Notes under the pieces: model-generated
The model's input: only the letters and a program-made list of their open reading frames with translations
Told to the model about the DNA's origin: nothing
Database searches by the model: none
Shown: piece by piece, positions 1 through 64,000 of the stretch
Numbering within the stretch: position 1 is the first letter of the stretch
How the letters are laid out: each line of letters opens with the position of its first letter
Source: an uncultured Flavobacteriaceae bacterium
GTDB lineage: Bacteria; Bacteroidota; Bacteroidia; Flavobacteriales; Flavobacteriaceae
Direction of reading: 5' to 3'
Length of the DNA: 64,000 nucleotides
Assembly (NCBI GenBank): GCA_947494695.1
Contig: CANLWB010000003.1
Span: 62,001-126,000, forward strand
Made by a program: the position numbers and the translations under genes

Positions 1-550
1 GATCAATTTTGAAATCACCCAGTAGTTCAAAAGGACCATTTGGAGAATGAGACACAAATACTTGACCTGGCACAATTTCGCTTGTTACCAAAGCATATCT
101 GCCATCGTGCATACGCAAGCCTATAACGTTATGTCCTTTTCCTTCTTTCCAATATGGCCATGTTAAACCTAAATCTTTATAAGGTCCATATAAATTATCA
201 CTAACTGCATGTACACCTTTTGAACCTTTGGTCCATCCTACACCATGGTGAAATTCTTGCGACCATCTACTAGCATACATGTGATACTTACCTGCATCAT
301 CCTTTACAATTTTTCCATCCCAGTAGCACCAATTCTTCATGCTAGCATCTTCCAATCCGTTTGCCGTATCTCTAGGAATAACTGCCGCATCTCCCCAAAT
401 ACCTTCTGTTACTAAAGGTGCTTGTTTTTCAAAAGGCAAGAAAAAATCTATAAGTGTTTTTGATTTCTTTTGTTCAATTTCTTTTTCTGGTAATTTCTGG
501 CACTGAAAAAATAATACAGTCAGAACTAAAACACTTATAATACGGCTCAT
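1..550 (-). CDS. GH43/GH117-like beta-propeller glycosidase, N-terminal part (truncated by window edge)
   Basis: Reading the minus strand from the ATG at 550-548 gives an open frame of 183 codons that runs off the left edge. It opens with MSRIISVLVLTVLFFQCQK, a hydrophobic leader ending in a Cys, so it may be a lipoprotein, although Gln before the Cys is a poor lipobox. It then matches the protein at 7670-9934 closely: both have GLEDASMKNWCYWDG followed by IVKDD-GKYHMYASRW, and later LTWPYW and MHDGRYA. The Asp of YWDG sits where the catalytic base of GH43/GH32/GH117-type five-bladed propellers lies. It starts 27 bp after the stop of the upstream GH42/167-like gene, repeating the propeller/GH-A pairing seen at 4.6-9.9 kb. 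Family assignment is by motif only; the substrate is unknown. Confidence 0.7.
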   Translation of the reverse strand, partial: MSRIISVLVLTVLFFQCQKLPEKEIEQKKSKTLIDFFLPFEKQAPLVTEGIWGDAAVIPRDTANGLEDASMKNWCYWDGKIVKDDAGKYHMYASRWSQEFHHGVGWTKGSKGVHAVSDNLYGPYKDLGLTWPYWKEGKGHNVIGLRMHDGRYALVTSEIVPGQVFVSHSPNGPFELLGDFKID

Positions 551-576
551 AAAAACAAATTAGGTTCTACTTTTTA

Positions 577-3500
577 TTAATTTTTTATTAATTTAAATTG
601 TTTCACTTCATCATTCAAAGTAACATTCACAACATATACGCCTGTGGGTAACTTATCCATTTCACGAATATTTATTTCATAAAAGCTACCTCTTTTTGCA
701 CTTGATATTTTTAAATCAAGGATACGCTTTCCTAAAATATTAAACATGCTTATTTCTGGTGACTTGTTATTTTCTATTGTATCTATTCTTAAAGTTACTT
801 CACTTTTGAAAGGATTAGGATAAATATCATCTTTGAAAGCCATTCTTTTTGAAAAAGCACCTTCACATGTAACTCCAGATTTTACCTCTACAAGATCTCC
901 ACCTTCAGCAGAAATTGTGAATGATTTATTTGTTGTTTCCAAAACCTCTTGTCCATTAACCAAAACCTGAAAAGGAGCTGTTCCTTCTGAAATATCTACT
1001 GCAACGACACTTGATTTAACTGAAGTCATTTTAGCTGTAAGTGTCTCCGCCTCTTCAATTCTTAAGTTAAAACATTGCTCGATACCACTATCTGTATTTG
1101 TAATACATAACTCATATGAATTAGGAGTTAAATTTTCTATAGTTATTGTTTCATTAAAATTATTATCGACACCATTAATACTAGCTGTATATGTCCCCAT
1201 ATCTTCAGCTGCAATTTCAACCATACCATTATCTACACCAGGACATGTTTGCCCTGTGACCTTTATGGTATATTTTTCATCTCCAACAGCCCGTTGGCTT
1301 ACATCTAGAAGTAGTACATCCTCTGGTTTCATAACAAATCCATTCTTCAATTCCAGACCGTTTACCATATTTTTAATAGTTAATCTTGAACTGCCAGATA
1401 AGGTCAAATCAATTGTTGCATCTGTGATACCTAAATTAATTAATGCCACAACATTTCTCCCATTATTCATTAATACAGAACGGTGCATTACGCCCTGAAA
1501 ATCGCCTCCTTGTGTATTGACTTCTTCCACTTTTACAACAGGACTAATTCCCATACTTTCAATTTCTGAAATGGCTCTAGTTGCTAAATCTGAGGTTGAA
1601 GCAGTTACTAACTTACCTCCTCCTGCAGTTAATTGCACACTTAGATTTCTTCCATATTCATCTTTAAGAATACTACCACTATCCATTATTATAGTGCCCC
1701 CATTATTCAGATAGGTTTGTAAAGCATTGAATTCCTCAGTCGTTACATGAGGCGTATTTCTAATTACAATGGTGTTCCAATCTCTATTATTTTGAGTATT
1801 AATAATGTTAGCTGTGGCGAATCCTACTTTATAATCATAGAAAAATAAATCTCCATATAACTGTTGAATTTCACCATCCATATAATCTGAATTATTTATA
1901 GCAGACGTTTCAGAATAAAATACTCTTATAGGTCTATCCATATCTTGAAGTCTTGATAGCTCTTCGCCATGTGCAGTCATTTCTAACATAGCTAAATGTG
2001 TAGTGTTAAGGGTTTGTGGCATCATATCAACATAAGCAACACCTCCAGATCTTAAAACACCACCAGAGTTTCTTCCCCATTCCCAACTATTTACAATATC
2101 CATACCTTGAATAACTGCAAACCAATGCACAGCGTTAAGGTAAGATGGCTCCAAAAACAAATTTCTAAATCTTCCCCAACCTGTGAAACCAGATTCTGAA
2201 TTATAATTAATAGCATTGGGTAAAATTGAAGATAAAAAGTCATAAGTCATTGCTGTATTTCTCCATTCTAATGCATACGTATTCGCCCAGTAACCGGATA
2301 CTGATGCGCCATCCCAAGCTTCAGAATTAGCGGAGTTTGCATCATTTCCTATAATTGTACTTGTTGCGGTTAAATGTTCGAAATCTAAACCATGTATACG
2401 ACCATCTTGAGACCACATATTAGGTATTAATTTTAAATGTGTTTTTGCATTTGTGTCGTGTGTTTTTATTGTGGTTCTTAAAAAATCATACCAATCATTA
2501 ACTCGCTCTTGATTGAACCGTACCAAATCATACCAACGTGGCGTACCCTTAGTGGTTAAATTAGAAATAGGTGTTTGAAACGAGTTCCCTACTTCTGTAA
2601 AATCGGTAAAACTTGTTCCCCATAATGTATTTAAAGTAGCTATATCGCTATGTTTATCGCTTAACCAGGTTCCAAATTTCGCTTTTGTATATGGGGTGGG
2701 ATCTACCACAGCCCATGTTCCATTTATATTCCAGTGGGGCTCGTTAGTTAAAAGGTATCCTAATTTGCTATTGTTACCTTCTTTCATTAGTGGCACGACC
2801 AATCTAAAGAAATCTTCATGAAACTCTCTAGCTTTTGGGTGATCTATATCAAAGCCCGTATGCAAACTAAATCCATCTTCAATCTCAGGATAGTCATTCT
2901 TGATATAATCAGGTACCACAACATTTCTTTGAGCTAAAAAACCTAAGCCAAAATCTCCAGGTTGTGGCAATCCTTCCAAAGTACTTTTAGTGAATGCTTT
3001 TAAAACCACCTCATCTTGGGCATTTTTTTCCATATCTACAGGACGAATAAAAGCGCCTCCTATACTTCCAAAATATTCTTTTAGATTGATGCTCCCTGCT
3101 CGTTCTGGTTTAAATACCCAATCTGCTAAAAATACAGGATTTCCATCTTGTTCTATTCGTGTACCATTAATATCTAACTTCGTATAATCGGGATTAAAAG
3201 TTGCTTTTCTTACAATCTCACCAGCTATTACTTTGGTAAGCGTTTCTATTCCTAAATCTAGGAGTTTAACCACTTCTGTACGTTCAAATTCTGGAAGAAA
3301 CTCTGCCAATTGGCGGTCTGTATAATTATCGCTAACTCCTTTTGGTAAAGCTATCTGACTAGCAAAAATAGTTTCATTATAATCAATGCTATTTTCATCT
3401 TTATCGGCGTAATACAAAAACACCTCTGCTACTTGAACACTCATTTTTTCTCGTGTGGCATCTAAACCTTCATTTTCAGCAGATGTAATTAAAGCATTAA

Positions 3501-3609
3501 GTTCGTCCATTTTAGTCAATGCTGTTTCTTTGGTTGTTTGAGCAAAAACAGTATTGACTATTAATAGCATTACAACTGTTTGGAAAATGTAGTTTTTCAT
3601 TAATTTCAT
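577..3609 (-). CDS. T9SS-secreted clan GH-A glycosidase, GH42/GH167-like (copy B)
   Basis: 1010 aa. Seen: a signal peptide ending VFAQ (about residue 24); a helical N-terminal domain (about 25-150); a TIM-barrel region with LLTNEPHWN (candidate acid/base Glu near 290) and NYNSESGF (candidate nucleophile Glu near 471); a Rossmann-like trimer-type segment with NNGGTIIMDSGS (about 620-660); two beta-sandwich domains; and a C-terminal type A sorting domain starting YPNPF. NEP plus NSE on barrel strands 4 and 7 is the clan GH-A pattern, and the layout resembles GH42 and the related GH167 (exo-beta-carrageenase) family. It is a tandem duplicate of 4627-7662, clearly above 80% identical by eye. The C-terminal tag implies export by T9SS to the cell surface or medium. 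Exact CAZy family and bond cleaved are inferred. Confidence 0.75.
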   Translation of the reverse strand: MKLMKNYIFQTVVMLLIVNTVFAQTTKETALTKMDELNALITSAENEGLDATREKMSVQVAEVFLYYADKDENSIDYNETIFASQIALPKGVSDNYTDRQLAEFLPEFERTEVVKLLDLGIETLTKVIAGEIVRKATFNPDYTKLDINGTRIEQDGNPVFLADWVFKPERAGSINLKEYFGSIGGAFIRPVDMEKNAQDEVVLKAFTKSTLEGLPQPGDFGLGFLAQRNVVVPDYIKNDYPEIEDGFSLHTGFDIDHPKAREFHEDFFRLVVPLMKEGNNSKLGYLLTNEPHWNINGTWAVVDPTPYTKAKFGTWLSDKHSDIATLNTLWGTSFTDFTEVGNSFQTPISNLTTKGTPRWYDLVRFNQERVNDWYDFLRTTIKTHDTNAKTHLKLIPNMWSQDGRIHGLDFEHLTATSTIIGNDANSANSEAWDGASVSGYWANTYALEWRNTAMTYDFLSSILPNAINYNSESGFTGWGRFRNLFLEPSYLNAVHWFAVIQGMDIVNSWEWGRNSGGVLRSGGVAYVDMMPQTLNTTHLAMLEMTAHGEELSRLQDMDRPIRVFYSETSAINNSDYMDGEIQQLYGDLFFYDYKVGFATANIINTQNNRDWNTIVIRNTPHVTTEEFNALQTYLNNGGTIIMDSGSILKDEYGRNLSVQLTAGGGKLVTASTSDLATRAISEIESMGISPVVKVEEVNTQGGDFQGVMHRSVLMNNGRNVVALINLGITDATIDLTLSGSSRLTIKNMVNGLELKNGFVMKPEDVLLLDVSQRAVGDEKYTIKVTGQTCPGVDNGMVEIAAEDMGTYTASINGVDNNFNETITIENLTPNSYELCITNTDSGIEQCFNLRIEEAETLTAKMTSVKSSVVAVDISEGTAPFQVLVNGQEVLETTNKSFTISAEGGDLVEVKSGVTCEGAFSKRMAFKDDIYPNPFKSEVTLRIDTIENNKSPEISMFNILGKRILDLKISSAKRGSFYEINIREMDKLPTGVYVVNVTLNDEVKQFKLIKN

Positions 3610-3659
3610 AATTTTTTCACACTAAAACTTTAGAATTTTCTAAAGTATTTAATTTCACA

Positions 3660-3672
3660 CCAATTGATGTCT
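3660..3672. promoter_or_regulatory. Shared upstream motif, site A (candidate PUL operator)
   Basis: CCAATTGATGTCT, about 50-60 bp upstream of the copy B start at 3609. The same 13-mer occurs exactly at 38784-38796 before the GH27 gene, and related sequences lie before 9934 and 36960. Similarity to the 10.03-kb site extends downstream: both have ATTTGAnGTAACTATTAAT some 10-15 bp further on. Binding by the hybrid two-component regulator is inferred. Confidence 0.4.
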
Positions 3673-3736
3673 TTAATAATACATTTGATGTAACTATTAA
3701 TTAATTTGACACATACAACAAAACTTTTAAAACTAT

Positions 3737-3770
3737 AAAAGGAGACCTTTTAACTTTAAGACCTCCTTTT
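3737..3770 (-). terminator. Intrinsic terminator after the FN3 lipoprotein gene
   Basis: AAAAGGAG (3737-3744) pairs with CTCCTTTT (3763-3770) around an 18-nt loop, about 100 bp past the stop of the minus-strand lipoprotein gene. On the minus strand it is followed by a T-rich stretch. It would separate that gene from copy B, which has its own upstream motif. Confidence 0.6.
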
Positions 3771-3872
3771 ATCTTGCCATTAAACAGTTAGAGGTTATTT
3801 AATATAATAAGTCTTCATTTTGATTTGAAAAACAAAAAACTGAACAGCATTTTTTTAACTTCGTACTATATA

Positions 3873-4571
3873 TTAGTTTGTTTGAAAACTCCAAACCTGT
3901 CCTATTGATTTACCTCCATTTCCGTCTTTAACAATTACTTTCCAGTAATAAGTAGTAGTTGGAGATAATGTAACATTCATCTTTTTTTCAGACAAATCAT
4001 TCCCTACTTTCGTTACTGGTGGGTTTGCTGTATCAAAATACACATCATAGATTAATGCATCGTCATCTACATCACTTGTATTCCATTTTAAATCAATCGA
4101 TACTTCTGATGTATTTGAATTATTAGCTGGGGTAACCAATTCTGGTGCAAAAGGCACATGATTTACTTCTCCTTCTCCTTCAGTATAAAATTGATATGTC
4201 TCTGAATATTCCGCAGTTAAACCTTTACTATCTTTTGCTTGAACTCTCCAATAAAATGCTTTACCTTTTTCTAAAGTAATTGTTTTTGTTGTACTTGTTG
4301 CAGCATGAGTTTCTGCATCAGAAAAATCGTTTTTCGCAGCTATTTCTATGGTATAACTCACCTCATCTCCATTAGGGTCTGTTGACGCTCCCCATTGAAA
4401 ATCTAAGGTATTATCTATACATAACAAGTTATTTGTAGGATAGGTTAAAGTTGCAACCTTCTCAGGAGCTTTATTTTCTTCTGGAGTTGGAGTATCATCT
4501 CCACCCCCGCCACAAGAAAACGAGAGTATAAATATTAAGAAGATAAAAGCACTTTTTTTTATTGATTTCAT
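3873..4571 (-). CDS. Surface lipoprotein with two FN3-like domains
   Basis: 232 aa. A lipoprotein signal MKSIKKSAFIFLIFILSFSC is followed by GGGGDD, the Gly/acidic pattern after the lipidated Cys common in Bacteroidota surface lipoproteins. Two fibronectin type III-like repeats follow (about 35-125 and 135-232), each ending in the same kind of strand: AFYWRVQAKDSKG then TYYWKVIVKDGNGG. A clear paralog sits at 42408-43118, and each copy lies directly downstream of a ~1000-aa GH42/167-like T9SS enzyme (56 bp from 4627 here). No catalytic residues are visible. A role as a glycan-binding or scaffold protein partnering the enzyme is inferred from this repeated pairing. Confidence 0.7.
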   Translation of the reverse strand: MKSIKKSAFIFLIFILSFSCGGGGDDTPTPEENKAPEKVATLTYPTNNLLCIDNTLDFQWGASTDPNGDEVSYTIEIAAKNDFSDAETHAATSTTKTITLEKGKAFYWRVQAKDSKGLTAEYSETYQFYTEGEGEVNHVPFAPELVTPANNSNTSEVSIDLKWNTSDVDDDALIYDVYFDTANPPVTKVGNDLSEKKMNVTLSPTTTYYWKVIVKDGNGGKSIGQVWSFQTN

Positions 4572-4626
4572 ATGTTTATAATTTTTATTTTTCTACAAAT
4601 ACGTTGTATTAGGTTCTACTTTTTAT

Positions 4627-7600
4627 TTAGTTTTTAACTAATTTAAATTGTTTTACTTGGGTATCTAAAGTAACATTGACAACATATACTCCTGTAGGCA
4701 ATTTATCCATTTCACGAATATTAATTTCATAAACCCCGCCTCTTTTCTCACTTGATATTTTTAAATCAAGGATACGTTTTCCTAAAACATTGAACATGCT
4801 TATTTCTGGTAACGCCTTATTTTCCCCTGCATCTAGTCTTAAAGTTACCTCACTATTGAAGGGATTAGGATACGTTTCTTCTTTAACAGTCATTCTTTTT
4901 GAAAAAGAACCTTCACATGTAACTCCAGATATTACCTCAACAAGATCGCCTCCATCTGCAGAAATTGTGAATGATTTATTTGTTGTTTCCAGAACTTCTT
5001 CACCATTAACCAAAACCTGAAAAGGAGCTGTACCTTCTGAAATATCTACTGCAACAACATTTGATTTCACTGAAGTAATTTTAGCCGTAAGTGTCTCTCC
5101 TTCTTCTACTCTTAAATTAAAACATTGCTCAACACTATTATCTGTATTTGTTATACATACTTCATATGAATTAGGAGCTAAACCTGATATAGTTGTCGTT
5201 TCTGTAAAGTTATAATCTGTACCATTAATACTAGCCGTATAATTACCTGTATCTCTAGCTAAAACTTCAACCATACCATTATCTTTATCTGGACATGTCT
5301 CCCCAGTAACCTTTAGGGTATAACTATCATCACCCATATAAAATTTGCTTACATCAAGAAGTAAAACATCTTCTGGTTTCATAATAAATCCATTGTCTAA
5401 TTCTAGACCATTTACCATATTTTTAATGGCTAATTTCGGATTTCCAGATAAAGCCAAATTAATTGTTGCATCTGTAATCCCTAAATTAATTAACGCTACA
5501 ACTTTTCTCCCATCATTCATTTGTACTGAACGACACAGTACACCTTGAAAATCACTTCCTTGGGCATTTACTTCTTCTACTTTAACAACAGGTTTAATTC
5601 CTAAACTTTCAATCTCTGAAATGGCTCTGGTTGCTAAATCTGAGCTTGAAACAGTCACTAACTTTCCTCCTCCAGAAGTTAATTGCTCACTTAGATTTCT
5701 TCCATATTCATCTTTAAGAATACTGCCACTATCCATTATTATAGTACCGCCATTATTCAGATAGGTTTGTAGTGCATCGAATTCATGAACCCTTACATGA
5801 GGGGTATTTCTAATGACAATGGTGTTCCAATCTTTATTATCTTGGGTATTAATAATGTTGGCTGTAGCGAATCCTACCTTATAATCATGGAAAAATAAAT
5901 CCCCATATAACTGCTGAATTTCACCCTCCATGTAATCTGAGTTATTTATAGCAGATGTTTCAGAATAGAATACGCGTATAGGCCTGTCCATATCTTGAAG
6001 TTTTGATAGCTCTTCGCCATGCGCTGTCATTTCTAGCATAGCTAAATGCGTGGTGTTAAGTGTTTGTGGCATCATATCTACAAAACCAACACCTCCAAGT
6101 TTTAAAATACCACCAGAATTTCTTCCCCAACTCCAAGTATTTACAACATCCATACCTTGTATAACTGCCAACCAATGCACTGCATTTATGTAGGATGGCT
6201 CCAAAAACAAATCTCTAAACCTTACCCAGCCCGTGAAACCGGATTCTGAATTATAGTTAATGGCATTGGGCAGAATTGAAGATAAAAAATCATAGCTCAT
6301 TGCTGTATTTCTCCATTCTATTGCATAAGTATCCATCCAATAAGTGGCTGTTGCTGCACCCTCCCAAGCTTCAGAATTAGCTGCGTTTGCATCATTTCCA
6401 ATAATAGTACTAATTTGAGTTATATACTCAAAATCCAAACCATTTATACGGCCATCTTGAGACCACATATTAGGAATTAACTTTAAATGTGTTTTAGCGT
6501 TTGGGTCGTAGGTTCTTATTGAGGCTATTAAAAAATCATACCATTCATTAATTCGCACTTGGTTGAAACGTACCATATCATACCAACGCGGCGTCCCTTG
6601 AGTAGTTATATTGGAAATAGGTGTTCGGAACGTGTTCCCTACTTCGGTAAAGTCGGTAAAACTTGTTCCCCATAATGTATTTAAAGTAGCTATATCTCCG
6701 TGTTTGTCACTTAACCAAGTTCCAAATTTAGCTTTTGTATATGGCGTGGGATCTACCACGGCCCATGTACCATCTATATTCCAGTGGGGCTCGTTAGTTA
6801 AAAGATACCCCATTTTACTATGGTTGCCTTCTTTCATTTGTGGCACAACCAAACTAAAGAAATCATCATGAAACTCTCTAGTTACCGGGTGGTCTATATC
6901 AAACCCAGTATACAAACTAAATCCATCTTCAATCTCAGGGTATTCAGCCTTGATATATTCAGGTACAGCAACGTCTCTTGAGGCCAAAAAGCCCAGGCCG
7001 AAATTCCCTGGTTCCGACAACGCTTCCAAAACATTTTTGGTATGCCCTATTAAAGACACCTCGCCCTGAGCATTTTTTTCCATATCCAAAGGACGAATAA
7101 ACGCACCTCCTATACTTCCAAAGTATTCCCTCAAATCAATATCTCCTCCAGCAGTTCTTGGTTTAGATACCCAATCTGCCAAGAAAACCGGATTTCCATC
7201 TTGTTCTATACGCGTCCCATTAATATCTAACTTTGTATAATCAGGATTAAAAGTTGCTTTTCTTACAATATCACCAGATATTACCTTGGTAAGCGTTTCT
7301 ATTCCTAAATCAAGGAATTTAACTACTTCTGTACGTTCAAATTCAGGGAGAAGCTCAGCCAATTCGCGGTTTGTATAATCACCCCTAACTTCCTTTGGTA
7401 AAACTGCCTCACTAGCAATAACGGTCTCATTATGATCAACGTTAATTTCATCTCTATCCGCATAATATATAAACACCTCTGCTGCCCTAACACTCATTTT
7501 TTCTCTTGTAGCATCAAAACCTTGGTTTTCTGCCGAAGTAATTAAAGCATTAAGTTCGTCAATCTTGGTTAATGCTGTTTCTTTAGTTGTTTGTGCAAAA

Positions 7601-7662
7601 ACAGTATTCACTATTAATAACATTACAACTGTTTGGAAAATGTAGTTTTTCATTAATTTCAT
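4627..7662 (-). CDS. T9SS-secreted clan GH-A glycosidase, GH42/GH167-like (copy A)
   Basis: 1011 aa, the tandem partner of 577-3609 with the same domain order: signal peptide ending VFAQ, N-terminal helical domain, TIM barrel with LLTNEPHWN (Glu near 290) and NYNSESGF (Glu near 472), trimerisation-like Rossmann segment, beta-sandwiches, and a T9SS type A tag beginning YPNPF. It starts 8 bp after the stop of the GH43/117-like gene at 7670, so the two are co-transcribed. Homology with copy B continues through the stop codon: the 20 bp at 4608-4627 and at 559-578 are identical. This supports a segmental duplication rather than independent acquisition. The activity inferred from the neighbourhood is removal of beta-linked galactose or carrabiose-type units from a sulfated galactan. 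Confidence 0.75.
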   Translation of the reverse strand: MKLMKNYIFQTVVMLLIVNTVFAQTTKETALTKIDELNALITSAENQGFDATREKMSVRAAEVFIYYADRDEINVDHNETVIASEAVLPKEVRGDYTNRELAELLPEFERTEVVKFLDLGIETLTKVISGDIVRKATFNPDYTKLDINGTRIEQDGNPVFLADWVSKPRTAGGDIDLREYFGSIGGAFIRPLDMEKNAQGEVSLIGHTKNVLEALSEPGNFGLGFLASRDVAVPEYIKAEYPEIEDGFSLYTGFDIDHPVTREFHDDFFSLVVPQMKEGNHSKMGYLLTNEPHWNIDGTWAVVDPTPYTKAKFGTWLSDKHGDIATLNTLWGTSFTDFTEVGNTFRTPISNITTQGTPRWYDMVRFNQVRINEWYDFLIASIRTYDPNAKTHLKLIPNMWSQDGRINGLDFEYITQISTIIGNDANAANSEAWEGAATATYWMDTYAIEWRNTAMSYDFLSSILPNAINYNSESGFTGWVRFRDLFLEPSYINAVHWLAVIQGMDVVNTWSWGRNSGGILKLGGVGFVDMMPQTLNTTHLAMLEMTAHGEELSKLQDMDRPIRVFYSETSAINNSDYMEGEIQQLYGDLFFHDYKVGFATANIINTQDNKDWNTIVIRNTPHVRVHEFDALQTYLNNGGTIIMDSGSILKDEYGRNLSEQLTSGGGKLVTVSSSDLATRAISEIESLGIKPVVKVEEVNAQGSDFQGVLCRSVQMNDGRKVVALINLGITDATINLALSGNPKLAIKNMVNGLELDNGFIMKPEDVLLLDVSKFYMGDDSYTLKVTGETCPDKDNGMVEVLARDTGNYTASINGTDYNFTETTTISGLAPNSYEVCITNTDNSVEQCFNLRVEEGETLTAKITSVKSNVVAVDISEGTAPFQVLVNGEEVLETTNKSFTISADGGDLVEVISGVTCEGSFSKRMTVKEETYPNPFNSEVTLRLDAGENKALPEISMFNVLGKRILDLKISSEKRGGVYEINIREMDKLPTGVYVVNVTLDTQVKQFKLVKN

Positions 7663-7669
7663 AACCCTT

Positions 7670-9934
7670 TTATTCTATTATCACTTTACATATTGATTTT
7701 ATGCCATCAGAATTTTTAACTTCTATAATGGTCTCTCCCTTTTTTAGCGCATATACTTTGCCTAAAACTTGATCTACCTCTGCCACTTCATTGTTTTTTG
7801 TAGACCAGAATATTTTTTTATGCCATGTGTTTTCAGGAAGTACTTCTGCACTTAATTCGTAAGTTTCTCCAACTTTAAGTTTAATGATACTATCTGAAAT
7901 ATTAATAGCGTTTGCTTTAACAAAAGGTCTATCCAATTCTACTTCTTTCAAAGTACTTTGTATTTTGCTTTCCCAGTCTTTATCCTTTGGTAGTAATGTT
8001 AAATTAAATCGGTAAGCATCGTCTGTTGTTAATTGTTTATTTGGTATATATTCTAACTCAACAACCCCATACCCTTTAACAAATTTTTCTACAGAATTAT
8101 ATGGTTTCCAGGTAGTGGTATTATGCATCCCAAGGGTAATCCTTCTTTCTTGAGCACATTCATATTCAATTTTCACTTTTACCTTCTGAGATTGTGGTAT
8201 AGAATCGGGCAAATTATGTGTGTAAATGACATCTGTTTTGGGCTGTCCTAAAGTGTGAACATCCAAATCTTTAAATCGGGCAAGATTTAAACGGTTTTCA
8301 TTTAAAGACGATGCTACAGCACCTACATAAAACTCACTGCGTAAGTCTATAGTCGTTTCATCTATTTTCTCCCAATTGTACATATTAGTTTGTGAGATAT
8401 ATGTTGAAATTTTATTATCCTGTTTTACCATTCTAATCCAGTAAGGTGCTACTAATTTTTTTGAAATAATGGTTTTAGCTATTTTACCTGCTCTTCTATC
8501 TAAACTAAATCCTTTATTTTTTTCTATAGTAGCATATAGCGATTTTGAATTGGGTTTTAAATTCTGACGAAACATTAAGCCTGCTTTAATAGCGCCAGAG
8601 GTAACATCATGAGACATTATTAAAGTGCTTGCAACTACATCTCCTGACATTTTTTTGTAAACAAACCGACATGCATCCTTTTTTTTATTAAATGAATTCC
8701 CTGAGGCTTTTACCCTAATGGTATTAAACTCTTCACTATACCCTGTATTTCCTTTTATTTTAGGGCTCCCTATGTCAATGGATTTCCATTCTGCTGGGGC
8801 TGGTGTAGCATCAGCTTTTGCATGTTCTTCATCTAAAATTGCTTTCATATGCTTACCAAAACCATCACCATCAAAAGGAACTACAATGACTTTACTACCG
8901 TGATTATCATTTCCACCATCTACCCCTTTAAACACATCTATTACGGAGAAATTAAAATGACTTATTCCTCCATCTTCTACATATACTGTGGGACGCTGAA
9001 CCGTATACCATTCATCTACATCACCATTAGTGTATCTAAAAATCCCAGCATCATGCTGAAAAGCCATTCCTCTGTTTTTCCAGTTATGAATACCATCTTC
9101 TGACGTTAAATGATACGTTTCGTCAGTTTTCTCATAATAATTGACCACAACATGATACAGTCCATTACTATACCAAATCGTTGGGTCTTCCATATACTTT
9201 TGTGGCACACCAGGTAAGTCTCTCCAAACAGCCTCTCCCATAATTTTATATGGCCCTAAAATGCCATTATCACTAATTAATGGTGCGCACCATCTGGCCA
9301 TCATCATATACCGATCATCTGGTCTCCTAATAATCATCACATTAGCCATGCGATGTGGCGGATTATTATATCTTGTTAATCCTTGTCTGTACCCATTAAG
9401 GTCTGTGGTAAATTCACCATGAAATTTAAATGGACCATATGGGTTTTCAGAAACAAACACCTCTCCTCTAGTTATTTCACTAGTTATCATGGCATATCTA
9501 CCATCATGCATTTTTAGGCCAATAGTGTTATGCGCTCTCCCTTCCCACCAGTAAGGCCATGTCATCCCTAAATCTTTATAAGGCCCTATAGGCTTATCTG
9601 CAATAGCATGCATTGCTTTTGAGTTTATTCTCCAACCGGTACTATGATGATTCTTTTGATCCCATCTACTGGCATACATATGGTATTTACCTTCATCATC
9701 TTTAACAATGCTGCCATCCCAGTAACACCAGTTTTTCATACTAGCATCTTCCAAACCGTTTGAGATATCTCTTGGCATTAAAGATTCATCACCCCAAGTA
9801 TCTCCAAATTTTACTAAGGTAGTTTGCGGCTCCATGGGTAAAAAGAAGTCTTTTAAAGTTTTTTCTTGAGCTGTGCTCATGCATACGGAGAATAAAATTA
9901 GAGCTTGAACCAGATACCATTTATTAAAATTCAT
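7670..9934 (-). CDS. Secreted GH43/GH117-like five-bladed propeller glycosidase with C-terminal Big_2 domain
   Basis: I chose the Met giving MNFNKWYLVQALILFSVC, because it begins a clean signal peptide ending STAQ; an in-frame ATG 21 bp upstream (9955) would only add a polar tail. The catalytic half (about residues 25-350) shows YWDGSIV (candidate base Asp), MEDPTIW (Asp of the middle blade) and QRPTVY, the spacing expected for GH43/GH117-type propellers. A beta-sandwich follows (about 400-560), with SLDRRAGK and WIRMVKQ. The C-terminus (about 685-754) is a bacterial Ig-like Big_2 domain (LKVGETYELSAEVLP). There is no T9SS tag. It overlaps functionally with the partial gene at 1-550, and a decayed paralog lies at 13400-14076. 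In a galactan PUL an exo-alpha-anhydrogalactosidase or galactosidase role is plausible but not shown. Confidence 0.7.
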   Translation of the reverse strand: MNFNKWYLVQALILFSVCMSTAQEKTLKDFFLPMEPQTTLVKFGDTWGDESLMPRDISNGLEDASMKNWCYWDGSIVKDDEGKYHMYASRWDQKNHHSTGWRINSKAMHAIADKPIGPYKDLGMTWPYWWEGRAHNTIGLKMHDGRYAMITSEITRGEVFVSENPYGPFKFHGEFTTDLNGYRQGLTRYNNPPHRMANVMIIRRPDDRYMMMARWCAPLISDNGILGPYKIMGEAVWRDLPGVPQKYMEDPTIWYSNGLYHVVVNYYEKTDETYHLTSEDGIHNWKNRGMAFQHDAGIFRYTNGDVDEWYTVQRPTVYVEDGGISHFNFSVIDVFKGVDGGNDNHGSKVIVVPFDGDGFGKHMKAILDEEHAKADATPAPAEWKSIDIGSPKIKGNTGYSEEFNTIRVKASGNSFNKKKDACRFVYKKMSGDVVASTLIMSHDVTSGAIKAGLMFRQNLKPNSKSLYATIEKNKGFSLDRRAGKIAKTIISKKLVAPYWIRMVKQDNKISTYISQTNMYNWEKIDETTIDLRSEFYVGAVASSLNENRLNLARFKDLDVHTLGQPKTDVIYTHNLPDSIPQSQKVKVKIEYECAQERRITLGMHNTTTWKPYNSVEKFVKGYGVVELEYIPNKQLTTDDAYRFNLTLLPKDKDWESKIQSTLKEVELDRPFVKANAINISDSIIKLKVGETYELSAEVLPENTWHKKIFWSTKNNEVAEVDQVLGKVYALKKGETIIEVKNSDGIKSICKVIIE

Positions 9935-10027
9935 TTTTTGAGTATACATTACCATTATTAATTAACTTATTTAAATCTTGTATTACGATGCTATTTAATT
10001 AGGAATACCAAAATATTTAATAACAAA

Positions 10028-10040
10028 TCAATTCGTGTCT
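10028..10040. promoter_or_regulatory. Shared upstream motif, site B (candidate PUL operator)
   Basis: TCAATTCGTGTCT, about 95-105 bp upstream of the propeller gene start. It is followed by AATTTGAAGTAACTATTAAT, which matches the region after site A (3660) in 17 or more positions. The long shared stretch is either a regulator-binding region or a remnant of duplicated promoter DNA. Confidence 0.35.
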
Positions 10041-10405
10041 TCCTCAATAAATTTGAAGTAACTATTAATAAAAAAGAGCTTAGAATAAGACTAAATAGCT
10101 GCAAAGCGTATTGGTTTTGTTAACCTGCCAAGTCTAATGTAGTAAGCACAATAACTTCTACTATTACATACGTTAACTGAAGACGTTTCAATGCTGCTTT
10201 ATTACTCAATAAATTCTTATGATAGTCTAAAAACCGAAAACCTTGCAAATCTTATAATTTACAAGGTTTTATTTCCTTAGACGTTTTACTTAAATCGACG
10301 CGGCAGGAATATCACCCAGCCCCTCCTATTTTAAAAATCAAACAACTACATTTAATTAATTGCTTCTGGTAACCGATTAAGCAACTTATTTTACGGGAAT
10401 TTTTG

Positions 10406-10536
10406 CTATAGTCTACCTTGTTCGTCACTTACTATTAATAAGGGGTTTAAGACCATAGAAAGGAATTCTACTTTTTCATCTTCCCTTTTAAGTTTTAACT
10501 GTTCCAATCTCCCAACCAGCATTTCCCTTCCCAAAT
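10406..10536 (-). pseudogene. Possible gene relic (PAS/sensor-like fragment)
   Basis: The minus strand reads about 43 codons without a stop, including REMLVGRLEQLKLKRED and then NPLLIVSDEQGRL, ending at TAG. The last part resembles the start of a PAS domain, and the frame has natural composition, but stops follow at once and no start region is recognisable. It may be a relic of a sensor or regulator. Length alone does not exclude chance. Confidence 0.2.
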
Positions 10537-10827
10537 ATTTATAAGAACGAAGACAGGTTTATTACAATTGCTAATGGGTTTTAATCTTTTTTGCCCCCTT
10601 GGTTTACTCCTGAATTAGCACATATTCTAATTTACACATACTCTTTTTTCGTTAAAACGTATCGCTAATAAAGCTATTTATGTGTACCTCAGTACTTATC
10701 AGGAATCTCTTAGTAAGAAAGTTGATATCAAGGTCAAATTGGCACCATTTTTTACCTAATTTCTATTAAAAAAATAATAATTTCGATCAAAATATTCAGG
10801 TTTTAAACCTAAAAAAATGTTAAACAA

Positions 10828-12756
10828 ATGAAATTCACTCACATGAAAACTAAAGAAAGATTTACATTTTTCCTTCTAGTAATTTTAACTGGCTCATTAA
10901 GTTCGGTTTGGGCTTCAGATTTAATTACTGATTACACCATGCCAGCCCGTATGGAGCAGAGCCAAGAAGTTACTATTACCGTTAGTTATGAGACCAATGA
11001 ACCGCGAGACCTATATATTGCCTTAAGAAAACGTTCCAACTGGACGGTGTACGGTTCATCATCTAAAACCGTAAACGGTACTGGTACTGTTGAAATTACG
11101 CTTCCAGTATCAGCAACTGCAAATATGGGGGGACACCTTTGGCAGTTACAAATGCGAGAACAGGGTGGAGACTGGAGAACAATAGTCAATGACCAAACTT
11201 ACGAAGATATAGGAATTGTTTATGGTATTGCTGATAACACTCCCGATACCTGGTATGTTTCGACCACAGGAGATGATAGTGATAATGGCAGTGAAGCCAC
11301 TCCTTTTGCTACTATCCAAAAAGCTACTGAAGTGGCCGGACCAGGTGATCAGGTATTCATTAAGGCCGGCACCTATACTAATAAGGTTGAAGTTACCATT
11401 AGTGGTGAAGCGAATAATTGGGTTACTTACGATGCTTACCCTGGTGACGAGTTACAAGTAATTTTAGATGGTGAAAATTTTGAGGTAAAAGCCAGTTATA
11501 TTCGCGTATCGGGTATTAAGATTCAAAATGCTGAAAATGCCATACTTGTTGAGGGCCCTGAAATTACAGATGTTACGATATCCAATAACCACACATATAA
11601 CAGCGTAGCTTCTGGAATAATTGTTTGGGGAATTAGATACCCTTATGACATGCGAGATTTTCAAAACGCTTTCAATATTAAAATACTAAATAATAAAGTT
11701 GAAAAAGCCTGTAATGGTGGTTGGAACGAATGTATTACACTTGCCAGCGGTATTATAGGTTTTGAAATATCTGGTAATGAGATTTGGGGTAGCGGACTCG
11801 AAGTTGGTACTGGACCTAATCAAACTCAAGAAGGTGTTAACGGAGGAGAAGGCATTGATATAAAATCTGGTATTCAAAATGGTATTATAGCAAATAATCA
11901 TTTACACGACTTATACAGAAGAGCCATTTATATAGATGCGGCCGGAGGTACAGACCCAAGTCAACCTAAACCAATAATGAAAGACATAGAAGTATATAAT
12001 AATATGGCTCACGATTGTGAAGGACAAGGTATTGCTATTATGACTGAAGGTATTGGAGACGCCACTAATATTGATGTTTTTAACAACGTATTGTACAACA
12101 ATACAGAAGATGGCATAATGTACTACAAACATCCCTGGGGAACAGGTTCAATAAGTAATATTAGAACATATAATAACTCTATTTATGGAAATCCACGTTA
12201 TGGTATACTATTAAACTTCCCGGGCTCTACAGGTCTTGAATATTACAATAACATATGTTATAACAACGGAACCGACTTTAGCGCAGATAATGGTAATGGT
12301 GAGTATACTGCCGCCAACAATTTATATGGTGTCAATCCTTTATTTATCGATGTTTCAACAGGTAATTTCAAACTGCAAAATGGGTCTCCTGCAATTAACG
12401 CAGGTACAAGTTCTGGCGCCCCAATAAACGATTTTGATGGTTTAGGCAGAAATGACGTAGTAGATATTGGAGCATTTGAATATGAAGGTACTTCTTTATC
12501 AAATCACGAGGTAATTCTTAAACAGGAACCAGATATCTACCCTAATCCAGTTAATGAGACCATATTTGTAAAAGCAAATAAAACTATTAAAACTGTAAAG
12601 CTATATAACTTAAATGGTAATAGCCTTATATCAAAAAAGGAAATAAACGACACTAAAGTTTCTTTATCATGTTCTCATATAAAGCAACATGGTATTTACT
12701 TGCTTCAACTGGAGTTTGAAGATGGTAATGTATACATGAAAAAAATGGTTAAATAA
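10828..12756 (+). CDS. T9SS-secreted right-handed parallel beta-helix protein (candidate polysaccharidase)
   Basis: 642 aa. A leader ends SSVWAS (about residue 31); the internal Met at codon 6 (10843) is an equally good start. An N-terminal beta-sandwich (about 32-130) resembles a carbohydrate-binding domain. It is followed by the linker-type motif YVSTTGDDSDNGS-ATPFATIQKA, typical of DUF1565/PbH1 proteins, and about nine beta-helix coils (150-540) with repeated VTISNNH, FEISGNEIWG, IEVYNNMAHD and IDVFNNVLYNN-type turns. The C-terminus is a sorting domain beginning YPNPVNE. Beta-helix folds in such loci include lyases and GH82 iota-carrageenases, but I cannot see diagnostic residues of either. 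It is the only plus-strand gene in the locus and stands alone, with no recognisable operon partner. Confidence 0.65.
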   Translation: MKFTHMKTKERFTFFLLVILTGSLSSVWASDLITDYTMPARMEQSQEVTITVSYETNEPRDLYIALRKRSNWTVYGSSSKTVNGTGTVEITLPVSATANMGGHLWQLQMREQGGDWRTIVNDQTYEDIGIVYGIADNTPDTWYVSTTGDDSDNGSEATPFATIQKATEVAGPGDQVFIKAGTYTNKVEVTISGEANNWVTYDAYPGDELQVILDGENFEVKASYIRVSGIKIQNAENAILVEGPEITDVTISNNHTYNSVASGIIVWGIRYPYDMRDFQNAFNIKILNNKVEKACNGGWNECITLASGIIGFEISGNEIWGSGLEVGTGPNQTQEGVNGGEGIDIKSGIQNGIIANNHLHDLYRRAIYIDAAGGTDPSQPKPIMKDIEVYNNMAHDCEGQGIAIMTEGIGDATNIDVFNNVLYNNTEDGIMYYKHPWGTGSISNIRTYNNSIYGNPRYGILLNFPGSTGLEYYNNICYNNGTDFSADNGNGEYTAANNLYGVNPLFIDVSTGNFKLQNGSPAINAGTSSGAPINDFDGLGRNDVVDIGAFEYEGTSLSNHEVILKQEPDIYPNPVNETIFVKANKTIKTVKLYNLNGNSLISKKEINDTKVSLSCSHIKQHGIYLLQLEFEDGNVYMKKMVK

Positions 12757-13095
12757 TTTTAATAATAACGAAGAACGGCGGGTTAGGTTGGATGGCTGGT
12801 ATTTATCGACATGGCTTAAATCATTAATCCTAGATTTTCAGCAAAAACAAACCTGGCCCTCTGTTTTTCATCATATTCAAGATTTAACGAACAATGATAA
12901 AGCCATCTTCGTTTCGTTACCCCTTTCTCTCTTAACAATAACATAAGAGATTAAGCGTAAAACCATCGTTTTAGACAAACACTAAGTTCTTAAATCACCC
13001 CAAAAAGAAGACATAAACCTGCTTTAAATTAAATCCATATAGCCGTACGGCAATGGAAATAATTTTAAAGGAGCTTTGTTTCATTCATCAAACCT
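12757..13095. other. Intergenic sequence without a recognisable gene
   Basis: This lies between the beta-helix gene stop and the relic zone. One plus-strand frame is open for about 60 codons (12761-12944) but has no start, no motif I recognise and no continuation. It may be further decayed coding DNA. Confidence 0.3.
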
Positions 13096-13380
13096 TTATT
13101 CAAGATGTTTTATTTCTATATTATTTTCTTCTGCCATATCTTTTGTTTGATAGATCATAAACTCAAAACTATCTGATTCATTTTTGTAGATATTTATACC
13201 AAAACGCCTTTATCCACCATGGCACGAGCAGAAGCTATAACCTTTCCTTGCGTTACAAATTAGAGAAATTTTTATTTCTGCATTTGATTTACCAACATTT
13301 ACAACAGATAAAACATCATGACTTTTTCTGTTTTTAACAACCTTCCAAATACATCCTTTTTTATCAGTTTTCTGTCTCTC
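13096..13380 (-). pseudogene. Relics of PUL genes: GH42/167-like C-terminus, GH27 fragment and an unknown tail
   Basis: Minus-strand translation of about 13380-13265 gives KKGCIWKVVKNRKSHDVL followed by SVVNVGKSNAEIKIS. This matches the C-terminus of the 772-aa paralog at 39892 (KKGCVWRVVKNKKGREVL, SIVNIGKTDAEVSI). Immediately after, 13241-13205 reads VIASARAMVDKGV, matching VIASAKAMVDKGL of the GH27 at 37119-38723. The last part (13206-13096) is an open 35-codon tail with FEFMIYQTKDMAEENN that I cannot place. Frames change between the pieces and none has a start, so these are decayed, fused fragments. Confidence 0.7.
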
Positions 13381-13399
13381 CTCATTTTAAGACATATAA

Positions 13400-14076
13400 T
13401 TTACCTAAGTATTTGTTTTAGTAAAAAGTCTACCTAGTTCTGCTTCCTTTAGACTACTTTGTATTTTACTTTTCCAATCTTTATACTTGGGCATTAATGT
13501 TAAATTAAATAGGTATGCATCGTCTGCTATTATTTGGTACATACTTAAACTCAAAAAATGCCATATCCTTTAACAAATTTGTCTACAGAATTATATGGTT
13601 TTCAAATTGTAGTATTATGCATGCCAAGGGAAATCTTTCTTTCTTGAGCACATTCATGCTCAATTTTCACTTTTACTTTCTGAGATTCTGGTATGGAATA
13701 GGGTAAGTTGTGCGCGTATATAATATCTGTTTTTGGAAAACCTAATGTATGTATATCTAAATCTTTAAATCTAGCAACGTTTAAACCGTTTTCATTCAAA
13801 AACGATGTCACTGTACCCACACAAAATTCACCATCAAGGCCTACACTAGTTTAGTCTACTTTTTCACAGTTGAACATTTAGGTTTGCGAAAGATATGTTG
13901 AAATTTCACCTCCTTGCTTAACCATTCTAATCCATTGTTTTCCTTTTTACTTACTCTTCTATCTAAACTAAATCTTTTATTTATTTTAGGGACACGTATT
14001 TGTATCTAACCATATCTTACAGAAAACACAAAAAGAGTAAAGAAAATTATTAGATACAGATATTTTTCCTTGTTCA
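13400..14076 (-). pseudogene. Decayed GH43/GH117-like propeller gene with large internal deletion
   Basis: At 14076 the minus strand still encodes an intact signal peptide, MNKEKYLYLIIFFTLFVFSV, followed by a stop. Most of the catalytic domain is missing. Sequence then resumes with KINKRFSLDRR (compare KNKGFSLDRR in the protein at 7670-9934), WIRMVKQGGEISTYLSQT followed by a TAA, then DGEFCVGTVTSFLNENG, FKDLDIHTLG and KVKIEHECAQERKISLGMHN, and further degraded sequence to about 13400. Several in-frame stops and at least one frameshift are present. The next relic downstream is GH42/167-like, so this is the remains of another propeller/GH-A cassette. Confidence 0.85.
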
Positions 14077-14171
14077 TAGTATTACCACCAACTATAATTA
14101 AATATCATTTTTTTGATAATAGTAGCTATAAACATATAAGATAAATAAACTTAGGGTTATTATAGAAAATA

Positions 14172-14198
14172 CCCAGCCCGGCTTATACCTGGGCTGGG
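14172..14198 (-). terminator. Intrinsic terminator of the GH110-susCD operon
   Basis: A perfect 8-bp stem, CCCAGCCC (14172-14179) with GGGCTGGG (14191-14198), around an 11-nt loop. It is GC-rich in an AT-rich region, 42 bp past the stop of the minus-strand lipoprotein gene at 14240. On the minus strand it is followed by TATTTTCTAT. Confidence 0.8.
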
Positions 14199-14239
14199 AT
14201 ATTTCACTACAAACTAACTAACTAATTAATCAAATAAAT

Positions 14240-15889
14240 TTAGAGTCTTGGTTCTAAAGGTATCATTTGAATATCATCAATGTACATTGTTTGAGGTCCA
14301 GTAACCCCAGGACTATCATCTGAATGTACCTGAATCAACGTACCGATAGTTGTTTCCGCCTGTGTAATCTCTCCTTCTAAGGTTACCCATTGCTCTTTGG
14401 CAATACCTTTTGAATCAAAAATTAATAAATTCCATGGATCAAAAGCAACTCTAATACCACCTAAATCAGAACCAGCTTCCATATAAACCTGCATAGTCAT
14501 TTTATAAGTACCTGCAGGTACTTGTAGATCAGAAGGCCCCCAGCTTGTCATACCTCCTCCAGCTGCCTCAAAATTTGGGTGAATAAATCTGAATGAATAA
14601 TCTCCGTCGGCCGCTTCTATCTCATCTGTTCTTTGATAAAACGTATGTTGTGCCCACCAACCAAGTGCATCACCTCTGTTTGGACCTGAGTCATTATAAG
14701 TTTCAAAGCTGAATCTTCCATTTACATCTGCAAGTACATTACCTTCAAAGTGCATTTTAACTACCATATTTGAAAAATCATCTAAAGACCTTTCATCAGT
14801 AGACATAATACCTCCACCAGAATATGACACTGTAACATCATCTGAATTATATATTGGAGCATCTAAGGTTAATTCTAAAATTGACTTATCGATAGAATTA
14901 ATTTCGATACTTCTTACAGGAATATCCTGATTAAAACTTCCATTTGTAACATTAACGGTAAAGTTTCCATTTTGGCCAACAAGACTAGCTGGATCAATAA
15001 TACCTCCTAATTGAAATGATAATTTTTCGTTCTCATCTTCGGTAATTTCACTTAAAATATTAAACGGTGCAGAAGAACTTACTACCCTTACTTTTAATGG
15101 AATATATTTCCAATTTACTTTGTTAGGCAATGGATCTATTCTCATAGACTCTATTCTACCCAGATTCTCTGTGGTACCATAATTCAAAAATGCAACTTCA
15201 AAAGTAGCCTCATTTGATGTTGCTGGCGCACCTCCTGTAATAACCCATTTTCTGTCGTTTGGTCTACCAACGGTTGTTTCATCAACAAAAGTTAGTGTTT
15301 TATTAACTTCTACGTCTATTATAGGCCAAGTATCTGCATCTGCAAGTTTAACCTCGTCATCTGCAGTAATATTCAATATTTCAACTCCATCTTGTAATAC
15401 TTTAAACGCTGGTTTTATCTCTTTTGAAAGCACATCAACTTCAAAACATTTTTCAAACACCCACTTATCGCCTTCTTGAACTGCATCTATTGGACCATCA
15501 ACTGTTTGATAGGATACTTTTTCTTCAAAAACATTAGTTAAGCACACTTTATTTATTCCTTCTTTCATGAATATAACATGAGCAGTTTTGTCACTAGTAG
15601 ATAACCCTTTAGGTTTATCTATAAAAAGCGGTAAGGAGTCTTTATTAGTAAAACCCGTTTTCAAAAAGAAATTCCCCTCTTCAATAGTCCACTCATGTGA
15701 AATCTCTCCTTGGGAAGCATCTAAAAAAGAAATGAACCCTTCTGTAGCTTGTATAAAATCATTACCTGGCGTTATACTTGTATACCATGTAACATCAGAA
15801 ACGGTATCTGGTGCATCATACTCATCATCTTGACAAGCCACTAAAAATAGCACCGTAAGACATATTATATATTTTTCAATAATTTTCAT
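14240..15889 (-). CDS. PUL surface glycan-binding lipoprotein (SusE/F position)
   Basis: 549 aa. The signal MKIIEKYIICLTVLFLVAC ends in a Cys followed by QDDEYD, an acidic surface-export pattern. The N-terminal ~130 residues look like PKD/Ig-type sandwiches (ISHEWTIEEGNF). A middle region has repeated Ig-like strands. The C-terminal ~180 residues (FSFETYNDSG to YIDDIQMI) resemble a carbohydrate-binding jelly roll with Trp residues (GWWAQHTFYQR, TSWGPSDLQVP). It starts 12 bp after the SusD stop and is the last gene before a strong terminator, the usual place for a SusE/SGBP-type protein. No catalytic signature is visible. Binding of the target polysaccharide at the outer membrane is inferred. 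Confidence 0.75.
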   Translation of the reverse strand: MKIIEKYIICLTVLFLVACQDDEYDAPDTVSDVTWYTSITPGNDFIQATEGFISFLDASQGEISHEWTIEEGNFFLKTGFTNKDSLPLFIDKPKGLSTSDKTAHVIFMKEGINKVCLTNVFEEKVSYQTVDGPIDAVQEGDKWVFEKCFEVDVLSKEIKPAFKVLQDGVEILNITADDEVKLADADTWPIIDVEVNKTLTFVDETTVGRPNDRKWVITGGAPATSNEATFEVAFLNYGTTENLGRIESMRIDPLPNKVNWKYIPLKVRVVSSSAPFNILSEITEDENEKLSFQLGGIIDPASLVGQNGNFTVNVTNGSFNQDIPVRSIEINSIDKSILELTLDAPIYNSDDVTVSYSGGGIMSTDERSLDDFSNMVVKMHFEGNVLADVNGRFSFETYNDSGPNRGDALGWWAQHTFYQRTDEIEAADGDYSFRFIHPNFEAAGGGMTSWGPSDLQVPAGTYKMTMQVYMEAGSDLGGIRVAFDPWNLLIFDSKGIAKEQWVTLEGEITQAETTIGTLIQVHSDDSPGVTGPQTMYIDDIQMIPLEPRL

Positions 15890-15901
15890 AATAAATTAAT
15901 T

Positions 15902-17638
15902 TTATTCGGTTATGGCCGAGTTAGCTAAAACTTCACTTAACGGTATCGGTAAATAATCGTGCAACTCGGGCACATAATTCTCAGCGGTTAAATCATATGC
16001 ATAATCAATAACATGAGTTGCATCACCTGTATCAGGTCCTTCTTGTAATGAATTATTTCTCCATCCTAAATCACCTTCCACATTAGTATACTGATAAGTA
16101 ACCGTGTGATACACTTCACCTGCCAACCTATTAAAGTTTTCACCTATTATACCCCAACGGCGTAAATCATTCCATCTAATAGATTGCCCCTCATTAGATA
16201 ACTCTAACGGTTTTTCAACATACATTAAATGATTCATTAAAGTTTCGGCTGTGTACGAAAGTGAATCGTAACTATGACTAGCATCCAATACAGGCCCCAA
16301 TAGCACAAGTCCCCATCTAGCACGTACGGCATTAATATCTGCTAAAGCTCCTGTTATATCCCCCATTTTTATTTTCACTTCGGCTCTCATTAAATAGACA
16401 TCTGCCAATCTATTTACAGTAACATTTTTACCAGAAAACCAATTTCCTCCAGGATTTTCGTCTTCACTTTCTAAATGATCGTGATTAAAATATTTTTTAA
16501 GATGACCGAATCCCCATTCAACTGGGTTTCCTTGCATATTTGCACTTACATTATCAGTTAAATAATACAAGGTTTGTTCATCTTCAGCCAACGTAACCAT
16601 CTGCGAAGCTCTTAAAGGCACATTACGTAATTTTCTACCCTCTATAGGGTCTACGTAATAGTTTCTATCGTCTAAAGGATCCATAGACTCTGTTTTATAC
16701 TTGTACAAAATCCAAGCAGGCATTGCAGAATCCACACCACCAAAGCTAAACACCAAACGGTTACCGTGACTTGACTCATCCCATTGATTCAATTCTGGTC
16801 TGTGCGTCAGGTTGTAATTAATTTCAAATATAGATTCATCATTAAATTCGCCTGCTTTGGTAAATAAAACTTCTGGACTAACAAGTCTATAACCATAATC
16901 TGTATTATCTATTACATCATTAAACATAGGTAACGCTCTATCATACTCTTCTTCATAAAGATAACTAGTCCCTAAAATAGTGGCGGCAGTTCCTGCTGTA
17001 ACCCTTCCTTGATCCGCCTGCTTATTTTCCCATTTTGCAGGTAAATTAGCATATGCATAGCTTAAATCTTCCCTGAAAAAGGCAATAACTTCTGCTGAAG
17101 GAGACACGCCCTTATTGAACTCTTCCTGAGTTCCAGGTACTTTATCCTTAATAATAATATTTCCGTTGTTAAACGTAGAGTGCAGATAAAAGTGAAATAG
17201 GCCTCTAAAAAATCTTGCTTGGGCCATTTGTAAAGTCCACTCCTCTTCATTTACAGTACCCTGTAACGCTTCAAGACCTTCTATAACTTGATTAGCTCTA
17301 AAAACACCTTGGTATAAGGCATTCCATCTAAACTCAATAACCTCATCATCATCGGTATACGTTTTAAAGTAATATGCTCTTCCTAGTTCGCTTCCTGGAG
17401 TTGGACGACCATATCCAGGCCAACCCATATCGGACCTCCAGGATTCCTCAACTATACCCAATACATAATGATTAAACAATACAGAATATGTCGCATTAAG
17501 TGTAGCGTTAGTTTCTGTTAAATTTTGCCAGTAATTATCTGTGGCAATTTGGTTGGGGTTTGATTCCTCTAAAAACTCTGCATTTTCGCAACCTACTAGA
17601 ACCATACCTATCATTAAAATAAAAATAATTTGTTTCAT
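15902..17638 (-). CDS. susD: SusD/RagB-family glycan-binding lipoprotein
   Basis: 578 aa. Lipoprotein leader MKQIIFILMIGMVLVGC, then NAEFLEESNPN, typical of the SusD N-terminus. TPR-like helices carry family hallmarks: ATLNATYSVLFNHYVLG, WNALYQGVFRANQVIE, ARFFRGLFHFYLH, and near the C-terminus the conserved IRWNDLRRWG and YLPIPLSEV. The length is slightly above the usual 500-550. It is 12 bp downstream of the SusC-like gene and forms the lid of that outer-membrane transporter, capturing oligosaccharides for import. Confidence 0.95.
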   Translation of the reverse strand: MKQIIFILMIGMVLVGCENAEFLEESNPNQIATDNYWQNLTETNATLNATYSVLFNHYVLGIVEESWRSDMGWPGYGRPTPGSELGRAYYFKTYTDDDEVIEFRWNALYQGVFRANQVIEGLEALQGTVNEEEWTLQMAQARFFRGLFHFYLHSTFNNGNIIIKDKVPGTQEEFNKGVSPSAEVIAFFREDLSYAYANLPAKWENKQADQGRVTAGTAATILGTSYLYEEEYDRALPMFNDVIDNTDYGYRLVSPEVLFTKAGEFNDESIFEINYNLTHRPELNQWDESSHGNRLVFSFGGVDSAMPAWILYKYKTESMDPLDDRNYYVDPIEGRKLRNVPLRASQMVTLAEDEQTLYYLTDNVSANMQGNPVEWGFGHLKKYFNHDHLESEDENPGGNWFSGKNVTVNRLADVYLMRAEVKIKMGDITGALADINAVRARWGLVLLGPVLDASHSYDSLSYTAETLMNHLMYVEKPLELSNEGQSIRWNDLRRWGIIGENFNRLAGEVYHTVTYQYTNVEGDLGWRNNSLQEGPDTGDATHVIDYAYDLTAENYVPELHDYLPIPLSEVLANSAITE

Positions 17639-17650
17639 AACAATTGGTTA

Positions 17651-20600
17651 TTAAAAATTAAAATTCAATCCAAATATATATTGTGCGGTTATTGGATATA
17701 TTCCTTTATCCAAACCTCTAGCTTGTATCCCACCACCGACTTCAGGATCAAATCCTTCATAATTAGTAATAGTTATAGGGTTCTGTGCCGTGGCATATAT
17801 CCTAAACTTAGTAACCCCAAGTTTTTCAGTAAATTTCTTCGGTAAGCTATAACCTAGCGTAATATTTTTTAGACGCAAATAATCTCCATCTTCTAGCCAT
17901 AAATCTGTATATCCTTTAAAGTTAGGGTGAGATTTTGTATCTCCTCTATAAGCTGGAATAACGGCATCTTGATTAATATCAGAATAAGCAAACAATAAAT
18001 CTCTATGTCTTCCATAACCATAGGCAAAAGCTTCAACTCCATTCATAATTTCATGTCCTACCGAGGCGAACCATTGCATTGAAAAATCAAAACCTTTGTA
18101 ATCAAGATTTAAATTATACCCTACTTCAAACTCAGCCAAACCACTACCACCATATACTCTATCGGCATCTGATATGTCGCCACTTCCATCAGTATCAACG
18201 TATATTAAATCGCCCATTTCTGCGGTAGGAACTAATTCTTGGTATTCGGCAAGTTTTTCTGGCGTATTAATTATACCATTTGTTCTATATATAAAAAATG
18301 CACCCGCTTCATACCCCTTTGCAATGGCTGTAACCTGAGAGCTTGTTGTTGCTCCACTAATTAAACCACCATCATTGGTCATGTACCTTTCCGTTGAACC
18401 ATTAATATCTGTAACTACATTTTCATTGGTAGTAAAGGTTCCATTCATTCTATAATTTAGCTTTCCTATTTTTCCACGATAGCCTGCACTAAGCTCAAAA
18501 CCTTTGTTTGTCATATTACCAATATTCAACTGTACAGTAGAGTTTCTTCCACCACCATTTGAACCAGATAAGCGTATAGGGAACAACATATCTTCTTTCT
18601 TAGTATTATAATACTCTGCAGAAAGCGTTAACTTATTTTTAAAAAAGCCCAAATCAACACCAATATTATTTTGAATTGAGGTTTCCCATTGCACTACAGC
18701 ATTTGCAAATTGCGTTTGGGCAGCACCTGAGTTAAGTACCCCTTCTCCTACACCAAAAGCATAGTCTATACCTTGATCAACACCCGTTGAATAGGCATAA
18801 GGGCTAATTCTTTCATTTCCTACAGTACCTCTGGTTGCTCTTATCTTAAAATTATTGACTGTTTTTTGTAAAGGTGCCCAGAATGGTTCACTAGAAACAT
18901 TCCAACCCAAAGAAACTGATGGAAACGTTCCCCATCTTCTATCTATTCCAAATTTAGAAGAACCATCCCTACGAATACTTGAGCTTAACAAATACCTTCC
19001 TTTATAGTTGTATTGAATACGCGAAAGGTAACCAACTATGGTATTAGTATAATTATTTCCAGACGTTGCCGATGGATTTAAAGTAGCAATGTTTAACACT
19101 CTAATATCATTGCTCTCTACACCAGATTTTTTTGCCGTAAAACTTCTATATACATATTCCTCCCTAGAAGCCCCTGCAGTAAATGTTAAATTATGGTCGT
19201 CGATATTTTTTTTATAGGTAAGGAAAGTATCAAAAGTAGCTGAGGACCACCTGCTTGCACTATTTTCTACAAAACTATTCACAGGATTGCTAATTTCTTC
19301 TCCATTAAAAGCATCAAAAACCGGTGTATACCCGTTAAAGCGTTCTCTAATCTGGTTAGTTTCATTGACACCTACTCTAGCAACTATATTTAGACCTTTC
19401 ATGATTTCATAGTCCACATTAAAATTGGCATAAGCCTTAGTTGTGTTGGATACGTCTGTATTACCAAAACTTTCTAACACCCATCCTAATCTATTAGATT
19501 CTTCTCCTCTAAAACTTAATATTTCCTCATCTTCAGGTGTAATACCCTGCTGTGTTGGCAAGTAACGCGTAGTTAAAGGTACTGATCCCGCCGCAGCCCT
19601 ATCAGTAATTTCTTTATTAATACCCGCTGTTGCTCTTATACGCCATTTACCATGGTTATAGGTAGTATTAGCGCGAGTACTAAAACGTTTAAAATTAGAA
19701 TTAAGCACCGTACCTTCCTTTTCATACAAATTTGATATGACACTATAAGTAATGTCTTTTGTACCACCAGATAAGTTTACCGTATAATTTTGAATAGGTG
19801 CATTATCCTGAAATATTACAGGATACAAATCTGTATCATTTTGAAAAGACAATGGAGCTCTTGTAAAGTTTAGGATGGTAACATCATCTGTACTACCAGT
19901 TTGATTTCTATCTCTAACCAACTGAAAATATGTTGTTTGAGATGTATTCATCACTGGAGTTTGTTCAGACGTAATATTCTGTACACCGTAGCTAGCATTT
20001 ACTTTAACAGATAACGACCCAGCTTCTCCCTGTTTTGTCGTTATAAGAATAACGCCAGCAGCACCACGAGTACCATAAATGGCTGCGGAGGCAGCATCTT
20101 TTAATACATCAATAGACTCTATCTCTGTTGGGGGAATGCCAGGGTCTCCTTCTTGTGGAATACCATCTACTACAAATAAAGGTGTATTCGATCCAGATAT
20201 TGAAGTAATACCTCTAATTAGAATTTCTGCTTGCCCTCCAGGTTCTGCCGACGATATTACACTAACACCTGCAATCTGTCCTTGAATAGCATTTCCTAAA
20301 TCTGAAGTTACAATATTCTCAATATCCTGTGCTTTAATACTTCCTACAGCACCAATTACTTCTTTTTTCTTTTGAGTACCGTAACCTATCAATACTATTT
20401 CTCCTAAACCTTCAAAGGATTCTTCCATGGCTACATTTAAAACGTTACCAGTAACCGTAAGAGTCTGATCCTTCATTCCAATATGGGAGATTAAAAGAAC
20501 ATCCCCTATTTTAGCATCTATGGTGTACATTCCATCAAAATCAGTAGTTGTTCCAACTGAAGTACCTTGCTTTATAATACCTACACCAGGAATTGGTTGT

Positions 20601-20767
20601 CCTGATGCAACTTCTGTAACTGTCCCTTTAACAGTTGTGCTTTGTGCTTGAGCTGCATTGGTTAGACACAAGCCAAGAAGAAAAAAAAGAGCTAGAATAC
20701 CTGTCCTTAGCATTTTTTTCGATGTCATTAATTTCTTTTGTCTCATTTGTTTGTGAATTAATTTCAA
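17651..20767 (-). CDS. susC: SusC/RagA-family TonB-dependent outer-membrane transporter
   Basis: 1038 aa. A long leader precedes a signal peptide ending NAAQAQ; Met14 (MTSKKMLRT) is a plausible alternative start. Order: a carboxypeptidase-regulatory-like domain (STTVKGTVTEVASGQPIPGV, about 43-120); the SusC signature IGYGTQKKKEVIGAVGSI (about 130); the plug domain (VRGITSISGSNTPLFVVDG type, about 150-260); then a 22-strand barrel ending in YIFGLNFNF, with an aromatic terminal residue as BAM substrates have. It is the import channel for the oligosaccharides released at the surface. It lies 83 bp downstream of the GH110 gene and 12 bp upstream of susD, so the four genes probably form one operon. 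Confidence 0.95.
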   Translation of the reverse strand: MKLIHKQMRQKKLMTSKKMLRTGILALFFLLGLCLTNAAQAQSTTVKGTVTEVASGQPIPGVGIIKQGTSVGTTTDFDGMYTIDAKIGDVLLISHIGMKDQTLTVTGNVLNVAMEESFEGLGEIVLIGYGTQKKKEVIGAVGSIKAQDIENIVTSDLGNAIQGQIAGVSVISSAEPGGQAEILIRGITSISGSNTPLFVVDGIPQEGDPGIPPTEIESIDVLKDAASAAIYGTRGAAGVILITTKQGEAGSLSVKVNASYGVQNITSEQTPVMNTSQTTYFQLVRDRNQTGSTDDVTILNFTRAPLSFQNDTDLYPVIFQDNAPIQNYTVNLSGGTKDITYSVISNLYEKEGTVLNSNFKRFSTRANTTYNHGKWRIRATAGINKEITDRAAAGSVPLTTRYLPTQQGITPEDEEILSFRGEESNRLGWVLESFGNTDVSNTTKAYANFNVDYEIMKGLNIVARVGVNETNQIRERFNGYTPVFDAFNGEEISNPVNSFVENSASRWSSATFDTFLTYKKNIDDHNLTFTAGASREEYVYRSFTAKKSGVESNDIRVLNIATLNPSATSGNNYTNTIVGYLSRIQYNYKGRYLLSSSIRRDGSSKFGIDRRWGTFPSVSLGWNVSSEPFWAPLQKTVNNFKIRATRGTVGNERISPYAYSTGVDQGIDYAFGVGEGVLNSGAAQTQFANAVVQWETSIQNNIGVDLGFFKNKLTLSAEYYNTKKEDMLFPIRLSGSNGGGRNSTVQLNIGNMTNKGFELSAGYRGKIGKLNYRMNGTFTTNENVVTDINGSTERYMTNDGGLISGATTSSQVTAIAKGYEAGAFFIYRTNGIINTPEKLAEYQELVPTAEMGDLIYVDTDGSGDISDADRVYGGSGLAEFEVGYNLNLDYKGFDFSMQWFASVGHEIMNGVEAFAYGYGRHRDLLFAYSDINQDAVIPAYRGDTKSHPNFKGYTDLWLEDGDYLRLKNITLGYSLPKKFTEKLGVTKFRIYATAQNPITITNYEGFDPEVGGGIQARGLDKGIYPITAQYIFGLNFNF

Positions 20768-20850
20768 ATTTTAGATTAGTTGTTTAAAATTCATTTTAAG
20801 GGTAAAATCATTTCCCTTATAATGTTGGTTATTATTAACATAGTTTGTTT

Positions 20851-22770
20851 TTAATTAAAAACAAGCTTTGGCATATCACTTTTGGTTTGCAAAATAAGGG
20901 GAGCTTCACCTTCATATATATTGTCATTGAATTGTATATTTTTTGATGATTTCACCGTTATAGCATAATTTTGATTGAAGAGTTTTGGAAATGTCATCGA
21001 CCTTGAAATAGTATTATTTGAAAACTCTAGATTGTTTGTATTGGCTATTTCAAGAACCAGATTATCAAAATGATTGAAAGTGTTCCCTCTTATTTTTATA
21101 TTATTGAAAGCAATATTTTCATTATCGTCATCTGTAACAAAACGAATAACACCCCGGTTATACCCACTATGATTACAATCTTGAAAAATGTTGTTCTCAA
21201 TAGTTATGTTAGAACCATTACCAGACTCATACCAATGTCCGCTTTCTACAGGTATTAAAAGTGCTTCCATTTCGGTACTAAAAAAATTATTCTTTATAAC
21301 TGTTTTCTTTGGAGATGATAATAATAAGCCTCGTGCTCTATTACCGCTAATATTGCAGTTCTCTACCAATACTTCTGGATAACCGTTTAAATTCTCAATT
21401 AAGTCTCCAGACTTTAAGTCCTTTGGCAAAGCTTCATTGAACGTTATAATTTGGTATCTACTGTTTAAACGTTGTGTAGATTTTATGGTCAACTCATCAT
21501 AAGGAAAAAAAGATTCGTTCAACCTAACAAGTCCAATTGTATCATTAACTTTTCCTACAACAAAACCTTGCTGTTGATAATGCCCCATACGAACTCCAAT
21601 CGAGTTTCCCCCTAAAAGATCCACTACTTCTTGGTAGGTTCCATGCACATTTGTAGCATCATCAAGCTGATTATTAAATGTGCAATTTTTAAGAACTACT
21701 TTACCTCTACATCCTACGAAATGAGTTGCATCAGCAGTTGTAGATACCATTCTTCCGTTTGATGGTGTAACATTAACATTATCAAGTATTAAATCTGCCG
21801 AGTTTTCTGCAATAACTCCCATTCCACCTGCATGATGAATATTTACATTGGTAGCTTCAAACCCATAAGTACCGGTTAATCTTATTGCTGGAGCAAGTCT
21901 GTTTAAATGCTGTTCTCCTTTGCAAACCAATATTTTTCCTATAGGTGGCATTTCTTTACCATGATTAAAGATCCTCACTAGACCTGGTTTAATTTCCTTT
22001 ACCTGAAGTCTAAATTCTTTTCCTAAAACACGCAGACTTGGTGCTATAGGATCTAATTTATATTTGTAGCTTGATATTACTTTTTCAGTAATTTCTTTTT
22101 TAGACATGTAATCATATAAAGTAAGGGGTGTATAAGATTCTGTATTAAAAGCAATTGCTTTTCTTTCTGGATCATATAAAATAGCTTGCCCTAAATTATG
22201 CTCATAAGATTCCTTTATAAAATATAATTGCTCATTACGTATCTCGTACCGATAATCATCGGATATCTGTAAATCAAATGTTCGCTCTTCAAGGTTATTA
22301 GCGACTACCAGAGCTTCGCTATGAAATGGTATTTCCCAATCTATACTTAAGTTTTTAATTGAAATATCCTGAGATTCATCAATAAGGAAAGGAATCATTT
22401 TACCATGAAAAACAAATGTAGATCCTTGTCCATCTATCATTAAATTTCTCATATTAAAAATAGGAAACGCTGTTTTGATTACCACATCGTTATGATTAGA
22501 TATGTAACAAAATTGTTCTAATCCTTTATCCGGGTAAAAATGATATATCCCTTTTTCAAACTTAATCTCAGATATTAGAAGTTCTTTTGCCTTTAAAATT
22601 TTCTCTAAAACAAAAGGGGTTGCATCTGAAGCGATATCTGTATTAAATACGACAGGTTTTGTATTATCTTTTTTTGCAAAACATCCAACATTAATTAAAA
22701 TGCCACAGATAATTGAAATGTATAATAATAATTTAAGGTGAATTTTTCTTTCACTATTCATAATGCTCAT
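20851..22770 (-). CDS. GH110-family alpha-1,3-galactosidase, lipoprotein
   Basis: 639 aa. The leader ends ILINVGC, so it is a probable lipoprotein; Met4 (MNSERK) may be the true start. A beta-helix protein with GH110 hallmarks: LMIDGQGSTFVFHG (about 110), ISIKNLSIDWEIPFHSEA (about 135), then NVNIHHAGGMGVIAENS, TADATHFVGCRGKVVLKNC and QLDDATNVHGT (about 310-390), with PbH1 coils to the end. GH110 enzymes are inverting exo-alpha-1,3-galactosidases. Bacteroides members act on blood group B or linear alpha-1,3-Gal, and a marine Pseudoalteromonas member acts on carrageenan-type alpha-1,3-galactose. Being first in the susCD operon makes it central to the PUL and points to terminal alpha-1,3-linked D-galactose in the substrate. 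Confidence 0.85.
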   Translation of the reverse strand: MSIMNSERKIHLKLLLYISIICGILINVGCFAKKDNTKPVVFNTDIASDATPFVLEKILKAKELLISEIKFEKGIYHFYPDKGLEQFCYISNHNDVVIKTAFPIFNMRNLMIDGQGSTFVFHGKMIPFLIDESQDISIKNLSIDWEIPFHSEALVVANNLEERTFDLQISDDYRYEIRNEQLYFIKESYEHNLGQAILYDPERKAIAFNTESYTPLTLYDYMSKKEITEKVISSYKYKLDPIAPSLRVLGKEFRLQVKEIKPGLVRIFNHGKEMPPIGKILVCKGEQHLNRLAPAIRLTGTYGFEATNVNIHHAGGMGVIAENSADLILDNVNVTPSNGRMVSTTADATHFVGCRGKVVLKNCTFNNQLDDATNVHGTYQEVVDLLGGNSIGVRMGHYQQQGFVVGKVNDTIGLVRLNESFFPYDELTIKSTQRLNSRYQIITFNEALPKDLKSGDLIENLNGYPEVLVENCNISGNRARGLLLSSPKKTVIKNNFFSTEMEALLIPVESGHWYESGNGSNITIENNIFQDCNHSGYNRGVIRFVTDDDNENIAFNNIKIRGNTFNHFDNLVLEIANTNNLEFSNNTISRSMTFPKLFNQNYAITVKSSKNIQFNDNIYEGEAPLILQTKSDMPKLVFN

Positions 22771-23448
22771 TAAGTTTGGTTTAATTAATTATAAATTTCC
22801 TTTTATCTTTTTAAAAAGATGTCACTGTAAGTCAAAATATAGAGTACAACAGTACGAATATTAAAATCATAATGATTTTCACTTCCCCCTCTGTAATCGT
22901 TGATAACGCTTACCTTTTAATAATTTGAATCACGCCAAAAATTGTCTCTAATAGTAATTTTCGAATACACTCTGACGTGATTTCAAATAAATACAATTGA
23001 CTAAACAGTGATTATAAAACAAGTTAAATTATTGAACTATTAATATTGAACTTTCACTATCAAGTTCAACTTTAGGATATAAAGTTTCGAAGCTAAATTA
23101 TTTCACATTTCTCTAAATTATCTAAATGTGTAATTGGCATCACACCAGGCTTATTTGAGCTTAAAATTGATACAAAACAAAACACTAAACCTAAGCATTT
23201 TAGAGAAAAGAACTTGATACTAATACCTAAATGAATGATAGCAGGATTATTTTGTTTTCATAGTTTCAACGATTTTTAATTTGTCCACTACAAATCAATC
23301 ATTTATACATGAAACCTGTACCTCTATAAATAATTATTAGGAGTCTGAGAATACGAAATTTGTTTAAATTAGTAAACCGAATATAGATTACTTCGTTTAC
23401 CTGCAGATAATACTATTAGTTAAACCTATTTTAAATAGGTTTTATATA
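22771..23448. other. Intergenic region upstream of the GH110-susCD operon
   Basis: 678 bp between the end of the hybrid sensor gene and the start of the GH110 gene. It must hold the promoter of the GH110-susC-susD-lipoprotein operon and probably a regulator site. I see no ORF, no clear copy of the CCAATTGATGTCT motif and no convincing TAnnTTTG box on the minus strand. Confidence 0.4.
23422..23442 (-). terminator. Possible terminator of the hybrid sensor gene
   Basis: AAACCTAT (23422-23429) pairs with ATAGGTTT (23435-23442) around a 5-nt loop, just past the stop at 23449. The T tract after it on the minus strand is weak, so this is a modest candidate. Confidence 0.4.
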
Positions 23449-26400
23449 TTAAATAGAACCATACTTTTTTTCGTTTTCTTCTGCATATGTACTTGGAGTA
23501 GTTCCGTACTTTTCTTTAAAAAGTCTTGTAAAATGAGTTCTACTTTTAAAACCTGTTCTCATTGTCACCTCTTTTACAGATAGCCTTTCCTGAATTAAAA
23601 ATTCAGCTCCTTTTGTAAGTCTATACATTTTTAATAACTCGAAAGGAGTGTGATTTGTTAGGGCTTTCACTTTTTGAAAAAATAATGTTCTATTTAAAAA
23701 TAACTCTCTGGCAAATGTGTTAATATCTAAATCTTGATTATCTAAATTTTCGGCCATTAAATTATAAAGCTTTTCAAGGAACGCATTATCGTTTGCATTG
23801 TTCTTGTTATTTTCTTTTGTTAAAGGTATACCTATTTGATATCGCTCTCTAAGTTGCTTTCTATTTTGCAACAAAGCTTCAACTCTAGTTACCAAATGCT
23901 CCATATTGAATGGTTTTTTTATGTATGCATCTGCTCCATCTCTTAAACCTTGAATTCTATCTTCACTGGTTACACAAGCGGTTAAAAGTATAATAGGAAT
24001 ATGACTTGTTTTAACATCAGATTTTACACTTTTACATAAATCTAAACCATTTAACTCTGGCATTAACAAATCGCTAATAATAATATCAGGCCACTCATTT
24101 TCCATGGCATCCAAACATTCTTGGCCATTAACAAAAGGAGTAACGCTAAAGAACTTTGATAATGAATTTGATACAAATAAGCGCATATCTAAATTATCTT
24201 CTGCATAAAAAATAGTGGCATTAGAAAACTCCGTATCAACCTTTAGATCTTCAATACCATTGTTATTAATTAACACAGGGTTGTTTTCCAATTCTTTTTC
24301 TGCAGCTAATAAAATTTCTTTTTCGTTTGTTTCTTTATTACTTTTTTCTTTTTTAACAATTGGCAATCTTACCGTAAAAGTAGTCCCCTCATTTATTTCA
24401 CTTTCTGCGCTTACATAGCCATAGTGCATTTCTACAAGACGTTTAGAAAATGCCAATCCTATACCAGAACCTCCAATATAAGATTCATGCCTCTTGTGAG
24501 ATTGATAAAATCTTTCAAAAACATGTTTAAGGTCTTTGTTATCAATTCCTCTACCGGTATCAATAACTGAAACAATTAAATCTTTATCTTCATTATTAAT
24601 TTCCAATGAAATAGAATCCCCTTTTTTTGTGTATTTAAATGCATTGTTGAGTAAGTTGTTAAAAATCTTTTCTAACTTTTGCTTATCAGCAGACACATAA
24701 ATATCACTTTTATTTTTTTTAAGGGATAACTCTTTTCCTTCATTTTTAGCTAAAAACTCAAAGTCTTTTAAAAGTTCCTCAATAAACAAGTTAAAATGAA
24801 AATGGGAATAGTTCATTTTAAGCAATTCAAAGTCTGCTTTTTGAAAATCATGTACCTGATCTACAAGTTGAAGCATCTTTTTTGACTGACGCTGAATGAG
24901 TTTAAGTTTTTCAACAGCATTAAAGTTTCTTCCAAATTCTTGAATAAGCAGGTCTATCGGCCCTGAAATAAGAGTTAAAGGTGTTTTTATTTCATGAGAA
25001 ATATTAGAAAAGAATCTCAATTTTGCCGAATTTAAATGTTTAACATTATCTTTCTCTAACTGTTCAAGTTCTACTTTATGGTTTAAGGATTGAATTCTAA
25101 AAATTACTTTTGTCACTAAAAACACAATTAGCACCGCTGCAAGGAAATATAAAAAATAAGCTAGGGTAGTTTCCCAAAATGGTTTTGCTATAGTAATCTT
25201 AAGAGATTGTATTGGGGTCCATTCATTCAATGAATTTGATGCTGCTGCGTTTAATTGGTATTCTCCAGGCTGTAAACCACTAAAATAAACAGTCTTCTGA
25301 TCTGATGACACCTTTACCCAGTCATCATTTAATGGTAATAATTTATATTTAATATGGTGATTTTTAGGATTCGAATAATGTAAACTAGTAACATCTAAAG
25401 AAAAAACGTTTTCATTATGCTTTAACTCTAACTGTTCAATATCTGCCAAACGTTTATGAAATAAAACCCTATTATTAATTGAGTCTCCAACAGAAACTGG
25501 TTTATTGTAGAGTTTAAAATTGCCTAGTTCTACGCGAGGCAGTGATTCTTTATTTAAAATTGCCTCGGGTTTAAAATAACAAAAACCATCAAGACCAGAG
25601 AACATTAAATAACCGTTTTCTAGATTCGCAGATGCATACCAAAAATCTTCAAAAGGTAAACCGTCAGAGTCTGTAAACCTCCTAAAACTATAATCCTTGG
25701 TATTAAATTTATTAAGTCCAATATTAGTTGCTATCCATAAATTATATTCCTTATCATATAAAATACTTTTTACTACATTATTTGATAATCCATTTTTTTC
25801 TGAAAACGCAATAAACTTGGGCTTAGCATTACTATTTAGAACTTTACAAAACCCACCTCCTTCTGTTCCTACCCAAAGTTCATTATTTGGTAATCTAATA
25901 ATTGAACTTACAAAGTTATTTGATAGAGACTCATTGTTACCTACCTCATTTATAAATTGATTTATTTTGGCATTGTATAGAGGTGTTTTAGTTTCAATTT
26001 TAAATAGACCATCTTTATCTGTACCTATCCATACACAATCTAATAAGGGGTCTGCATAAACATATCTAACAAACCCTAGTTTTCCCGATTTAAAATAGTT
26101 ATTGTCATTAATACTTTCAACCCTAGTGATTTCATTTTTATCATTTATAACCACTTTATAAACACCATAATTTCCAACAACCCAAATATTACCTTCTCTA
26201 TCCTCTGTATAATTTTGAATATGTATGTAATCAAATAGCGGAGGTTCAGCATTATTTACAACTTCAATTTGAGTATCATCTTTTTTTAAACGACATAAAC
26301 CAACGGTATTAACTCTAAACCATAAATTTTGTCTTGAGTCGTTAAATATACTTCCTAATTGATTTATCCCATTTTTTAATAATGAATTTCTAACAGGTTC

Positions 26401-27585
26401 AAATGATTGTGTTGACGTATTGAAAATAGCTATTCCTCCTCCGTTAGTACTCAAATAAACCCGTTTATCATCTATTTTGGATATTTCAGTGATATTATTA
26501 GCTCTTATTCCATATTTAAAACCCATTTTAGTATTATACTTATTGAATGGGTTTTTATTTAATTCGAATTTAAAAAGTCCTTCATTAAAAGTACCTAACC
26601 AATAATCACCCTTAGAGGTTTCATAAAAACAACTGCTTTTTAAATCCCTAGATTGATCTTGGAAATAAGAGATATTAGTACTTTTATTATTTCTAAAATC
26701 ATTGATATTTCCTACCTCAATCACCCCACCCTTTAATAAACCTAGCCACAGTTTTTCTTTCGAGTCTATTAAACTACTATTAAATACATACTCAGTAAAT
26801 TTTTTTTCTTTGGCCCTAAAGATAAATTCACCTTTTTGTGTATCTTCAATCTCAACAATTCCTACTCCTTTCGACAAGGTTATCAAAAAAGTAGTTTCAT
26901 CTATTGAATTAATAGAAAAGCTTTGAGCTATTTCATCTCCTAAAACTTTTCTAAAAGCTTTAGTTTTTAAATTAAAAACGACGAGACCTCTAGAAGTAGC
27001 ATATAGTACATTAAATTTATCTATAACTATACCTTGAAAAAAAAAAGTATTTTCTTGAGATAACTTATCTTTATAGAAGTATTTCCCTTTAAAATTATAA
27101 TTTTCATCAAAAATTATAATTTCAGATTCTTCTGTAGCACATAATATTACGCCATTATCATTCGAAATTATGTTTCTAACAATAGGGCCTGTTACTCCTT
27201 TTTTAAGAGATGAATTAGAAAATAAATTTTCAAACTGTTTTTTGGACAAATCATAAAGCGTAATTCCTTCATCAGTTCCTATCCAAATTTTTCCTTTTTT
27301 ATCTTCAAAAAGAGTTCTTACCCTATTACTTATCAAAGATTTTTCATCAATTCTATTTTTATAAATTTTAAACTTATAGCCATCATATAAACTAAGACCT
27401 TCATATGTAGCAAACCATAAATACCCATTCGAATCTTCTAAAATAGAAGTTACTCCATTATGAGATAATCCGCTAGAAATTGTAAGATTAGAAGAATATT
27501 CTAGTGTTTTTTTTTGAGCAAATAAAAAAAAGGTTAGAAAAAAAAATAACAGAGAGAGAGAAAGCTTGTATATTCTTTTTTTCAT
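23449..27585 (-). CDS. Hybrid two-component system regulator (HTCS) of the PUL
   Basis: 1378 aa, one chain from sensor to DNA binding. Seen: a signal peptide ending LFAQ; about 14 two-component propeller repeats (for example ILEDSNGYLWFATYEGLSLY and FEDKKGKIWIGTDEGITLY), residues 30-690; a Y_Y_Y domain with FSGLQPGEYQLNAAASNS (about 730-800); one membrane span (about 805-830); HisKA with FFSNISHEIKTPLTLI (His near 860); HATPase with NLLNNAFKYTKKG and GSGIGLAFSKRLVE; a receiver with IIISDLLMPELNG (Asp near 1168) and IKKPF; and a C-terminal AraC-type HTH (about 1270-1370). Such proteins bind an oligosaccharide in the periplasm and activate the PUL. It sits between the sulfatase/GH2 operon and the GH110-susCD operon, and presumably controls both. 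Confidence 0.95.
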   Translation of the reverse strand: MKKRIYKLSLSLLFFFLTFFLFAQKKTLEYSSNLTISSGLSHNGVTSILEDSNGYLWFATYEGLSLYDGYKFKIYKNRIDEKSLISNRVRTLFEDKKGKIWIGTDEGITLYDLSKKQFENLFSNSSLKKGVTGPIVRNIISNDNGVILCATEESEIIIFDENYNFKGKYFYKDKLSQENTFFFQGIVIDKFNVLYATSRGLVVFNLKTKAFRKVLGDEIAQSFSINSIDETTFLITLSKGVGIVEIEDTQKGEFIFRAKEKKFTEYVFNSSLIDSKEKLWLGLLKGGVIEVGNINDFRNNKSTNISYFQDQSRDLKSSCFYETSKGDYWLGTFNEGLFKFELNKNPFNKYNTKMGFKYGIRANNITEISKIDDKRVYLSTNGGGIAIFNTSTQSFEPVRNSLLKNGINQLGSIFNDSRQNLWFRVNTVGLCRLKKDDTQIEVVNNAEPPLFDYIHIQNYTEDREGNIWVVGNYGVYKVVINDKNEITRVESINDNNYFKSGKLGFVRYVYADPLLDCVWIGTDKDGLFKIETKTPLYNAKINQFINEVGNNESLSNNFVSSIIRLPNNELWVGTEGGGFCKVLNSNAKPKFIAFSEKNGLSNNVVKSILYDKEYNLWIATNIGLNKFNTKDYSFRRFTDSDGLPFEDFWYASANLENGYLMFSGLDGFCYFKPEAILNKESLPRVELGNFKLYNKPVSVGDSINNRVLFHKRLADIEQLELKHNENVFSLDVTSLHYSNPKNHHIKYKLLPLNDDWVKVSSDQKTVYFSGLQPGEYQLNAAASNSLNEWTPIQSLKITIAKPFWETTLAYFLYFLAAVLIVFLVTKVIFRIQSLNHKVELEQLEKDNVKHLNSAKLRFFSNISHEIKTPLTLISGPIDLLIQEFGRNFNAVEKLKLIQRQSKKMLQLVDQVHDFQKADFELLKMNYSHFHFNLFIEELLKDFEFLAKNEGKELSLKKNKSDIYVSADKQKLEKIFNNLLNNAFKYTKKGDSISLEINNEDKDLIVSVIDTGRGIDNKDLKHVFERFYQSHKRHESYIGGSGIGLAFSKRLVEMHYGYVSAESEINEGTTFTVRLPIVKKEKSNKETNEKEILLAAEKELENNPVLINNNGIEDLKVDTEFSNATIFYAEDNLDMRLFVSNSLSKFFSVTPFVNGQECLDAMENEWPDIIISDLLMPELNGLDLCKSVKSDVKTSHIPIILLTACVTSEDRIQGLRDGADAYIKKPFNMEHLVTRVEALLQNRKQLRERYQIGIPLTKENNKNNANDNAFLEKLYNLMAENLDNQDLDINTFARELFLNRTLFFQKVKALTNHTPFELLKMYRLTKGAEFLIQERLSVKEVTMRTGFKSRTHFTRLFKEKYGTTPSTYAEENEKKYGSI

Positions 27586-27698
27586 TGTAAATAGAGATTA
27601 ATAAGTTTATCGAAATTTATCCAAAATAAATAGCTCAACAAATCAACTTGATGTTTTTTTTCAAAATCGAAGATATTAAGTTAAAAATCACTTTAATT

Positions 27699-29153
27699 TC
27701 AAAATGGAAACACTTGTGATTGCTCACTAGCCGTATCCATCAAAACTTTAAGCTTCTTAACTATTTCAGGATGTTGAGATGCCATATTATTAGCTTCTGT
27801 TTCATCACTTATTAAATTATATAGTTCAAAATCTTTTAAATTGTTTTTACGTGTTTCATACCAAACACCTTTCCAATTTCCTTTCCTTATAGCTTTTCTT
27901 CCTCCCTTTATATTGAATTCCCAATACAAATATTCGTGTTCCTTTTGGTTCCCCGAACCTAATAACGTTGGAAGTAAAGAGATGCCATCAACTTCTTCTG
28001 GTGTATCTATTTTTGCTATTTCAGTGAATGTTGGAAGAATATCCCAAAAAGCAGAAACATGATTAGTAATAGTTCCTCTTTTTATTTCATTAGGCCACGT
28101 AACTATAAAAGGACTTCTTATACCTCCTTCATACAAATCGCGTTTAATACCTCTAAGTCCACCACTACTATTAAAAAACTCAGGGTTTGCTCCTCCCTCT
28201 CTAGCAGGACCATTATCACTTGCAAACATGATTATAGTGTTATCTGCAATATTTAATTCTTTTAATTTAGCTACTATTTGTCCAACATAATTATCTAGTC
28301 TATTAATCATTGTGGCGTATGTAGCATATGGCTTTTCTTGAGGTGCATATTCGTACCATACCATATCTAAATCTCCATAATCTGAAGTATAATTAAGGCT
28401 GTTAGTATGTGGTACTTCATCAAATTCATTTTTATATTTAGAAAATATCGAGTCTTTTGGAGACACCAATTCTGCATGTGGAATTATTGATGGTATGTAT
28501 GCAAAAAACGGTTTGTCTTTATTTGTTTCTATAAACTCTAATGTAGCTTGTTGAATCTTTTCTGGTGCGTAGATTGTTTTTTGTTTCCAATCATTACCCT
28601 TAAGAGAATCTATCTCTTGATTATGGTTTAAATATGGTGGGTAATAGCGATGTGCCAATTTTTGATCATTATACCCATAAAACTCGTCAAAGCCTTGTTT
28701 GTTAGGGTCTCCTTCATTAAAACCTAGCCCCCATTTCCCAAACATGCCTGTAGTATACCCTGCTTGTTTTAACAATTCAGCTATAGTAATAGCTGAAGCA
28801 GGTAAAGGCTCTTGTCCTCCTTTCCCTTCTTTAATCTCTTTATTTCCTCTTATTGGGGTATGCCCTGTATGTTGTCCAGTCATAAGAGAAGAACGCGCTG
28901 GGGCGCAAACTGCAGCTCCGCTGTAATGTTGTGTAAACTTCATACCTCTGGAAGCTAATGCATCAATATGTGGAGTCTTAAACTTTTCCTGTCCGTAGCA
29001 ACTTAAGTCTCCATAACCTAAATCATCTGCTAGTATATAAATGATATTTGGTTTTGTTTCTATGGTTTTGATTTTATTTTTAGTTGTATCCTTTTGTTGT
29101 TTACAACCTATTAAAGTTATAATGCCAAATATAAAGATGGAAATTAATCTCAT
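27699..29153 (-). CDS. Formylglycine sulfatase, S1 family (lipoprotein)
   Basis: 484 aa. The leader ends LIGC, so it is a probable lipoprotein. Near the N-terminus NIIYILADDLGYGDLSCYG supplies the calcium-binding Asp pair. CAPARSSLMTGQHTGHTPIR carries the CxPxR motif, with Cys83 predicted to mature to formylglycine. GKWGLG and FASDNGP are the usual later sulfatase motifs. It removes sulfate esters from the glycan in the periplasm or at the surface. It is the last gene of a tight run (10 bp after the GH2 at 29164). It resembles 35542-36960 more than 34006-35538. Subfamily and position specificity cannot be read from the sequence by eye. A sulfatase-maturating enzyme must be encoded elsewhere. 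Confidence 0.9.
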   Translation of the reverse strand: MRLISIFIFGIITLIGCKQQKDTTKNKIKTIETKPNIIYILADDLGYGDLSCYGQEKFKTPHIDALASRGMKFTQHYSGAAVCAPARSSLMTGQHTGHTPIRGNKEIKEGKGGQEPLPASAITIAELLKQAGYTTGMFGKWGLGFNEGDPNKQGFDEFYGYNDQKLAHRYYPPYLNHNQEIDSLKGNDWKQKTIYAPEKIQQATLEFIETNKDKPFFAYIPSIIPHAELVSPKDSIFSKYKNEFDEVPHTNSLNYTSDYGDLDMVWYEYAPQEKPYATYATMINRLDNYVGQIVAKLKELNIADNTIIMFASDNGPAREGGANPEFFNSSGGLRGIKRDLYEGGIRSPFIVTWPNEIKRGTITNHVSAFWDILPTFTEIAKIDTPEEVDGISLLPTLLGSGNQKEHEYLYWEFNIKGGRKAIRKGNWKGVWYETRKNNLKDFELYNLISDETEANNMASQHPEIVKKLKVLMDTASEQSQVFPF

Positions 29154-29163
29154 TCTTTTGATT

Positions 29164-31620
29164 TTATTTGAGTTTTAAAACTCCTTTTTTAATATCGTCT
29201 GCTTCAACTGTAAGTTTAGCCTCTTCAAACAGTTTTTTTGTTTTCAATATAACTAAACAAGTTCCTCGATGAGTCTTTCTAGTTTGAATATCACTTGCTG
29301 GTGTTGCATCATACATATTACCATTTGAAAGCCCTAAGATTTCAGCATCTCCTTCTATTTTGAAATGTAAATCTTTTGGTATATGCGTAATTAAATTCCT
29401 TTTTTTATCTATTAGAGACACTTCTACTTGTAGAGTACTTTCAGGTTGAATCGCTTTTTTATATAATTCGAAGTCAATACTATGTGGCTCACCTGTTGTT
29501 TTTAATTCAAATTGGCATACCTCTTTTCCAGATATTACACCAATTGCTTTTAACGTTCCTTCTTTAAAAGGGATATCCCTCCATTTCATTATCCAATTAG
29601 AAAAATTAGCTAGTTTTTTGTTGCCTATCAACTTATCATTTAGATATAAGTTTACAGATTCACAATTTGTATAAGTTACTAAATCTTTTTTCTCATTCTC
29701 TTTAAAATTCCATGTTTCGAGTATAGTAGGCCATCCCCAACGTCCTGAATTAGAAAAATCATCTGCATCATCTTTGTAAATGGCAATTCGTACCATGGGC
29801 TTCTCTGACCAAAATGCTTGATAAAGATAGGATTCTGATTTTTTAAAACCAGAAATATCTAACAAACCGCTGGTTGAACCTAATCTAGGAAAGCTTTTAG
29901 ATTCTCCTAAATAGTCTATACCTACCCAAAGAAAAAGCCCCATGTTGTGGTCATTTTCCAAAACATCAATCCAAGGTGAACGCTCAATATTTGCAAAACG
30001 CTTTTCAGAAGAGCTATTAAAATAACGATAACTTTCGGTACTTACATAAGGTTTTCCTGGGTTTTTATTCCCTATATCTTTACACCATTGTTCTCCATAG
30101 TTTAAAGCTATTAAATCCATTTCGTTACAAGTGTTGATTATAGCATCAATTTTATTATTTACCTTACCGTCCAATCCTCTTTCCATACCAGAAATAACAG
30201 GTCTTGTAGCATCTAAATTTCTAACAAAAGAGGTATATTTTCTTAAACCTTGAACTTGTTCTTCGGCTTCTGGTGGGTAATTCTCATTCCCTACACTCCA
30301 CATAATCACACTGGGGTGATTCCTGTCACGTTCTATAGTCGCTTTATAATTTTTTTGCCATTCAAATTCAAAATACGGGTCTCCAAATCCGTTAGGGTTA
30401 AAAAAATTGTTTAGTCCTTTTCCCTTTTTATTATTGGTTTTATCTGCATTCCATTTATCAACAAACTCGTTCATTACGAGAAAGCCCTTTTCATCACATA
30501 AATCTAAAAATTCAGGTGATGGCGGATTGTGCGCCGCTCTTATAGCATTACACCCTATTTCTTTTAGCTTATTTAATCGTCTCTCCCATATTTCAATAGG
30601 AACAGCTACCCCCATTACTCCTCCGTCATTATGCAAACAAACACCTTTTAACTTTAAATTTTTGCCATTAAGAAAAAAACCTTTTTGAGCATCAAAATCT
30701 ATAGTTCTAATTCCAAATGTTGTTTCATAAACATCTACTATTTCTGAATTTACCATCACCTTTGTTTTTGCTGTATAAAGTGTTGGAGATGTAACAGACC
30801 ATAAATTAGGCGTTTGAATATAGAGTTGTTGCTCTACTGTTTTAGATGTTTTTCTAGCGATAGTGTCCATAGTATTTACTTTAGCTACTTGCTGTCCACC
30901 ACTATCATAAACTACAGTTTCTAATTTAAACCCTTTGGATTCTATCTGATTTCGCAAGGTTGTTTCAATAACAACCTTCGCCTTATTTTTATTGACTTCA
31001 GGCGTTTTTATGAATGTACCCCATTGCTTAATAGCCAATTTATTTGTAGCTACCAAACGTACATTTCTATATATACCTGATCCTGAGTACCATCTACAAT
31101 TGGGTTGAATAGAATTATCTACTTTTAAAGCAAGTGTATTGACTTCTCCAAAATTCAGAAAGGAGGTTATGTTATAGTAAAAACTAGTGTACCCGTCATG
31201 TTGATTACCAACATAATGACCATTTACCCAAAGTGTTGAATTTTTATAAACACCATCAAATACTATCCTAAACTCTTTATTAGAATAAGATTTGGGAATA
31301 GCTATAGTTTTTCTATACCAAGCTATACCTCCAGGTAACCATGCATTTCTCCCTGAATTAGTTTTGCTATAATCAAATTCAATACTCCAATCATGTGGCA
31401 CATCTAATGTTCTCCAATTTGCATCATCAAAGTCAATAGCATTGTATGAAGTGCTATCTGATAATTTAAACTTCCACCTTTTGTTTAAATTTATTATTGA
31501 ACGGTTATTATTTTCAAAATCTAAAGTTTCAGTAAATGAAGATTCTTGTTGAGCAATACCATGGTATGATAACAGGAATGTACAAATAAAAATGATATTA
31601 TATTGTATTGACTTTGCCAT
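29164..31620 (-). CDS. GH2-family beta-galactosidase-like enzyme
   Basis: 818 aa. Signal peptide ending HGIAQQ (about residue 24). The GH2 order is complete: a sugar-binding jelly roll (WRTLDVPHDWSIE, about 60-215), an Ig-like domain (215-320), a TIM barrel with LKGVCLHNDGG, IGCNAIRAAHNPPSP, IMWSVGNEN (acid/base Glu446) and PYVSTESYR (nucleophile Glu529), then C-terminal sandwiches of the DUF4982 type (ETWNFKENEKKDLVTYTNCE). It is likely an exo-beta-galactosidase on desulfated oligosaccharides in the periplasm. It is 18 bp downstream of a second, quite different GH2 gene and 10 bp upstream of a sulfatase. The exact sugar (galactose, 6-sulfogalactose, or another) is not determined by these motifs. 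Confidence 0.9.
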   Translation of the reverse strand: MAKSIQYNIIFICTFLLSYHGIAQQESSFTETLDFENNNRSIINLNKRWKFKLSDSTSYNAIDFDDANWRTLDVPHDWSIEFDYSKTNSGRNAWLPGGIAWYRKTIAIPKSYSNKEFRIVFDGVYKNSTLWVNGHYVGNQHDGYTSFYYNITSFLNFGEVNTLALKVDNSIQPNCRWYSGSGIYRNVRLVATNKLAIKQWGTFIKTPEVNKNKAKVVIETTLRNQIESKGFKLETVVYDSGGQQVAKVNTMDTIARKTSKTVEQQLYIQTPNLWSVTSPTLYTAKTKVMVNSEIVDVYETTFGIRTIDFDAQKGFFLNGKNLKLKGVCLHNDGGVMGVAVPIEIWERRLNKLKEIGCNAIRAAHNPPSPEFLDLCDEKGFLVMNEFVDKWNADKTNNKKGKGLNNFFNPNGFGDPYFEFEWQKNYKATIERDRNHPSVIMWSVGNENYPPEAEEQVQGLRKYTSFVRNLDATRPVISGMERGLDGKVNNKIDAIINTCNEMDLIALNYGEQWCKDIGNKNPGKPYVSTESYRYFNSSSEKRFANIERSPWIDVLENDHNMGLFLWVGIDYLGESKSFPRLGSTSGLLDISGFKKSESYLYQAFWSEKPMVRIAIYKDDADDFSNSGRWGWPTILETWNFKENEKKDLVTYTNCESVNLYLNDKLIGNKKLANFSNWIMKWRDIPFKEGTLKAIGVISGKEVCQFELKTTGEPHSIDFELYKKAIQPESTLQVEVSLIDKKRNLITHIPKDLHFKIEGDAEILGLSNGNMYDATPASDIQTRKTHRGTCLVILKTKKLFEEAKLTVEADDIKKGVLKLK

Positions 31621-31638
31621 TATAACGAATAGGTATAC

Positions 31639-33993
31639 TTATTTTATCTCAAATTCTATATCTCCAGAAAGATTGGCCGATTTTGCTAAAATCGTAACTT
31701 TTTCTTTAGTATTTCCAATTTTAATTAGAGCTGTAGCTATACCTGCCTCTGCGATAATTGGTTCTATATTTACAACTGTAATTTCTCCATTGATACTTAA
31801 AGTTATTTCTTCTGAAAAGTCTGGACTTATAGTCCCATTATCATCAACCGCAGCTATATAAAGAAACAACACATCATTGACACCCGCCTGAGGTGATTTA
31901 CCACTCTCATCTAACCACAATTTTAATTTGGTTGGTTTTTTTGGTGTTTTTACAATATCTGTTTTAATCTCTTTCCCGTTTATATACCCTACTGCTTTTA
32001 GTGTTCCTGCTTTAAACTTTGGTATTTTGAAGGTAAATGGTGGATGGTTCAAATGTGTAGAAATTTCATCTTCATCTGGCTTTTGTGAGGCTACTAATTC
32101 ATCATCTAAAAATAGTTTTACTTCATCACAATTACTAAATACCTTTGCATTTAAAGGTGATTTAGAATTCCAATAACTCCCAATCTTAACTATAGTATCT
32201 TCGTCTAAATCTCGCTGACTTTGATAAAAATAGTAGGCCAATTTTGGTAATCTAAAGATATCCATAATACCACATCTGGCAATCCAAGTATCATACCCAC
32301 GATTATAGTCATACATTACCCAATAACTATCTGAATATGCTGGCGTAGCTAAGTTATCATTATGTGCTTCTTGTACATTTTTAACTTGCCTTAGCATGCG
32401 TTCTTCTCCAAACCCTCTAGCCTGTCTACTACTCATTTCATCACGCAAATCGTTAGGTAAGTTATCTTGATTTAATCCTGCATTTTTTGAATAATATTCC
32501 CAATCACCATATTCTGAAACTGAATAAGGTTTATCTTTTAGCTCATGAGGATCTAGTATTCTATGCTGGCGAGCCTGTAAATAAATATCATACACATCGT
32601 CCATCCACCCGCAAGAGTATACATGTTCTCCAGGATATTCTTTATGAACCATATCATTCAATTTTTCCATGAAAGGAACAGGCATTTGTGTTTCATTGAG
32701 TGATACTTCCCATGCCAATACACAAGGATGGTTTCTATCTCGCCTTATTAGGTTTCTAGCACTATTGTAGCAATAGTCTCTAAAGGCATCGCTATCTAAA
32801 TAATATTGCCACCCAAGAATGGCATCTATAACTACCAATCCTAGTTCATCACATGCGTTCATAAATGCAGGAGAATGTGGGTAATGTGATAATCTAATAT
32901 AATCAAAGCCCGCATCTTTTATCTTTTTTGCATCACGGTATTGCGCATTATCTGAAAGGGCATAACCAATAAATGGATAATCCTGGTGTCTGTTTGTTCC
33001 TCTTAAGAATGTCTGTTTTCCATTGATATAAAGCTTATTGTCTTTAAATGCAAACTCCCTAATTCCAAATCGGGTTATCTCTTTATCTATTTCGATACCG
33101 TTTATCAAAATTTTGGTCTCTAAATGATACAAATTGGGGGTTTTGGGCGACCATAAATTGGGATTCATCAATGTATAGCGTTCCTCAATATTTCGGTCAC
33201 TTTCTGCTTCTATTTTGACTTTTTCAGATTTTTGTTCCTTTACCAATTCATCCTTATAAAAAATGGATTGTACAATTTCAACCTCTTTAGGTTGTTTGCT
33301 TTCATTTATAACATGTGTTTTTACTTTAACAACAGACTGTTTTTCTGAAACTTCAGGAGTTGTTACAAACACCCCTCCTCCTGCTTGTTTTTCAGCTAAA
33401 ATTGGATGTGATATGTAAACATTTTCTTTTATGGTTAACCAGACATTACGATACATACCTCCATAAGTACTAAAATCTAATCTTTTTAATGGTTTAGGTC
33501 CTGTAATAGGGTTATCTGTGTTGTTTAATCTAACTACAATCAAGTTATCTTGTCCCTGTTTCACATACTGTGTTACGTCTACAATCACAGGCAAGTAGCC
33601 TCCCTGATGTATTTTAACTTCCTCTCCATTAACATAAACTATAGAATGGTTCATTGCTGCTTCAAGCTCAACAATTATTTTTTTATCACCTGATAATTTT
33701 GGTAGTACGAAAGTTTTACGATACCAACAGATGCCTTGCCATTGGTTATTTACAACTAGAGGCTCAATATTAGAGGTATGCGGTAAGCTTACATCTTCCC
33801 AATTAGAATCGTCAAATTCTTCATTTATATATTTCATATCAGAACTTGGAGTATCATCTGATATGTGAAATTTCCAATTGGAATTGAAATTAATCTTAGC
33901 ATTAACATTATCCTCATTGCAAGATTCTATGCTTAAAGTTGTTATTAGGATTATAACAGCAACAGATAATTTCTTAAAAAAAGTAAGCTTCAT
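31639..33993 (-). CDS. GH2-family enzyme, lipoprotein, with a variant acid/base motif
   Basis: 784 aa. The leader ends SIESC, so it is a probable lipoprotein. GH2 layout: jelly roll (WEDVSLPHTSNIEPLV), Ig-like domain, TIM barrel with LRGTNRHQDYPFIG, YIRLSHYPHSPAFM and RRDRNHPCVLAWEVSLNET (Glu434 as acid/base) and YSVSEYGDW (nucleophile Glu494), then sandwiches with Big-type strands to the end. The acid/base segment reads VSLNET instead of the common SxGNE, and an insertion rich in Tyr/Trp follows the nucleophile. It diverges strongly from the adjacent GH2, so it probably removes a different residue or linkage. It sits in the five-gene operon between a sulfatase (12 bp) and that GH2 (18 bp). 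Confidence 0.85.
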   Translation of the reverse strand: MKLTFFKKLSVAVIILITTLSIESCNEDNVNAKINFNSNWKFHISDDTPSSDMKYINEEFDDSNWEDVSLPHTSNIEPLVVNNQWQGICWYRKTFVLPKLSGDKKIIVELEAAMNHSIVYVNGEEVKIHQGGYLPVIVDVTQYVKQGQDNLIVVRLNNTDNPITGPKPLKRLDFSTYGGMYRNVWLTIKENVYISHPILAEKQAGGGVFVTTPEVSEKQSVVKVKTHVINESKQPKEVEIVQSIFYKDELVKEQKSEKVKIEAESDRNIEERYTLMNPNLWSPKTPNLYHLETKILINGIEIDKEITRFGIREFAFKDNKLYINGKQTFLRGTNRHQDYPFIGYALSDNAQYRDAKKIKDAGFDYIRLSHYPHSPAFMNACDELGLVVIDAILGWQYYLDSDAFRDYCYNSARNLIRRDRNHPCVLAWEVSLNETQMPVPFMEKLNDMVHKEYPGEHVYSCGWMDDVYDIYLQARQHRILDPHELKDKPYSVSEYGDWEYYSKNAGLNQDNLPNDLRDEMSSRQARGFGEERMLRQVKNVQEAHNDNLATPAYSDSYWVMYDYNRGYDTWIARCGIMDIFRLPKLAYYFYQSQRDLDEDTIVKIGSYWNSKSPLNAKVFSNCDEVKLFLDDELVASQKPDEDEISTHLNHPPFTFKIPKFKAGTLKAVGYINGKEIKTDIVKTPKKPTKLKLWLDESGKSPQAGVNDVLFLYIAAVDDNGTISPDFSEEITLSINGEITVVNIEPIIAEAGIATALIKIGNTKEKVTILAKSANLSGDIEFEIK

Positions 33994-34005
33994 AGTTTGT
34001 AATAA

Positions 34006-35538
34006 TTATTTAGTTTTTGGTTGGCTATTTTTATATAGGCTCATTATTCGCTTATGTCCAATTTCCTCTCCTGCAACCATTTTTGCATAATCCTCAGGCA
34101 TTTCAGTTTTTAACCATTTTATAGCCTGAGGGCCAATCATTTTAGTTGGTTGATAAGTATCACTTACGGGTATCATTTTTGTATCAAAAGCTTTTGTTTC
34201 TTTGCGGAATTTTTCTAAAACCGTTTTAAAATCAGAACTATTTGCCAGGTTATGTAATTGATGTGGATCGTCTTTAAGATTGTATAGTTCTTCTTTAGGC
34301 TTTGAAGGTTCAAAAAAAGGTTTTTGGTTGTCATTTAATTTACCTTCTTTATTTAGCGTGCGCATGACATGTACGGCAGGTCTATAAAATTCTAAATAGG
34401 CTTGATGTGCATCATATGGTACTTCGGGTTTATCATTTCTAATGTAAGACCATTTGTTTGTAGTTACCGCTCTAGATTTTTCTTCAACCTCATCCCATAA
34501 GTCTCTTGCTGCATATACATATTCTCGATTAAAACTCTTGGAAAAAATTGGTTTTCCTGTCATATAATCTGGAATATCTATACCTGCAAAATCTACAATT
34601 GTAGCTGTAATATCTGTGGCACTTACGACCTCTTTTCTTATTTTAGCTCCTTTAAACTTTTTAGGATGATATACAATAAAAGGTATGTGTAAACCGGGGT
34701 CATGTAAATAGCCTTTACCTCTAATATTACATCTACCATTATCACCAATAAAAACAACAATGGTATTCTCTTTTAGTCCTTTCTCTTCTAATTCTTTAAA
34801 AATCATCCCTACTTCATTATCCATATATTCTATTTGATCAAGGTATTTAGCCCAATCTAATCTTATGGCCGGATGATCTGCCATATAGGGTGGTAAGGTT
34901 ACGGTACTCGGATCTATTGGATTTTCAGATTGCTCTCTAATTTCATTCCACCAATCTCCTCGATGCGTTACTTTAAGTTGAATTTGCGCAAAGAAAGGCT
35001 CATCTTCTTTTTCGAATGTATCATACTTATCAAAAAGCCCAAACTGCGTTTTCCCATCCCATTCTCCAATAGGAGTATGTTTAAAATTCACATCTATTTT
35101 TCTTCCTTTTTGAAATACGCTATGATGCCCTAATATAGTAGTGTAACCGGCATTTCTAAGTAATTTTGTGAAAGGCGTGAACGTACTATCTAAGGGTATT
35201 TCTCTGTTACTTCTATGATGATGCGTATTTGTTTTTACTTGATGTGTACCAATCATCATAGCCGATCGACTTGGGGAACATATAGGGTTCGTTACAAATG
35301 TATTTTCAAATAACACCCCTTCATTGGCCATTTTATTTAAGTTAGGGGTTTTAACATTGGGCATTCCATAACACTCTAAATCGACACTAATATCTTCTGC
35401 CATTAACCAAATGATATTTGGCTTTTCTAGCTCTTCAGTCGTTTCCTCACTAGTTACTTTAGAGTTATTTTTAGTCTTACATGCTATAAACAAACATGTA
35501 ATTATTAGCAAGGTTATATATCTTTTTGGTTGAAGCAT
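34006..35538 (-). CDS. Formylglycine sulfatase, S1 family (S1_8-like), lipoprotein
   Basis: 510 aa. Leader ending LFIAC, a lipoprotein. NIIWLMAEDISVDLECYG replaces the usual ADDxG segment with AEDIS. CSPSRSAMMIGTHQ carries CxPxR with Cys87 as the formylglycine site, followed by the His-rich NTHHHRSNREI, and IGDNGRCNIRGKG appears later. The AEDxS start and the HHHRS stretch distinguish it from the other two sulfatases and recall subfamily S1_8. It starts 3 bp after the stop of 35542-36960, so translation is probably coupled. Together with its neighbours it implies at least two chemically different sulfate positions in the substrate. Confidence 0.88.
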   Translation of the reverse strand: MLQPKRYITLLIITCLFIACKTKNNSKVTSEETTEELEKPNIIWLMAEDISVDLECYGMPNVKTPNLNKMANEGVLFENTFVTNPICSPSRSAMMIGTHQVKTNTHHHRSNREIPLDSTFTPFTKLLRNAGYTTILGHHSVFQKGRKIDVNFKHTPIGEWDGKTQFGLFDKYDTFEKEDEPFFAQIQLKVTHRGDWWNEIREQSENPIDPSTVTLPPYMADHPAIRLDWAKYLDQIEYMDNEVGMIFKELEEKGLKENTIVVFIGDNGRCNIRGKGYLHDPGLHIPFIVYHPKKFKGAKIRKEVVSATDITATIVDFAGIDIPDYMTGKPIFSKSFNREYVYAARDLWDEVEEKSRAVTTNKWSYIRNDKPEVPYDAHQAYLEFYRPAVHVMRTLNKEGKLNDNQKPFFEPSKPKEELYNLKDDPHQLHNLANSSDFKTVLEKFRKETKAFDTKMIPVSDTYQPTKMIGPQAIKWLKTEMPEDYAKMVAGEEIGHKRIMSLYKNSQPKTK

Positions 35539-35541
35539 TTT

Positions 35542-36960
35542 CTACTTTTTAAATAAACCTCCTGCATTTGGATAATGCTCATTTGCTACACTTTCACTTG
35601 CCAATATCGTATTCATTTCTTCTACAATTTCAGGATGAACTGCTGCAACATTGTTTTTCTCAAACATATCAGTTTCCAGATTGTACAATTCTGTTTTATT
35701 AGTAGCTGCTATTCTAACGGCTTTCCATTTCCCTTTTCTTGCTGCTTGGGCCATACTTTTGTGATAACCTCCTTCATGAATTTCCCAATACAAGTAATCA
35801 TGCTTTTTTTGAGGTTTCCCTAATATTTCTGGTAAAATGGAAATCCCATCTGTTTGTTCTGGTATTTGCACTCCAGCTACATCAGCAAATGTTGGCATGA
35901 TATCATAAAATGCAGCCTGTAGATTAGTAGTTTCACCTTCCTTAACTTTGCCTTTCCAATACGCAATCATTGGTACTCTTATGCCTCCTTCGTATAGTGC
36001 TCTCTTATATCCTTTTAAACCTCCTGAACTATTAAAAAACTCGTTATCATGGTAGTTCTCTTTATGCGGACCATTATCACTAGAAAATATAATTAATGTG
36101 TTTTCTAACTCTCCGCTTTTTCCCAGAGTATCGTATAATCTTTTAATTTGGGTATCAAGCATGGTTATTCTAGCTGCATGACGTCTTTCTATCTCTAGCC
36201 ATTCTTCTGTTTTGTCTTTATACAAATCATTTTTGCTTAAAAAGAATTCATGCGCATGCGGTATTCTATAAGACATGTATAAAAAGAAAGGCTTGCTATT
36301 ATCTTTCTTTTCCAAATAATCTAATGCGAAATTTGTTCTGAATTCGTCTAAACATTTGTAATCATTATAATTGTAAAACACCGAATCCTGATCGTTGTTT
36401 ACCCAATGCTCACGTTCATCTAATACATTTCCTTTTTTACTTACTCCCCATTGCTCCTGTACCGCATAGTCAAAACCTCTACCCTTAGCCCATGTTGACA
36501 TATCTTCAGGCACTCCTAAATGCCATTTACCTATCATGGCTGTTTGGTATCCTGCATTTTGTAACATCTCTCCTATTGTTATTTCTGATTTTTTTAAGGG
36601 CACCCTCCCTCCTTTTCCGTTTATTAAACCGCCATTGGCACGTATTGTAGAATGCCCTGCATGTTTTCCTGTCATTAAAATTGCGCGAGATGGAGAACAT
36701 ACCGATGTTCCTGCATAAAAATCTGTAAAGCGAAGCCCTTTAGAAGATAATTCATCTAAAAAAGGCGTTTTTATATCTTTTTGTCCATAGCTACCTAGCT
36801 CACCATATCCCATATCATCTGCCAATAAAAAAATGATATTGGGTTGTTTTCCTGAGTACTTTTCTTTTTTATTTTGCGGAGTTTGATTGTCTTCAACTTT
36901 ATTACAGGCATTAAGCGTAAAAATGCAGGCAACTGCTAAAACGAGTTTGAACGATTTCAT
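35542..36960 (-). CDS. Formylglycine sulfatase, S1 family (lipoprotein), first gene of the operon
   Basis: 472 aa. Leader ending TLNAC, a lipoprotein. NIIFLLADDMGYGELGSYG gives the metal-binding Asp pair, CSPSRAILMTGKHAGHSTIR carries CxPxR with Cys88 as the formylglycine site, and GKWHLG and FSSDNGPH follow. It is most similar in motif context to 27699-29153 (both have the GHxxIR extension and the YEGGIRxPxI motif). It is the first gene of a sulfatase-sulfatase-GH2-GH2-sulfatase run with gaps of 3-18 bp. Its 158-bp upstream region carries a variant of the shared motif at 37046-37060. Confidence 0.9.
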   Translation of the reverse strand: MKSFKLVLAVACIFTLNACNKVEDNQTPQNKKEKYSGKQPNIIFLLADDMGYGELGSYGQKDIKTPFLDELSSKGLRFTDFYAGTSVCSPSRAILMTGKHAGHSTIRANGGLINGKGGRVPLKKSEITIGEMLQNAGYQTAMIGKWHLGVPEDMSTWAKGRGFDYAVQEQWGVSKKGNVLDEREHWVNNDQDSVFYNYNDYKCLDEFRTNFALDYLEKKDNSKPFFLYMSYRIPHAHEFFLSKNDLYKDKTEEWLEIERRHAARITMLDTQIKRLYDTLGKSGELENTLIIFSSDNGPHKENYHDNEFFNSSGGLKGYKRALYEGGIRVPMIAYWKGKVKEGETTNLQAAFYDIMPTFADVAGVQIPEQTDGISILPEILGKPQKKHDYLYWEIHEGGYHKSMAQAARKGKWKAVRIAATNKTELYNLETDMFEKNNVAAVHPEIVEEMNTILASESVANEHYPNAGGLFKK

Positions 36961-37045
36961 TTCTTAATTTAAATGGTTAAGGTTTATTTACTTTCCAACT
37001 GAACAATAAAAATAGTAGGAATCCCGCCGAGTAGCGTCCATTTGA

Positions 37046-37060
37046 GTTTATTCGATGTCT
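37046..37060. promoter_or_regulatory. Shared upstream motif, site D (weak match)
   Basis: GTTTATTCGATGTCT, about 90-100 bp upstream of the first sulfatase gene of the operon. It shares the GATGTCT end with sites A and C but not the first half, so it is the weakest member of the set. Confidence 0.25.
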
Positions 37061-37118
37061 CTATCTGTAATATTGAGTGATTTTAACTTATCACAAAACT
37101 ATTTTCAACTTAAAAAGC

Positions 37119-38723
37119 CTAATAGTTCTCAAGTATTCGTATTAAAATAACGCCATGAGGTTGCACTACTGCAGAAAAACTATCTTCGTAAAACCCAATG
37201 TCTTTTTGCCTCCATAAATCCCTTATTGTTTTTGCGCCTTCAATCTTCAGGTCATTCCAATTTAAAGTGATAGTTTGTTTCGTGTTTTTTAAATTAAATA
37301 GACCAACTGCTTTTGTTCCATCTACTAATTCTTTTACTATTATTTCAAAACCTTCATTATGGATAATGGATTTGCCAGCTACCCCCTTTTCATCTTGATT
37401 GACATCTAAAACTTCAGAGTTGGTTAAAAGCTTAACGGTGAATTCATCCATTCTTTCAATAGGGCAGCCTATAAGTAAAGGCGCAGCCCATAATGACCAT
37501 AATGATAAGTGAGAATACTGCTCATCTGCTGTTAAACGTGAGGGAATTGGATTTTTACTTTTTGTATTTACTTCTCCAACTACCAACATATCAGGGTCTG
37601 GAAAATGTCCGGGAGCTCCACTAAAACCATTCTCCATCCATGGTCTATGCGCTTTCCATACATCCATTATGCTTTTATGAATACCCTTACCATCCCATCG
37701 GTCTTTTAAATCACCATAGGTTCTAAAACAGTTTACATGCTTACCAAATAAACTGGCATGCTCTAAAGGTGCGGTATTAGAAATGGAATAAATAATATCT
37801 CTCCCACTATTTTCTAATGCTTTTGCCATTCTTAATGTACTAGCAGGCTCATTTGGGTTCCAATCGTATTTTAAATAATCTATTCCCCATTCTGCCCATT
37901 GAGCAGCATCATTCTTATCAAAAGTATACTGTCCTACTTTTGTATACATCCTATTAGATCTTAAATCTCTATCATCCATAGTTTTATCCCAAAAGCCATT
38001 TTCTAAATCGCTGGAACCTCCCGCTCTACCGGCATAGGTAGTAATCCAAGGTGAGGAATAAATACCTACTTTTAATCCCATATTGTGAATCTCATCACAC
38101 ATAGAAGCCATATTTGGAAATTTAATAGAATCGGCTAAAATAGCATTGTGTTTTCCTCCTCTATGAGATTGCCAACCATCATCCATATTGATATAAGACC
38201 AGCCATAGTTTTTAAGCCCTTTATCTACCATAGCTTTAGCCGATGCAATTACATTTTCCTGGGTAACATATTCTCCCCAACAATTCCAACTATTCCACCC
38301 CAAAGGCGGTGTTAAACAAATAGTTTCTCCTACCTTTATTTTAAAATTCTTCGTAGCTATTCCTAGGTTATTATTAGCAACTAATGTTACTTGATAATCT
38401 TTCAGATCTTCATTTTTAATAACACCACTAATCACTCCTGTCTTGCTATTTACAGCTAAACCTTCTGGTAAATTTTCAACCGAAAATTCTAAAATTGAGT
38501 TTCCTGTAGCTGGTATTGTATATAAAAAGGGGGAATTGGGACGAACACCAAAAACAGAAGGACCGTGAATTTTTGGTAAGCCTCCATCCTCTGGTGTTAA
38601 AATATATTTACCTTCTCCTGTTTCTGGATTATAAGTCTTGGTTTCTATATGTTCTCCACACGAAACAATAATTAAAAAAACCGTTAGTTGTAGCACCTGC
38701 TTTATGGCGTTTTTCATATTCAT
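37119..38723 (-). CDS. GH27-family alpha-galactosidase with N-terminal putative-Ig domain, lipoprotein
   Basis: 534 aa. The leader ends LIIVSC, a lipoprotein. Residues about 45-130 form a cadherin/He_PIG-type domain (SVENLPEGLAVNSKTGVISG). GH27 proper begins with LTPPLGWNSWNCWG and INMDDGWQ, with YLKYDWN carrying the nucleophile (Asp287) and FRTYGDLKDRW the acid/base (Asp338, in the place of the Asp of RNFADI in human alpha-galactosidase A). A C-terminal antiparallel sandwich ends the protein. It is predicted to release alpha-linked galactose with retention. It is transcribed towards the sulfatase operon, and its upstream region has an exact copy of the shared 13-mer. Confidence 0.9.
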   Translation of the reverse strand: MNMKNAIKQVLQLTVFLIIVSCGEHIETKTYNPETGEGKYILTPEDGGLPKIHGPSVFGVRPNSPFLYTIPATGNSILEFSVENLPEGLAVNSKTGVISGVIKNEDLKDYQVTLVANNNLGIATKNFKIKVGETICLTPPLGWNSWNCWGEYVTQENVIASAKAMVDKGLKNYGWSYINMDDGWQSHRGGKHNAILADSIKFPNMASMCDEIHNMGLKVGIYSSPWITTYAGRAGGSSDLENGFWDKTMDDRDLRSNRMYTKVGQYTFDKNDAAQWAEWGIDYLKYDWNPNEPASTLRMAKALENSGRDIIYSISNTAPLEHASLFGKHVNCFRTYGDLKDRWDGKGIHKSIMDVWKAHRPWMENGFSGAPGHFPDPDMLVVGEVNTKSKNPIPSRLTADEQYSHLSLWSLWAAPLLIGCPIERMDEFTVKLLTNSEVLDVNQDEKGVAGKSIIHNEGFEIIVKELVDGTKAVGLFNLKNTKQTITLNWNDLKIEGAKTIRDLWRQKDIGFYEDSFSAVVQPHGVILIRILENY

Positions 38724-38783
38724 TAATGATTAATATATGCCACAAATTAAACCATAACCCCATAAAAAAAGGTCCCTGTAAAT

Positions 38784-38796
38784 CCAATTGATGTCT
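38784..38796. promoter_or_regulatory. Shared upstream motif, site C (candidate PUL operator)
   Basis: CCAATTGATGTCT, identical to site A (3660-3672), about 60-70 bp upstream of the GH27 start. An exact 13-bp match at similar distances before two unrelated PUL genes is the best evidence that the motif is regulatory. Confidence 0.45.
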
Positions 38797-38965
38797 CTTA
38801 GCGTAACATTCAAGAGTTCTAACAAATTATCTATACAAATTACATTAAGAAGTCTAATCTAATACGACACAAAGATTATACACTTTACTTAATACGTGGA
38901 AAAAACAACTTCTTAAAAGTTAGACTACTCATATATATTTTTTTTGAAAAGAAATTATTGGTTAA

Positions 38966-39000
38966 AAAAATGGCCAAACAATTTTTGTTTGGCCATTTTT
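38966..39000 (-). terminator. Strong intrinsic terminator after the 240-aa secreted protein
   Basis: A perfect 15-bp stem, AAAAATGGCCAAACA (38966-38980) with TGTTTGGCCATTTTT (38986-39000), around a 5-nt loop, 22 bp after the stop of the minus-strand gene. A tails on one side and T tails on the other make it work in either direction. Confidence 0.9.
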
Positions 39001-39021
39001 AAATTAAAACCTGATTAAATT

Positions 39022-39744
39022 TTAATTTGATAAAGCAACTTTTAAAGTTGCCGTTTTATCTACCTTAGAAATCTTGACTATATATATACCACTTGAAAGG
39101 TTAGTAGCTTTAACCTCCTGCCCCGTTAAAGCATAAACAGCTTCTAAATCTGCTCCTTTTACAGTAATAGTCCCTTCTTTTGCAGAGACAAACACTCCTT
39201 CAATAACATTAGATTTAGCAGATAGTGTTGGATCTGGACCTATTGAAAACTCACTAGCTCTAAAAACATCAAAAGCAGGAGAAACTCCATCGCCTTGTGC
39301 CAAACTAAATGACAGTTCCGAAAGTGTAGCCCCATCGGTAAAACCTGGTGTTACCTTAACTTCTTCAACACCTGCGATTAAAGGCAATTTTAATGTAACT
39401 GTTTCTGTAGCTCCTCCATTTTGTTTATATGACACAATAAAATCCTCAATCTGCGTTGGTTCTACAGAAATACGTCTAATTTTAAGGTATATAACATCTG
39501 TAGAAGAAACCGTTCCCGAATATGTTCCTGTGTAAGTACAATTTGCTAAGACACAACACCTTGTTTGAAGCTTTCCATTATCAGGTTGCTCTACAGGTGC
39601 AAATACACTAAATGTAGCTCCTGGATCACTCCATTGTGTATCAGCTCCATTGCCAGCACTTCCAAAAATTGTATGTACAACTTGTGCTTCTAATTTCAAT
39701 GCTACCAAAAAACACAGTGCAATTAATAATGTAATTTTTTTCAT
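39022..39744 (-). CDS. Secreted protein of unknown function with T9SS-like tail
   Basis: 240 aa. Signal peptide ending KLEAQ. The body (25-165) is beta-rich and has a Cys cluster RCCVLANC early on that could form disulfides. The C-terminus (VYALTGQEVKATNLSSGIYIVKI) looks like a T9SS sorting domain, but without the YPNP opening. I do not recognise a family, and no catalytic pattern is visible. It is a monocistronic gene between the 772-aa GH42/167-like enzyme and the GH27 gene, ended by a strong terminator, so it may be highly expressed. A surface-exposed binding protein is possible; this is only inference from location. Confidence 0.7.
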   Translation of the reverse strand: MKKITLLIALCFLVALKLEAQVVHTIFGSAGNGADTQWSDPGATFSVFAPVEQPDNGKLQTRCCVLANCTYTGTYSGTVSSTDVIYLKIRRISVEPTQIEDFIVSYKQNGGATETVTLKLPLIAGVEEVKVTPGFTDGATLSELSFSLAQGDGVSPAFDVFRASEFSIGPDPTLSAKSNVIEGVFVSAKEGTITVKGADLEAVYALTGQEVKATNLSSGIYIVKISKVDKTATLKVALSN

Positions 39745-39891
39745 AATTTTTGAATTTTAGTTAATTTATATTTCACAAAACTATGATACTAAACCACTTA
39801 CAATGTTTCAATTTGTAAACTATATGTCGTTAATCATAAAATAAAACCTAAAAATTTTCTATGAGCTCGGTAGATCGACTTGAATACGTAT

Positions 39892-42171
39892 TTACTTACC
39901 TATAATCTCAACAAAATATACTTCATGAGGCTTTATTTTTGGTGTAGAACTCACTTCTACTCCATCAATAATATCTACACACGCAAACTTGTCTTTATTT
40001 TTTGACCATATAGATACTTCAGCATCAGTCTTACCAATATTTACAATTGACAAAACCTCTCTTCCTTTTTTATTCTTCACAACGCGCCATACACACCCCT
40101 TCTTTTCTGCTTGATTATTTTCTTCTACTATGATATTAGAGGTTAAACCTTTATCTTCAATAATACTTAGTGCTTTTTCCTTTATGTCTTCAACAGTATC
40201 TAATATTATTACATTTCCCGAACTTGATTTTAAAGTTTTAGTAAACGGAATACCATATTCATCATGCTTCAGGCTATTAGAATCCGTAATAACAATTCCT
40301 CCTTCATTAACATAATTTTGAATTTCATCAAACTCATTTTGAGTAACATATGGTGTTTTATATATTAGCATTGCATCCCAGTTGTCATGATTCTGCTTTT
40401 GCAAAATGTTTTTGGTAGCAAATCCTAGTGGGATACCTTCAAAATGCATAGATTCGTATAAATGAAAGAGGTCATCCATATGCTCTTTTTTATTTATTGC
40501 TGATGCTTTTGAATAATAAATACGAAGTGGTTTTCTTTGGCGTTGTATTGCCATAATTACCTCTGCATTGGCATTTAAATCAATTAAAGTGGTTGCAACT
40601 TCATTAGTTACTCTAGGTTGTTGACTATTTGAACCTGCATAACCTTTGCCTGTATAGCTTATTTCGCCATCTTCTAGTCGTGGCCAAAACCATATTTGAC
40701 TCGCCGTCATACCATACATATGTGCTAGCCAAAACGTTGCTCTGGCATATTGAGGGTCTAAATACAAATTCCTCGAGCTTCCAGTTGACAAATAATGTAA
40801 TTCCGAATTAAAATTGATTTTTTTTGGGCTTACCGATTTCATAAAATCAAATCCCATGCATAATTCTCGCCATTCAAATGCATAATTCTGTTCCCATTCC
40901 TTAGGTGCGCCCCACATTCTGGAATGGGCTGCTCCTGAATCATTTCCAACTACCCCACTTATTTCGGTAAGTTTTTCTAAATCAATTCCATGTACTCTTT
41001 GATTCTCAGTCCAAAGATTAGGCATTATTTTAAGATGTACTTTTGCATCTTCATCATATTTTAAAATTTCCGATTTTAAAAATTGATACCATTCTGTCAC
41101 ACGATGCATGTTAAAAAGCGACCAATCGTACCACATTGGGGTTCCTTTGTGCTTAGTATCTATTGGAATTTCTATTTTTATTGTTTTAAAATCGGAAAAA
41201 TTAGTACTCCACAAAGTATTAAGTTTGTTAATGTTTTCGTGTTTTTCTTTCAACCAATTCCTAAACTTATCCTTTGTATATTCTGTAACGGGTCCTGATG
41301 CCCAACCTAACTTATCTCCAGTTTTTTGTGTATAAAAGTGTGGTTCGTTGCACAACATATAACCTAATTCAGAAAATTTTCTATTTGCAGTATGTGGCAC
41401 TACAGTTTTAATTAGTTTTCTTTGAAAATCTCTTGCTCCTGGACTATCAATATCGTAAACCGTATATCTATCTGTTGGCAGAACTAGTGAATCTCCATAC
41501 TTACTAAGTGCCCAATTTGGTGCGGTTTTATGATTCATAAAGATAAACCCCAGTGATCCGTCAAACTTATTGACGAGTTTGTCATGAATTTTAGGTATCA
41601 AGCTTCCATCCTTTTTAATATATGCTGGTGTCATGAAAAACCCATCTAGATGACCATGATATTCAGTCAGCTTTTTTGTGTTTCGCTTCCAAACGTAATC
41701 CGTTACAAATACAGGTCTATTTTCAAAAATTAGTTGATCTCCTTCTACTGATATCTTTTTCCAATCGATCATTGGAGAAGGTTGTCTAAAGACCTTTCCC
41801 TCTATTAATAATTGCAGATGCGCTATAGCTTCTTCCAGCATCAACAAAATGTCTTTACGCTCAAAATCAGGAAGTTCTTTTGCCATTTTCAAAGCTTCCT
41901 CTTTATATATAGGGGCTTTTTTAAAGAAACTCACATTTTCATCAATATGCTTTGCATCCCAATCGGCATAGGTTAAAAATATTTCTGCTGTTCTTACTGT
42001 CGTTTTTTCTTTTAAAACATCAATATCATTTTTTTCTGCTATTTTAATGAGTTTCTCTAGTGTTTCTATTTTTTCTTCTGCCAGCTTCTCTAGTGATTGA
42101 GCACCAATAAACGTTGTTGATATTAAAAAAATGTATAATAACTTTTTCTTAAATGTTTTTGCGAGTATCAT
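39892..42171 (-). CDS. Secreted clan GH-A glycosidase, GH42/GH167-like, short form (copy C)
   Basis: I prefer the Met that begins MILAKTFKKKLLYIFLIS, giving a standard signal peptide ending FIGAQ; in-frame Met codons 18 and 39 bp upstream (42189, 42210) would place a polar tail before it. The helical N-terminal domain, TIM barrel with MLCNEPHFYT (acid/base Glu) and NFNSELHYLS (nucleophile Glu), and Rossmann-like segment with NEGGIVITDSNS align with the ~1000-aa copies. It stops at the first sandwich, so it lacks the extra Ig-like domains and the T9SS tag. It should therefore be periplasmic rather than surface-exported. A planned division of labour with the long copies, outside then inside, is inferred. 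It has its own upstream region of about 200 bp. Confidence 0.78.
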   Translation of the reverse strand: MILAKTFKKKLLYIFLISTTFIGAQSLEKLAEEKIETLEKLIKIAEKNDIDVLKEKTTVRTAEIFLTYADWDAKHIDENVSFFKKAPIYKEEALKMAKELPDFERKDILLMLEEAIAHLQLLIEGKVFRQPSPMIDWKKISVEGDQLIFENRPVFVTDYVWKRNTKKLTEYHGHLDGFFMTPAYIKKDGSLIPKIHDKLVNKFDGSLGFIFMNHKTAPNWALSKYGDSLVLPTDRYTVYDIDSPGARDFQRKLIKTVVPHTANRKFSELGYMLCNEPHFYTQKTGDKLGWASGPVTEYTKDKFRNWLKEKHENINKLNTLWSTNFSDFKTIKIEIPIDTKHKGTPMWYDWSLFNMHRVTEWYQFLKSEILKYDEDAKVHLKIMPNLWTENQRVHGIDLEKLTEISGVVGNDSGAAHSRMWGAPKEWEQNYAFEWRELCMGFDFMKSVSPKKINFNSELHYLSTGSSRNLYLDPQYARATFWLAHMYGMTASQIWFWPRLEDGEISYTGKGYAGSNSQQPRVTNEVATTLIDLNANAEVIMAIQRQRKPLRIYYSKASAINKKEHMDDLFHLYESMHFEGIPLGFATKNILQKQNHDNWDAMLIYKTPYVTQNEFDEIQNYVNEGGIVITDSNSLKHDEYGIPFTKTLKSSSGNVIILDTVEDIKEKALSIIEDKGLTSNIIVEENNQAEKKGCVWRVVKNKKGREVLSIVNIGKTDAEVSIWSKNKDKFACVDIIDGVEVSSTPKIKPHEVYFVEIIGK

Positions 42172-42341
42172 CTTGTTGTTAAAATTCATATTTGGAATGT
42201 ATACCCCCAAAAGAACTACTTATTTAGTGCTTAAATGTATCCAGTAGTTAATTATATGTTACTTTCAGTTTATTATATTAATTAAGGGTGTATTGGGTCT
42301 GTATGAAGTCAACTTTTCAACCAATATTAGATATAAAAGAG

Positions 42342-42368
42342 ATGGGTGCTTTATTGAAAAGCACCCAT
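42342..42368 (-). terminator. Intrinsic terminator after the second FN3 lipoprotein
   Basis: An 11-bp perfect stem, ATGGGTGCTTT (42342-42352) with AAAGCACCCAT (42358-42368), and a 5-nt loop, 40 bp past the stop at 42408, followed on the minus strand by CTCTTTTATAT. Confidence 0.85.
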
Positions 42369-42407
42369 ATAAAAACTGTTAACTAAATAACAAACACTAA
42401 CTATTAA

Positions 42408-43118
42408 TCAATTAGTTTCGAAGCTCCATATTTGTCCTATAGATTCACCTCCTTTTCCGTCCTTAACTACAACTTTCCAATAGTAAGTTGTTGCTGCGCT
42501 TACGGATACATTCTTTTTATTATCAGATTGGTTATCTCCTACTTTGGCAACTGGAGGATTAGCTGTATCAAAATAAACATCATAAGTTAAAGGGTCATCA
42601 TCAACATCAGTTGCGTTCCAAATTAAATCAACCGAGCCACTTGAAACATCCGTCCCATTTGTAGGCGATACTAATACAGGTGAAAAAGGTAAATGATTCT
42701 CTTCGGCTTCTCCTTCTGTATAAAATTGATATACTTCTGAATATTCACTTTTATTATTCTTACTATCTCTTGCTAATACTCGCCAGAAATAGGCACTACC
42801 TATATCAAGAGTAACAGATTTTAAGGTTTCTTCTCTTAAAGTAAATGTCTCGGCATCTGAGAAATCATTCTTTGTGGCTATTTCCAACACATAAAATACG
42901 ACATCTCCATTGGGATCGGTACTCTCTCCCCATTCAAACTCTATTGTATTATCTATACACAATAAATTATTTGTTGGATATGTCAATATCGTAACTTTAT
43001 CTGGAGCTTGTTCTGCTTCTGTTGCATTATCCCCTCCGCCTCCACATGAAAATATTACGGTAGCGGCAAAAACTAATACTGTTGTTCTAAAAACGTCTAA
43101 CTCTTTCATCGTTATCAA
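42408..43118 (-). CDS. Surface lipoprotein with two FN3-like domains (paralog of 3873-4571)
   Basis: 236 aa. The leader ends TVIFSC followed by GGGGDN; Met4 (MKELDVF) is a likely start. Two FN3-like domains have the same conserved pieces as the paralog: TYPTNNLLCIDNT, DPNGDVV, AYFWRVLARDSKN, then NATDVDDDPLTYDVYFD and TYYWKVVVKDGKGG. It starts only 5 bp after the stop of the 1003-aa enzyme at 43124, so the two are certainly co-transcribed. This is the tightest example of the enzyme/lipoprotein pair. The N-terminal Cys and acidic tail suggest surface display. The function is unknown, probably glycan or enzyme binding. Confidence 0.75.
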   Translation of the reverse strand: MITMKELDVFRTTVLVFAATVIFSCGGGGDNATEAEQAPDKVTILTYPTNNLLCIDNTIEFEWGESTDPNGDVVFYVLEIATKNDFSDAETFTLREETLKSVTLDIGSAYFWRVLARDSKNNKSEYSEVYQFYTEGEAEENHLPFSPVLVSPTNGTDVSSGSVDLIWNATDVDDDPLTYDVYFDTANPPVAKVGDNQSDNKKNVSVSAATTYYWKVVVKDGKGGESIGQIWSFETN

Positions 43119-43123
43119 TTTAT

Positions 43124-46100
43124 TTATTGCTTTACAATTTTTATATTAACTGGTCTTTCCAATAATAACTCTATAAAATAAATACCATCTGGTTTTCCTT
43201 CTAAATTTAAGTTTACCTTTCCTGAATCTACTGGATATACTTCTGAAGAAATAATTTGCGATTGTAGACCATAAATATTTATTGGAACATCCGTTACTGA
43301 TATTGGTATGTTTAGTTCTATAACTCCTGATGTTGGATTAGGGTATGCCTTTATGCTATCCAAAAAATCAATATGCTTCGTCATTAGCCCTTCACAATCT
43401 ACATCGGTCTTTATCTGTACTTCATCTCCTTGATTCACCTCTATATCAAAAGATGTTGCACTGGTTTGATAAGTAACAGTATTATTAATTAGAACCGTGT
43501 ATGGGGCTGTTCCTTTTTCAACTTCAACTGTCATGGTTTTAGACTTACCATTTACTTGTGATTTGCCAGAAACAGAAGGAGCTTCTTTTATTTCTAAATT
43601 ATAACACTTATTGATCGAAGACCCTACTACAGCTATACATAATTCGTATGTTCCTGGTTGTATATCCTCTAGTGTAATTTCTTTTGTAAAACTTGTATTA
43701 GTCCCGTTAAAGGTTACTACATAATCTTGCTCTATATCTGCAACAATGTTTATCGTCCCATTATTTTGATCTGGACAAGTTTCACCAGTAGTAGTAATAG
43801 AGAATCTATTATCTTCAACCGTACGCTCTCTTACCGAAAACAAATAAACTGTTTCTGGTTGTATCGTAAAATTGCTATCTAATTTCTCTCCATTCAACAA
43901 ATTGGTACAAACTAAGGTACTACTGTTTCCTTTTAGTTTAAGGTCTAATGTAGCCTCCGTTTTTCCAATGTTGATGATATTAATTATGTTTTCATCATCA
44001 TCGCTAACATAACTTCTCCATACGCAACCTTTTTCACCTATGCCATTCGTTTCTGCTAATGTAAAAGTAGGTGAATGCCCCTTGTCATTTATTAAGTTAA
44101 GTGTTTTTGTAGTAAAATCTTCTACTGATGATGCGGACAACAATACACCTCCATTATTAGTATTTAAGCTTTTATTTAAACTTCTTCCGTATTCATCCTT
44201 TTTCAAACTAACAGCATCTATAATAACTGTTCCGCCATTATCCAAATACAATTGTAATGCATCGAATTCTGCTTCGGTAACATATTCTGTTTTGAAAACT
44301 GCAATAACGTCCCAATTTGAGTTTGGATGGTTTTTAATAATTTTCTCTGTTGCAAATCCTATAGATTGTCCTTCGAAATATAATGACTCATAAAGATCGA
44401 ATAGGCCACTCATATGATTGGGCTTATTTATTGCTGAAGTTTCCGAATAGAACAAGCGTATGTGTTGCTTAATATGCTGTAAAGCCGCTATGTGCTCAGA
44501 ATTTGCATTCAAATCCATGAAGGTTTCATGTAATTCGAACACTGCTTTTGGTTGTTGAGCAAAAGAACCTGAAACTTCAAATTCATTACTACTATAAGCT
44601 CCATCAGTAGTTCTTGGCCAATACCATGATCTAACAGAATTCATTCCCTGAAGTACAGCGTGCCAATACACCGATCTTACGTATGAAGGATCTAAGAACA
44701 AATCGGTAAATCCTCCTGACTGTATAAAATGTCCCTCAGAATTATAATTAACTTTATTAGGAGATATAGACCTAAAAAAATCGTAAGGCATCGCAAAATC
44801 AGCCCAAAAATAATGATAACGATCTTGCCAAGGTTTTGGAGCTCCCCATCTCAATGAATTTTTAGCCCCTCCATCATTACCTATATTTGTAGTCATTTCT
44901 GTAAGTGCTTCAAAATCCAAACCATGGTGTCTACCATTCTCAGACCACATTCCCGGAATTACTTTAATGTGCGTCTTGGCATCTGGATCATGCTTTAATA
45001 CTTCGTTATTAAAAAACTTGAACCAATTTGTAATTCGGTACTGATTGAACTTCATAAGATCATACCATATGGGCTTTCCTCGTTCGGTTGCCGCAATTGG
45101 GAAATTTTCTATTTCTACATCATCAAAACTGGCAAAATTCTTGCCCCACAATGTATTAAGATTACTTACATCTAAATGCTTGTTTTTTAACCAATCTCTT
45201 AAACTGTCCTTAGCATGCTCTGAAAATTGAACCACTTCCCATGTACCCGATAAATTCCAATGTGGTTCGTTTGTAAGCATATATCCTTGTTTAGTATAAT
45301 TTTTCCCTTTTACCAAAGGAACAATACCAGCACAAAGCTTTTCTATTACCTCTCTAGACCCAGGGCTACTTATATCATAAGCAGTATAATATGCCCGTCC
45401 CGTCTCAATATCTGGGTATTTTTGAAGCAACCAATCTGGGGTCCTTCTATGTCCGAAAAAGAATGTTCCAAAATTACCACTAGACTTTGTAGTGAGTTCA
45501 TTTCTTAGCCATGGTACTATATCTCCATTTTCGTTTGAGACATGTTTGGGATCCACAAATCCTCCCCCATAGTCCCCAAAATAATCTCCAAGTCTATATG
45601 GTCCAGCAGTGGCTTGTTGTGAATTATAATCTGCTAAGAAAACAGGCTTTCCATCAAACATCATTTGATTCCCATCATAAGATATTTGGGACCAATCAAC
45701 CTCAGGTATTGGGTTTCTAACAATATCCCCATTAATAACTCCTTCTAGTGTGGCTATAGATTCTTCTAAAACCGTTATTACAGCACTTCGCTCATAAGTA
45801 GCCAGGTGTTCTGCCAATTTTTCTGGAGTGGTCTCATGAAAATTATGTAAACCATCAAACATTGGCACTAGGGTAGATTTATTATCTTCATCCCACTTAG
45901 CGTAAAACAGAAATACCTCGGCTAATCTTATGGCCATTTTTTCTTTGAGCGCATTAAAGCCTTCATTTTCGGCTTCTGTTATCAACGCCTGCAATGTGCT
46001 CATCTTTTCCAGAGCCTGTTCTTCAGTACCCGTAAAATCTTCAATATTAATTTTTGGCACTCTTACTTGAGCAATACTGAATTGACTTAGCGATAAAAGC

Positions 46101-46135
46101 AAAATCAATCCATACATTCTTATTATTTTTCTCAT
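43124..46135 (-). CDS. T9SS-secreted clan GH-A glycosidase, GH42/GH167-like (copy D)
   Basis: 1003 aa. Signal peptide ending QFSIAQ; helical N-terminal domain (TLQALITEAENEGFNALKEK); barrel with MLTNEPHWNL (acid/base Glu near 290) and NYNSEGHFI (nucleophile Glu near 466); Rossmann-like segment NGGTVIIDAVS; sandwiches with TTGETCPDQNNGTI; and a sorting tail from YPNPTSG. It is more diverged from copies A and B than they are from each other, sharing features such as WYWPRTTDG with copy C, so it is an older paralog. It is the outermost gene of the PUL on this side. Upstream lies 530 bp to the tRNA. Confidence 0.75.
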   Translation of the reverse strand: MRKIIRMYGLILLLSLSQFSIAQVRVPKINIEDFTGTEEQALEKMSTLQALITEAENEGFNALKEKMAIRLAEVFLFYAKWDEDNKSTLVPMFDGLHNFHETTPEKLAEHLATYERSAVITVLEESIATLEGVINGDIVRNPIPEVDWSQISYDGNQMMFDGKPVFLADYNSQQATAGPYRLGDYFGDYGGGFVDPKHVSNENGDIVPWLRNELTTKSSGNFGTFFFGHRRTPDWLLQKYPDIETGRAYYTAYDISSPGSREVIEKLCAGIVPLVKGKNYTKQGYMLTNEPHWNLSGTWEVVQFSEHAKDSLRDWLKNKHLDVSNLNTLWGKNFASFDDVEIENFPIAATERGKPIWYDLMKFNQYRITNWFKFFNNEVLKHDPDAKTHIKVIPGMWSENGRHHGLDFEALTEMTTNIGNDGGAKNSLRWGAPKPWQDRYHYFWADFAMPYDFFRSISPNKVNYNSEGHFIQSGGFTDLFLDPSYVRSVYWHAVLQGMNSVRSWYWPRTTDGAYSSNEFEVSGSFAQQPKAVFELHETFMDLNANSEHIAALQHIKQHIRLFYSETSAINKPNHMSGLFDLYESLYFEGQSIGFATEKIIKNHPNSNWDVIAVFKTEYVTEAEFDALQLYLDNGGTVIIDAVSLKKDEYGRSLNKSLNTNNGGVLLSASSVEDFTTKTLNLINDKGHSPTFTLAETNGIGEKGCVWRSYVSDDDENIINIINIGKTEATLDLKLKGNSSTLVCTNLLNGEKLDSNFTIQPETVYLFSVRERTVEDNRFSITTTGETCPDQNNGTINIVADIEQDYVVTFNGTNTSFTKEITLEDIQPGTYELCIAVVGSSINKCYNLEIKEAPSVSGKSQVNGKSKTMTVEVEKGTAPYTVLINNTVTYQTSATSFDIEVNQGDEVQIKTDVDCEGLMTKHIDFLDSIKAYPNPTSGVIELNIPISVTDVPINIYGLQSQIISSEVYPVDSGKVNLNLEGKPDGIYFIELLLERPVNIKIVKQ

Positions 46136-46486
46136 ACCATAACTGTTTTATTATTACTAGTGTCATAAATAACTAAGACACTTCCCTTGATAAAATCACT
46201 AATTTTAGTGCAATTAAATTATAATAATGAAAAAAGATGTTTTATATTGTAAATATTAAGTCTCTTTTAGTAAATACTAAATCTTACAACGAGTATAATG
46301 TCTATATTTTTAATATTAGAACTATAGTACTAATGTTATTGGCTCTCTTATTAAGTGAATGACTTATAACAAATACGGCCTTGGTCATCATCAATATTTT
46401 TCTCCAGATTGGATGCTATATTCAGACACTATATAATGAAATAATAAGAAGAGCACATAAAACGTTTATTGAAACTTCAAATTGTT

Positions 46487-46494
46487 TATATTTG
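46487..46494 (+). promoter_or_regulatory. Promoter -7 box for candidate small RNA / tRNA-Leu
   Basis: TATATTTG, a perfect fit to the Bacteroidota TAnnTTTG -7 element. A good TTG at the usual -33 distance is not obvious. Transcription would begin at about 46500 and enter the structured region and the tRNA. Confidence 0.5.
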
Positions 46495-46499
46495 CGCCA

Positions 46500-46653
46500 G
46501 AAAAAGTCAATTTGACCTAAATAAAGTGAAGCAAGGTTCACAAATCGTCAACATAAATTGTGACATTAAATAGCTTACTTGTGTCGGCATTGAAGGCCCG
46601 GTTGGGCCACAAGATAAAAGCTAAGTGGTATTGCCGGACTTTTTCTATTTTTA
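46500..46653 (+). ncRNA. Candidate small structured RNA ending in a poly-T terminator
   Basis: No ORF lies here, yet the region has a -7 box at its start, a GC-rich hairpin (GGCCC 46595-46599, loop GGTT, GGGCC 46604-46608), outer complementary arms (GTCGGCA at about 46583 with TGCCGGAC at about 46632, one bulge) and then TTTTTCTATTTTT (to 46653), 13 bp before the tRNA. The arms CTTGTG and CACAAG also pair. This is the layout of a small RNA with an intrinsic terminator. I cannot assign it to a known RNA family. Confidence 0.4.
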
Positions 46654-46665
46654 CATAGTTTATTT

Positions 46666-46751
46666 GCGCACGTGGCGGAATTGGTAGACGCGCTGGCTTG
46701 AGGGGCCAGTATCCGTTTTAGGATGTGGAAGTTCGAATCTTCTCGTGCGCA
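46666..46751 (+). tRNA. tRNA-Leu (anticodon GAG)
   Basis: 86 nt. Acceptor stem GCGCACG / CGTGCGC with discriminator A. D arm contains GGTAGACGCG. The anticodon stem CTGGC/GCCAG encloses loop TTGAGGG, giving anticodon GAG. A class II long variable arm is present (TATCCGTTTTAGGATG), and the T arm has GTTCGAAT. CCA is not encoded. The last 14 nt are the left copy of the element's attachment core, so integration keeps the tRNA intact. Confidence 0.95.
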
Positions 46752-46752
46752 C
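46738..46752. repeat. attL core at the tRNA-Leu 3' end
   Basis: TCTTCTCGTGCGCAC, covering the end of the T arm, the acceptor 3' strand and one following base. It matches 59324-59338 at 14 of 15 positions. Confidence 0.85.
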
Positions 46753-46758
46753 GGATTT

Positions 46759-46797
46759 AATCCTTGTTTTCCTTAATATATAAGGGATTCAAGGATT
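46759..46797 (+). terminator. Element-borne terminator behind tRNA-Leu
   Basis: AATCCTTG (46759-46766) pairs with CAAGGATT (46790-46797), with an inner CCTTA/TAAGG pair, followed by TTTTTTA. It replaces the tRNA's original terminator, which is now displaced to 59350-59388. Confidence 0.75.
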
Positions 46798-46804
46798 TTT
46801 TATT

Positions 46805-47235
46805 TTTAAAATCCCCTAAAATCACCCCTAATATTAAATTTGAATCACTTTTTTTGAAGAATTTAGGTTTTTCTGCCTTTTATTGAAACACTTGCCAATA
46901 AGCCTTCTGTCCTCTAATGTAAGTGTTTTTAAATTATTAAGAAGTAACTAATTAACATAAACACTTGTTTGCTCTTATGATATTCATTCGTCTATTTTCA
47001 ACACACTTTCAATCAAATATTCCCAAATAATACTACTATCAATCTTCTATCTACCATTAAGATTACAAGTTCAAACAAAGGTAGCCAAAAAGGAAAAGAA
47101 AAGCAACATAGGCTATCAAACCTGACATATACATGTAGATAAACCCCACAAAAAGAAGCGGGTACACCAAAAAACTGATTATCAAGGGGTGGGGTTTTAT
47201 TAAGGTACCCTATCCTTTCTATATACAAATTAAAA
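46805..47235. other. Left-end noncoding region of the element
   Basis: No convincing gene. A 9-bp inverted repeat, AAACCCCAC (47141-47149) and GTGGGGTTT (47189-47197), lies 39 bp downstream of the 590-aa gene's stop and may fold as its terminator or be part of a recombination or transfer site. Confidence 0.35.
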
Positions 47236-49008
47236 TTAAGGTTTACCATATTTCCTAAAAGCGGAAATAGTTTGATAAATACCATAACTTATAAAAATTC
47301 TGGAAAGCCAGATTATTAAACTGACATACCAAATAGAATCATATTCTTTGAATTTTTCTAAACTAAGCTTAGGGAAGGAAGTAATGAATAAAACAAAATC
47401 TTTTAATGATTCTTCATTAAACTTTTGACCTACACCTACAGAAGAGGAATAGCTTAAGTAGAAAGCAAAAGATATTATTATTGTAAACAAGACACCTCTT
47501 GACCAACTCTTTCCATTTTTGTTAGACAACCAGTTTAGCAAAAGTAAAATCGAATCAAAACCAAATTTCTTACTTAATAACAGCTTTTCATGTTCCTTTG
47601 ATTGATATTTATATAAAGTATGCGTGTCTCCTTTCTTTTTAGCAATTTGTTTAAGCTGATTGTAAACATTTTTTAGGTTAGAATTATTTCTTGATTTATC
47701 GGATAAACCATATCCAACATTTGAATCAGAACTATATGATCGTATGTTCTTAGGATACTTTGTTGTCTCCAAACCTTCTATATTACTATCTGCTATGACA
47801 ACTTCCTTAAACTTGCTTATATCGGCATTTACTAATTTTAATTGACCACTATTTGAATTGTGAATTGTAAAAAATTCACAGTCATTTATATCCTTGAGTG
47901 AAATACTCCCTTTATTGTCAAAATCCACTAAATAGAAAGACCATATTTTTGAATCCTTTATAAATAAATCCCCAAAGTTAATACCACCAAGAGATATATC
48001 TATATAACTTCTTTCTATTACAATAGTTCCCCTATTAGTACCATTACTACTAATCATGACAGTATCTTCTATATCTTCTTCTCTATCTGTATCACTTAAA
48101 TAATTATTAAAACTAAAAAGTTGCTTAAAGTTATTATTTAAAAGAGTTAAGTACCTAATTTCAGATAAATGAACAGATGCATCCTTATCAAATGTACATG
48201 AACTAAACCAAATGTGCTCAATTGACAATTCTCTTGAAAAACCATTTATATTATCACCGTCAAAATCATTAATATAAAGTAATCCATTAAAGTTACTTCT
48301 AAAGAAATATACATAATCAAAATCACCCTCAACTAAATCAATTCTGTTGTTACATACAGAAGATTCAAAAAATAATTTACCACACTTAATATTGGACTCA
48401 AAAACTATACGATTATTAAAAGCTCCCTCAAAATTGATTGTTCCATAAATACTACCTTGAAAAGATATATGAGAATAGGTAGAATGAGGTTTAATATCAA
48501 CTCTTTCTATTTCATTTTCAATCAGAAATTCTATTTTACTATCTTTCAAAGATGATAAAGAATTGATGTCATCAATTTTCACTTTCTTAATTTTTGATGA
48601 ACCTATTTGAAAATTTTTATAACTCCCTTCAATCCTTAATTTTGGAGATTTTACTCTTCTTAAATTAATTAAGTTCCTACAATTATTTCCTATTAAAACA
48701 AGTTTGATATTAAATGTGCAATCTGTAAAACCTATTATTCCTATTTCAGACTTACTTAAGAAAAATTCTTTTTCAAAAATACAGTCAATAAATGAAATTT
48801 CTTTGACTTGAATTTCCTGTAAAGAGGTAAAAGATTTGAAAGTACATCCGTGAAATGATATAATACTATTTTTACCTACTTGCGGATAAACAACTTCAAT
48901 TGGTTTTTCAAACACGTTACCGTCAAAATTTATTCCTTGAGAAAGTATATCCCGTTTTGGTGTTCTGCTTTGCCTTCCACTATCTCCTGAACTATATACT
49001 CCTATCAT
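47236..49008 (-). CDS. Pentapeptide-like/beta-helix repeat protein with C-terminal membrane spans
   Basis: 590 aa, no signal peptide. Residues about 25-430 are a solenoid of short beta strands of ~20-residue coils (IISFHGCTFKSFTSLQEIQV, EISFIDCIFEKEFFLSKSE, IGIIGFTDCTFNIKLVLIG), recalling pentapeptide-repeat and right-handed helix proteins. A charged helical linker with the motif YNQLKQIAKKKGDTHTLYKY follows (about 455-490). Two membrane spans end the protein (about 502-522 and 555-578), the last followed by SAFRKYGKP. The C-terminal pair of spans resembles the pore module of pentapeptide/ion-channel fusions, but no selectivity filter is evident. It is the leftmost cargo gene, alone on the minus strand. 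The function is unknown; a sensing or defence role is conceivable because such solenoid-plus-TM proteins recur on mobile elements. Confidence 0.6.
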   Translation of the reverse strand: MIGVYSSGDSGRQSRTPKRDILSQGINFDGNVFEKPIEVVYPQVGKNSIISFHGCTFKSFTSLQEIQVKEISFIDCIFEKEFFLSKSEIGIIGFTDCTFNIKLVLIGNNCRNLINLRRVKSPKLRIEGSYKNFQIGSSKIKKVKIDDINSLSSLKDSKIEFLIENEIERVDIKPHSTYSHISFQGSIYGTINFEGAFNNRIVFESNIKCGKLFFESSVCNNRIDLVEGDFDYVYFFRSNFNGLLYINDFDGDNINGFSRELSIEHIWFSSCTFDKDASVHLSEIRYLTLLNNNFKQLFSFNNYLSDTDREEDIEDTVMISSNGTNRGTIVIERSYIDISLGGINFGDLFIKDSKIWSFYLVDFDNKGSISLKDINDCEFFTIHNSNSGQLKLVNADISKFKEVVIADSNIEGLETTKYPKNIRSYSSDSNVGYGLSDKSRNNSNLKNVYNQLKQIAKKKGDTHTLYKYQSKEHEKLLLSKKFGFDSILLLLNWLSNKNGKSWSRGVLFTIIISFAFYLSYSSSVGVGQKFNEESLKDFVLFITSFPKLSLEKFKEYDSIWYVSLIIWLSRIFISYGIYQTISAFRKYGKP

Positions 49009-49249
49009 AAGTCATTTTTTTTATAAAAATCTCAAGACCAAACCATTATTCAAAAGTCATTCTCCGTTTATTTTCTGCTATTATCTAATACTAGACACCA
49101 AATTCACCTTTAAACAAGAATCTAACATAGTTCATCTGCGGGAATTCACCTTCACGTAAATGTAATTAACTATTATTAAATAAGTAATAGATAGAAGAAA
49201 ATAATTTTCCTAATTTTAACAAATTAACAAGTAGACAAAAGCATAATAA

Positions 49250-51301
49250 ATGCTACATAAACCAATAAATAATATAATTAAAGCTTCTTATAATAAATTA
49301 CTAAACGAAGCAAAACAAAGAGCAGAAGATGCCTACTACAATAATATTGTATTAAAAACTGAGGGACTTAATAATTTTAAGTTATTAAAACTTTTAGATT
49401 CTGAATTAAGTAAAATAAAAATAATAATTGATAAGAGCGAATATCCGTTTTATATTAAAAATCACAATTCTGACAATTGGTTATTGACTCAACTGGCAAG
49501 TCGCCATTTTCTACTTGAAGTTGATGATACACATGAGTTTATTAATGCTGTATATCTAGGTCACTATGAAAGGAAACTTTTTAATGATATTGATGATATA
49601 GTTAAGGAAATACCTAAGTATTCATTAGCGGATTTTATGGACGGAAAGGTATGTGATTACTACTTAAATTTTGATAAATATTACAATATTGATAAAGAAG
49701 AGTATCATAGCATTCTTGAATGGCAGACTGAAAACTTAATCAAGGTTGTTTCGTATGACACAATAAATACTATTAATAGAATTCAAAAATATTGTAAAAC
49801 AATTACCACCCCTCTAGAATATATAAATGGCGAATACAAACTCCTAAATAATTCATTATTAGAAGCACATGTTAAAAATGCAAAAGAACTAAAGGAAACC
49901 TTAAAAAAATCCACAATTTTGTCAGGTTTAAATCTAGAAAGTTTTGATGATGCTTTGTTGTACGAGAATTATGAAATTTTATACAGCAATAGAATTGATT
50001 TTAAAAAAGTATCCTTAAAGACAATAGGAAATTTAATTGAAGAAATTGGTAAAAAGCCTAATAGGCTAATTAGTAATGAATATACTTTATTTTATACAAT
50101 TAATAATTTATTATTTTGGTTTGAAGACATTATAGAGGGACAGTCTATTTATAAACATTTTGAATATCCAGATTACAATCTTGAACTGGAAAATTTAATT
50201 TCCAATGTGGTCAGTAAAGCTAATGACTATGAAATAACGATAGACAATTATGCTTACGATGAAAACAAAGACAAAGAGGATATAAAATCATATTTATTAG
50301 AACAATTTGATATTTATCGCAATAAATTTAACAACTATGAATCTAAAAATTATTTTTATTTAATAGTCAAAGAAAACAGAAGAGCTTTGCTCGGAACACT
50401 TAAAGTCAATTCATTTTTTGGTAACGAATTTGAACAACATATAAAACTGATTAAAGAAGCTCTTATTATACAAGAATTTTGTTGGAAAATTGTTCAAACT
50501 TATTGTGGTGTTTTTGACACTCATAGATTAGACTTTCCTGACAACGATGTTTCTTATACTGAAATAATGTTTTTAATGCATCAAATGGTTTTAGATAAGG
50601 AATTATACAATGATTTGGAAGAAACTCTTGATAATTTCATGATGCAATTTCATAACTTTCGGCTTCCTATGGATGTCTTTTTTCAAAACCAAAGAGACAA
50701 ATTCACAAACCTCTATCGTAAATGTATTGATAGATTACAAAATACTCTAGATGATTCAGAACCTAACAAAAAAGTATTATATGTACAGAGTAGACTAAAA
50801 GAACTAAGGCATCGTGAGGCACGATTAGATGCTTATATTAAAGAAGATAAAGATTTGGGCAAAAAGGAGTTCAAATATTCTACACTTTTTAGAGAATTTT
50901 TAGAAATAGAAGCTGAATTCATTAAAGATACCAGTCAAGCAAATGGGGATTTCTCATTACAAATTGAAACATCAGAAACACTTTTAATCAATACACATAA
51001 CGATGAACTATTAAGTCTAACCACAGAAGAAAAAACAAAATACATATATTCTATGTTAGAAGATTTATCAATTACAAATGAAGGTCAATCAATTCTTAGC
51101 ATGAGAAAAAAAGGAGCAATTAGAGGTGTTACCGAAGCATTAAGAGAATGTAGCATACTTCCAAATGTTAGCCTTGATAAATTATATAAAACGCTAGGAA
51201 AGGAAATAGGACTAAAAATAAAATCTAAACTAGATGTGTCAAACGTATCTGAAGAATTCAGAAAAAAAACAATGAAATATATTAAGAATAAGCCATTTTA
51301 A
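49250..51301 (+). CDS. Large cytoplasmic protein of unknown function (element cargo)
   Basis: 683 aa, no signal peptide or membrane span. It is rich in Asn, Lys, Ile and Leu, and mostly helical in appearance, with long amphipathic stretches and a coiled-coil-like region around residues 480-560 (LYRKCIDRLQNTLDD, LKELRHREARLDAYIKED). The C-terminal ~90 residues (LTTEEKTKYIYSMLEDLS and KKGAIRGVTEALRE) look like a separate small helical domain. I do not recognise any family, and no nuclease, ATPase or Walker motif is apparent. It is divergent from the 590-aa gene, with 240 bp between them that must contain both promoters. Being the largest cargo gene of the element makes it the main candidate for its selectable trait. 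Confidence 0.6.
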   Translation: MLHKPINNIIKASYNKLLNEAKQRAEDAYYNNIVLKTEGLNNFKLLKLLDSELSKIKIIIDKSEYPFYIKNHNSDNWLLTQLASRHFLLEVDDTHEFINAVYLGHYERKLFNDIDDIVKEIPKYSLADFMDGKVCDYYLNFDKYYNIDKEEYHSILEWQTENLIKVVSYDTINTINRIQKYCKTITTPLEYINGEYKLLNNSLLEAHVKNAKELKETLKKSTILSGLNLESFDDALLYENYEILYSNRIDFKKVSLKTIGNLIEEIGKKPNRLISNEYTLFYTINNLLFWFEDIIEGQSIYKHFEYPDYNLELENLISNVVSKANDYEITIDNYAYDENKDKEDIKSYLLEQFDIYRNKFNNYESKNYFYLIVKENRRALLGTLKVNSFFGNEFEQHIKLIKEALIIQEFCWKIVQTYCGVFDTHRLDFPDNDVSYTEIMFLMHQMVLDKELYNDLEETLDNFMMQFHNFRLPMDVFFQNQRDKFTNLYRKCIDRLQNTLDDSEPNKKVLYVQSRLKELRHREARLDAYIKEDKDLGKKEFKYSTLFREFLEIEAEFIKDTSQANGDFSLQIETSETLLINTHNDELLSLTTEEKTKYIYSMLEDLSITNEGQSILSMRKKGAIRGVTEALRECSILPNVSLDKLYKTLGKEIGLKIKSKLDVSNVSEEFRKKTMKYIKNKPF

Positions 51302-51488
51302 AAGTTACTCTTCATAAGGTTTTATAAGGTCTAACACATAAATACTTATCAATAATCTAATATTTGAAAAAAAACATAGATTATGATAGTAACGATTAAA
51401 ATAACTTTAAAGAAAATTCAATTAAAAAAGGTAAAAAAATGGGTTTTTAAAATCATAAAAAAATTAAGCTTGATTCTTATTAGAGAAA
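51302..51488. other. Short gene-free gap between convergent genes
   Basis: 187 bp, very AT-rich, between the end of the plus-strand 683-aa gene and the end of the minus-strand XRE gene. No clear hairpin is visible. Confidence 0.4.
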
Positions 51489-51716
51489 TTATGTTTTAAG
51501 AATTTCAGATATATCAACCCCTAACGCTTTCACTATCTTATACAGCGTAGTAATCTTAACATTACGTTCTCCTCGCTCAATTCTACCAATCTGATTCTTG
51601 GATAGGTCTGCATCTACATTTAATTGAAATTGGCTTAAACCTTGCTTAGTTCTTAAGGCTCTAATTTTATTACCAATGTTATTGATTATCTCTTGTTCTT
51701 CCTTTTTTGACAACAT
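51489..51716 (-). CDS. XRE/Cro-cI family repressor
   Basis: 75 aa. A single HTH_3 domain fills the protein: IGNKIRALRTKQGLSQFQLN (helices 1-2), DLSKNQIGRIERGERNVK (recognition helix), then TLYKIVKALGVDISEIL. It is typical of short stand-alone regulators on mobile elements. It is divergent from 51868-52296, and the shared 151-bp region carries a perfect palindrome overlapping a -7 box, so it probably represses that promoter. Autoregulation is likely but not visible. Confidence 0.9.
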   Translation of the reverse strand: MLSKKEEQEIINNIGNKIRALRTKQGLSQFQLNVDADLSKNQIGRIERGERNVKITTLYKIVKALGVDISEILKT

Positions 51717-51774
51717 ATCGAAATGTTGCTCATTTTAACAAATTAATCGACCCCCTTTAGGGTGTATTTAAATT

Positions 51775-51782
51775 TATTTTTG
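51775..51782 (+). promoter_or_regulatory. Upstream -7 box (second promoter candidate)
   Basis: TATTTTTG, a TAnnTTTG match about 85 bp before the start at 51868. It could be an alternative or upstream promoter of the downstream cargo genes. Confidence 0.35.
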
Positions 51783-51806
51783 TAATATTCGGATTATTAA
51801 ACACTA

Positions 51807-51830
51807 GTACACTATACCAGTGTACATTTG
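51807..51830 (+). promoter_or_regulatory. Palindromic operator overlapping a -7 box
   Basis: GTACACT (51807-51813), 5-bp spacer, AGTGTAC (51819-51825): a perfect 7-bp inverted repeat. The last bases belong to TACATTTG (51823-51830), a TAnnTTTG -7 element 37 bp before the start of 51868. A dimeric HTH protein bound here would block the promoter. The XRE gene next door is the obvious candidate. Confidence 0.65.
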
Positions 51831-51867
51831 GATATTTCAAAGAGTAATAATCGTTAATAAGTAAGTT

Positions 51868-52296
51868 ATGAAGTCAGAACTCATAAAACTAAAAATAAAT
51901 AAGAAATCTTCAGTCGGTAAAGATGCTGAAATGATAAAGAATACTTTTATTCGAGCTTGTAAACAATTAGATGCTTCAATTTTTGAACCCCTAATTCAGG
52001 AGGAGCAGTATTTTCAAGATTTAGATAAATACAGATTCTTACAGTCCTTAAAGGATGAATTTGATTCATGGAAAGAAAAAGGGTTTACCAAAACAACCAC
52101 GATAAAAGGCTCTTGTGAAGGATGTCATTGTGGGGATAAAGTTTACCAATTCTACACAAACAAACTCACTCCTGCATTTGCCTATATAACCCATAAAGGA
52201 AACAATGAAATTGAAGATGTGTTCATGTGCAATCTTAGCAGTGGAATGAGGACAGCTAATATGGGTGTCTTGCAGAATTATGACTTTTGGAAATAA
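51868..52296 (+). CDS. Small protein with Cys-rich CEGCHCG motif, unknown function
   Basis: 142 aa, cytoplasmic. The N-terminal ~60 residues are helical. The central segment KGSCEGCHCGDKVYQFYTN has three closely spaced Cys and a His that could bind a metal. The C-terminus (EDVFMCNLSSGMRTANMG) is moderately conserved in appearance. I recognise no family. It is the first gene downstream of the palindromic operator, so it is the direct target of the presumed XRE repressor. The next gene starts 34 bp later, so it may be co-transcribed with the lipoprotein gene. Confidence 0.6.
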   Translation: MKSELIKLKINKKSSVGKDAEMIKNTFIRACKQLDASIFEPLIQEEQYFQDLDKYRFLQSLKDEFDSWKEKGFTKTTTIKGSCEGCHCGDKVYQFYTNKLTPAFAYITHKGNNEIEDVFMCNLSSGMRTANMGVLQNYDFWK

Positions 52297-52329
52297 CAAT
52301 ACTATACCAATATCAAATAAAATTAATTT

Positions 52330-53952
52330 ATGAACAGAAATATATCAAAGCTAACTTATTTACTCCTAATTCTCATTAACATAAATTGTTCAGAGGATAA
52401 AGAAGTTATTGCCTATTCTTTAGAAATAAATATTTCTCCACCTAATGGAGGTGTCGTAAGCCCAAATTCTGGAAAACACGCATCGGGAGAGGTTATTACG
52501 CTAATAGCTAATCCTTCAAGTGATTATAAATTTGACTATTGGAGCGATGACGCTTCTGGAAATAATAAGTCAATTGAGTTAATAATGGATTCTAATAAAA
52601 TTATAACTGCAAATTTTAAAATTAAAGATTCCGACTCTGATGGTATATCAGATAATTTAGACCAATGTCCAGATACGCCAGACGGAGAAGCTGTGGATTC
52701 AAATGGATGTTCAAATTCACAAATAGATTCCGACTCTGACGGTATATCAGATAATTTAGATCATTGCCCAGATACGCCAGATGGAGAAGCTGTGGATTCA
52801 AATGGATGTTCAAATTCACAAATAGATTCCGACTCTGACGGTATATCAGATAATTTAGACCATTGCCCAGATACGCCAGATGGAGAAGCTGTGGATTCAA
52901 ATGGATGTTCTCTTTACAATCTTGGCAATATTTTATGGTCTTCAAATATGAGCTTCAATATGAAAACTTATGATGATGTTGACTTAATTGAAATCGGCAA
53001 TTACTATTTTGTTTTAGATGAAGATGCTGATTTGTTTAAAGTTGACAAATCCAATGGTAATGTTATTTGGGAAAAAGCAAATTTAACAGGGATTAACCAT
53101 GATTCAGAGGTATTTTATAAAACTCATTTATTGACTACAAATGATGATTTAGTTATAATCACTTCAAGTACAAGTAAAAACAATATTCTGAAAATATCAT
53201 CAAATGATGGTAGCATTTTAAATTCCGCAAATTTAAACTTTATTGTTAATGATGTTTACAAATTAGAATCAGGTAACTTTTTGAATTTAAATTATAATAC
53301 TGGAAACATTGTCAATGAACTAGGAGTTACTATTGAAACATTCAATTTCGCTAACTTTGATTCAGGCAATTATGTTGTAAATGATATTGGTACAAACTTT
53401 GCTTTTATGGAAACTTCTAATTCATACTTTATACTTGATTATAATATAAATTCGAGTTATACTAATTCTCCTCGCTCTGGTTATTTTAATATAAATAAAA
53501 GTGATTTTGCACTAAATGATTCTCATGTATATTTGAATAGCGAAAGTTCTCGTAATTTATTCTTTATTAAGTCGAGTATTTCTATTCAAAATAATATTGG
53601 CGTTATTCATCAAGAAAATTCTCAAAACTATGAGTTCTCAATATATGCTGATGGTAAAAGCGAAGTTTACTCCAAAAACATCAATAAACTATTTAGTAAA
53701 AATATTGGCTTAATTAACAACAACTTTATTTTGTTGGGACAAATTGACCCTTCAATTTATGAGTATTTTCCATCAGCATACAACGATAAAACATTTTTAC
53801 TAGAAATTTCTAAAAATGGAGAAGTCATTGAAAAGAAAATTTATGATGTAAATTTTGGCTTTAGATTTTACAAAAACAACTTTATTATTGATACGGAAGG
53901 AAATATTGTGTGTGCTACTGATGAAGGAAAACTAGTTAAGCTAGAGTATTGA
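52330..53952 (+). CDS. Lipoprotein with bacterial Ig-like repeat, three TSP3 repeats and a propeller domain
   Basis: 540 aa. Leader MNRNISKLTYLLLILININC (lipobox INC) followed by SEDKE. An Flg_new/InlB-type repeat (NISPPNGGVVSPNSG, about 40-95) is followed by three nearly identical 33-residue calcium-binding thrombospondin type 3 repeats (DSDSDGISDNLDQCPDTPDG). From about residue 195 the protein becomes a PQQ-like or WD-type beta-propeller (KVDKSNGNVIWEKANLTG). TSP3 units usually act as rigid spacers. It is an outer-membrane surface lipoprotein carried as cargo; the ligand is unknown. The 99-bp DNA repeats are nearly perfect and recombination-prone. Confidence 0.75.
   Translation: MNRNISKLTYLLLILININCSEDKEVIAYSLEINISPPNGGVVSPNSGKHASGEVITLIANPSSDYKFDYWSDDASGNNKSIELIMDSNKIITANFKIKDSDSDGISDNLDQCPDTPDGEAVDSNGCSNSQIDSDSDGISDNLDHCPDTPDGEAVDSNGCSNSQIDSDSDGISDNLDHCPDTPDGEAVDSNGCSLYNLGNILWSSNMSFNMKTYDDVDLIEIGNYYFVLDEDADLFKVDKSNGNVIWEKANLTGINHDSEVFYKTHLLTTNDDLVIITSSTSKNNILKISSNDGSILNSANLNFIVNDVYKLESGNFLNLNYNTGNIVNELGVTIETFNFANFDSGNYVVNDIGTNFAFMETSNSYFILDYNINSSYTNSPRSGYFNINKSDFALNDSHVYLNSESSRNLFFIKSSISIQNNIGVIHQENSQNYEFSIYADGKSEVYSKNINKLFSKNIGLINNNFILLGQIDPSIYEYFPSAYNDKTFLLEISKNGEVIEKKIYDVNFGFRFYKNNFIIDTEGNIVCATDEGKLVKLEY
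52627..52910 (+). repeat. Three tandem 99-bp repeats encoding TSP3 units
   Basis: Units start at 52627, 52726 and 52825, each beginning GATTCCGACTCTGA. They differ at only a few positions (for example GACCAATGTCC versus GATCATTGCCC). The third is cut short at 52910. Near-identity at the third codon base shows recent amplification or gene conversion. Confidence 0.9.
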
Positions 53953-53993
53953 AAAAAACAAAAGATTTAATCATATCTAAACTTTAATAAAAA

Positions 53994-54383
53994 ATGAAAA
54001 AACTAATTATTTTAACTCTAATGTTATCAACTGGAGTTTTATTCGCCCAAAGCAAAACAGCTACTACTAACGATGGAAAAATGGTTATTCTAAACGATGA
54101 CAAAACATGGGAATATATTGATTCTGAAAATGTTAAAAATTCTGAAACCTCTTGTGGTTTAGGAGAAAATTACAAAGAGCCTAAAATAACAAAAAATGTA
54201 AAAAGGTTAATAAAGCACGTATCTGTTGCAAATGAGTGTAAAATTGAAGATATCATTGTTATTAGCTATACAGAAGGTAAAGGCAATGGGATGTATAATC
54301 TATGCGTTAAAGGAAAGAAAATGAAATATAGAATGATTGGGTCTGCTTTTTTAAAAGCCGATGCTGACCCGTTTTCAAATTAA
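53994..54383 (+). CDS. Small secreted protein (DUF3157-like), unknown function
   Basis: 129 aa. Signal peptide ending LFAQS. After it comes NDGKMVILNDDKTWEYID, a motif common in short periplasmic Bacteroidota proteins. The remaining ~75 residues contain three Cys (SCGLGEN, NECKIED, LCVKGKK) that may form a disulfide. It starts 41 bp after the lipoprotein stop on the same strand and is followed 9 bp later by 54393, suggesting one transcript. The function cannot be read from the sequence. Confidence 0.65.
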   Translation: MKKLIILTLMLSTGVLFAQSKTATTNDGKMVILNDDKTWEYIDSENVKNSETSCGLGENYKEPKITKNVKRLIKHVSVANECKIEDIIVISYTEGKGNGMYNLCVKGKKMKYRMIGSAFLKADADPFSN

Positions 54384-54392
54384 TACTATTAA

Positions 54393-54776
54393 GTGTCAAT
54401 TAACACAAAACATCAAAAAAAACTTCGAGAGGTTTTTAAAGCTTTAAAAGAAAGAGTTGACGAATTGACCTCAGAACAGATTAAACGTGGCTATCAGCAA
54501 AGAAACGAGTTAATATCTCATGTGTATTCGGGATACAATAATGATGAAAAGCTACTAGCCAAAAAGAAGGAATGGGAAACTGTTGGTTTGGAGCAACGAA
54601 CAGTTAATTGGATTTACGCATTAATGAGGGGGAAAAGAGACTTATATGGATACTTTGAAAACCCACAAGAAATCACATCAGAACTTCAAAACTTAATTAA
54701 ACAGTCCGAAGAAAAAGAACTTTTTGAGATAGCCAACATACTAAATAAATGGAGATTGAAAATGATTGAAACATAA
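54393..54776 (+). CDS. Small helical cytoplasmic protein, unknown function (GTG start)
   Basis: 127 aa from a GTG at 54393, 9 bp after the previous stop; I see no in-frame ATG early enough to keep the conserved-looking start SINTKHQKKLREVF. It is rich in Lys/Glu, with an SEQIKRGYQQRNELI segment and an aromatic WIYALMRGKRDLYGYF. No known domain recognised. The tight spacing implies co-expression with 53994. Confidence 0.5.
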   Translation: MSINTKHQKKLREVFKALKERVDELTSEQIKRGYQQRNELISHVYSGYNNDEKLLAKKKEWETVGLEQRTVNWIYALMRGKRDLYGYFENPQEITSELQNLIKQSEEKELFEIANILNKWRLKMIET

Positions 54777-54814
54777 ACTCTTATTTAATCCATTGACTAT
54801 AATTTAATGATAAT

Positions 54815-55219
54815 TTGAAAAGAGTTATTCTATATATATTCATTTTATTAATGCCATTCCTATCAATGGTATTGGTCAATGAATCCCTTAGACCCAATCT
54901 CCAAGATAAGCCGTTTCACTTAAGAGGAGTCAAAGCAATAAATCCATATAAACCTCAATTAGATAAATGTTCATGGTATTGCTATATGGAAACAACCAGC
55001 CATTGTAAAAAGTATCATACCACAATTTTAAAGCCGTATTTTCAATATATAGACCCTATTTATTTTGGCATTATAAACTCATTACATTCTGGTAATAACT
55101 ATCAGTTAATGAATATCATCTTCTTAATGATATTAGTACCATTGTTAATATTCTTTTTATTGGTTCGTACAATAAAAATGGGGTATAAGATTAAAGCTTT
55201 AAAACAAATACATGAATAA
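54815..55219 (+). CDS. Small membrane protein, two spans (TTG start)
   Basis: 134 aa from a TTG at 54815. One span lies near the N-terminus (VILYIFILLMPFLSMVLV) and one near the C-terminus (IIFLMILVPLLIFFLLV). The ~70-residue middle has three Cys (CSWYCYMETTSHC) and would face the periplasm or outside. Its stop overlaps the next start by 8 bp, a sign of coupled translation. Not assigned to a family. Confidence 0.5.
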   Translation: MKRVILYIFILLMPFLSMVLVNESLRPNLQDKPFHLRGVKAINPYKPQLDKCSWYCYMETTSHCKKYHTTILKPYFQYIDPIYFGIINSLHSGNNYQLMNIIFLMILVPLLIFFLLVRTIKMGYKIKALKQIHE

Positions 55220-55397
55220 TATAGTAAATGAAATATTTGTGTACTGTACAGACTTTGTAATTAACCTAGCAAACCTTTTAGGAATATCCTATTATGAAGT
55301 AAACGCTATAATCTTCTGTATCATTTATCCTGTTGCTCTTTCTATTTGCCTAGTCTTATTTTTTAGAAACTGGTATATTCTCAGAAAACTAAATTAG
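55212..55397 (+). CDS. 61-aa single-span membrane peptide
   Basis: Overlaps the preceding gene by 8 bp. It has one clear hydrophobic helix (VNAIIFCIIYPVALSICLVLFF) with Arg/Lys after it. It is too short for further assignment. The coupled arrangement suggests that the two small membrane proteins work together, possibly as a toxin/antitoxin-like or holin-like pair, but nothing in the sequence proves that. Confidence 0.4.
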   Translation: MNNIVNEIFVYCTDFVINLANLLGISYYEVNAIIFCIIYPVALSICLVLFFRNWYILRKLN

Positions 55398-55581
55398 ATT
55401 GATTTTGTAATACATGCTTACAGGATAAAATTTAAGGCATTTTCAGGGTGTAAAAATGGACGAAAACAGGCTTTAGGGGGAAGGTTGTTGTTTGGGGAGA
55501 TATAATTGTAGTTTTAAAAATGTAAGATGTCTTATAGTTGGCATTTTAGTATAAAACTACATAATGTAAGAGTTTTTAATA

Positions 55582-56475
55582 CTATGTGATAATTAGTTGA
55601 TGGTATTTACTGGAGATGAGTTTTAATATTTGATTTTTATTGGAATCATATCCTATCTTTTTGATAAACGACATAATTCTCTTTTTATCTTTCCTGATTT
55701 CCTGCGATGTTTTGGTATTTCTTACCATCATCCAATAACTTGGATTTGTATAATTTTCATAAAACACTCTTTCGTGAGTTTCAAGGGTATTCCATGGAGA
55801 AATAGAATCCACTATTAGCATTTTATTATAACGCTCCACAAAGGCTTTAAATAGGCTTAAAACAGCTACACCGTCTAATTGGTCAAGTGAATTAATGCCA
55901 ATATTATTTAAAAATCTTTTTTGAATAATTTTTAGTTCAATTCTCAACAAATTCTTCTGCTCTAATTGGGATTCTTTTCCTTTATCATAAATTTTGATTG
56001 AAAAGTCAGATTTCTTAAAAATTTTAAATGCAGTACCTGCACGAGTTGCAATTCGGTTATCGTAAGGTTGAAAGTCAAACATCTGAACATTTTGCTCAAT
56101 AAAATAACTACTAGGTTTATTGATTAAAATATTAAATCCAAATTCTAAATTAGTAATCGTAGTCTTTGTTTTCTCGATTGAAAAAGTATCACATAAATAA
56201 TCAATTGCGGTGTAAAATTCAGTAAGAGTAAAATCATTATAATTTATATTTCCTAGACCGCTTATATTATTATAAAACTTATGGATACTACCCGAAACTA
56301 TTGCTTCCGTTCTTGTAATTCTATATTCCATGTTATAAACTTTACCAACAATGGGATAAAAAACTCCGTCCTCATTGGAATATGCTTTATAAGTCTTTTT
56401 TAAAGAGGCATTACTCTGAACAAAGGTTTCAAAACACTCTTTGTCTTCTATTCTAAATTTTACAAAATCTAACAT
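55582..56475 (-). CDS. Replication-initiator-like protein (mobile element Rep)
   Basis: 297 aa. Recognisable pieces: SGSIHKFYNNISG near residue 60, TNLEFGFNI around 127 and FKIFKKSDFSIKIYDKGKE near 168, in the order seen in Bacteroidota phage/IME replication initiation proteins of the rolling-circle type. A clear HUH pair is not present, so the catalytic mechanism is uncertain. It starts 2 bp after the HTH_17 gene stop, and both are read with the integrase module, so it is part of the mobility core. It probably starts replication or mobilization of the excised circle. Confidence 0.55.
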   Translation of the reverse strand: MLDFVKFRIEDKECFETFVQSNASLKKTYKAYSNEDGVFYPIVGKVYNMEYRITRTEAIVSGSIHKFYNNISGLGNINYNDFTLTEFYTAIDYLCDTFSIEKTKTTITNLEFGFNILINKPSSYFIEQNVQMFDFQPYDNRIATRAGTAFKIFKKSDFSIKIYDKGKESQLEQKNLLRIELKIIQKRFLNNIGINSLDQLDGVAVLSLFKAFVERYNKMLIVDSISPWNTLETHERVFYENYTNPSYWMMVRNTKTSQEIRKDKKRIMSFIKKIGYDSNKNQILKLISSKYHQLIIT

Positions 56476-56477
56476 AA

Positions 56478-56798
56478 TTAAGCAGCATTTGAGTTAGACC
56501 CATTGTAATTTCCTTTTAGGAATTCTTCAACATCTTTTCTGAGATAAAGTGGTTTTTTTCCTGATTTTCTTTTTGGAACAAGCTTTCCATTTTGCTCCCA
56601 GTTCCACAAAGTTGTCAATGAAGTTACTTTACAAATTTCAGCAGTTTCTTTTTTGTCTAAATATTTACTTTTTGGTACAGTATTAAAAACTTGTTTGGAA
56701 ACTACTTCATTATTCTTTTGGATTATATCCTCAAACTTATTAGTTAGTAGTTGAACTAATTCATCTAATTTAATAGAAGTTAAAATTACTTGATTCAT
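56478..56798 (-). CDS. HTH_17 / excisionase-family DNA-binding protein
   Basis: 106 aa. The second half is a winged-helix HTH_17 domain: KKETAEICKVTSLTTLWNWE then KSGKKPLYLRKDVEEFL. The N-terminal half is helical and may mediate dimerization. Its position in the mobility operon, between the Rep-like and RteC-like genes, suggests a recombination directionality factor or Rep regulator. Confidence 0.8.
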   Translation of the reverse strand: MNQVILTSIKLDELVQLLTNKFEDIIQKNNEVVSKQVFNTVPKSKYLDKKETAEICKVTSLTTLWNWEQNGKLVPKRKSGKKPLYLRKDVEEFLKGNYNGSNSNAA

Positions 56799-56966
56799 AA
56801 TGAATATTTTTACAGTTAAATACCTGACAAAGAGAATAATAATGTCAATTAAAACAAATACTCTGATTTTAAAGTAAGAGTATTTTATTAAATATAAAAA
56901 ATGAAATCAAGCCCTTAAAAGGGTTGCTGTCTTTGAATTAGCTAATGCAGGAATATTTATTTTTAA

Positions 56967-57824
56967 TTAAGAGTTTTCAGATAGGGCTTTAACGAAGGAT
57001 TCCAGGATTACTCTACTCTTTTTGTTTTGAGTTTCTTTTTGATTCAGAAAATCTCTAGGTAAAAGTGCCTCTCCATTTAGTAAAAAGAATTCAGAGGCAA
57101 TCTCCCAATGTTTATTTTTAGGGCTTCTAACTACCTTATACTCTATAAGAAGTTTAATAAAATAATACAATGAAGACTTTTTGTCTATCCAATTTATTTT
57201 GTTTTCTAATTGCTTTGCTTCAAATAGACATTTGAAAGTGTTGAAATTTGTTAGCTTAGAAACAAATCCCCAATCTGTTAAATATTTACGATATAGAATT
57301 TCTAGCCTTTTATCTTCGGGGTGTTTATTAAAGCGAAAAGAAGTAATAGCTTTTTTTAAATAAAACCATTTAGACAAAACTTCCCTATTAGTATTATTAA
57401 GTTCAAGATGATAAGATATAAAAATTGATTTAAGAACGTCTTTAATTGAGCCTAAGAGCAACAGTATTAAGTTGTTGATAGCCCTATATTTTTCTAAGTC
57501 TTTCTTTCTTTTTATTTGTCTTAAATCTTTTTGAACTCCCAATAGCCTTGATACGATTTGATTTAAGTATTTTATTCTGTTTTCTTGTAGCAAATTCAAT
57601 TCCAACTCAAAACAGTTATAAGCTGCCTCTTGGTATTCTTTTATATCATTAAAAATTGCTTGTGCCTTTTCAAAAGTGCTTACTGATGGGTAAACATTAA
57701 AATCATGGATGTAACTTTCAATAAAAACAAAAGGATGCTCTACCCTATCTTTTAAATCTTCTTCCTTAGCCCAAGGTTTATAATTGATAATATAAAACTG
57801 ACTGAAATCTTTTTGCTTTAACAT
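56967..57824 (-). CDS. RteC-like protein (integration/excision regulator)
   Basis: 285 aa, no signal peptide, highly charged and helical. The C-terminal part ENKINWIDKKSSLYYFIKLL followed by KNKHWEIASEFFLLNG matches the pattern of RteC, the protein that controls excision of Bacteroides tetracycline elements. The N-terminal ~150 residues have a coiled-coil character (LLGVQKDLRQIKRKKDLEKY). It starts 2 bp after the integrase stop and is therefore co-transcribed. I am fairly sure of the family, less of its exact role here. Confidence 0.6.
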   Translation of the reverse strand: MLKQKDFSQFYIINYKPWAKEEDLKDRVEHPFVFIESYIHDFNVYPSVSTFEKAQAIFNDIKEYQEAAYNCFELELNLLQENRIKYLNQIVSRLLGVQKDLRQIKRKKDLEKYRAINNLILLLLGSIKDVLKSIFISYHLELNNTNREVLSKWFYLKKAITSFRFNKHPEDKRLEILYRKYLTDWGFVSKLTNFNTFKCLFEAKQLENKINWIDKKSSLYYFIKLLIEYKVVRSPKNKHWEIASEFFLLNGEALLPRDFLNQKETQNKKSRVILESFVKALSENS

Positions 57825-57826
57825 AA

Positions 57827-59134
57827 TTAACTATTAACAAATTCGTTTACATCTATTTTCTCCCAATACTTTTTAAGTTTAAAAGCATATTCCTTTGGAG
57901 TAATTTTAATATACTTCAAAAATTGAGATTCTGTCTTATGCCCCGTAATCTTCATAATAGTAAGGGTATCAAGTTTACCATAATGATTAGTTGCAAAACT
58001 TCTACGACATACATGGCTTGAAATCAACTCATGCTTTTTATATACACCTTTTACTTTGCGGTATATTGTTTTCTTTTTTCCGTTTTTTTCAATCTCAATA
58101 GGAGACATTTTTGCCCCTTTAATTTTATAGGTCAACCCAACATCCTTACAAACCACTTTTATATAATCATTAAACTTTGGGTCAGAAATTTTTCTTGGAA
58201 ACTTGCCTTTTCTTTTCTCCAATATCTTTTTAACGTGGTTGTGCATTGGAACATAAACAGGAAAGTCTGTTTTTAAGGTATCTTTTTGAATGAAATCTCC
58301 ATCTATGTTGGATTTTGTCAATGTTAACAAGTCGGACACTCTAAAACCAGTCCAAACACCTATAATCAACCAATCTCTTGCATTATCCAAATAATCCTTA
58401 TCAAATTTATGACCATTAATTTTATGAATCTCCTCTAAAGTTAAATACGTGTCTATTGTTTTATTTGAAGGTAAAGAAAAATCGGAACTCTTATAATTTA
58501 CATTTACTTCATACCCTTTTAATTCAGCCTTTCGACAAACTCGTTTTATTACGGATAAATAGCCTCCAATAGTGTTTGGGTTTAACTTCTGTTCAGAATC
58601 TAAATACTCAATAAAATTCTCCCGAAAAGCCAAATCAACATCCAATAACTTAACCAACTTTCTTGAATGTTGTTCATAGTCATTAAGCTTATTCTTTGTT
58701 GTTTCGTAATGCTGTATAGTTCTGTAACTAATAGGATTGTTAGGTTTATCCAATCTTTTCTTTGCCGTATCTATAAAAGAATCCATGAATGTAGATAAAA
58801 AATGCTTTTCATCAATAACTTCATCACTAGATTTCCTGTTCAGAAAACTATCAATATTTGACCTTAACCACTTATTATTAATAATAATCCCTTCAACCGA
58901 ATCAGAACTATACTGCTTTTCTATATGAACTTTTAAATCACGTAGTTTGGCATTTAGCTTTTTATAATCAACTTCATCAGTAGGATTAATTCTTTGGAGA
59001 CTAGAACTAAACTTACCTTTAGGAACTTTGATTTTAGTTGAAACCTCGGTATCAAATTGACTTCCTTGCTTAAACCTTAAAAGAATTGAATTTGATTTAT
59101 TGTTGGTTTTAATCCTGTATTGAGCAGATGGCAT
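57827..59134 (-). CDS. int: Tyrosine recombinase / integrase
   Basis: 435 aa. An N-terminal arm-binding and SAM-like region (about 1-215) precedes a catalytic domain with WTGFRVSDLLTL (first Arg), SSHVCRRSFATN (HxxR), ITGHKTESQFLKYIK (His and the nucleophilic Tyr). The length and the arm domain are those of Bacteroidota element integrases. The gene starts 190 bp from the right attachment core and reads inward, the usual arrangement for tRNA-targeting elements. Catalyzes integration and excision at the tRNA-Leu 3' end. Confidence 0.95.
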   Translation of the reverse strand: MPSAQYRIKTNNKSNSILLRFKQGSQFDTEVSTKIKVPKGKFSSSLQRINPTDEVDYKKLNAKLRDLKVHIEKQYSSDSVEGIIINNKWLRSNIDSFLNRKSSDEVIDEKHFLSTFMDSFIDTAKKRLDKPNNPISYRTIQHYETTKNKLNDYEQHSRKLVKLLDVDLAFRENFIEYLDSEQKLNPNTIGGYLSVIKRVCRKAELKGYEVNVNYKSSDFSLPSNKTIDTYLTLEEIHKINGHKFDKDYLDNARDWLIIGVWTGFRVSDLLTLTKSNIDGDFIQKDTLKTDFPVYVPMHNHVKKILEKRKGKFPRKISDPKFNDYIKVVCKDVGLTYKIKGAKMSPIEIEKNGKKKTIYRKVKGVYKKHELISSHVCRRSFATNHYGKLDTLTIMKITGHKTESQFLKYIKITPKEYAFKLKKYWEKIDVNEFVNS

Positions 59135-59323
59135 AGTGAAAATCTTTTCACAAAGATACTAAAAACACCCCCAAAAACACCCCTGAAATGAGTGAATTTT
59201 AATGAATATTTAAAATTCAATTGAATTCATTAAATTTGACATATTCCAACAAACACCATAAATAATAAGGTTTAAGATGTAAATATGAATTTAAACAAAA
59301 TCATTAAAATTTAAGGGTCTTAG

Positions 59324-59338
59324 TCTTCTTGTGCGCAC
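59324..59338. repeat. attR core
   Basis: TCTTCTTGTGCGCAC, differing from attL by one C/T change. It marks the right boundary of the element. It lies just before the terminator that originally served tRNA-Leu. Confidence 0.85.
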
Positions 59339-59349
59339 AAGTAATTTCG

Positions 59350-59388
59350 AAAAAAGACTTTATATCAATAACTTATAAAGTCTTTTTT
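59350..59388 (+). terminator. Displaced tRNA-Leu terminator
   Basis: A perfect 15-bp stem, AAAAAAGACTTTATA (59350-59364) with TATAAAGTCTTTTTT (59374-59388), 9-nt loop, ending in T. Its distance of 11 bp from the attachment core fits the terminator of the undisturbed tRNA gene. Confidence 0.8.
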
Positions 59389-59567
59389 ATTTCCCCCTAT
59401 TCTTACCCTTTTTTATTGTATGAACTTACCTTAACCTTACTGATACTATGATTTTAAATGTCATTTTTTTAATTAAATATTAGGTCATAACACATTGTCT
59501 CTTGCTTTTATTATCTTCGTTCATACAGGCAAAAGGCTTTAATGTATTCTAGAAACATATTTTAACT

Positions 59568-60014
59568 ATGGATTTTGAACCTAAATACAATGGTTTTAAG
59601 CAAAAGGTCGAAGAAAGCTTTAAAAAGCAAAAATTTATGCAGCTCATCGATGCCAAACTGATTGAAGTTAGACCCGGTTACTGTGAAATTCATCTCCCCT
59701 ATCATTTAGAGTTAACGCAACAACACGGATATTTTCATGCTGGTGTTATAGGTACCATCGCCGATAATGCATCTGGTTATGCGGCTTTCTCGTTAATGGA
59801 AAAAGATTCAAATGTCCTTACCGTTGAATTTAAACTAAATCTACTTTCTCCTGGAGATGGAGATCTACTCATTGCAAAAGCCCATGTTTTAAAAAGTGGA
59901 CGTACTTTAACAGTATGCCGATCTGAAGTTTTTATAAGAAAAGGTGCTAAGGAAACACGTTGTGCTGCCTCTCAAACAACCCTGATTCAATTAAAGCATA
60001 AAACGACCGACTAA
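59568..60014 (+). CDS. PaaI-type hotdog-fold thioesterase
   Basis: 148 aa. Matches the hotdog pattern: HAGVIGTIADNASGYAAFSL (central helix with the catalytic-type Asn/Asp region), VLTVEFKLNLLSPGDGDLLI and AHVLKSGRTLTVCRSEVF. Such enzymes hydrolyse acyl-CoA thioesters. It is the first chromosomal gene after the element, with its own upstream region, and reads in the same direction as the carotenoid genes. A direct link with carotenoid synthesis is not evident. Confidence 0.85.
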   Translation: MDFEPKYNGFKQKVEESFKKQKFMQLIDAKLIEVRPGYCEIHLPYHLELTQQHGYFHAGVIGTIADNASGYAAFSLMEKDSNVLTVEFKLNLLSPGDGDLLIAKAHVLKSGRTLTVCRSEVFIRKGAKETRCAASQTTLIQLKHKTTD

Positions 60015-60138
60015 ACCATAACTATTAAAAATATTTCTGACTCCAAATGTTATTCGAATAGCCCTAAAATTCGACAATGTTATTTTGATCTTGTAAAAAA
60101 TAGTCTTCACGTTTTCACACTTTGTCGATAAAATTACG

Positions 60139-60152
60139 TAGTTTTGTTTAAC
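60139..60152 (+). promoter_or_regulatory. Promoter of the MerR/CarH-like gene with GTTTAAC half-site
   Basis: TAGTTTTG (60139-60146) fits the TAnnTTTG -7 box and runs into GTTTAAC (60146-60152). Transcription would begin a few bases later, 15 bp or so before the ATG at 60168. The GTTTAAC heptamer recurs at the crtI promoter in the same position relative to its -7 box. Confidence 0.6.
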
Positions 60153-60167
60153 ATTAATTCATTTTTA

Positions 60168-61067
60168 ATGAACAATATTCGGATTAATTTTAGTATTAAA
60201 GACCTGGAAAACCTTACCGGTATTAAGGCTCATACCATACGTATATGGGAAAAGCGTTATGGTTTATTACATCCAAATAGATCCGATACCAACATAAGGA
60301 ACTACAGTTTAGCCAGTTTTCAAAAATTATTGAATATCTCGTATCTCAATAATAATGGATTAAAAATTTCAAAAATTGCAAACCTTAAAGAAGAAGAGAT
60401 TCCTATCAAGGTTAGAGAAATTGCATCCCGAGCCAAGGTTGAAGATCATGCTATTAACGCCTTTAAAATGGCCATGATAAATTTCGATCAGGCTTTATTT
60501 TACAATACCTATAATAATTTACTGGAAACCAAGTCTTTTAGTGACATCTTCTATTCGGTATTTTTACCTTTATTGCATGAAGTTGGCTTATTATGGCAAA
60601 CAAATACCATAACTCCCGCTCACGAACATTTTCTGTCCATCCATATTAAACAGAAAATCATGCTGAATATTGAGAGACTTCAAATTTTAGAACCTACACC
60701 GGTCTCTAAAACTTATGTCTTATTTTTACCTGATAATGAAATTCATGATATTGGGCTATTATTCATTAATTATCAACTCAGAAGTAAAGGATACCATACT
60801 ATTTTTCTAGGAGAAAGTGTTCCCATGGAAAGTCTTACTGATCTTCTAGAGTTCTTCGAAGAAATTACTTTTGTTTCCTTTTTTACAGTGTATCCTTCTA
60901 AATTGGACGTTAACGACTATATTCAACAATTTAATGACTTGCTACTAACCAAAGTCGATACCAACCTGCTATTGCTGGGAAAAAACATTTCAGACCTAAA
61001 CAAAAGTAACCTTCCCGAAAAAGTAACAATCTACGATTCTATCGAAAATCTCATAGAAGATCTATAA
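60168..61067 (+). CDS. MerR-family regulator with B12-binding domain, CarH-like light sensor
   Basis: 299 aa from ATG 60168; a frame extension to a TTG at 60144 would lie inside the -7 box, so I reject it. N-terminal MerR HTH: FSIKDLENLTGIKAHTIRIW and EKRYGLLHP. Middle helical bundle with LLWQTNTITPAHEHFLS, exactly the W-x9-EH motif that in CarH packs against adenosylcobalamin. The C-terminal Rossmann domain has NEIHDIGLLF, the ExHxxG cobalamin-ligand motif, and GYHTIFLGESVP. Known CarH/LitR proteins repress carotenoid genes in the dark and release DNA when light cleaves the Co-C bond. Placement directly upstream of crtI supports the same job here. B12 dependence is inferred from motifs. Confidence 0.85.
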   Translation: MNNIRINFSIKDLENLTGIKAHTIRIWEKRYGLLHPNRSDTNIRNYSLASFQKLLNISYLNNNGLKISKIANLKEEEIPIKVREIASRAKVEDHAINAFKMAMINFDQALFYNTYNNLLETKSFSDIFYSVFLPLLHEVGLLWQTNTITPAHEHFLSIHIKQKIMLNIERLQILEPTPVSKTYVLFLPDNEIHDIGLLFINYQLRSKGYHTIFLGESVPMESLTDLLEFFEEITFVSFFTVYPSKLDVNDYIQQFNDLLLTKVDTNLLLLGKNISDLNKSNLPEKVTIYDSIENLIEDL

Positions 61068-61073
61068 TTATTT

Positions 61074-61108
61074 TATTTTTGTTTAACTTTTTATTATATT
61101 CGTTAAAC
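61074..61108 (+). promoter_or_regulatory. crtI promoter with GTTTAAC inverted-repeat operator
   Basis: TATTTTTG (61074-61081) is a TAnnTTTG -7 box. It overlaps GTTTAAC (61081-61087), which pairs as an inverted repeat with GTTAAAC (61102-61108) across 14 bp. The ATG of crtI follows 3 bp later at 61112. The position over the transcription start suits a repressor such as the MerR protein upstream. Confidence 0.6.
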
Positions 61109-61111
61109 ATT

Positions 61112-62590
61112 ATGAAATCAAACGTCCACATAATCGGTTCAGGTTTTTCGTCTCTAGCAGCTTCTTGTTATTTGGCAAAGGCTGGCTATCAGGTTACTAT
61201 TTTTGAGAAAAATGCAACTATAGGAGGCAGAGCAAGACAATTATCTAAAGATGGGTTCACCTTCGATATAGGTCCTACATGGTATTGGATGCCTGACGTT
61301 TTTGAACGTTTCTTTGCCGATTTTAATAAGACTCCCGAAGACTATTATACCCTTGAAAAGTTGAATCCAGCATACAGCGTGTATTTTGGAAAAGATGATG
61401 TTATCACTATTGAAAATACTCTAGAAAAAATAGCGGCTGCTTTTGAAAAAGAGGAACCTGGAAGTTCGAAAAAGCTCAAAACATTCATAGATCGTGCAAA
61501 AAGTAATTATGATATTGCCATTAAAGACCTCGTTTATAACCCGGGAATTTCTCCTTTAGAATTGGTAACTCCGGCGACTTTTAAAAAACTAAATCAATTT
61601 TTTAGTACTATAAAAACAGATGTTAGAAAGGCTTTTAAAAATGATAGACTTGCCAAAATTTTAGAATTTCCTGTATTATTCCTTGGTGCTAAACCTAGCG
61701 ATACGCCTTCTTTTTATAGTTTCATGAATTACGCCGACTTTGGACTAGGCACTTTTCATCCTAAAAAAGGGATGTATCAGGTTATATTAGCTATTGAGAG
61801 TCTGGCGCAGGACTTAGGAGTTCACATTAAAACAAACGCCGCAATAGAAAAAATAATTGTTAAAAACGGCATTTGCCAGGGGCTTATGTCTAATGGAGTA
61901 ACCTATGCTTCAGATGTTGTGGTAAGTGGTGCCGATTATCATCATACAGAGTCGCTCCTGGAAAAACCATACAGACAATACTCTGAAAGCTTTTGGAACA
62001 AGAAAACTTTTGCTCCTTCCTCACTTCTATTTTATGTTGGTTTTGATAAAAAATTAAAAAATGTGGACCATCACACCTTATTTTTTGATGTTGATTTTGA
62101 CACACACGCCAAAAGTATTTATGATCGTCCTAAATGGCCTGAAAACCCATTATTCTATGCAAGTTTTCCTAGTATTACTGATGAGAACGCTGCCCCTGAA
62201 GGCAAAGAAGCAGGTATCTTTTTAATTCCTCTAGCTCCCGGACTAGAAGATACTCAACAACTTAGAGACCGTTATTTTAAGAAAATAATACAACGATTTG
62301 AAGACTTAACTTCGCAACATGTTGAAAATCATATTATCTTTAAGGAGAGTTTTTGTATTAATGATTTTATTAATGACTATAATTCATACAAAGGAAATGC
62401 CTACGGTATGGCAAATACACTAATGCAAACTGCTTTTTTGAGACCTAAATTAAAAAGTAAAAAAGTAAAAAACTTGTTTTTTACTGGTCAACTAACAGTT
62501 CCCGGCCCTGGGGTTCCGCCCTCATTAATTTCCGGAAAATTAGCAGCAGATTTAGTAACAAAAAACACTAATTATGAAATTACTATTTGA
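61112..62590 (+). CDS. crtI: Phytoene desaturase
   Basis: 492 aa from ATG 61112; the 11 upstream codons lie in the promoter. FAD/NAD-binding N-terminus: HIIGSGFSSLAASCYLAKAG and IFEKNATIGGRARQL. DIGPTWYWMPD, typical of CrtI, follows. The C-terminal FTGQLTVPGPGVPPSLISGK is the carotenoid-desaturase signature. It converts phytoene to lycopene in four steps in the membrane. It overlaps crtB by 17 bp, so the operon is translationally coupled. Confidence 0.95.
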   Translation: MKSNVHIIGSGFSSLAASCYLAKAGYQVTIFEKNATIGGRARQLSKDGFTFDIGPTWYWMPDVFERFFADFNKTPEDYYTLEKLNPAYSVYFGKDDVITIENTLEKIAAAFEKEEPGSSKKLKTFIDRAKSNYDIAIKDLVYNPGISPLELVTPATFKKLNQFFSTIKTDVRKAFKNDRLAKILEFPVLFLGAKPSDTPSFYSFMNYADFGLGTFHPKKGMYQVILAIESLAQDLGVHIKTNAAIEKIIVKNGICQGLMSNGVTYASDVVVSGADYHHTESLLEKPYRQYSESFWNKKTFAPSSLLFYVGFDKKLKNVDHHTLFFDVDFDTHAKSIYDRPKWPENPLFYASFPSITDENAAPEGKEAGIFLIPLAPGLEDTQQLRDRYFKKIIQRFEDLTSQHVENHIIFKESFCINDFINDYNSYKGNAYGMANTLMQTAFLRPKLKSKKVKNLFFTGQLTVPGPGVPPSLISGKLAADLVTKNTNYEITI

Positions 62591-63413
62591 TACGGTTTCT
62601 TACAATTGTAGTAAGCTCGTTACAAAGACCTACAGTACCTCATTTTCGTTAGCAACTAAAATGCTATCCCAATCTATTAGAATGGATATTTACAATATTT
62701 ATGGTTTTGTACGCTTTGCCGACGAGATTGTAGATTCCTTTCACGATTACAATAAAGAAGATCTTTTTAATAAATTTTCTGATGATCTGGAATTGGCTCT
62801 TAAAGACAAAATTAGTTTGAATCCTATACTAAATGCTTTTCAATATACATTTCATAAATACGATTTGGATAAAACACTTGTAGATGCTTTTATGCACAGC
62901 ATGCGCATGGATTTGCATAAAACACAATACCTAACTCAAGAAGAGTTTAAAGCCTATATTTATGGTTCTGCAGATGTGGTAGGCCTCATGTGTTTAAAGG
63001 TATTTGTTAAGGGCGATCAAAATAAATACGACGCTTTAAAAGATAGCGCTATGTCATTAGGCTCTGCGTTTCAAAAGGTCAACTTTTTAAGAGATTTAAA
63101 GGCTGATTTTAACGATTTAAACAGAAGTTATTTCCCTAAAGTGGATTTAAAAAATTTATGCGAAGACTCTAAATTAGACATTATTAACGATATTGAAATG
63201 GATTTTGCGAAAGGACTCGATGGCATTAAAAAATTGCCAATCGAGGCTAAATTTGGAGTATTTATTGCCTATAGATACTACCGTCAGCTTCTAAAAAAAC
63301 TCAAGAAAACACCGGCTCTTCAAATAAAAAATACCCGAATACGCGTATCTAACCCTAAAAAAATAGAACTCCTTATGCGTAGTTATGTAAAATATCAATT
63401 AAATTTAATGTAA
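62574..63413 (+). CDS. crtB: Phytoene synthase
   Basis: 279 aa. Both Asp-rich signatures are present: FVRFADEIVDSF (about 40-55) and FQKVNFLRDLKADFNDLNR (about 160-185). These bind the diphosphates of two geranylgeranyl diphosphates. The start overlaps crtI. It makes phytoene, the first committed step. The length is typical for flavobacterial CrtB. Confidence 0.95.
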   Translation: MKLLFDTVSYNCSKLVTKTYSTSFSLATKMLSQSIRMDIYNIYGFVRFADEIVDSFHDYNKEDLFNKFSDDLELALKDKISLNPILNAFQYTFHKYDLDKTLVDAFMHSMRMDLHKTQYLTQEEFKAYIYGSADVVGLMCLKVFVKGDQNKYDALKDSAMSLGSAFQKVNFLRDLKADFNDLNRSYFPKVDLKNLCEDSKLDIINDIEMDFAKGLDGIKKLPIEAKFGVFIAYRYYRQLLKKLKKTPALQIKNTRIRVSNPKKIELLMRSYVKYQLNLM

Positions 63414-63422
63414 ATTTAAGTC

Positions 63423-63872
63423 ATGCATACTTTCTTCTGGATATTGATTTTTTTCGGTACATTTTCATTTATGGAATTTATGGCCTGGTTTACTCATAAA
63501 TACGTCATGCATGGCTTTTTATGGTCTTTACATAAAGATCATCATAAAAAAGACCATGAAAGCTGGTTCGAACGCAATGATGCCTTCTTTATTTTCTATG
63601 CCGTAGTAAGCATTGTCTTTTTTTTACTCTGGAAACACACTAGCTTTTGGGCTGGATTACCCATTGGTCTGGGAATATTTGTATATGGTGCATGCTATTT
63701 TATGGTGCATGATATTTTTATTCATCAGCGTTTTAAATTGTTTAGAAAGGCCAATAATTGGTATGCCAAAGGTGTAAGGCGTGCTCACAAAATGCATCAC
63801 AAACATATAGGCAAAGGAGATGGTGAGTGTTTTGGCATGCTAGTAGTACCTTTTAAGTACTTCAAAAAATAA
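63423..63872 (+). CDS. crtZ: Beta-carotene hydroxylase (fatty-acid-hydroxylase superfamily)
   Basis: 149 aa. Four His clusters, HKYVMHG, HKDHHKKDH, HDIFIHQRF and HKMHHKHIGKGDGE, give the di-iron site. Hydrophobic spans surround them. It adds 3-hydroxyls to beta-carotene to make zeaxanthin. It starts 9 bp after crtB. Confidence 0.95.
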   Translation: MHTFFWILIFFGTFSFMEFMAWFTHKYVMHGFLWSLHKDHHKKDHESWFERNDAFFIFYAVVSIVFFLLWKHTSFWAGLPIGLGIFVYGACYFMVHDIFIHQRFKLFRKANNWYAKGVRRAHKMHHKHIGKGDGECFGMLVVPFKYFKK

Positions 63873-63875
63873 CGA

Positions 63876-64000
63876 ATGAGTTATTTGTATCTGTTACTAA
63901 ACTTAGGGTCTGTATCTGTACCATTCATATTTAGTTTTCATCCAAAATTAAAGTTTTACAAGCACTGGAAATCCTTATTCGTAGGCACGTTGGTAAGTAT
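63876..64000 (+). CDS. Lycopene cyclase, CrtYcd/heterodimer-fusion type (truncated by window edge)
   Basis: ATG at 63876, 3 bp after the crtZ stop, with 41 codons to the edge: MSYLYLLLNLGSVSVPFIF, then SFHPKLKFYKHWKSLF. This resembles the N-terminus of the membrane lycopene cyclases of Flavobacteriaceae (the CrtYc half). With crtI, crtB and crtZ it completes a zeaxanthin pathway. Confidence 0.75.
   Translation, partial: MSYLYLLLNLGSVSVPFIFSFHPKLKFYKHWKSLFVGTLVS

Follow-up and report, generated by a model that had tools for sequence, protein, structure and literature searches.

Two kinds of carrageenan system have described relatives of the locus reported here. The structurally characterised BovGH167 from Bacteroides ovatus (6ptm) releases beta-neocarrabiose, according to the accessible part of its description, and the GH167 enzymes of Pseudoalteromonas and Paraglaciecola kappa/iota loci (PS47 GH167, Ph1657) belong to the same family. 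The accessible text of Gobet 2018 gives the P. carrageenovora GH167 as 61% identical to the characterised P. hydrolytica enzyme. A further structure, 9whd from Wenyingzhuangia aestuarii, has the family fold and a T9SS-like C-terminal piece; a literature search found no published paper on it. The lambda-carrageenan cascade of P. distincta U2A (JBC 2025, PMC12549532) is said, in the available portion of that report, to have no enzyme in common with the kappa/iota cascade; it uses GH150 and no GH167. The combination of GH150 and GH167 in one locus has already been published for the CarPUL of a ruminant Bacteroides xylanisolvens MAG (PMC13168452), which differs from the present case in its Bacteroides host and in also carrying GH16_17 and GH82; a T9SS clade is not discussed in its accessible text.

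The window, a stretch of 64,000 nucleotides from an uncultured Flavobacteriaceae bacterium, shares the lambda-carrageenan markers GH110, GH2 and an S1_8-like sulfatase with P. distincta U2A, as far as the available portion of that report goes. For GH167 and GH150 the two differ, with GH167 present here and GH150 not found. The annotated parts of the locus all lie on the minus strand:

577..3609, minus: GH167 of clade X, with a signal peptide, GH167 module, about 150 aa without a Pfam match and a T9SS tail
3873..4571, minus: small FN3/Ig lipoprotein between two GH167 genes, 61% paralog of 42408
4627..7662, minus: GH167 of clade X, T9SS tail, 82% identical to 577
7670..9955, minus: 761 aa protein with a Big_2 domain, no family given
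13267..13383, minus: relic, C-terminal piece of a 39892-type GH167
13411..13981, minus: relic of a 7670-like gene
14240..15889, minus: putative surface glycan-binding lipoprotein (from its position after SusD)
15902..17638, minus: SusD-like protein
17651..20767, minus: SusC-like TonB-dependent transporter
20851..22770, minus: GH110 alpha-1,3-galactosidase-like protein
23449..27585, minus: hybrid two-component regulator (HTCS)
27699..29153, minus: S1 sulfatase, CxPxR motif, nearest solved relatives S1_20
29164..31620, minus: GH2
31639..33993, minus: GH2
34006..35538, minus: S1 sulfatase, CxPxR motif, nearest solved relative S1_8A
35542..36960, minus: S1 sulfatase, CxPxR motif, nearest solved relatives S1_20
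37119..38723, minus: GH27-like alpha-galactosidase
39892..42210, minus: GH167 of clade Y30, no T9SS tail, probably periplasmic
42408..43118, minus: small FN3/Ig lipoprotein between GH167 genes
43124..46135, minus: GH167 of clade X, T9SS tail

Four GH167 enzymes and their relics

The intact genes at 577, 4627, 39892 and 43124 encode proteins of 1010, 1011, 772 and 1003 aa, respectively, and are GH167 by sequence and fold. A phmmer search of the PDB with 577, 39892 and 43124 returned BovGH167 (6ptm) and 9whd as top matches (E-values of 3.8e-135 to 7.5e-233); these three have full-length similarity to characterised GH167, and 4627 is covered by its identity to 577. The catalytic part of 577, the one modelled of the four, was predicted with a pLDDT of 89.8 and fits 6ptm with a TM of 0.90/0.95 and an rmsd of 2.1. 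The model has the GH167 architecture of a helical N-terminal domain, (alpha/beta)8 barrel, domain B and beta-sandwich C, and the accessible description of BovGH167 likewise includes a helical N-terminal domain. The NEPH and NSE motifs are invariant across the aligned paralogs, and their glutamate columns are numbered, by the chain count used here, two below the E295/E472 given in the part of the published account that is available. By analogy with the GH167 family, these glutamates would be the catalytic pair of a retaining clan GH-A mechanism.

The first-pass annotation had described four intact GH42/GH167-like paralogs with these motifs and a helical N-terminal domain. The genes and motifs are where it placed them, the helical domain is present in the 577 model, and GH167 is the correct side of the family label. 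Pfam GH42 matches of 28.5-41.7 bits exceeded the cut-off of 21 but were partial, and against GH42 structures the 577 model reached a TM of about 0.5 at 13% identity; GH42 was rejected as the nearest family. The genome has five such Pfam matches, the four paralogs and one at C3:354813 that does not match the GH167 profile.

T9SS sorting tails passed the Pfam threshold in 577, 4627 and 43124, with the 43124 tail falling below the cut-off of the NCBIfam model (19.6 vs 23 bits), and the Pfam search found none in 39892. The three tailed enzymes are equipped for secretion to the cell surface, whereas 39892 is probably periplasmic. The outside/inside division proposed earlier is supported and characterises whole clades, with tails in 20 of the 22 scanned members of the clade of the tailed copies (X) vs 0 of 27 members of the 39892 clade (Y30). 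The extra Ig-like domains once assigned to the exported copies did not appear in the Pfam search, which matched no family in the stretch of about 150 aa that precedes the tail.

The genes 577 and 4627, 82% identical, are a local duplication under purifying selection; six comparisons gave dN/dS values of 0.07 to 0.20. Four copies had been called unusual dosage, a view that did not hold up: at least four GH167 matches occur in 14 of 50 genomes chosen for carrying GH167, or in 9 of 50, by hand count, without matches under 600 bits. A family-wide estimate of copy number was dropped; at most two candidates were scored per genome, and many matches covered the C-terminal module only. A fifth paralog surviving as a C-terminal fragment near 13.3 kb is real, though small. 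It spans 39-45 aa of C terminus around 13383-13249 (minus strand) and is 56% identical to 39892 and 67-73% identical to L010, L008 and L007, making the 39892 type its nearest relative and not the T9SS type. Just upstream, at 13981-13411 (minus strand), about 180 aa of a 7670-like gene remain at 69-75% identity. The GH167 relic indicates that copies also get lost. Together with the duplicated 577/4627 pair, the relic could fit redundant duplicates without distinct roles, chance survivors in an unstable locus, but the low dN/dS, the three lineages that remain separate and their consistent tails all argue otherwise, and this explanation is very improbable.

Clades and gene neighbourhoods

The GH167 tree was built with FastTree from 131 rows, 7 duplicates or fragments being omitted from 138 sequences. 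Of 129 GH167 places, 123 were carried and six weak or partial ones excluded, and genomes were searched for 50 of 60 loci. Clade X (31 rows) contains 577, 4627 and 43124, clade Y30 (30 rows) contains 39892, and clade K (26 rows) contains the P. carrageenovora enzyme. All four window copies lie outside clade K, the clade of the kappa/iota-locus enzymes, which share the family and, judged from the P. carrageenovora relative, the catalytic motifs with the window but are GH127-linked in other bacteria and rarely near GH110. The 9whd enzyme sits in a six-row clade, sister to that of 39892, where NEPR replaces NEPH. BovGH167 also falls outside clade K, in a separate small clade. It shares the four-domain fold of the GH167 module and the catalytic glutamates with the window copies, which it matches over that module only, at 33-47% identity, and it lacks the tail. 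Its identity to 39892 is 47%, vs 38% for the P. carrageenovora enzyme. Columns separating K from Y30 were considered as specificity determinants, an idea given up since BovGH167 has the same residue as Y30 at many of these positions. An obligate pairing of X and Y30 found no support (Y30 in 14 of 20 X genomes vs 27 of 45 overall, Fisher p 0.36).

The clades differ in their neighbours. GH110 was found within 25 kb of 15/30 X, 21/28 Y30 and 1/24 K members, and GH127 within the same distance of 0/30, 2/28 and 10/24, giving 36/58 vs 2/58 for X and Y30 together; the genomes are related, so the counts are not independent. Labels were ignored below 58 bits for GH110 and below 270 bits for GH127, and L023 and L037 were merged to one place, neither true place having a GH110 or GH127 label. 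Within the 12 genomes holding both K and X/Y30, GH110 lay near X/Y30 only in nine and near K only in none, with three ties. For GH150, the lambda-carrageenase family, two proteins of P. carrageenovora assumed to belong to it served as queries, the second matching in 21 of 25 sets; 23 of the 50 genomes were searched, as well as the window's own genome and a plasmid. A match lay within 30 kb of 11/18 Y30, 6/23 X and 2/16 K members in the searched genomes, and in 16/27, 3/20 and 0/3, respectively, of the fetched loci. The contrast among neighbours sets GH110 and GH150 against GH127, that is, galactan without vs with 3,6-anhydro-galactose, rather than following sulfation pattern, the axis suggested in the first-pass annotation. 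An operon of GH110, SusC, SusD, a 14240-like gene, GH167 and the FN3 lipoprotein recurs in L010, L011, L013 and L076.

The probable target glycan

A link to galactans, part of the first-pass annotation, is supported by the family and by the GH110, GH2, GH27 and S1 sulfatase neighbours. The chances are about even that the GH167 copies act on a carrageenan-type galactan lacking 3,6-anhydro bridges, different from the substrate known for the family, and pass their products to GH110. In the scheme inferred here for substrate, attack mode, product and step order, the two lineages that travel with GH110, and not with the anhydro-galactosidases GH127/GH129, would cut beta-1,4-galactosidic bonds in such a D-galactan, of the lambda family or precursor-like. 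The exported 577, 4627 and 43124 would act at the cell surface beside the SusCD importer and the periplasmic 39892 on imported oligosaccharides. Sulfatases would first clear the chain end; if the known GH167 exo mode is kept, the product would then be alpha-1,3-galactobiose, which GH110 would split.

Several observations count against this scheme. BovGH167, a beta-neocarrabiose producer in the accessible part of its report, lies outside clade K and closer to 39892 than the P. carrageenovora enzyme does, and, given its Y30 residues, the clades may have one specificity in common and differ in context only. The window's own genome matched neither GH150 query, and the lambda-carrageenan pathway elsewhere needs GH150. 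Two of the three sulfatases (27699 and 35542) are nearest S1_20 (3-sulfate), with S1_15 structures, the 6-O-sulfatase type of the lambda cascade, far lower in their PDB match lists. About half of the X members and a quarter of those in Y30 have no GH110 within 25 kb, and 13 of 24 K members have neither GH110 nor GH127 as a marker.

The four could instead be ordinary exo-beta-carrageenases, releasing beta-neocarrabiose from desulfated kappa/iota/beta-type carrageenan as BovGH167 and PS47 GH167 do, with an incidental neighbourhood. The family, catalytic glutamates and fold, and the closeness of 39892 to BovGH167, are what this account would expect, but the neighbourhood holds GH110 and an S1_8-like sulfatase, and none of the six GH16 matches in the genome is on contig C3. 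No GH127 match was found in the genome (control search positive) and none for GH129 (control silent there, profile matching 10 of 50 other genomes) to split beta-neocarrabiose, although Pseudoalteromonas lacks both too, according to the accessible part of Gobet 2018. Both GH110 matches of the genome lie in this region. Such ordinary carrageenases are unlikely, if the strongest competitor to a role on non-anhydro galactan.

Upstream of the GH167 locus lie GH29, GH95, GH88-like, GH2, GH110, GH36-like and S1 genes, fucosidase-like ones included, and the fucosidase- and GH88-like genes suggest that the target glycan may be more complex. It could be a mixed galactan other than carrageenan (e.g., branched and sulfated, containing uronic acid and either fucose or L-galactose), on which the GH167s would be general backbone beta-galactosidases, and the two S1_20-related sulfatases would fit. 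The upstream block carries its own SusCD and HTCS, however, and may be a separate locus, and in relatives the GH167 and GH150 context indicates carrageenan; a mixed galactan is improbable.

Possible consequences for GH167 annotation

A broader possibility, tentative and rather doubtful, is that GH167 is not one activity. The two GH110/GH150-linked clades would release galactobiose from non-anhydro carrageenan or depolymerise it, and the T9SS clade would replace GH150 at the surface where GH150 is missing. If true, GH167 clades would connect the kappa/iota and lambda cascades, a link so far missing, and would be a candidate for surface attack in bacteria with GH110 and S1_8 but without GH150, a point raised for Zobellia in the accessible text of Gobet 2018. 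The GH167 loci collected include none from Zobellia, and the candidate may not apply there. If the two clades serve non-anhydro galactans, substrate prediction from CAZy families in marine and gut bacteria would have to be made clade by clade.

The protein at 7670 has no PDB match and a poor model (pLDDT 47). A gene of its type adjoins clade-X GH167 in L007 and L008 as well.

Four GH167 paralogs and a relic

The paralogs, all on the minus strand and named by their start coordinates in the window, share the locus with two relics.

577, minus strand: GH167 paralog
4627, minus strand: GH167 paralog
7670-9955, minus strand: 761 aa protein with a Big_2 domain
13.27-13.38 kb: GH167 relic, the C terminus of a 39892-type gene
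13411-13981: relic of a 7670-like gene, preceding the GH167 relic
39892, minus strand: GH167 paralog
43124, minus strand: GH167 paralog

The first-pass annotation had called these enzymes GH42/GH167-like, and GH167 is the family that holds. The sole strong PDB-sequence matches for the three of four paralogs searched were 6ptm and 9whd, and the predicted model of 577 superposes on both far better than on any GH42 structure. 6ptm is BovGH167, whose activity is described as releasing beta-neocarrabiose (Hettle 2019, PMC6923384). All four ORFs are intact and, across GH167 modules of 33-82% pairwise identity, the aligned NEPH and NSE motifs do not vary. T9SS sorting tails end 577, 4627 and 43124, while the chain of 39892 stops directly behind the GH167 module. 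The earlier description of four intact copies, three of them exported and one short, with a fifth surviving as a C-terminal fragment near 13.3 kb, stands. The C-terminal ~225 aa of the three exported paralogs is a widely reused export module; it matches many long ORFs without a GH167 part in other Flavobacteriaceae genomes.

The 577 and 4627 genes (82% identity, dN/dS 0.20) are a duplication inside the window, since two fetched loci (L007 and L008) have a single gene of this type between the same two neighbours. The earlier view that this dosage is unusual is not supported. Among 50 genomes picked for carrying GH167, matches ranged from 1 to 6 per genome, with at least four in 14 (nine once matches scoring below 600 bits are excluded). 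Five are spread across ~158 kb in F. algicola (G397), and four lie inside ~63 kb in Mariniflexile sp. AS56 (G431).

Genomic neighbours and export across the GH167 tree

In a 131-row FastTree phylogeny, clade X (31 rows) holds 577 and 4627 together and 43124 at another place, 39892 falls in clade Y30 (30 rows), and clade K (26 rows) includes the P. carrageenovora enzyme. Each GH167 was labelled by the nearest strong GH110 (alpha-1,3-galactosidase-like) or GH127 (anhydro-galactosidase) inside 25 kb. GH110 labels 36/58 X and Y30 rows, four of these 58 being from the window, versus 1/24 in K (Fisher p 5e-7, relatedness ignored); GH127 labels 2/58 versus 10/24 (p 4e-5, relatedness likewise ignored). 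The contrast is much alike with limits of 10, 15 and 40 kb. Twelve genomes carry both K and X/Y30 members, and the GH110 difference runs in the expected direction in nine, is tied in three and is opposite in none. The labels need four changes on the tree, and the middle clades are mixed: Y16 has GH110 in 7/14 and GH127 in 2/14, and Y6 has 0/5 and 2/5. At the acid/base motif, NEPR replaces NEPH in all six rows of the 9whd clade (including L107, L117, L122, L124 and L125).

T9SS tails were found in 20/22 X members scanned versus 0/27 in Y30; X proteins have a median length of 1003 aa, Y30 proteins one of 760 aa. A small FN3 lipoprotein directly follows GH167 in 13/22 X cases, two of them the window's own, and in 0/26 Y30, 0/13 Y16 and 0/3 K cases. 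The available passages and listings of the GH167 literature (PMC6923384, PMC12549532, PMC13168452, PMC11748540, PMC8371452, PMC8653839, PMC9676036, PMC11760155) contain no report of a GH110 versus GH127 split or of a T9SS-exported GH167.

A candidate substrate and the place of GH150

Characterised GH167s are described as cutting a beta-1,4 bond and releasing a disaccharide from the non-reducing end (Hettle 2019, PMC6923384). With a galactan lacking anhydro bridges as substrate, the product would be alpha-1,3-galactobiose, which P. distincta GH110B is described as splitting. The GH110 structure 7jw4 is presumably the P. distincta enzyme. The window encodes GH110, GH27-like and GH2 proteins. Its three S1 sulfatases all carry the CxPxR motif; one is closest to S1_8A and two resemble S1_20. 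A search of the window's genome found no GH127. Beyond GH167 family membership, we infer the whole of this mechanism.

GH150 (lambda-carrageenase) was searched with two putative GH150 proteins from the P. carrageenovora plasmid, chosen by length and position and annotated 'PQQ-binding-like' and 'hypothetical'. According to the available text of Gobet 2018, this plasmid carries CglA and another GH150 that neighbours two GH110, GH2 and S1_8. Neither query matched the window's own genome. Among relatives, a putative GH150 lies inside 30 kb in 11/18 Y30, 6/23 X and 2/16 K cases, and 16/27 Y30 cases in the fetched loci have one near. Three loci (L024, L026, L056) share the order GH150, S1 sulfatase, GH110, GH167. 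One clade-X GH167, 3 kb away from GH150 and surrounded by GH2 and GH110, is found in Ochrovirga pacifica S85 (L017); this is probably the S85 strain to which Gobet 2018, in the portion available, refers in connection with a lambda-type locus. The accessible account of P. distincta gives its lambda and kappa/iota cascades no common enzyme (JBC 2025, PMC12549532); the flavobacterial loci differ in having GH167 together with GH150. The co-occurrence itself is not new, since one locus with both was reported earlier in a Bacteroides MAG (PMC13168452, as excerpted).

Because BovGH167, with its classical activity, is nearer to 39892 than clade K is, GH167 context and specificity may have come apart. 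This nearness, the lack of a GH150 match, the two S1_20-like sulfatases and an upstream block encoding GH29, GH95, GH88-like and further GH2 proteins leave about an even chance that the substrate is a carrageenan-type galactan without 3,6-anhydro bridges.

Surroundings of the locus

That block (L001 and L005, positions 22001-62000 of the window's contig) has a second SusCD and a second HTCS, together with GH110, GH2, DUF5703, melibiase-like, GH29, GH88-like and S1; GH95 is in L004. The 7670-type protein (~680-760 aa) is repeated, with a further copy at L001 18490-19998 continuing into window 2-550. It matches neither a catalytic Pfam family nor any PDB entry, adjoins clade-X GH167 in relatives too, and is possibly a new enzyme of the same galactan system. 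A T9SS-exported beta-helix protein (DUF1565) lies within the locus on the plus strand (10828-12756). Just past the last GH167 gene is a tRNA-Leu(gag) (46666-46752), and 11 kb beyond it a tyrosine recombinase (57827-59134); together they mark a possible island border.
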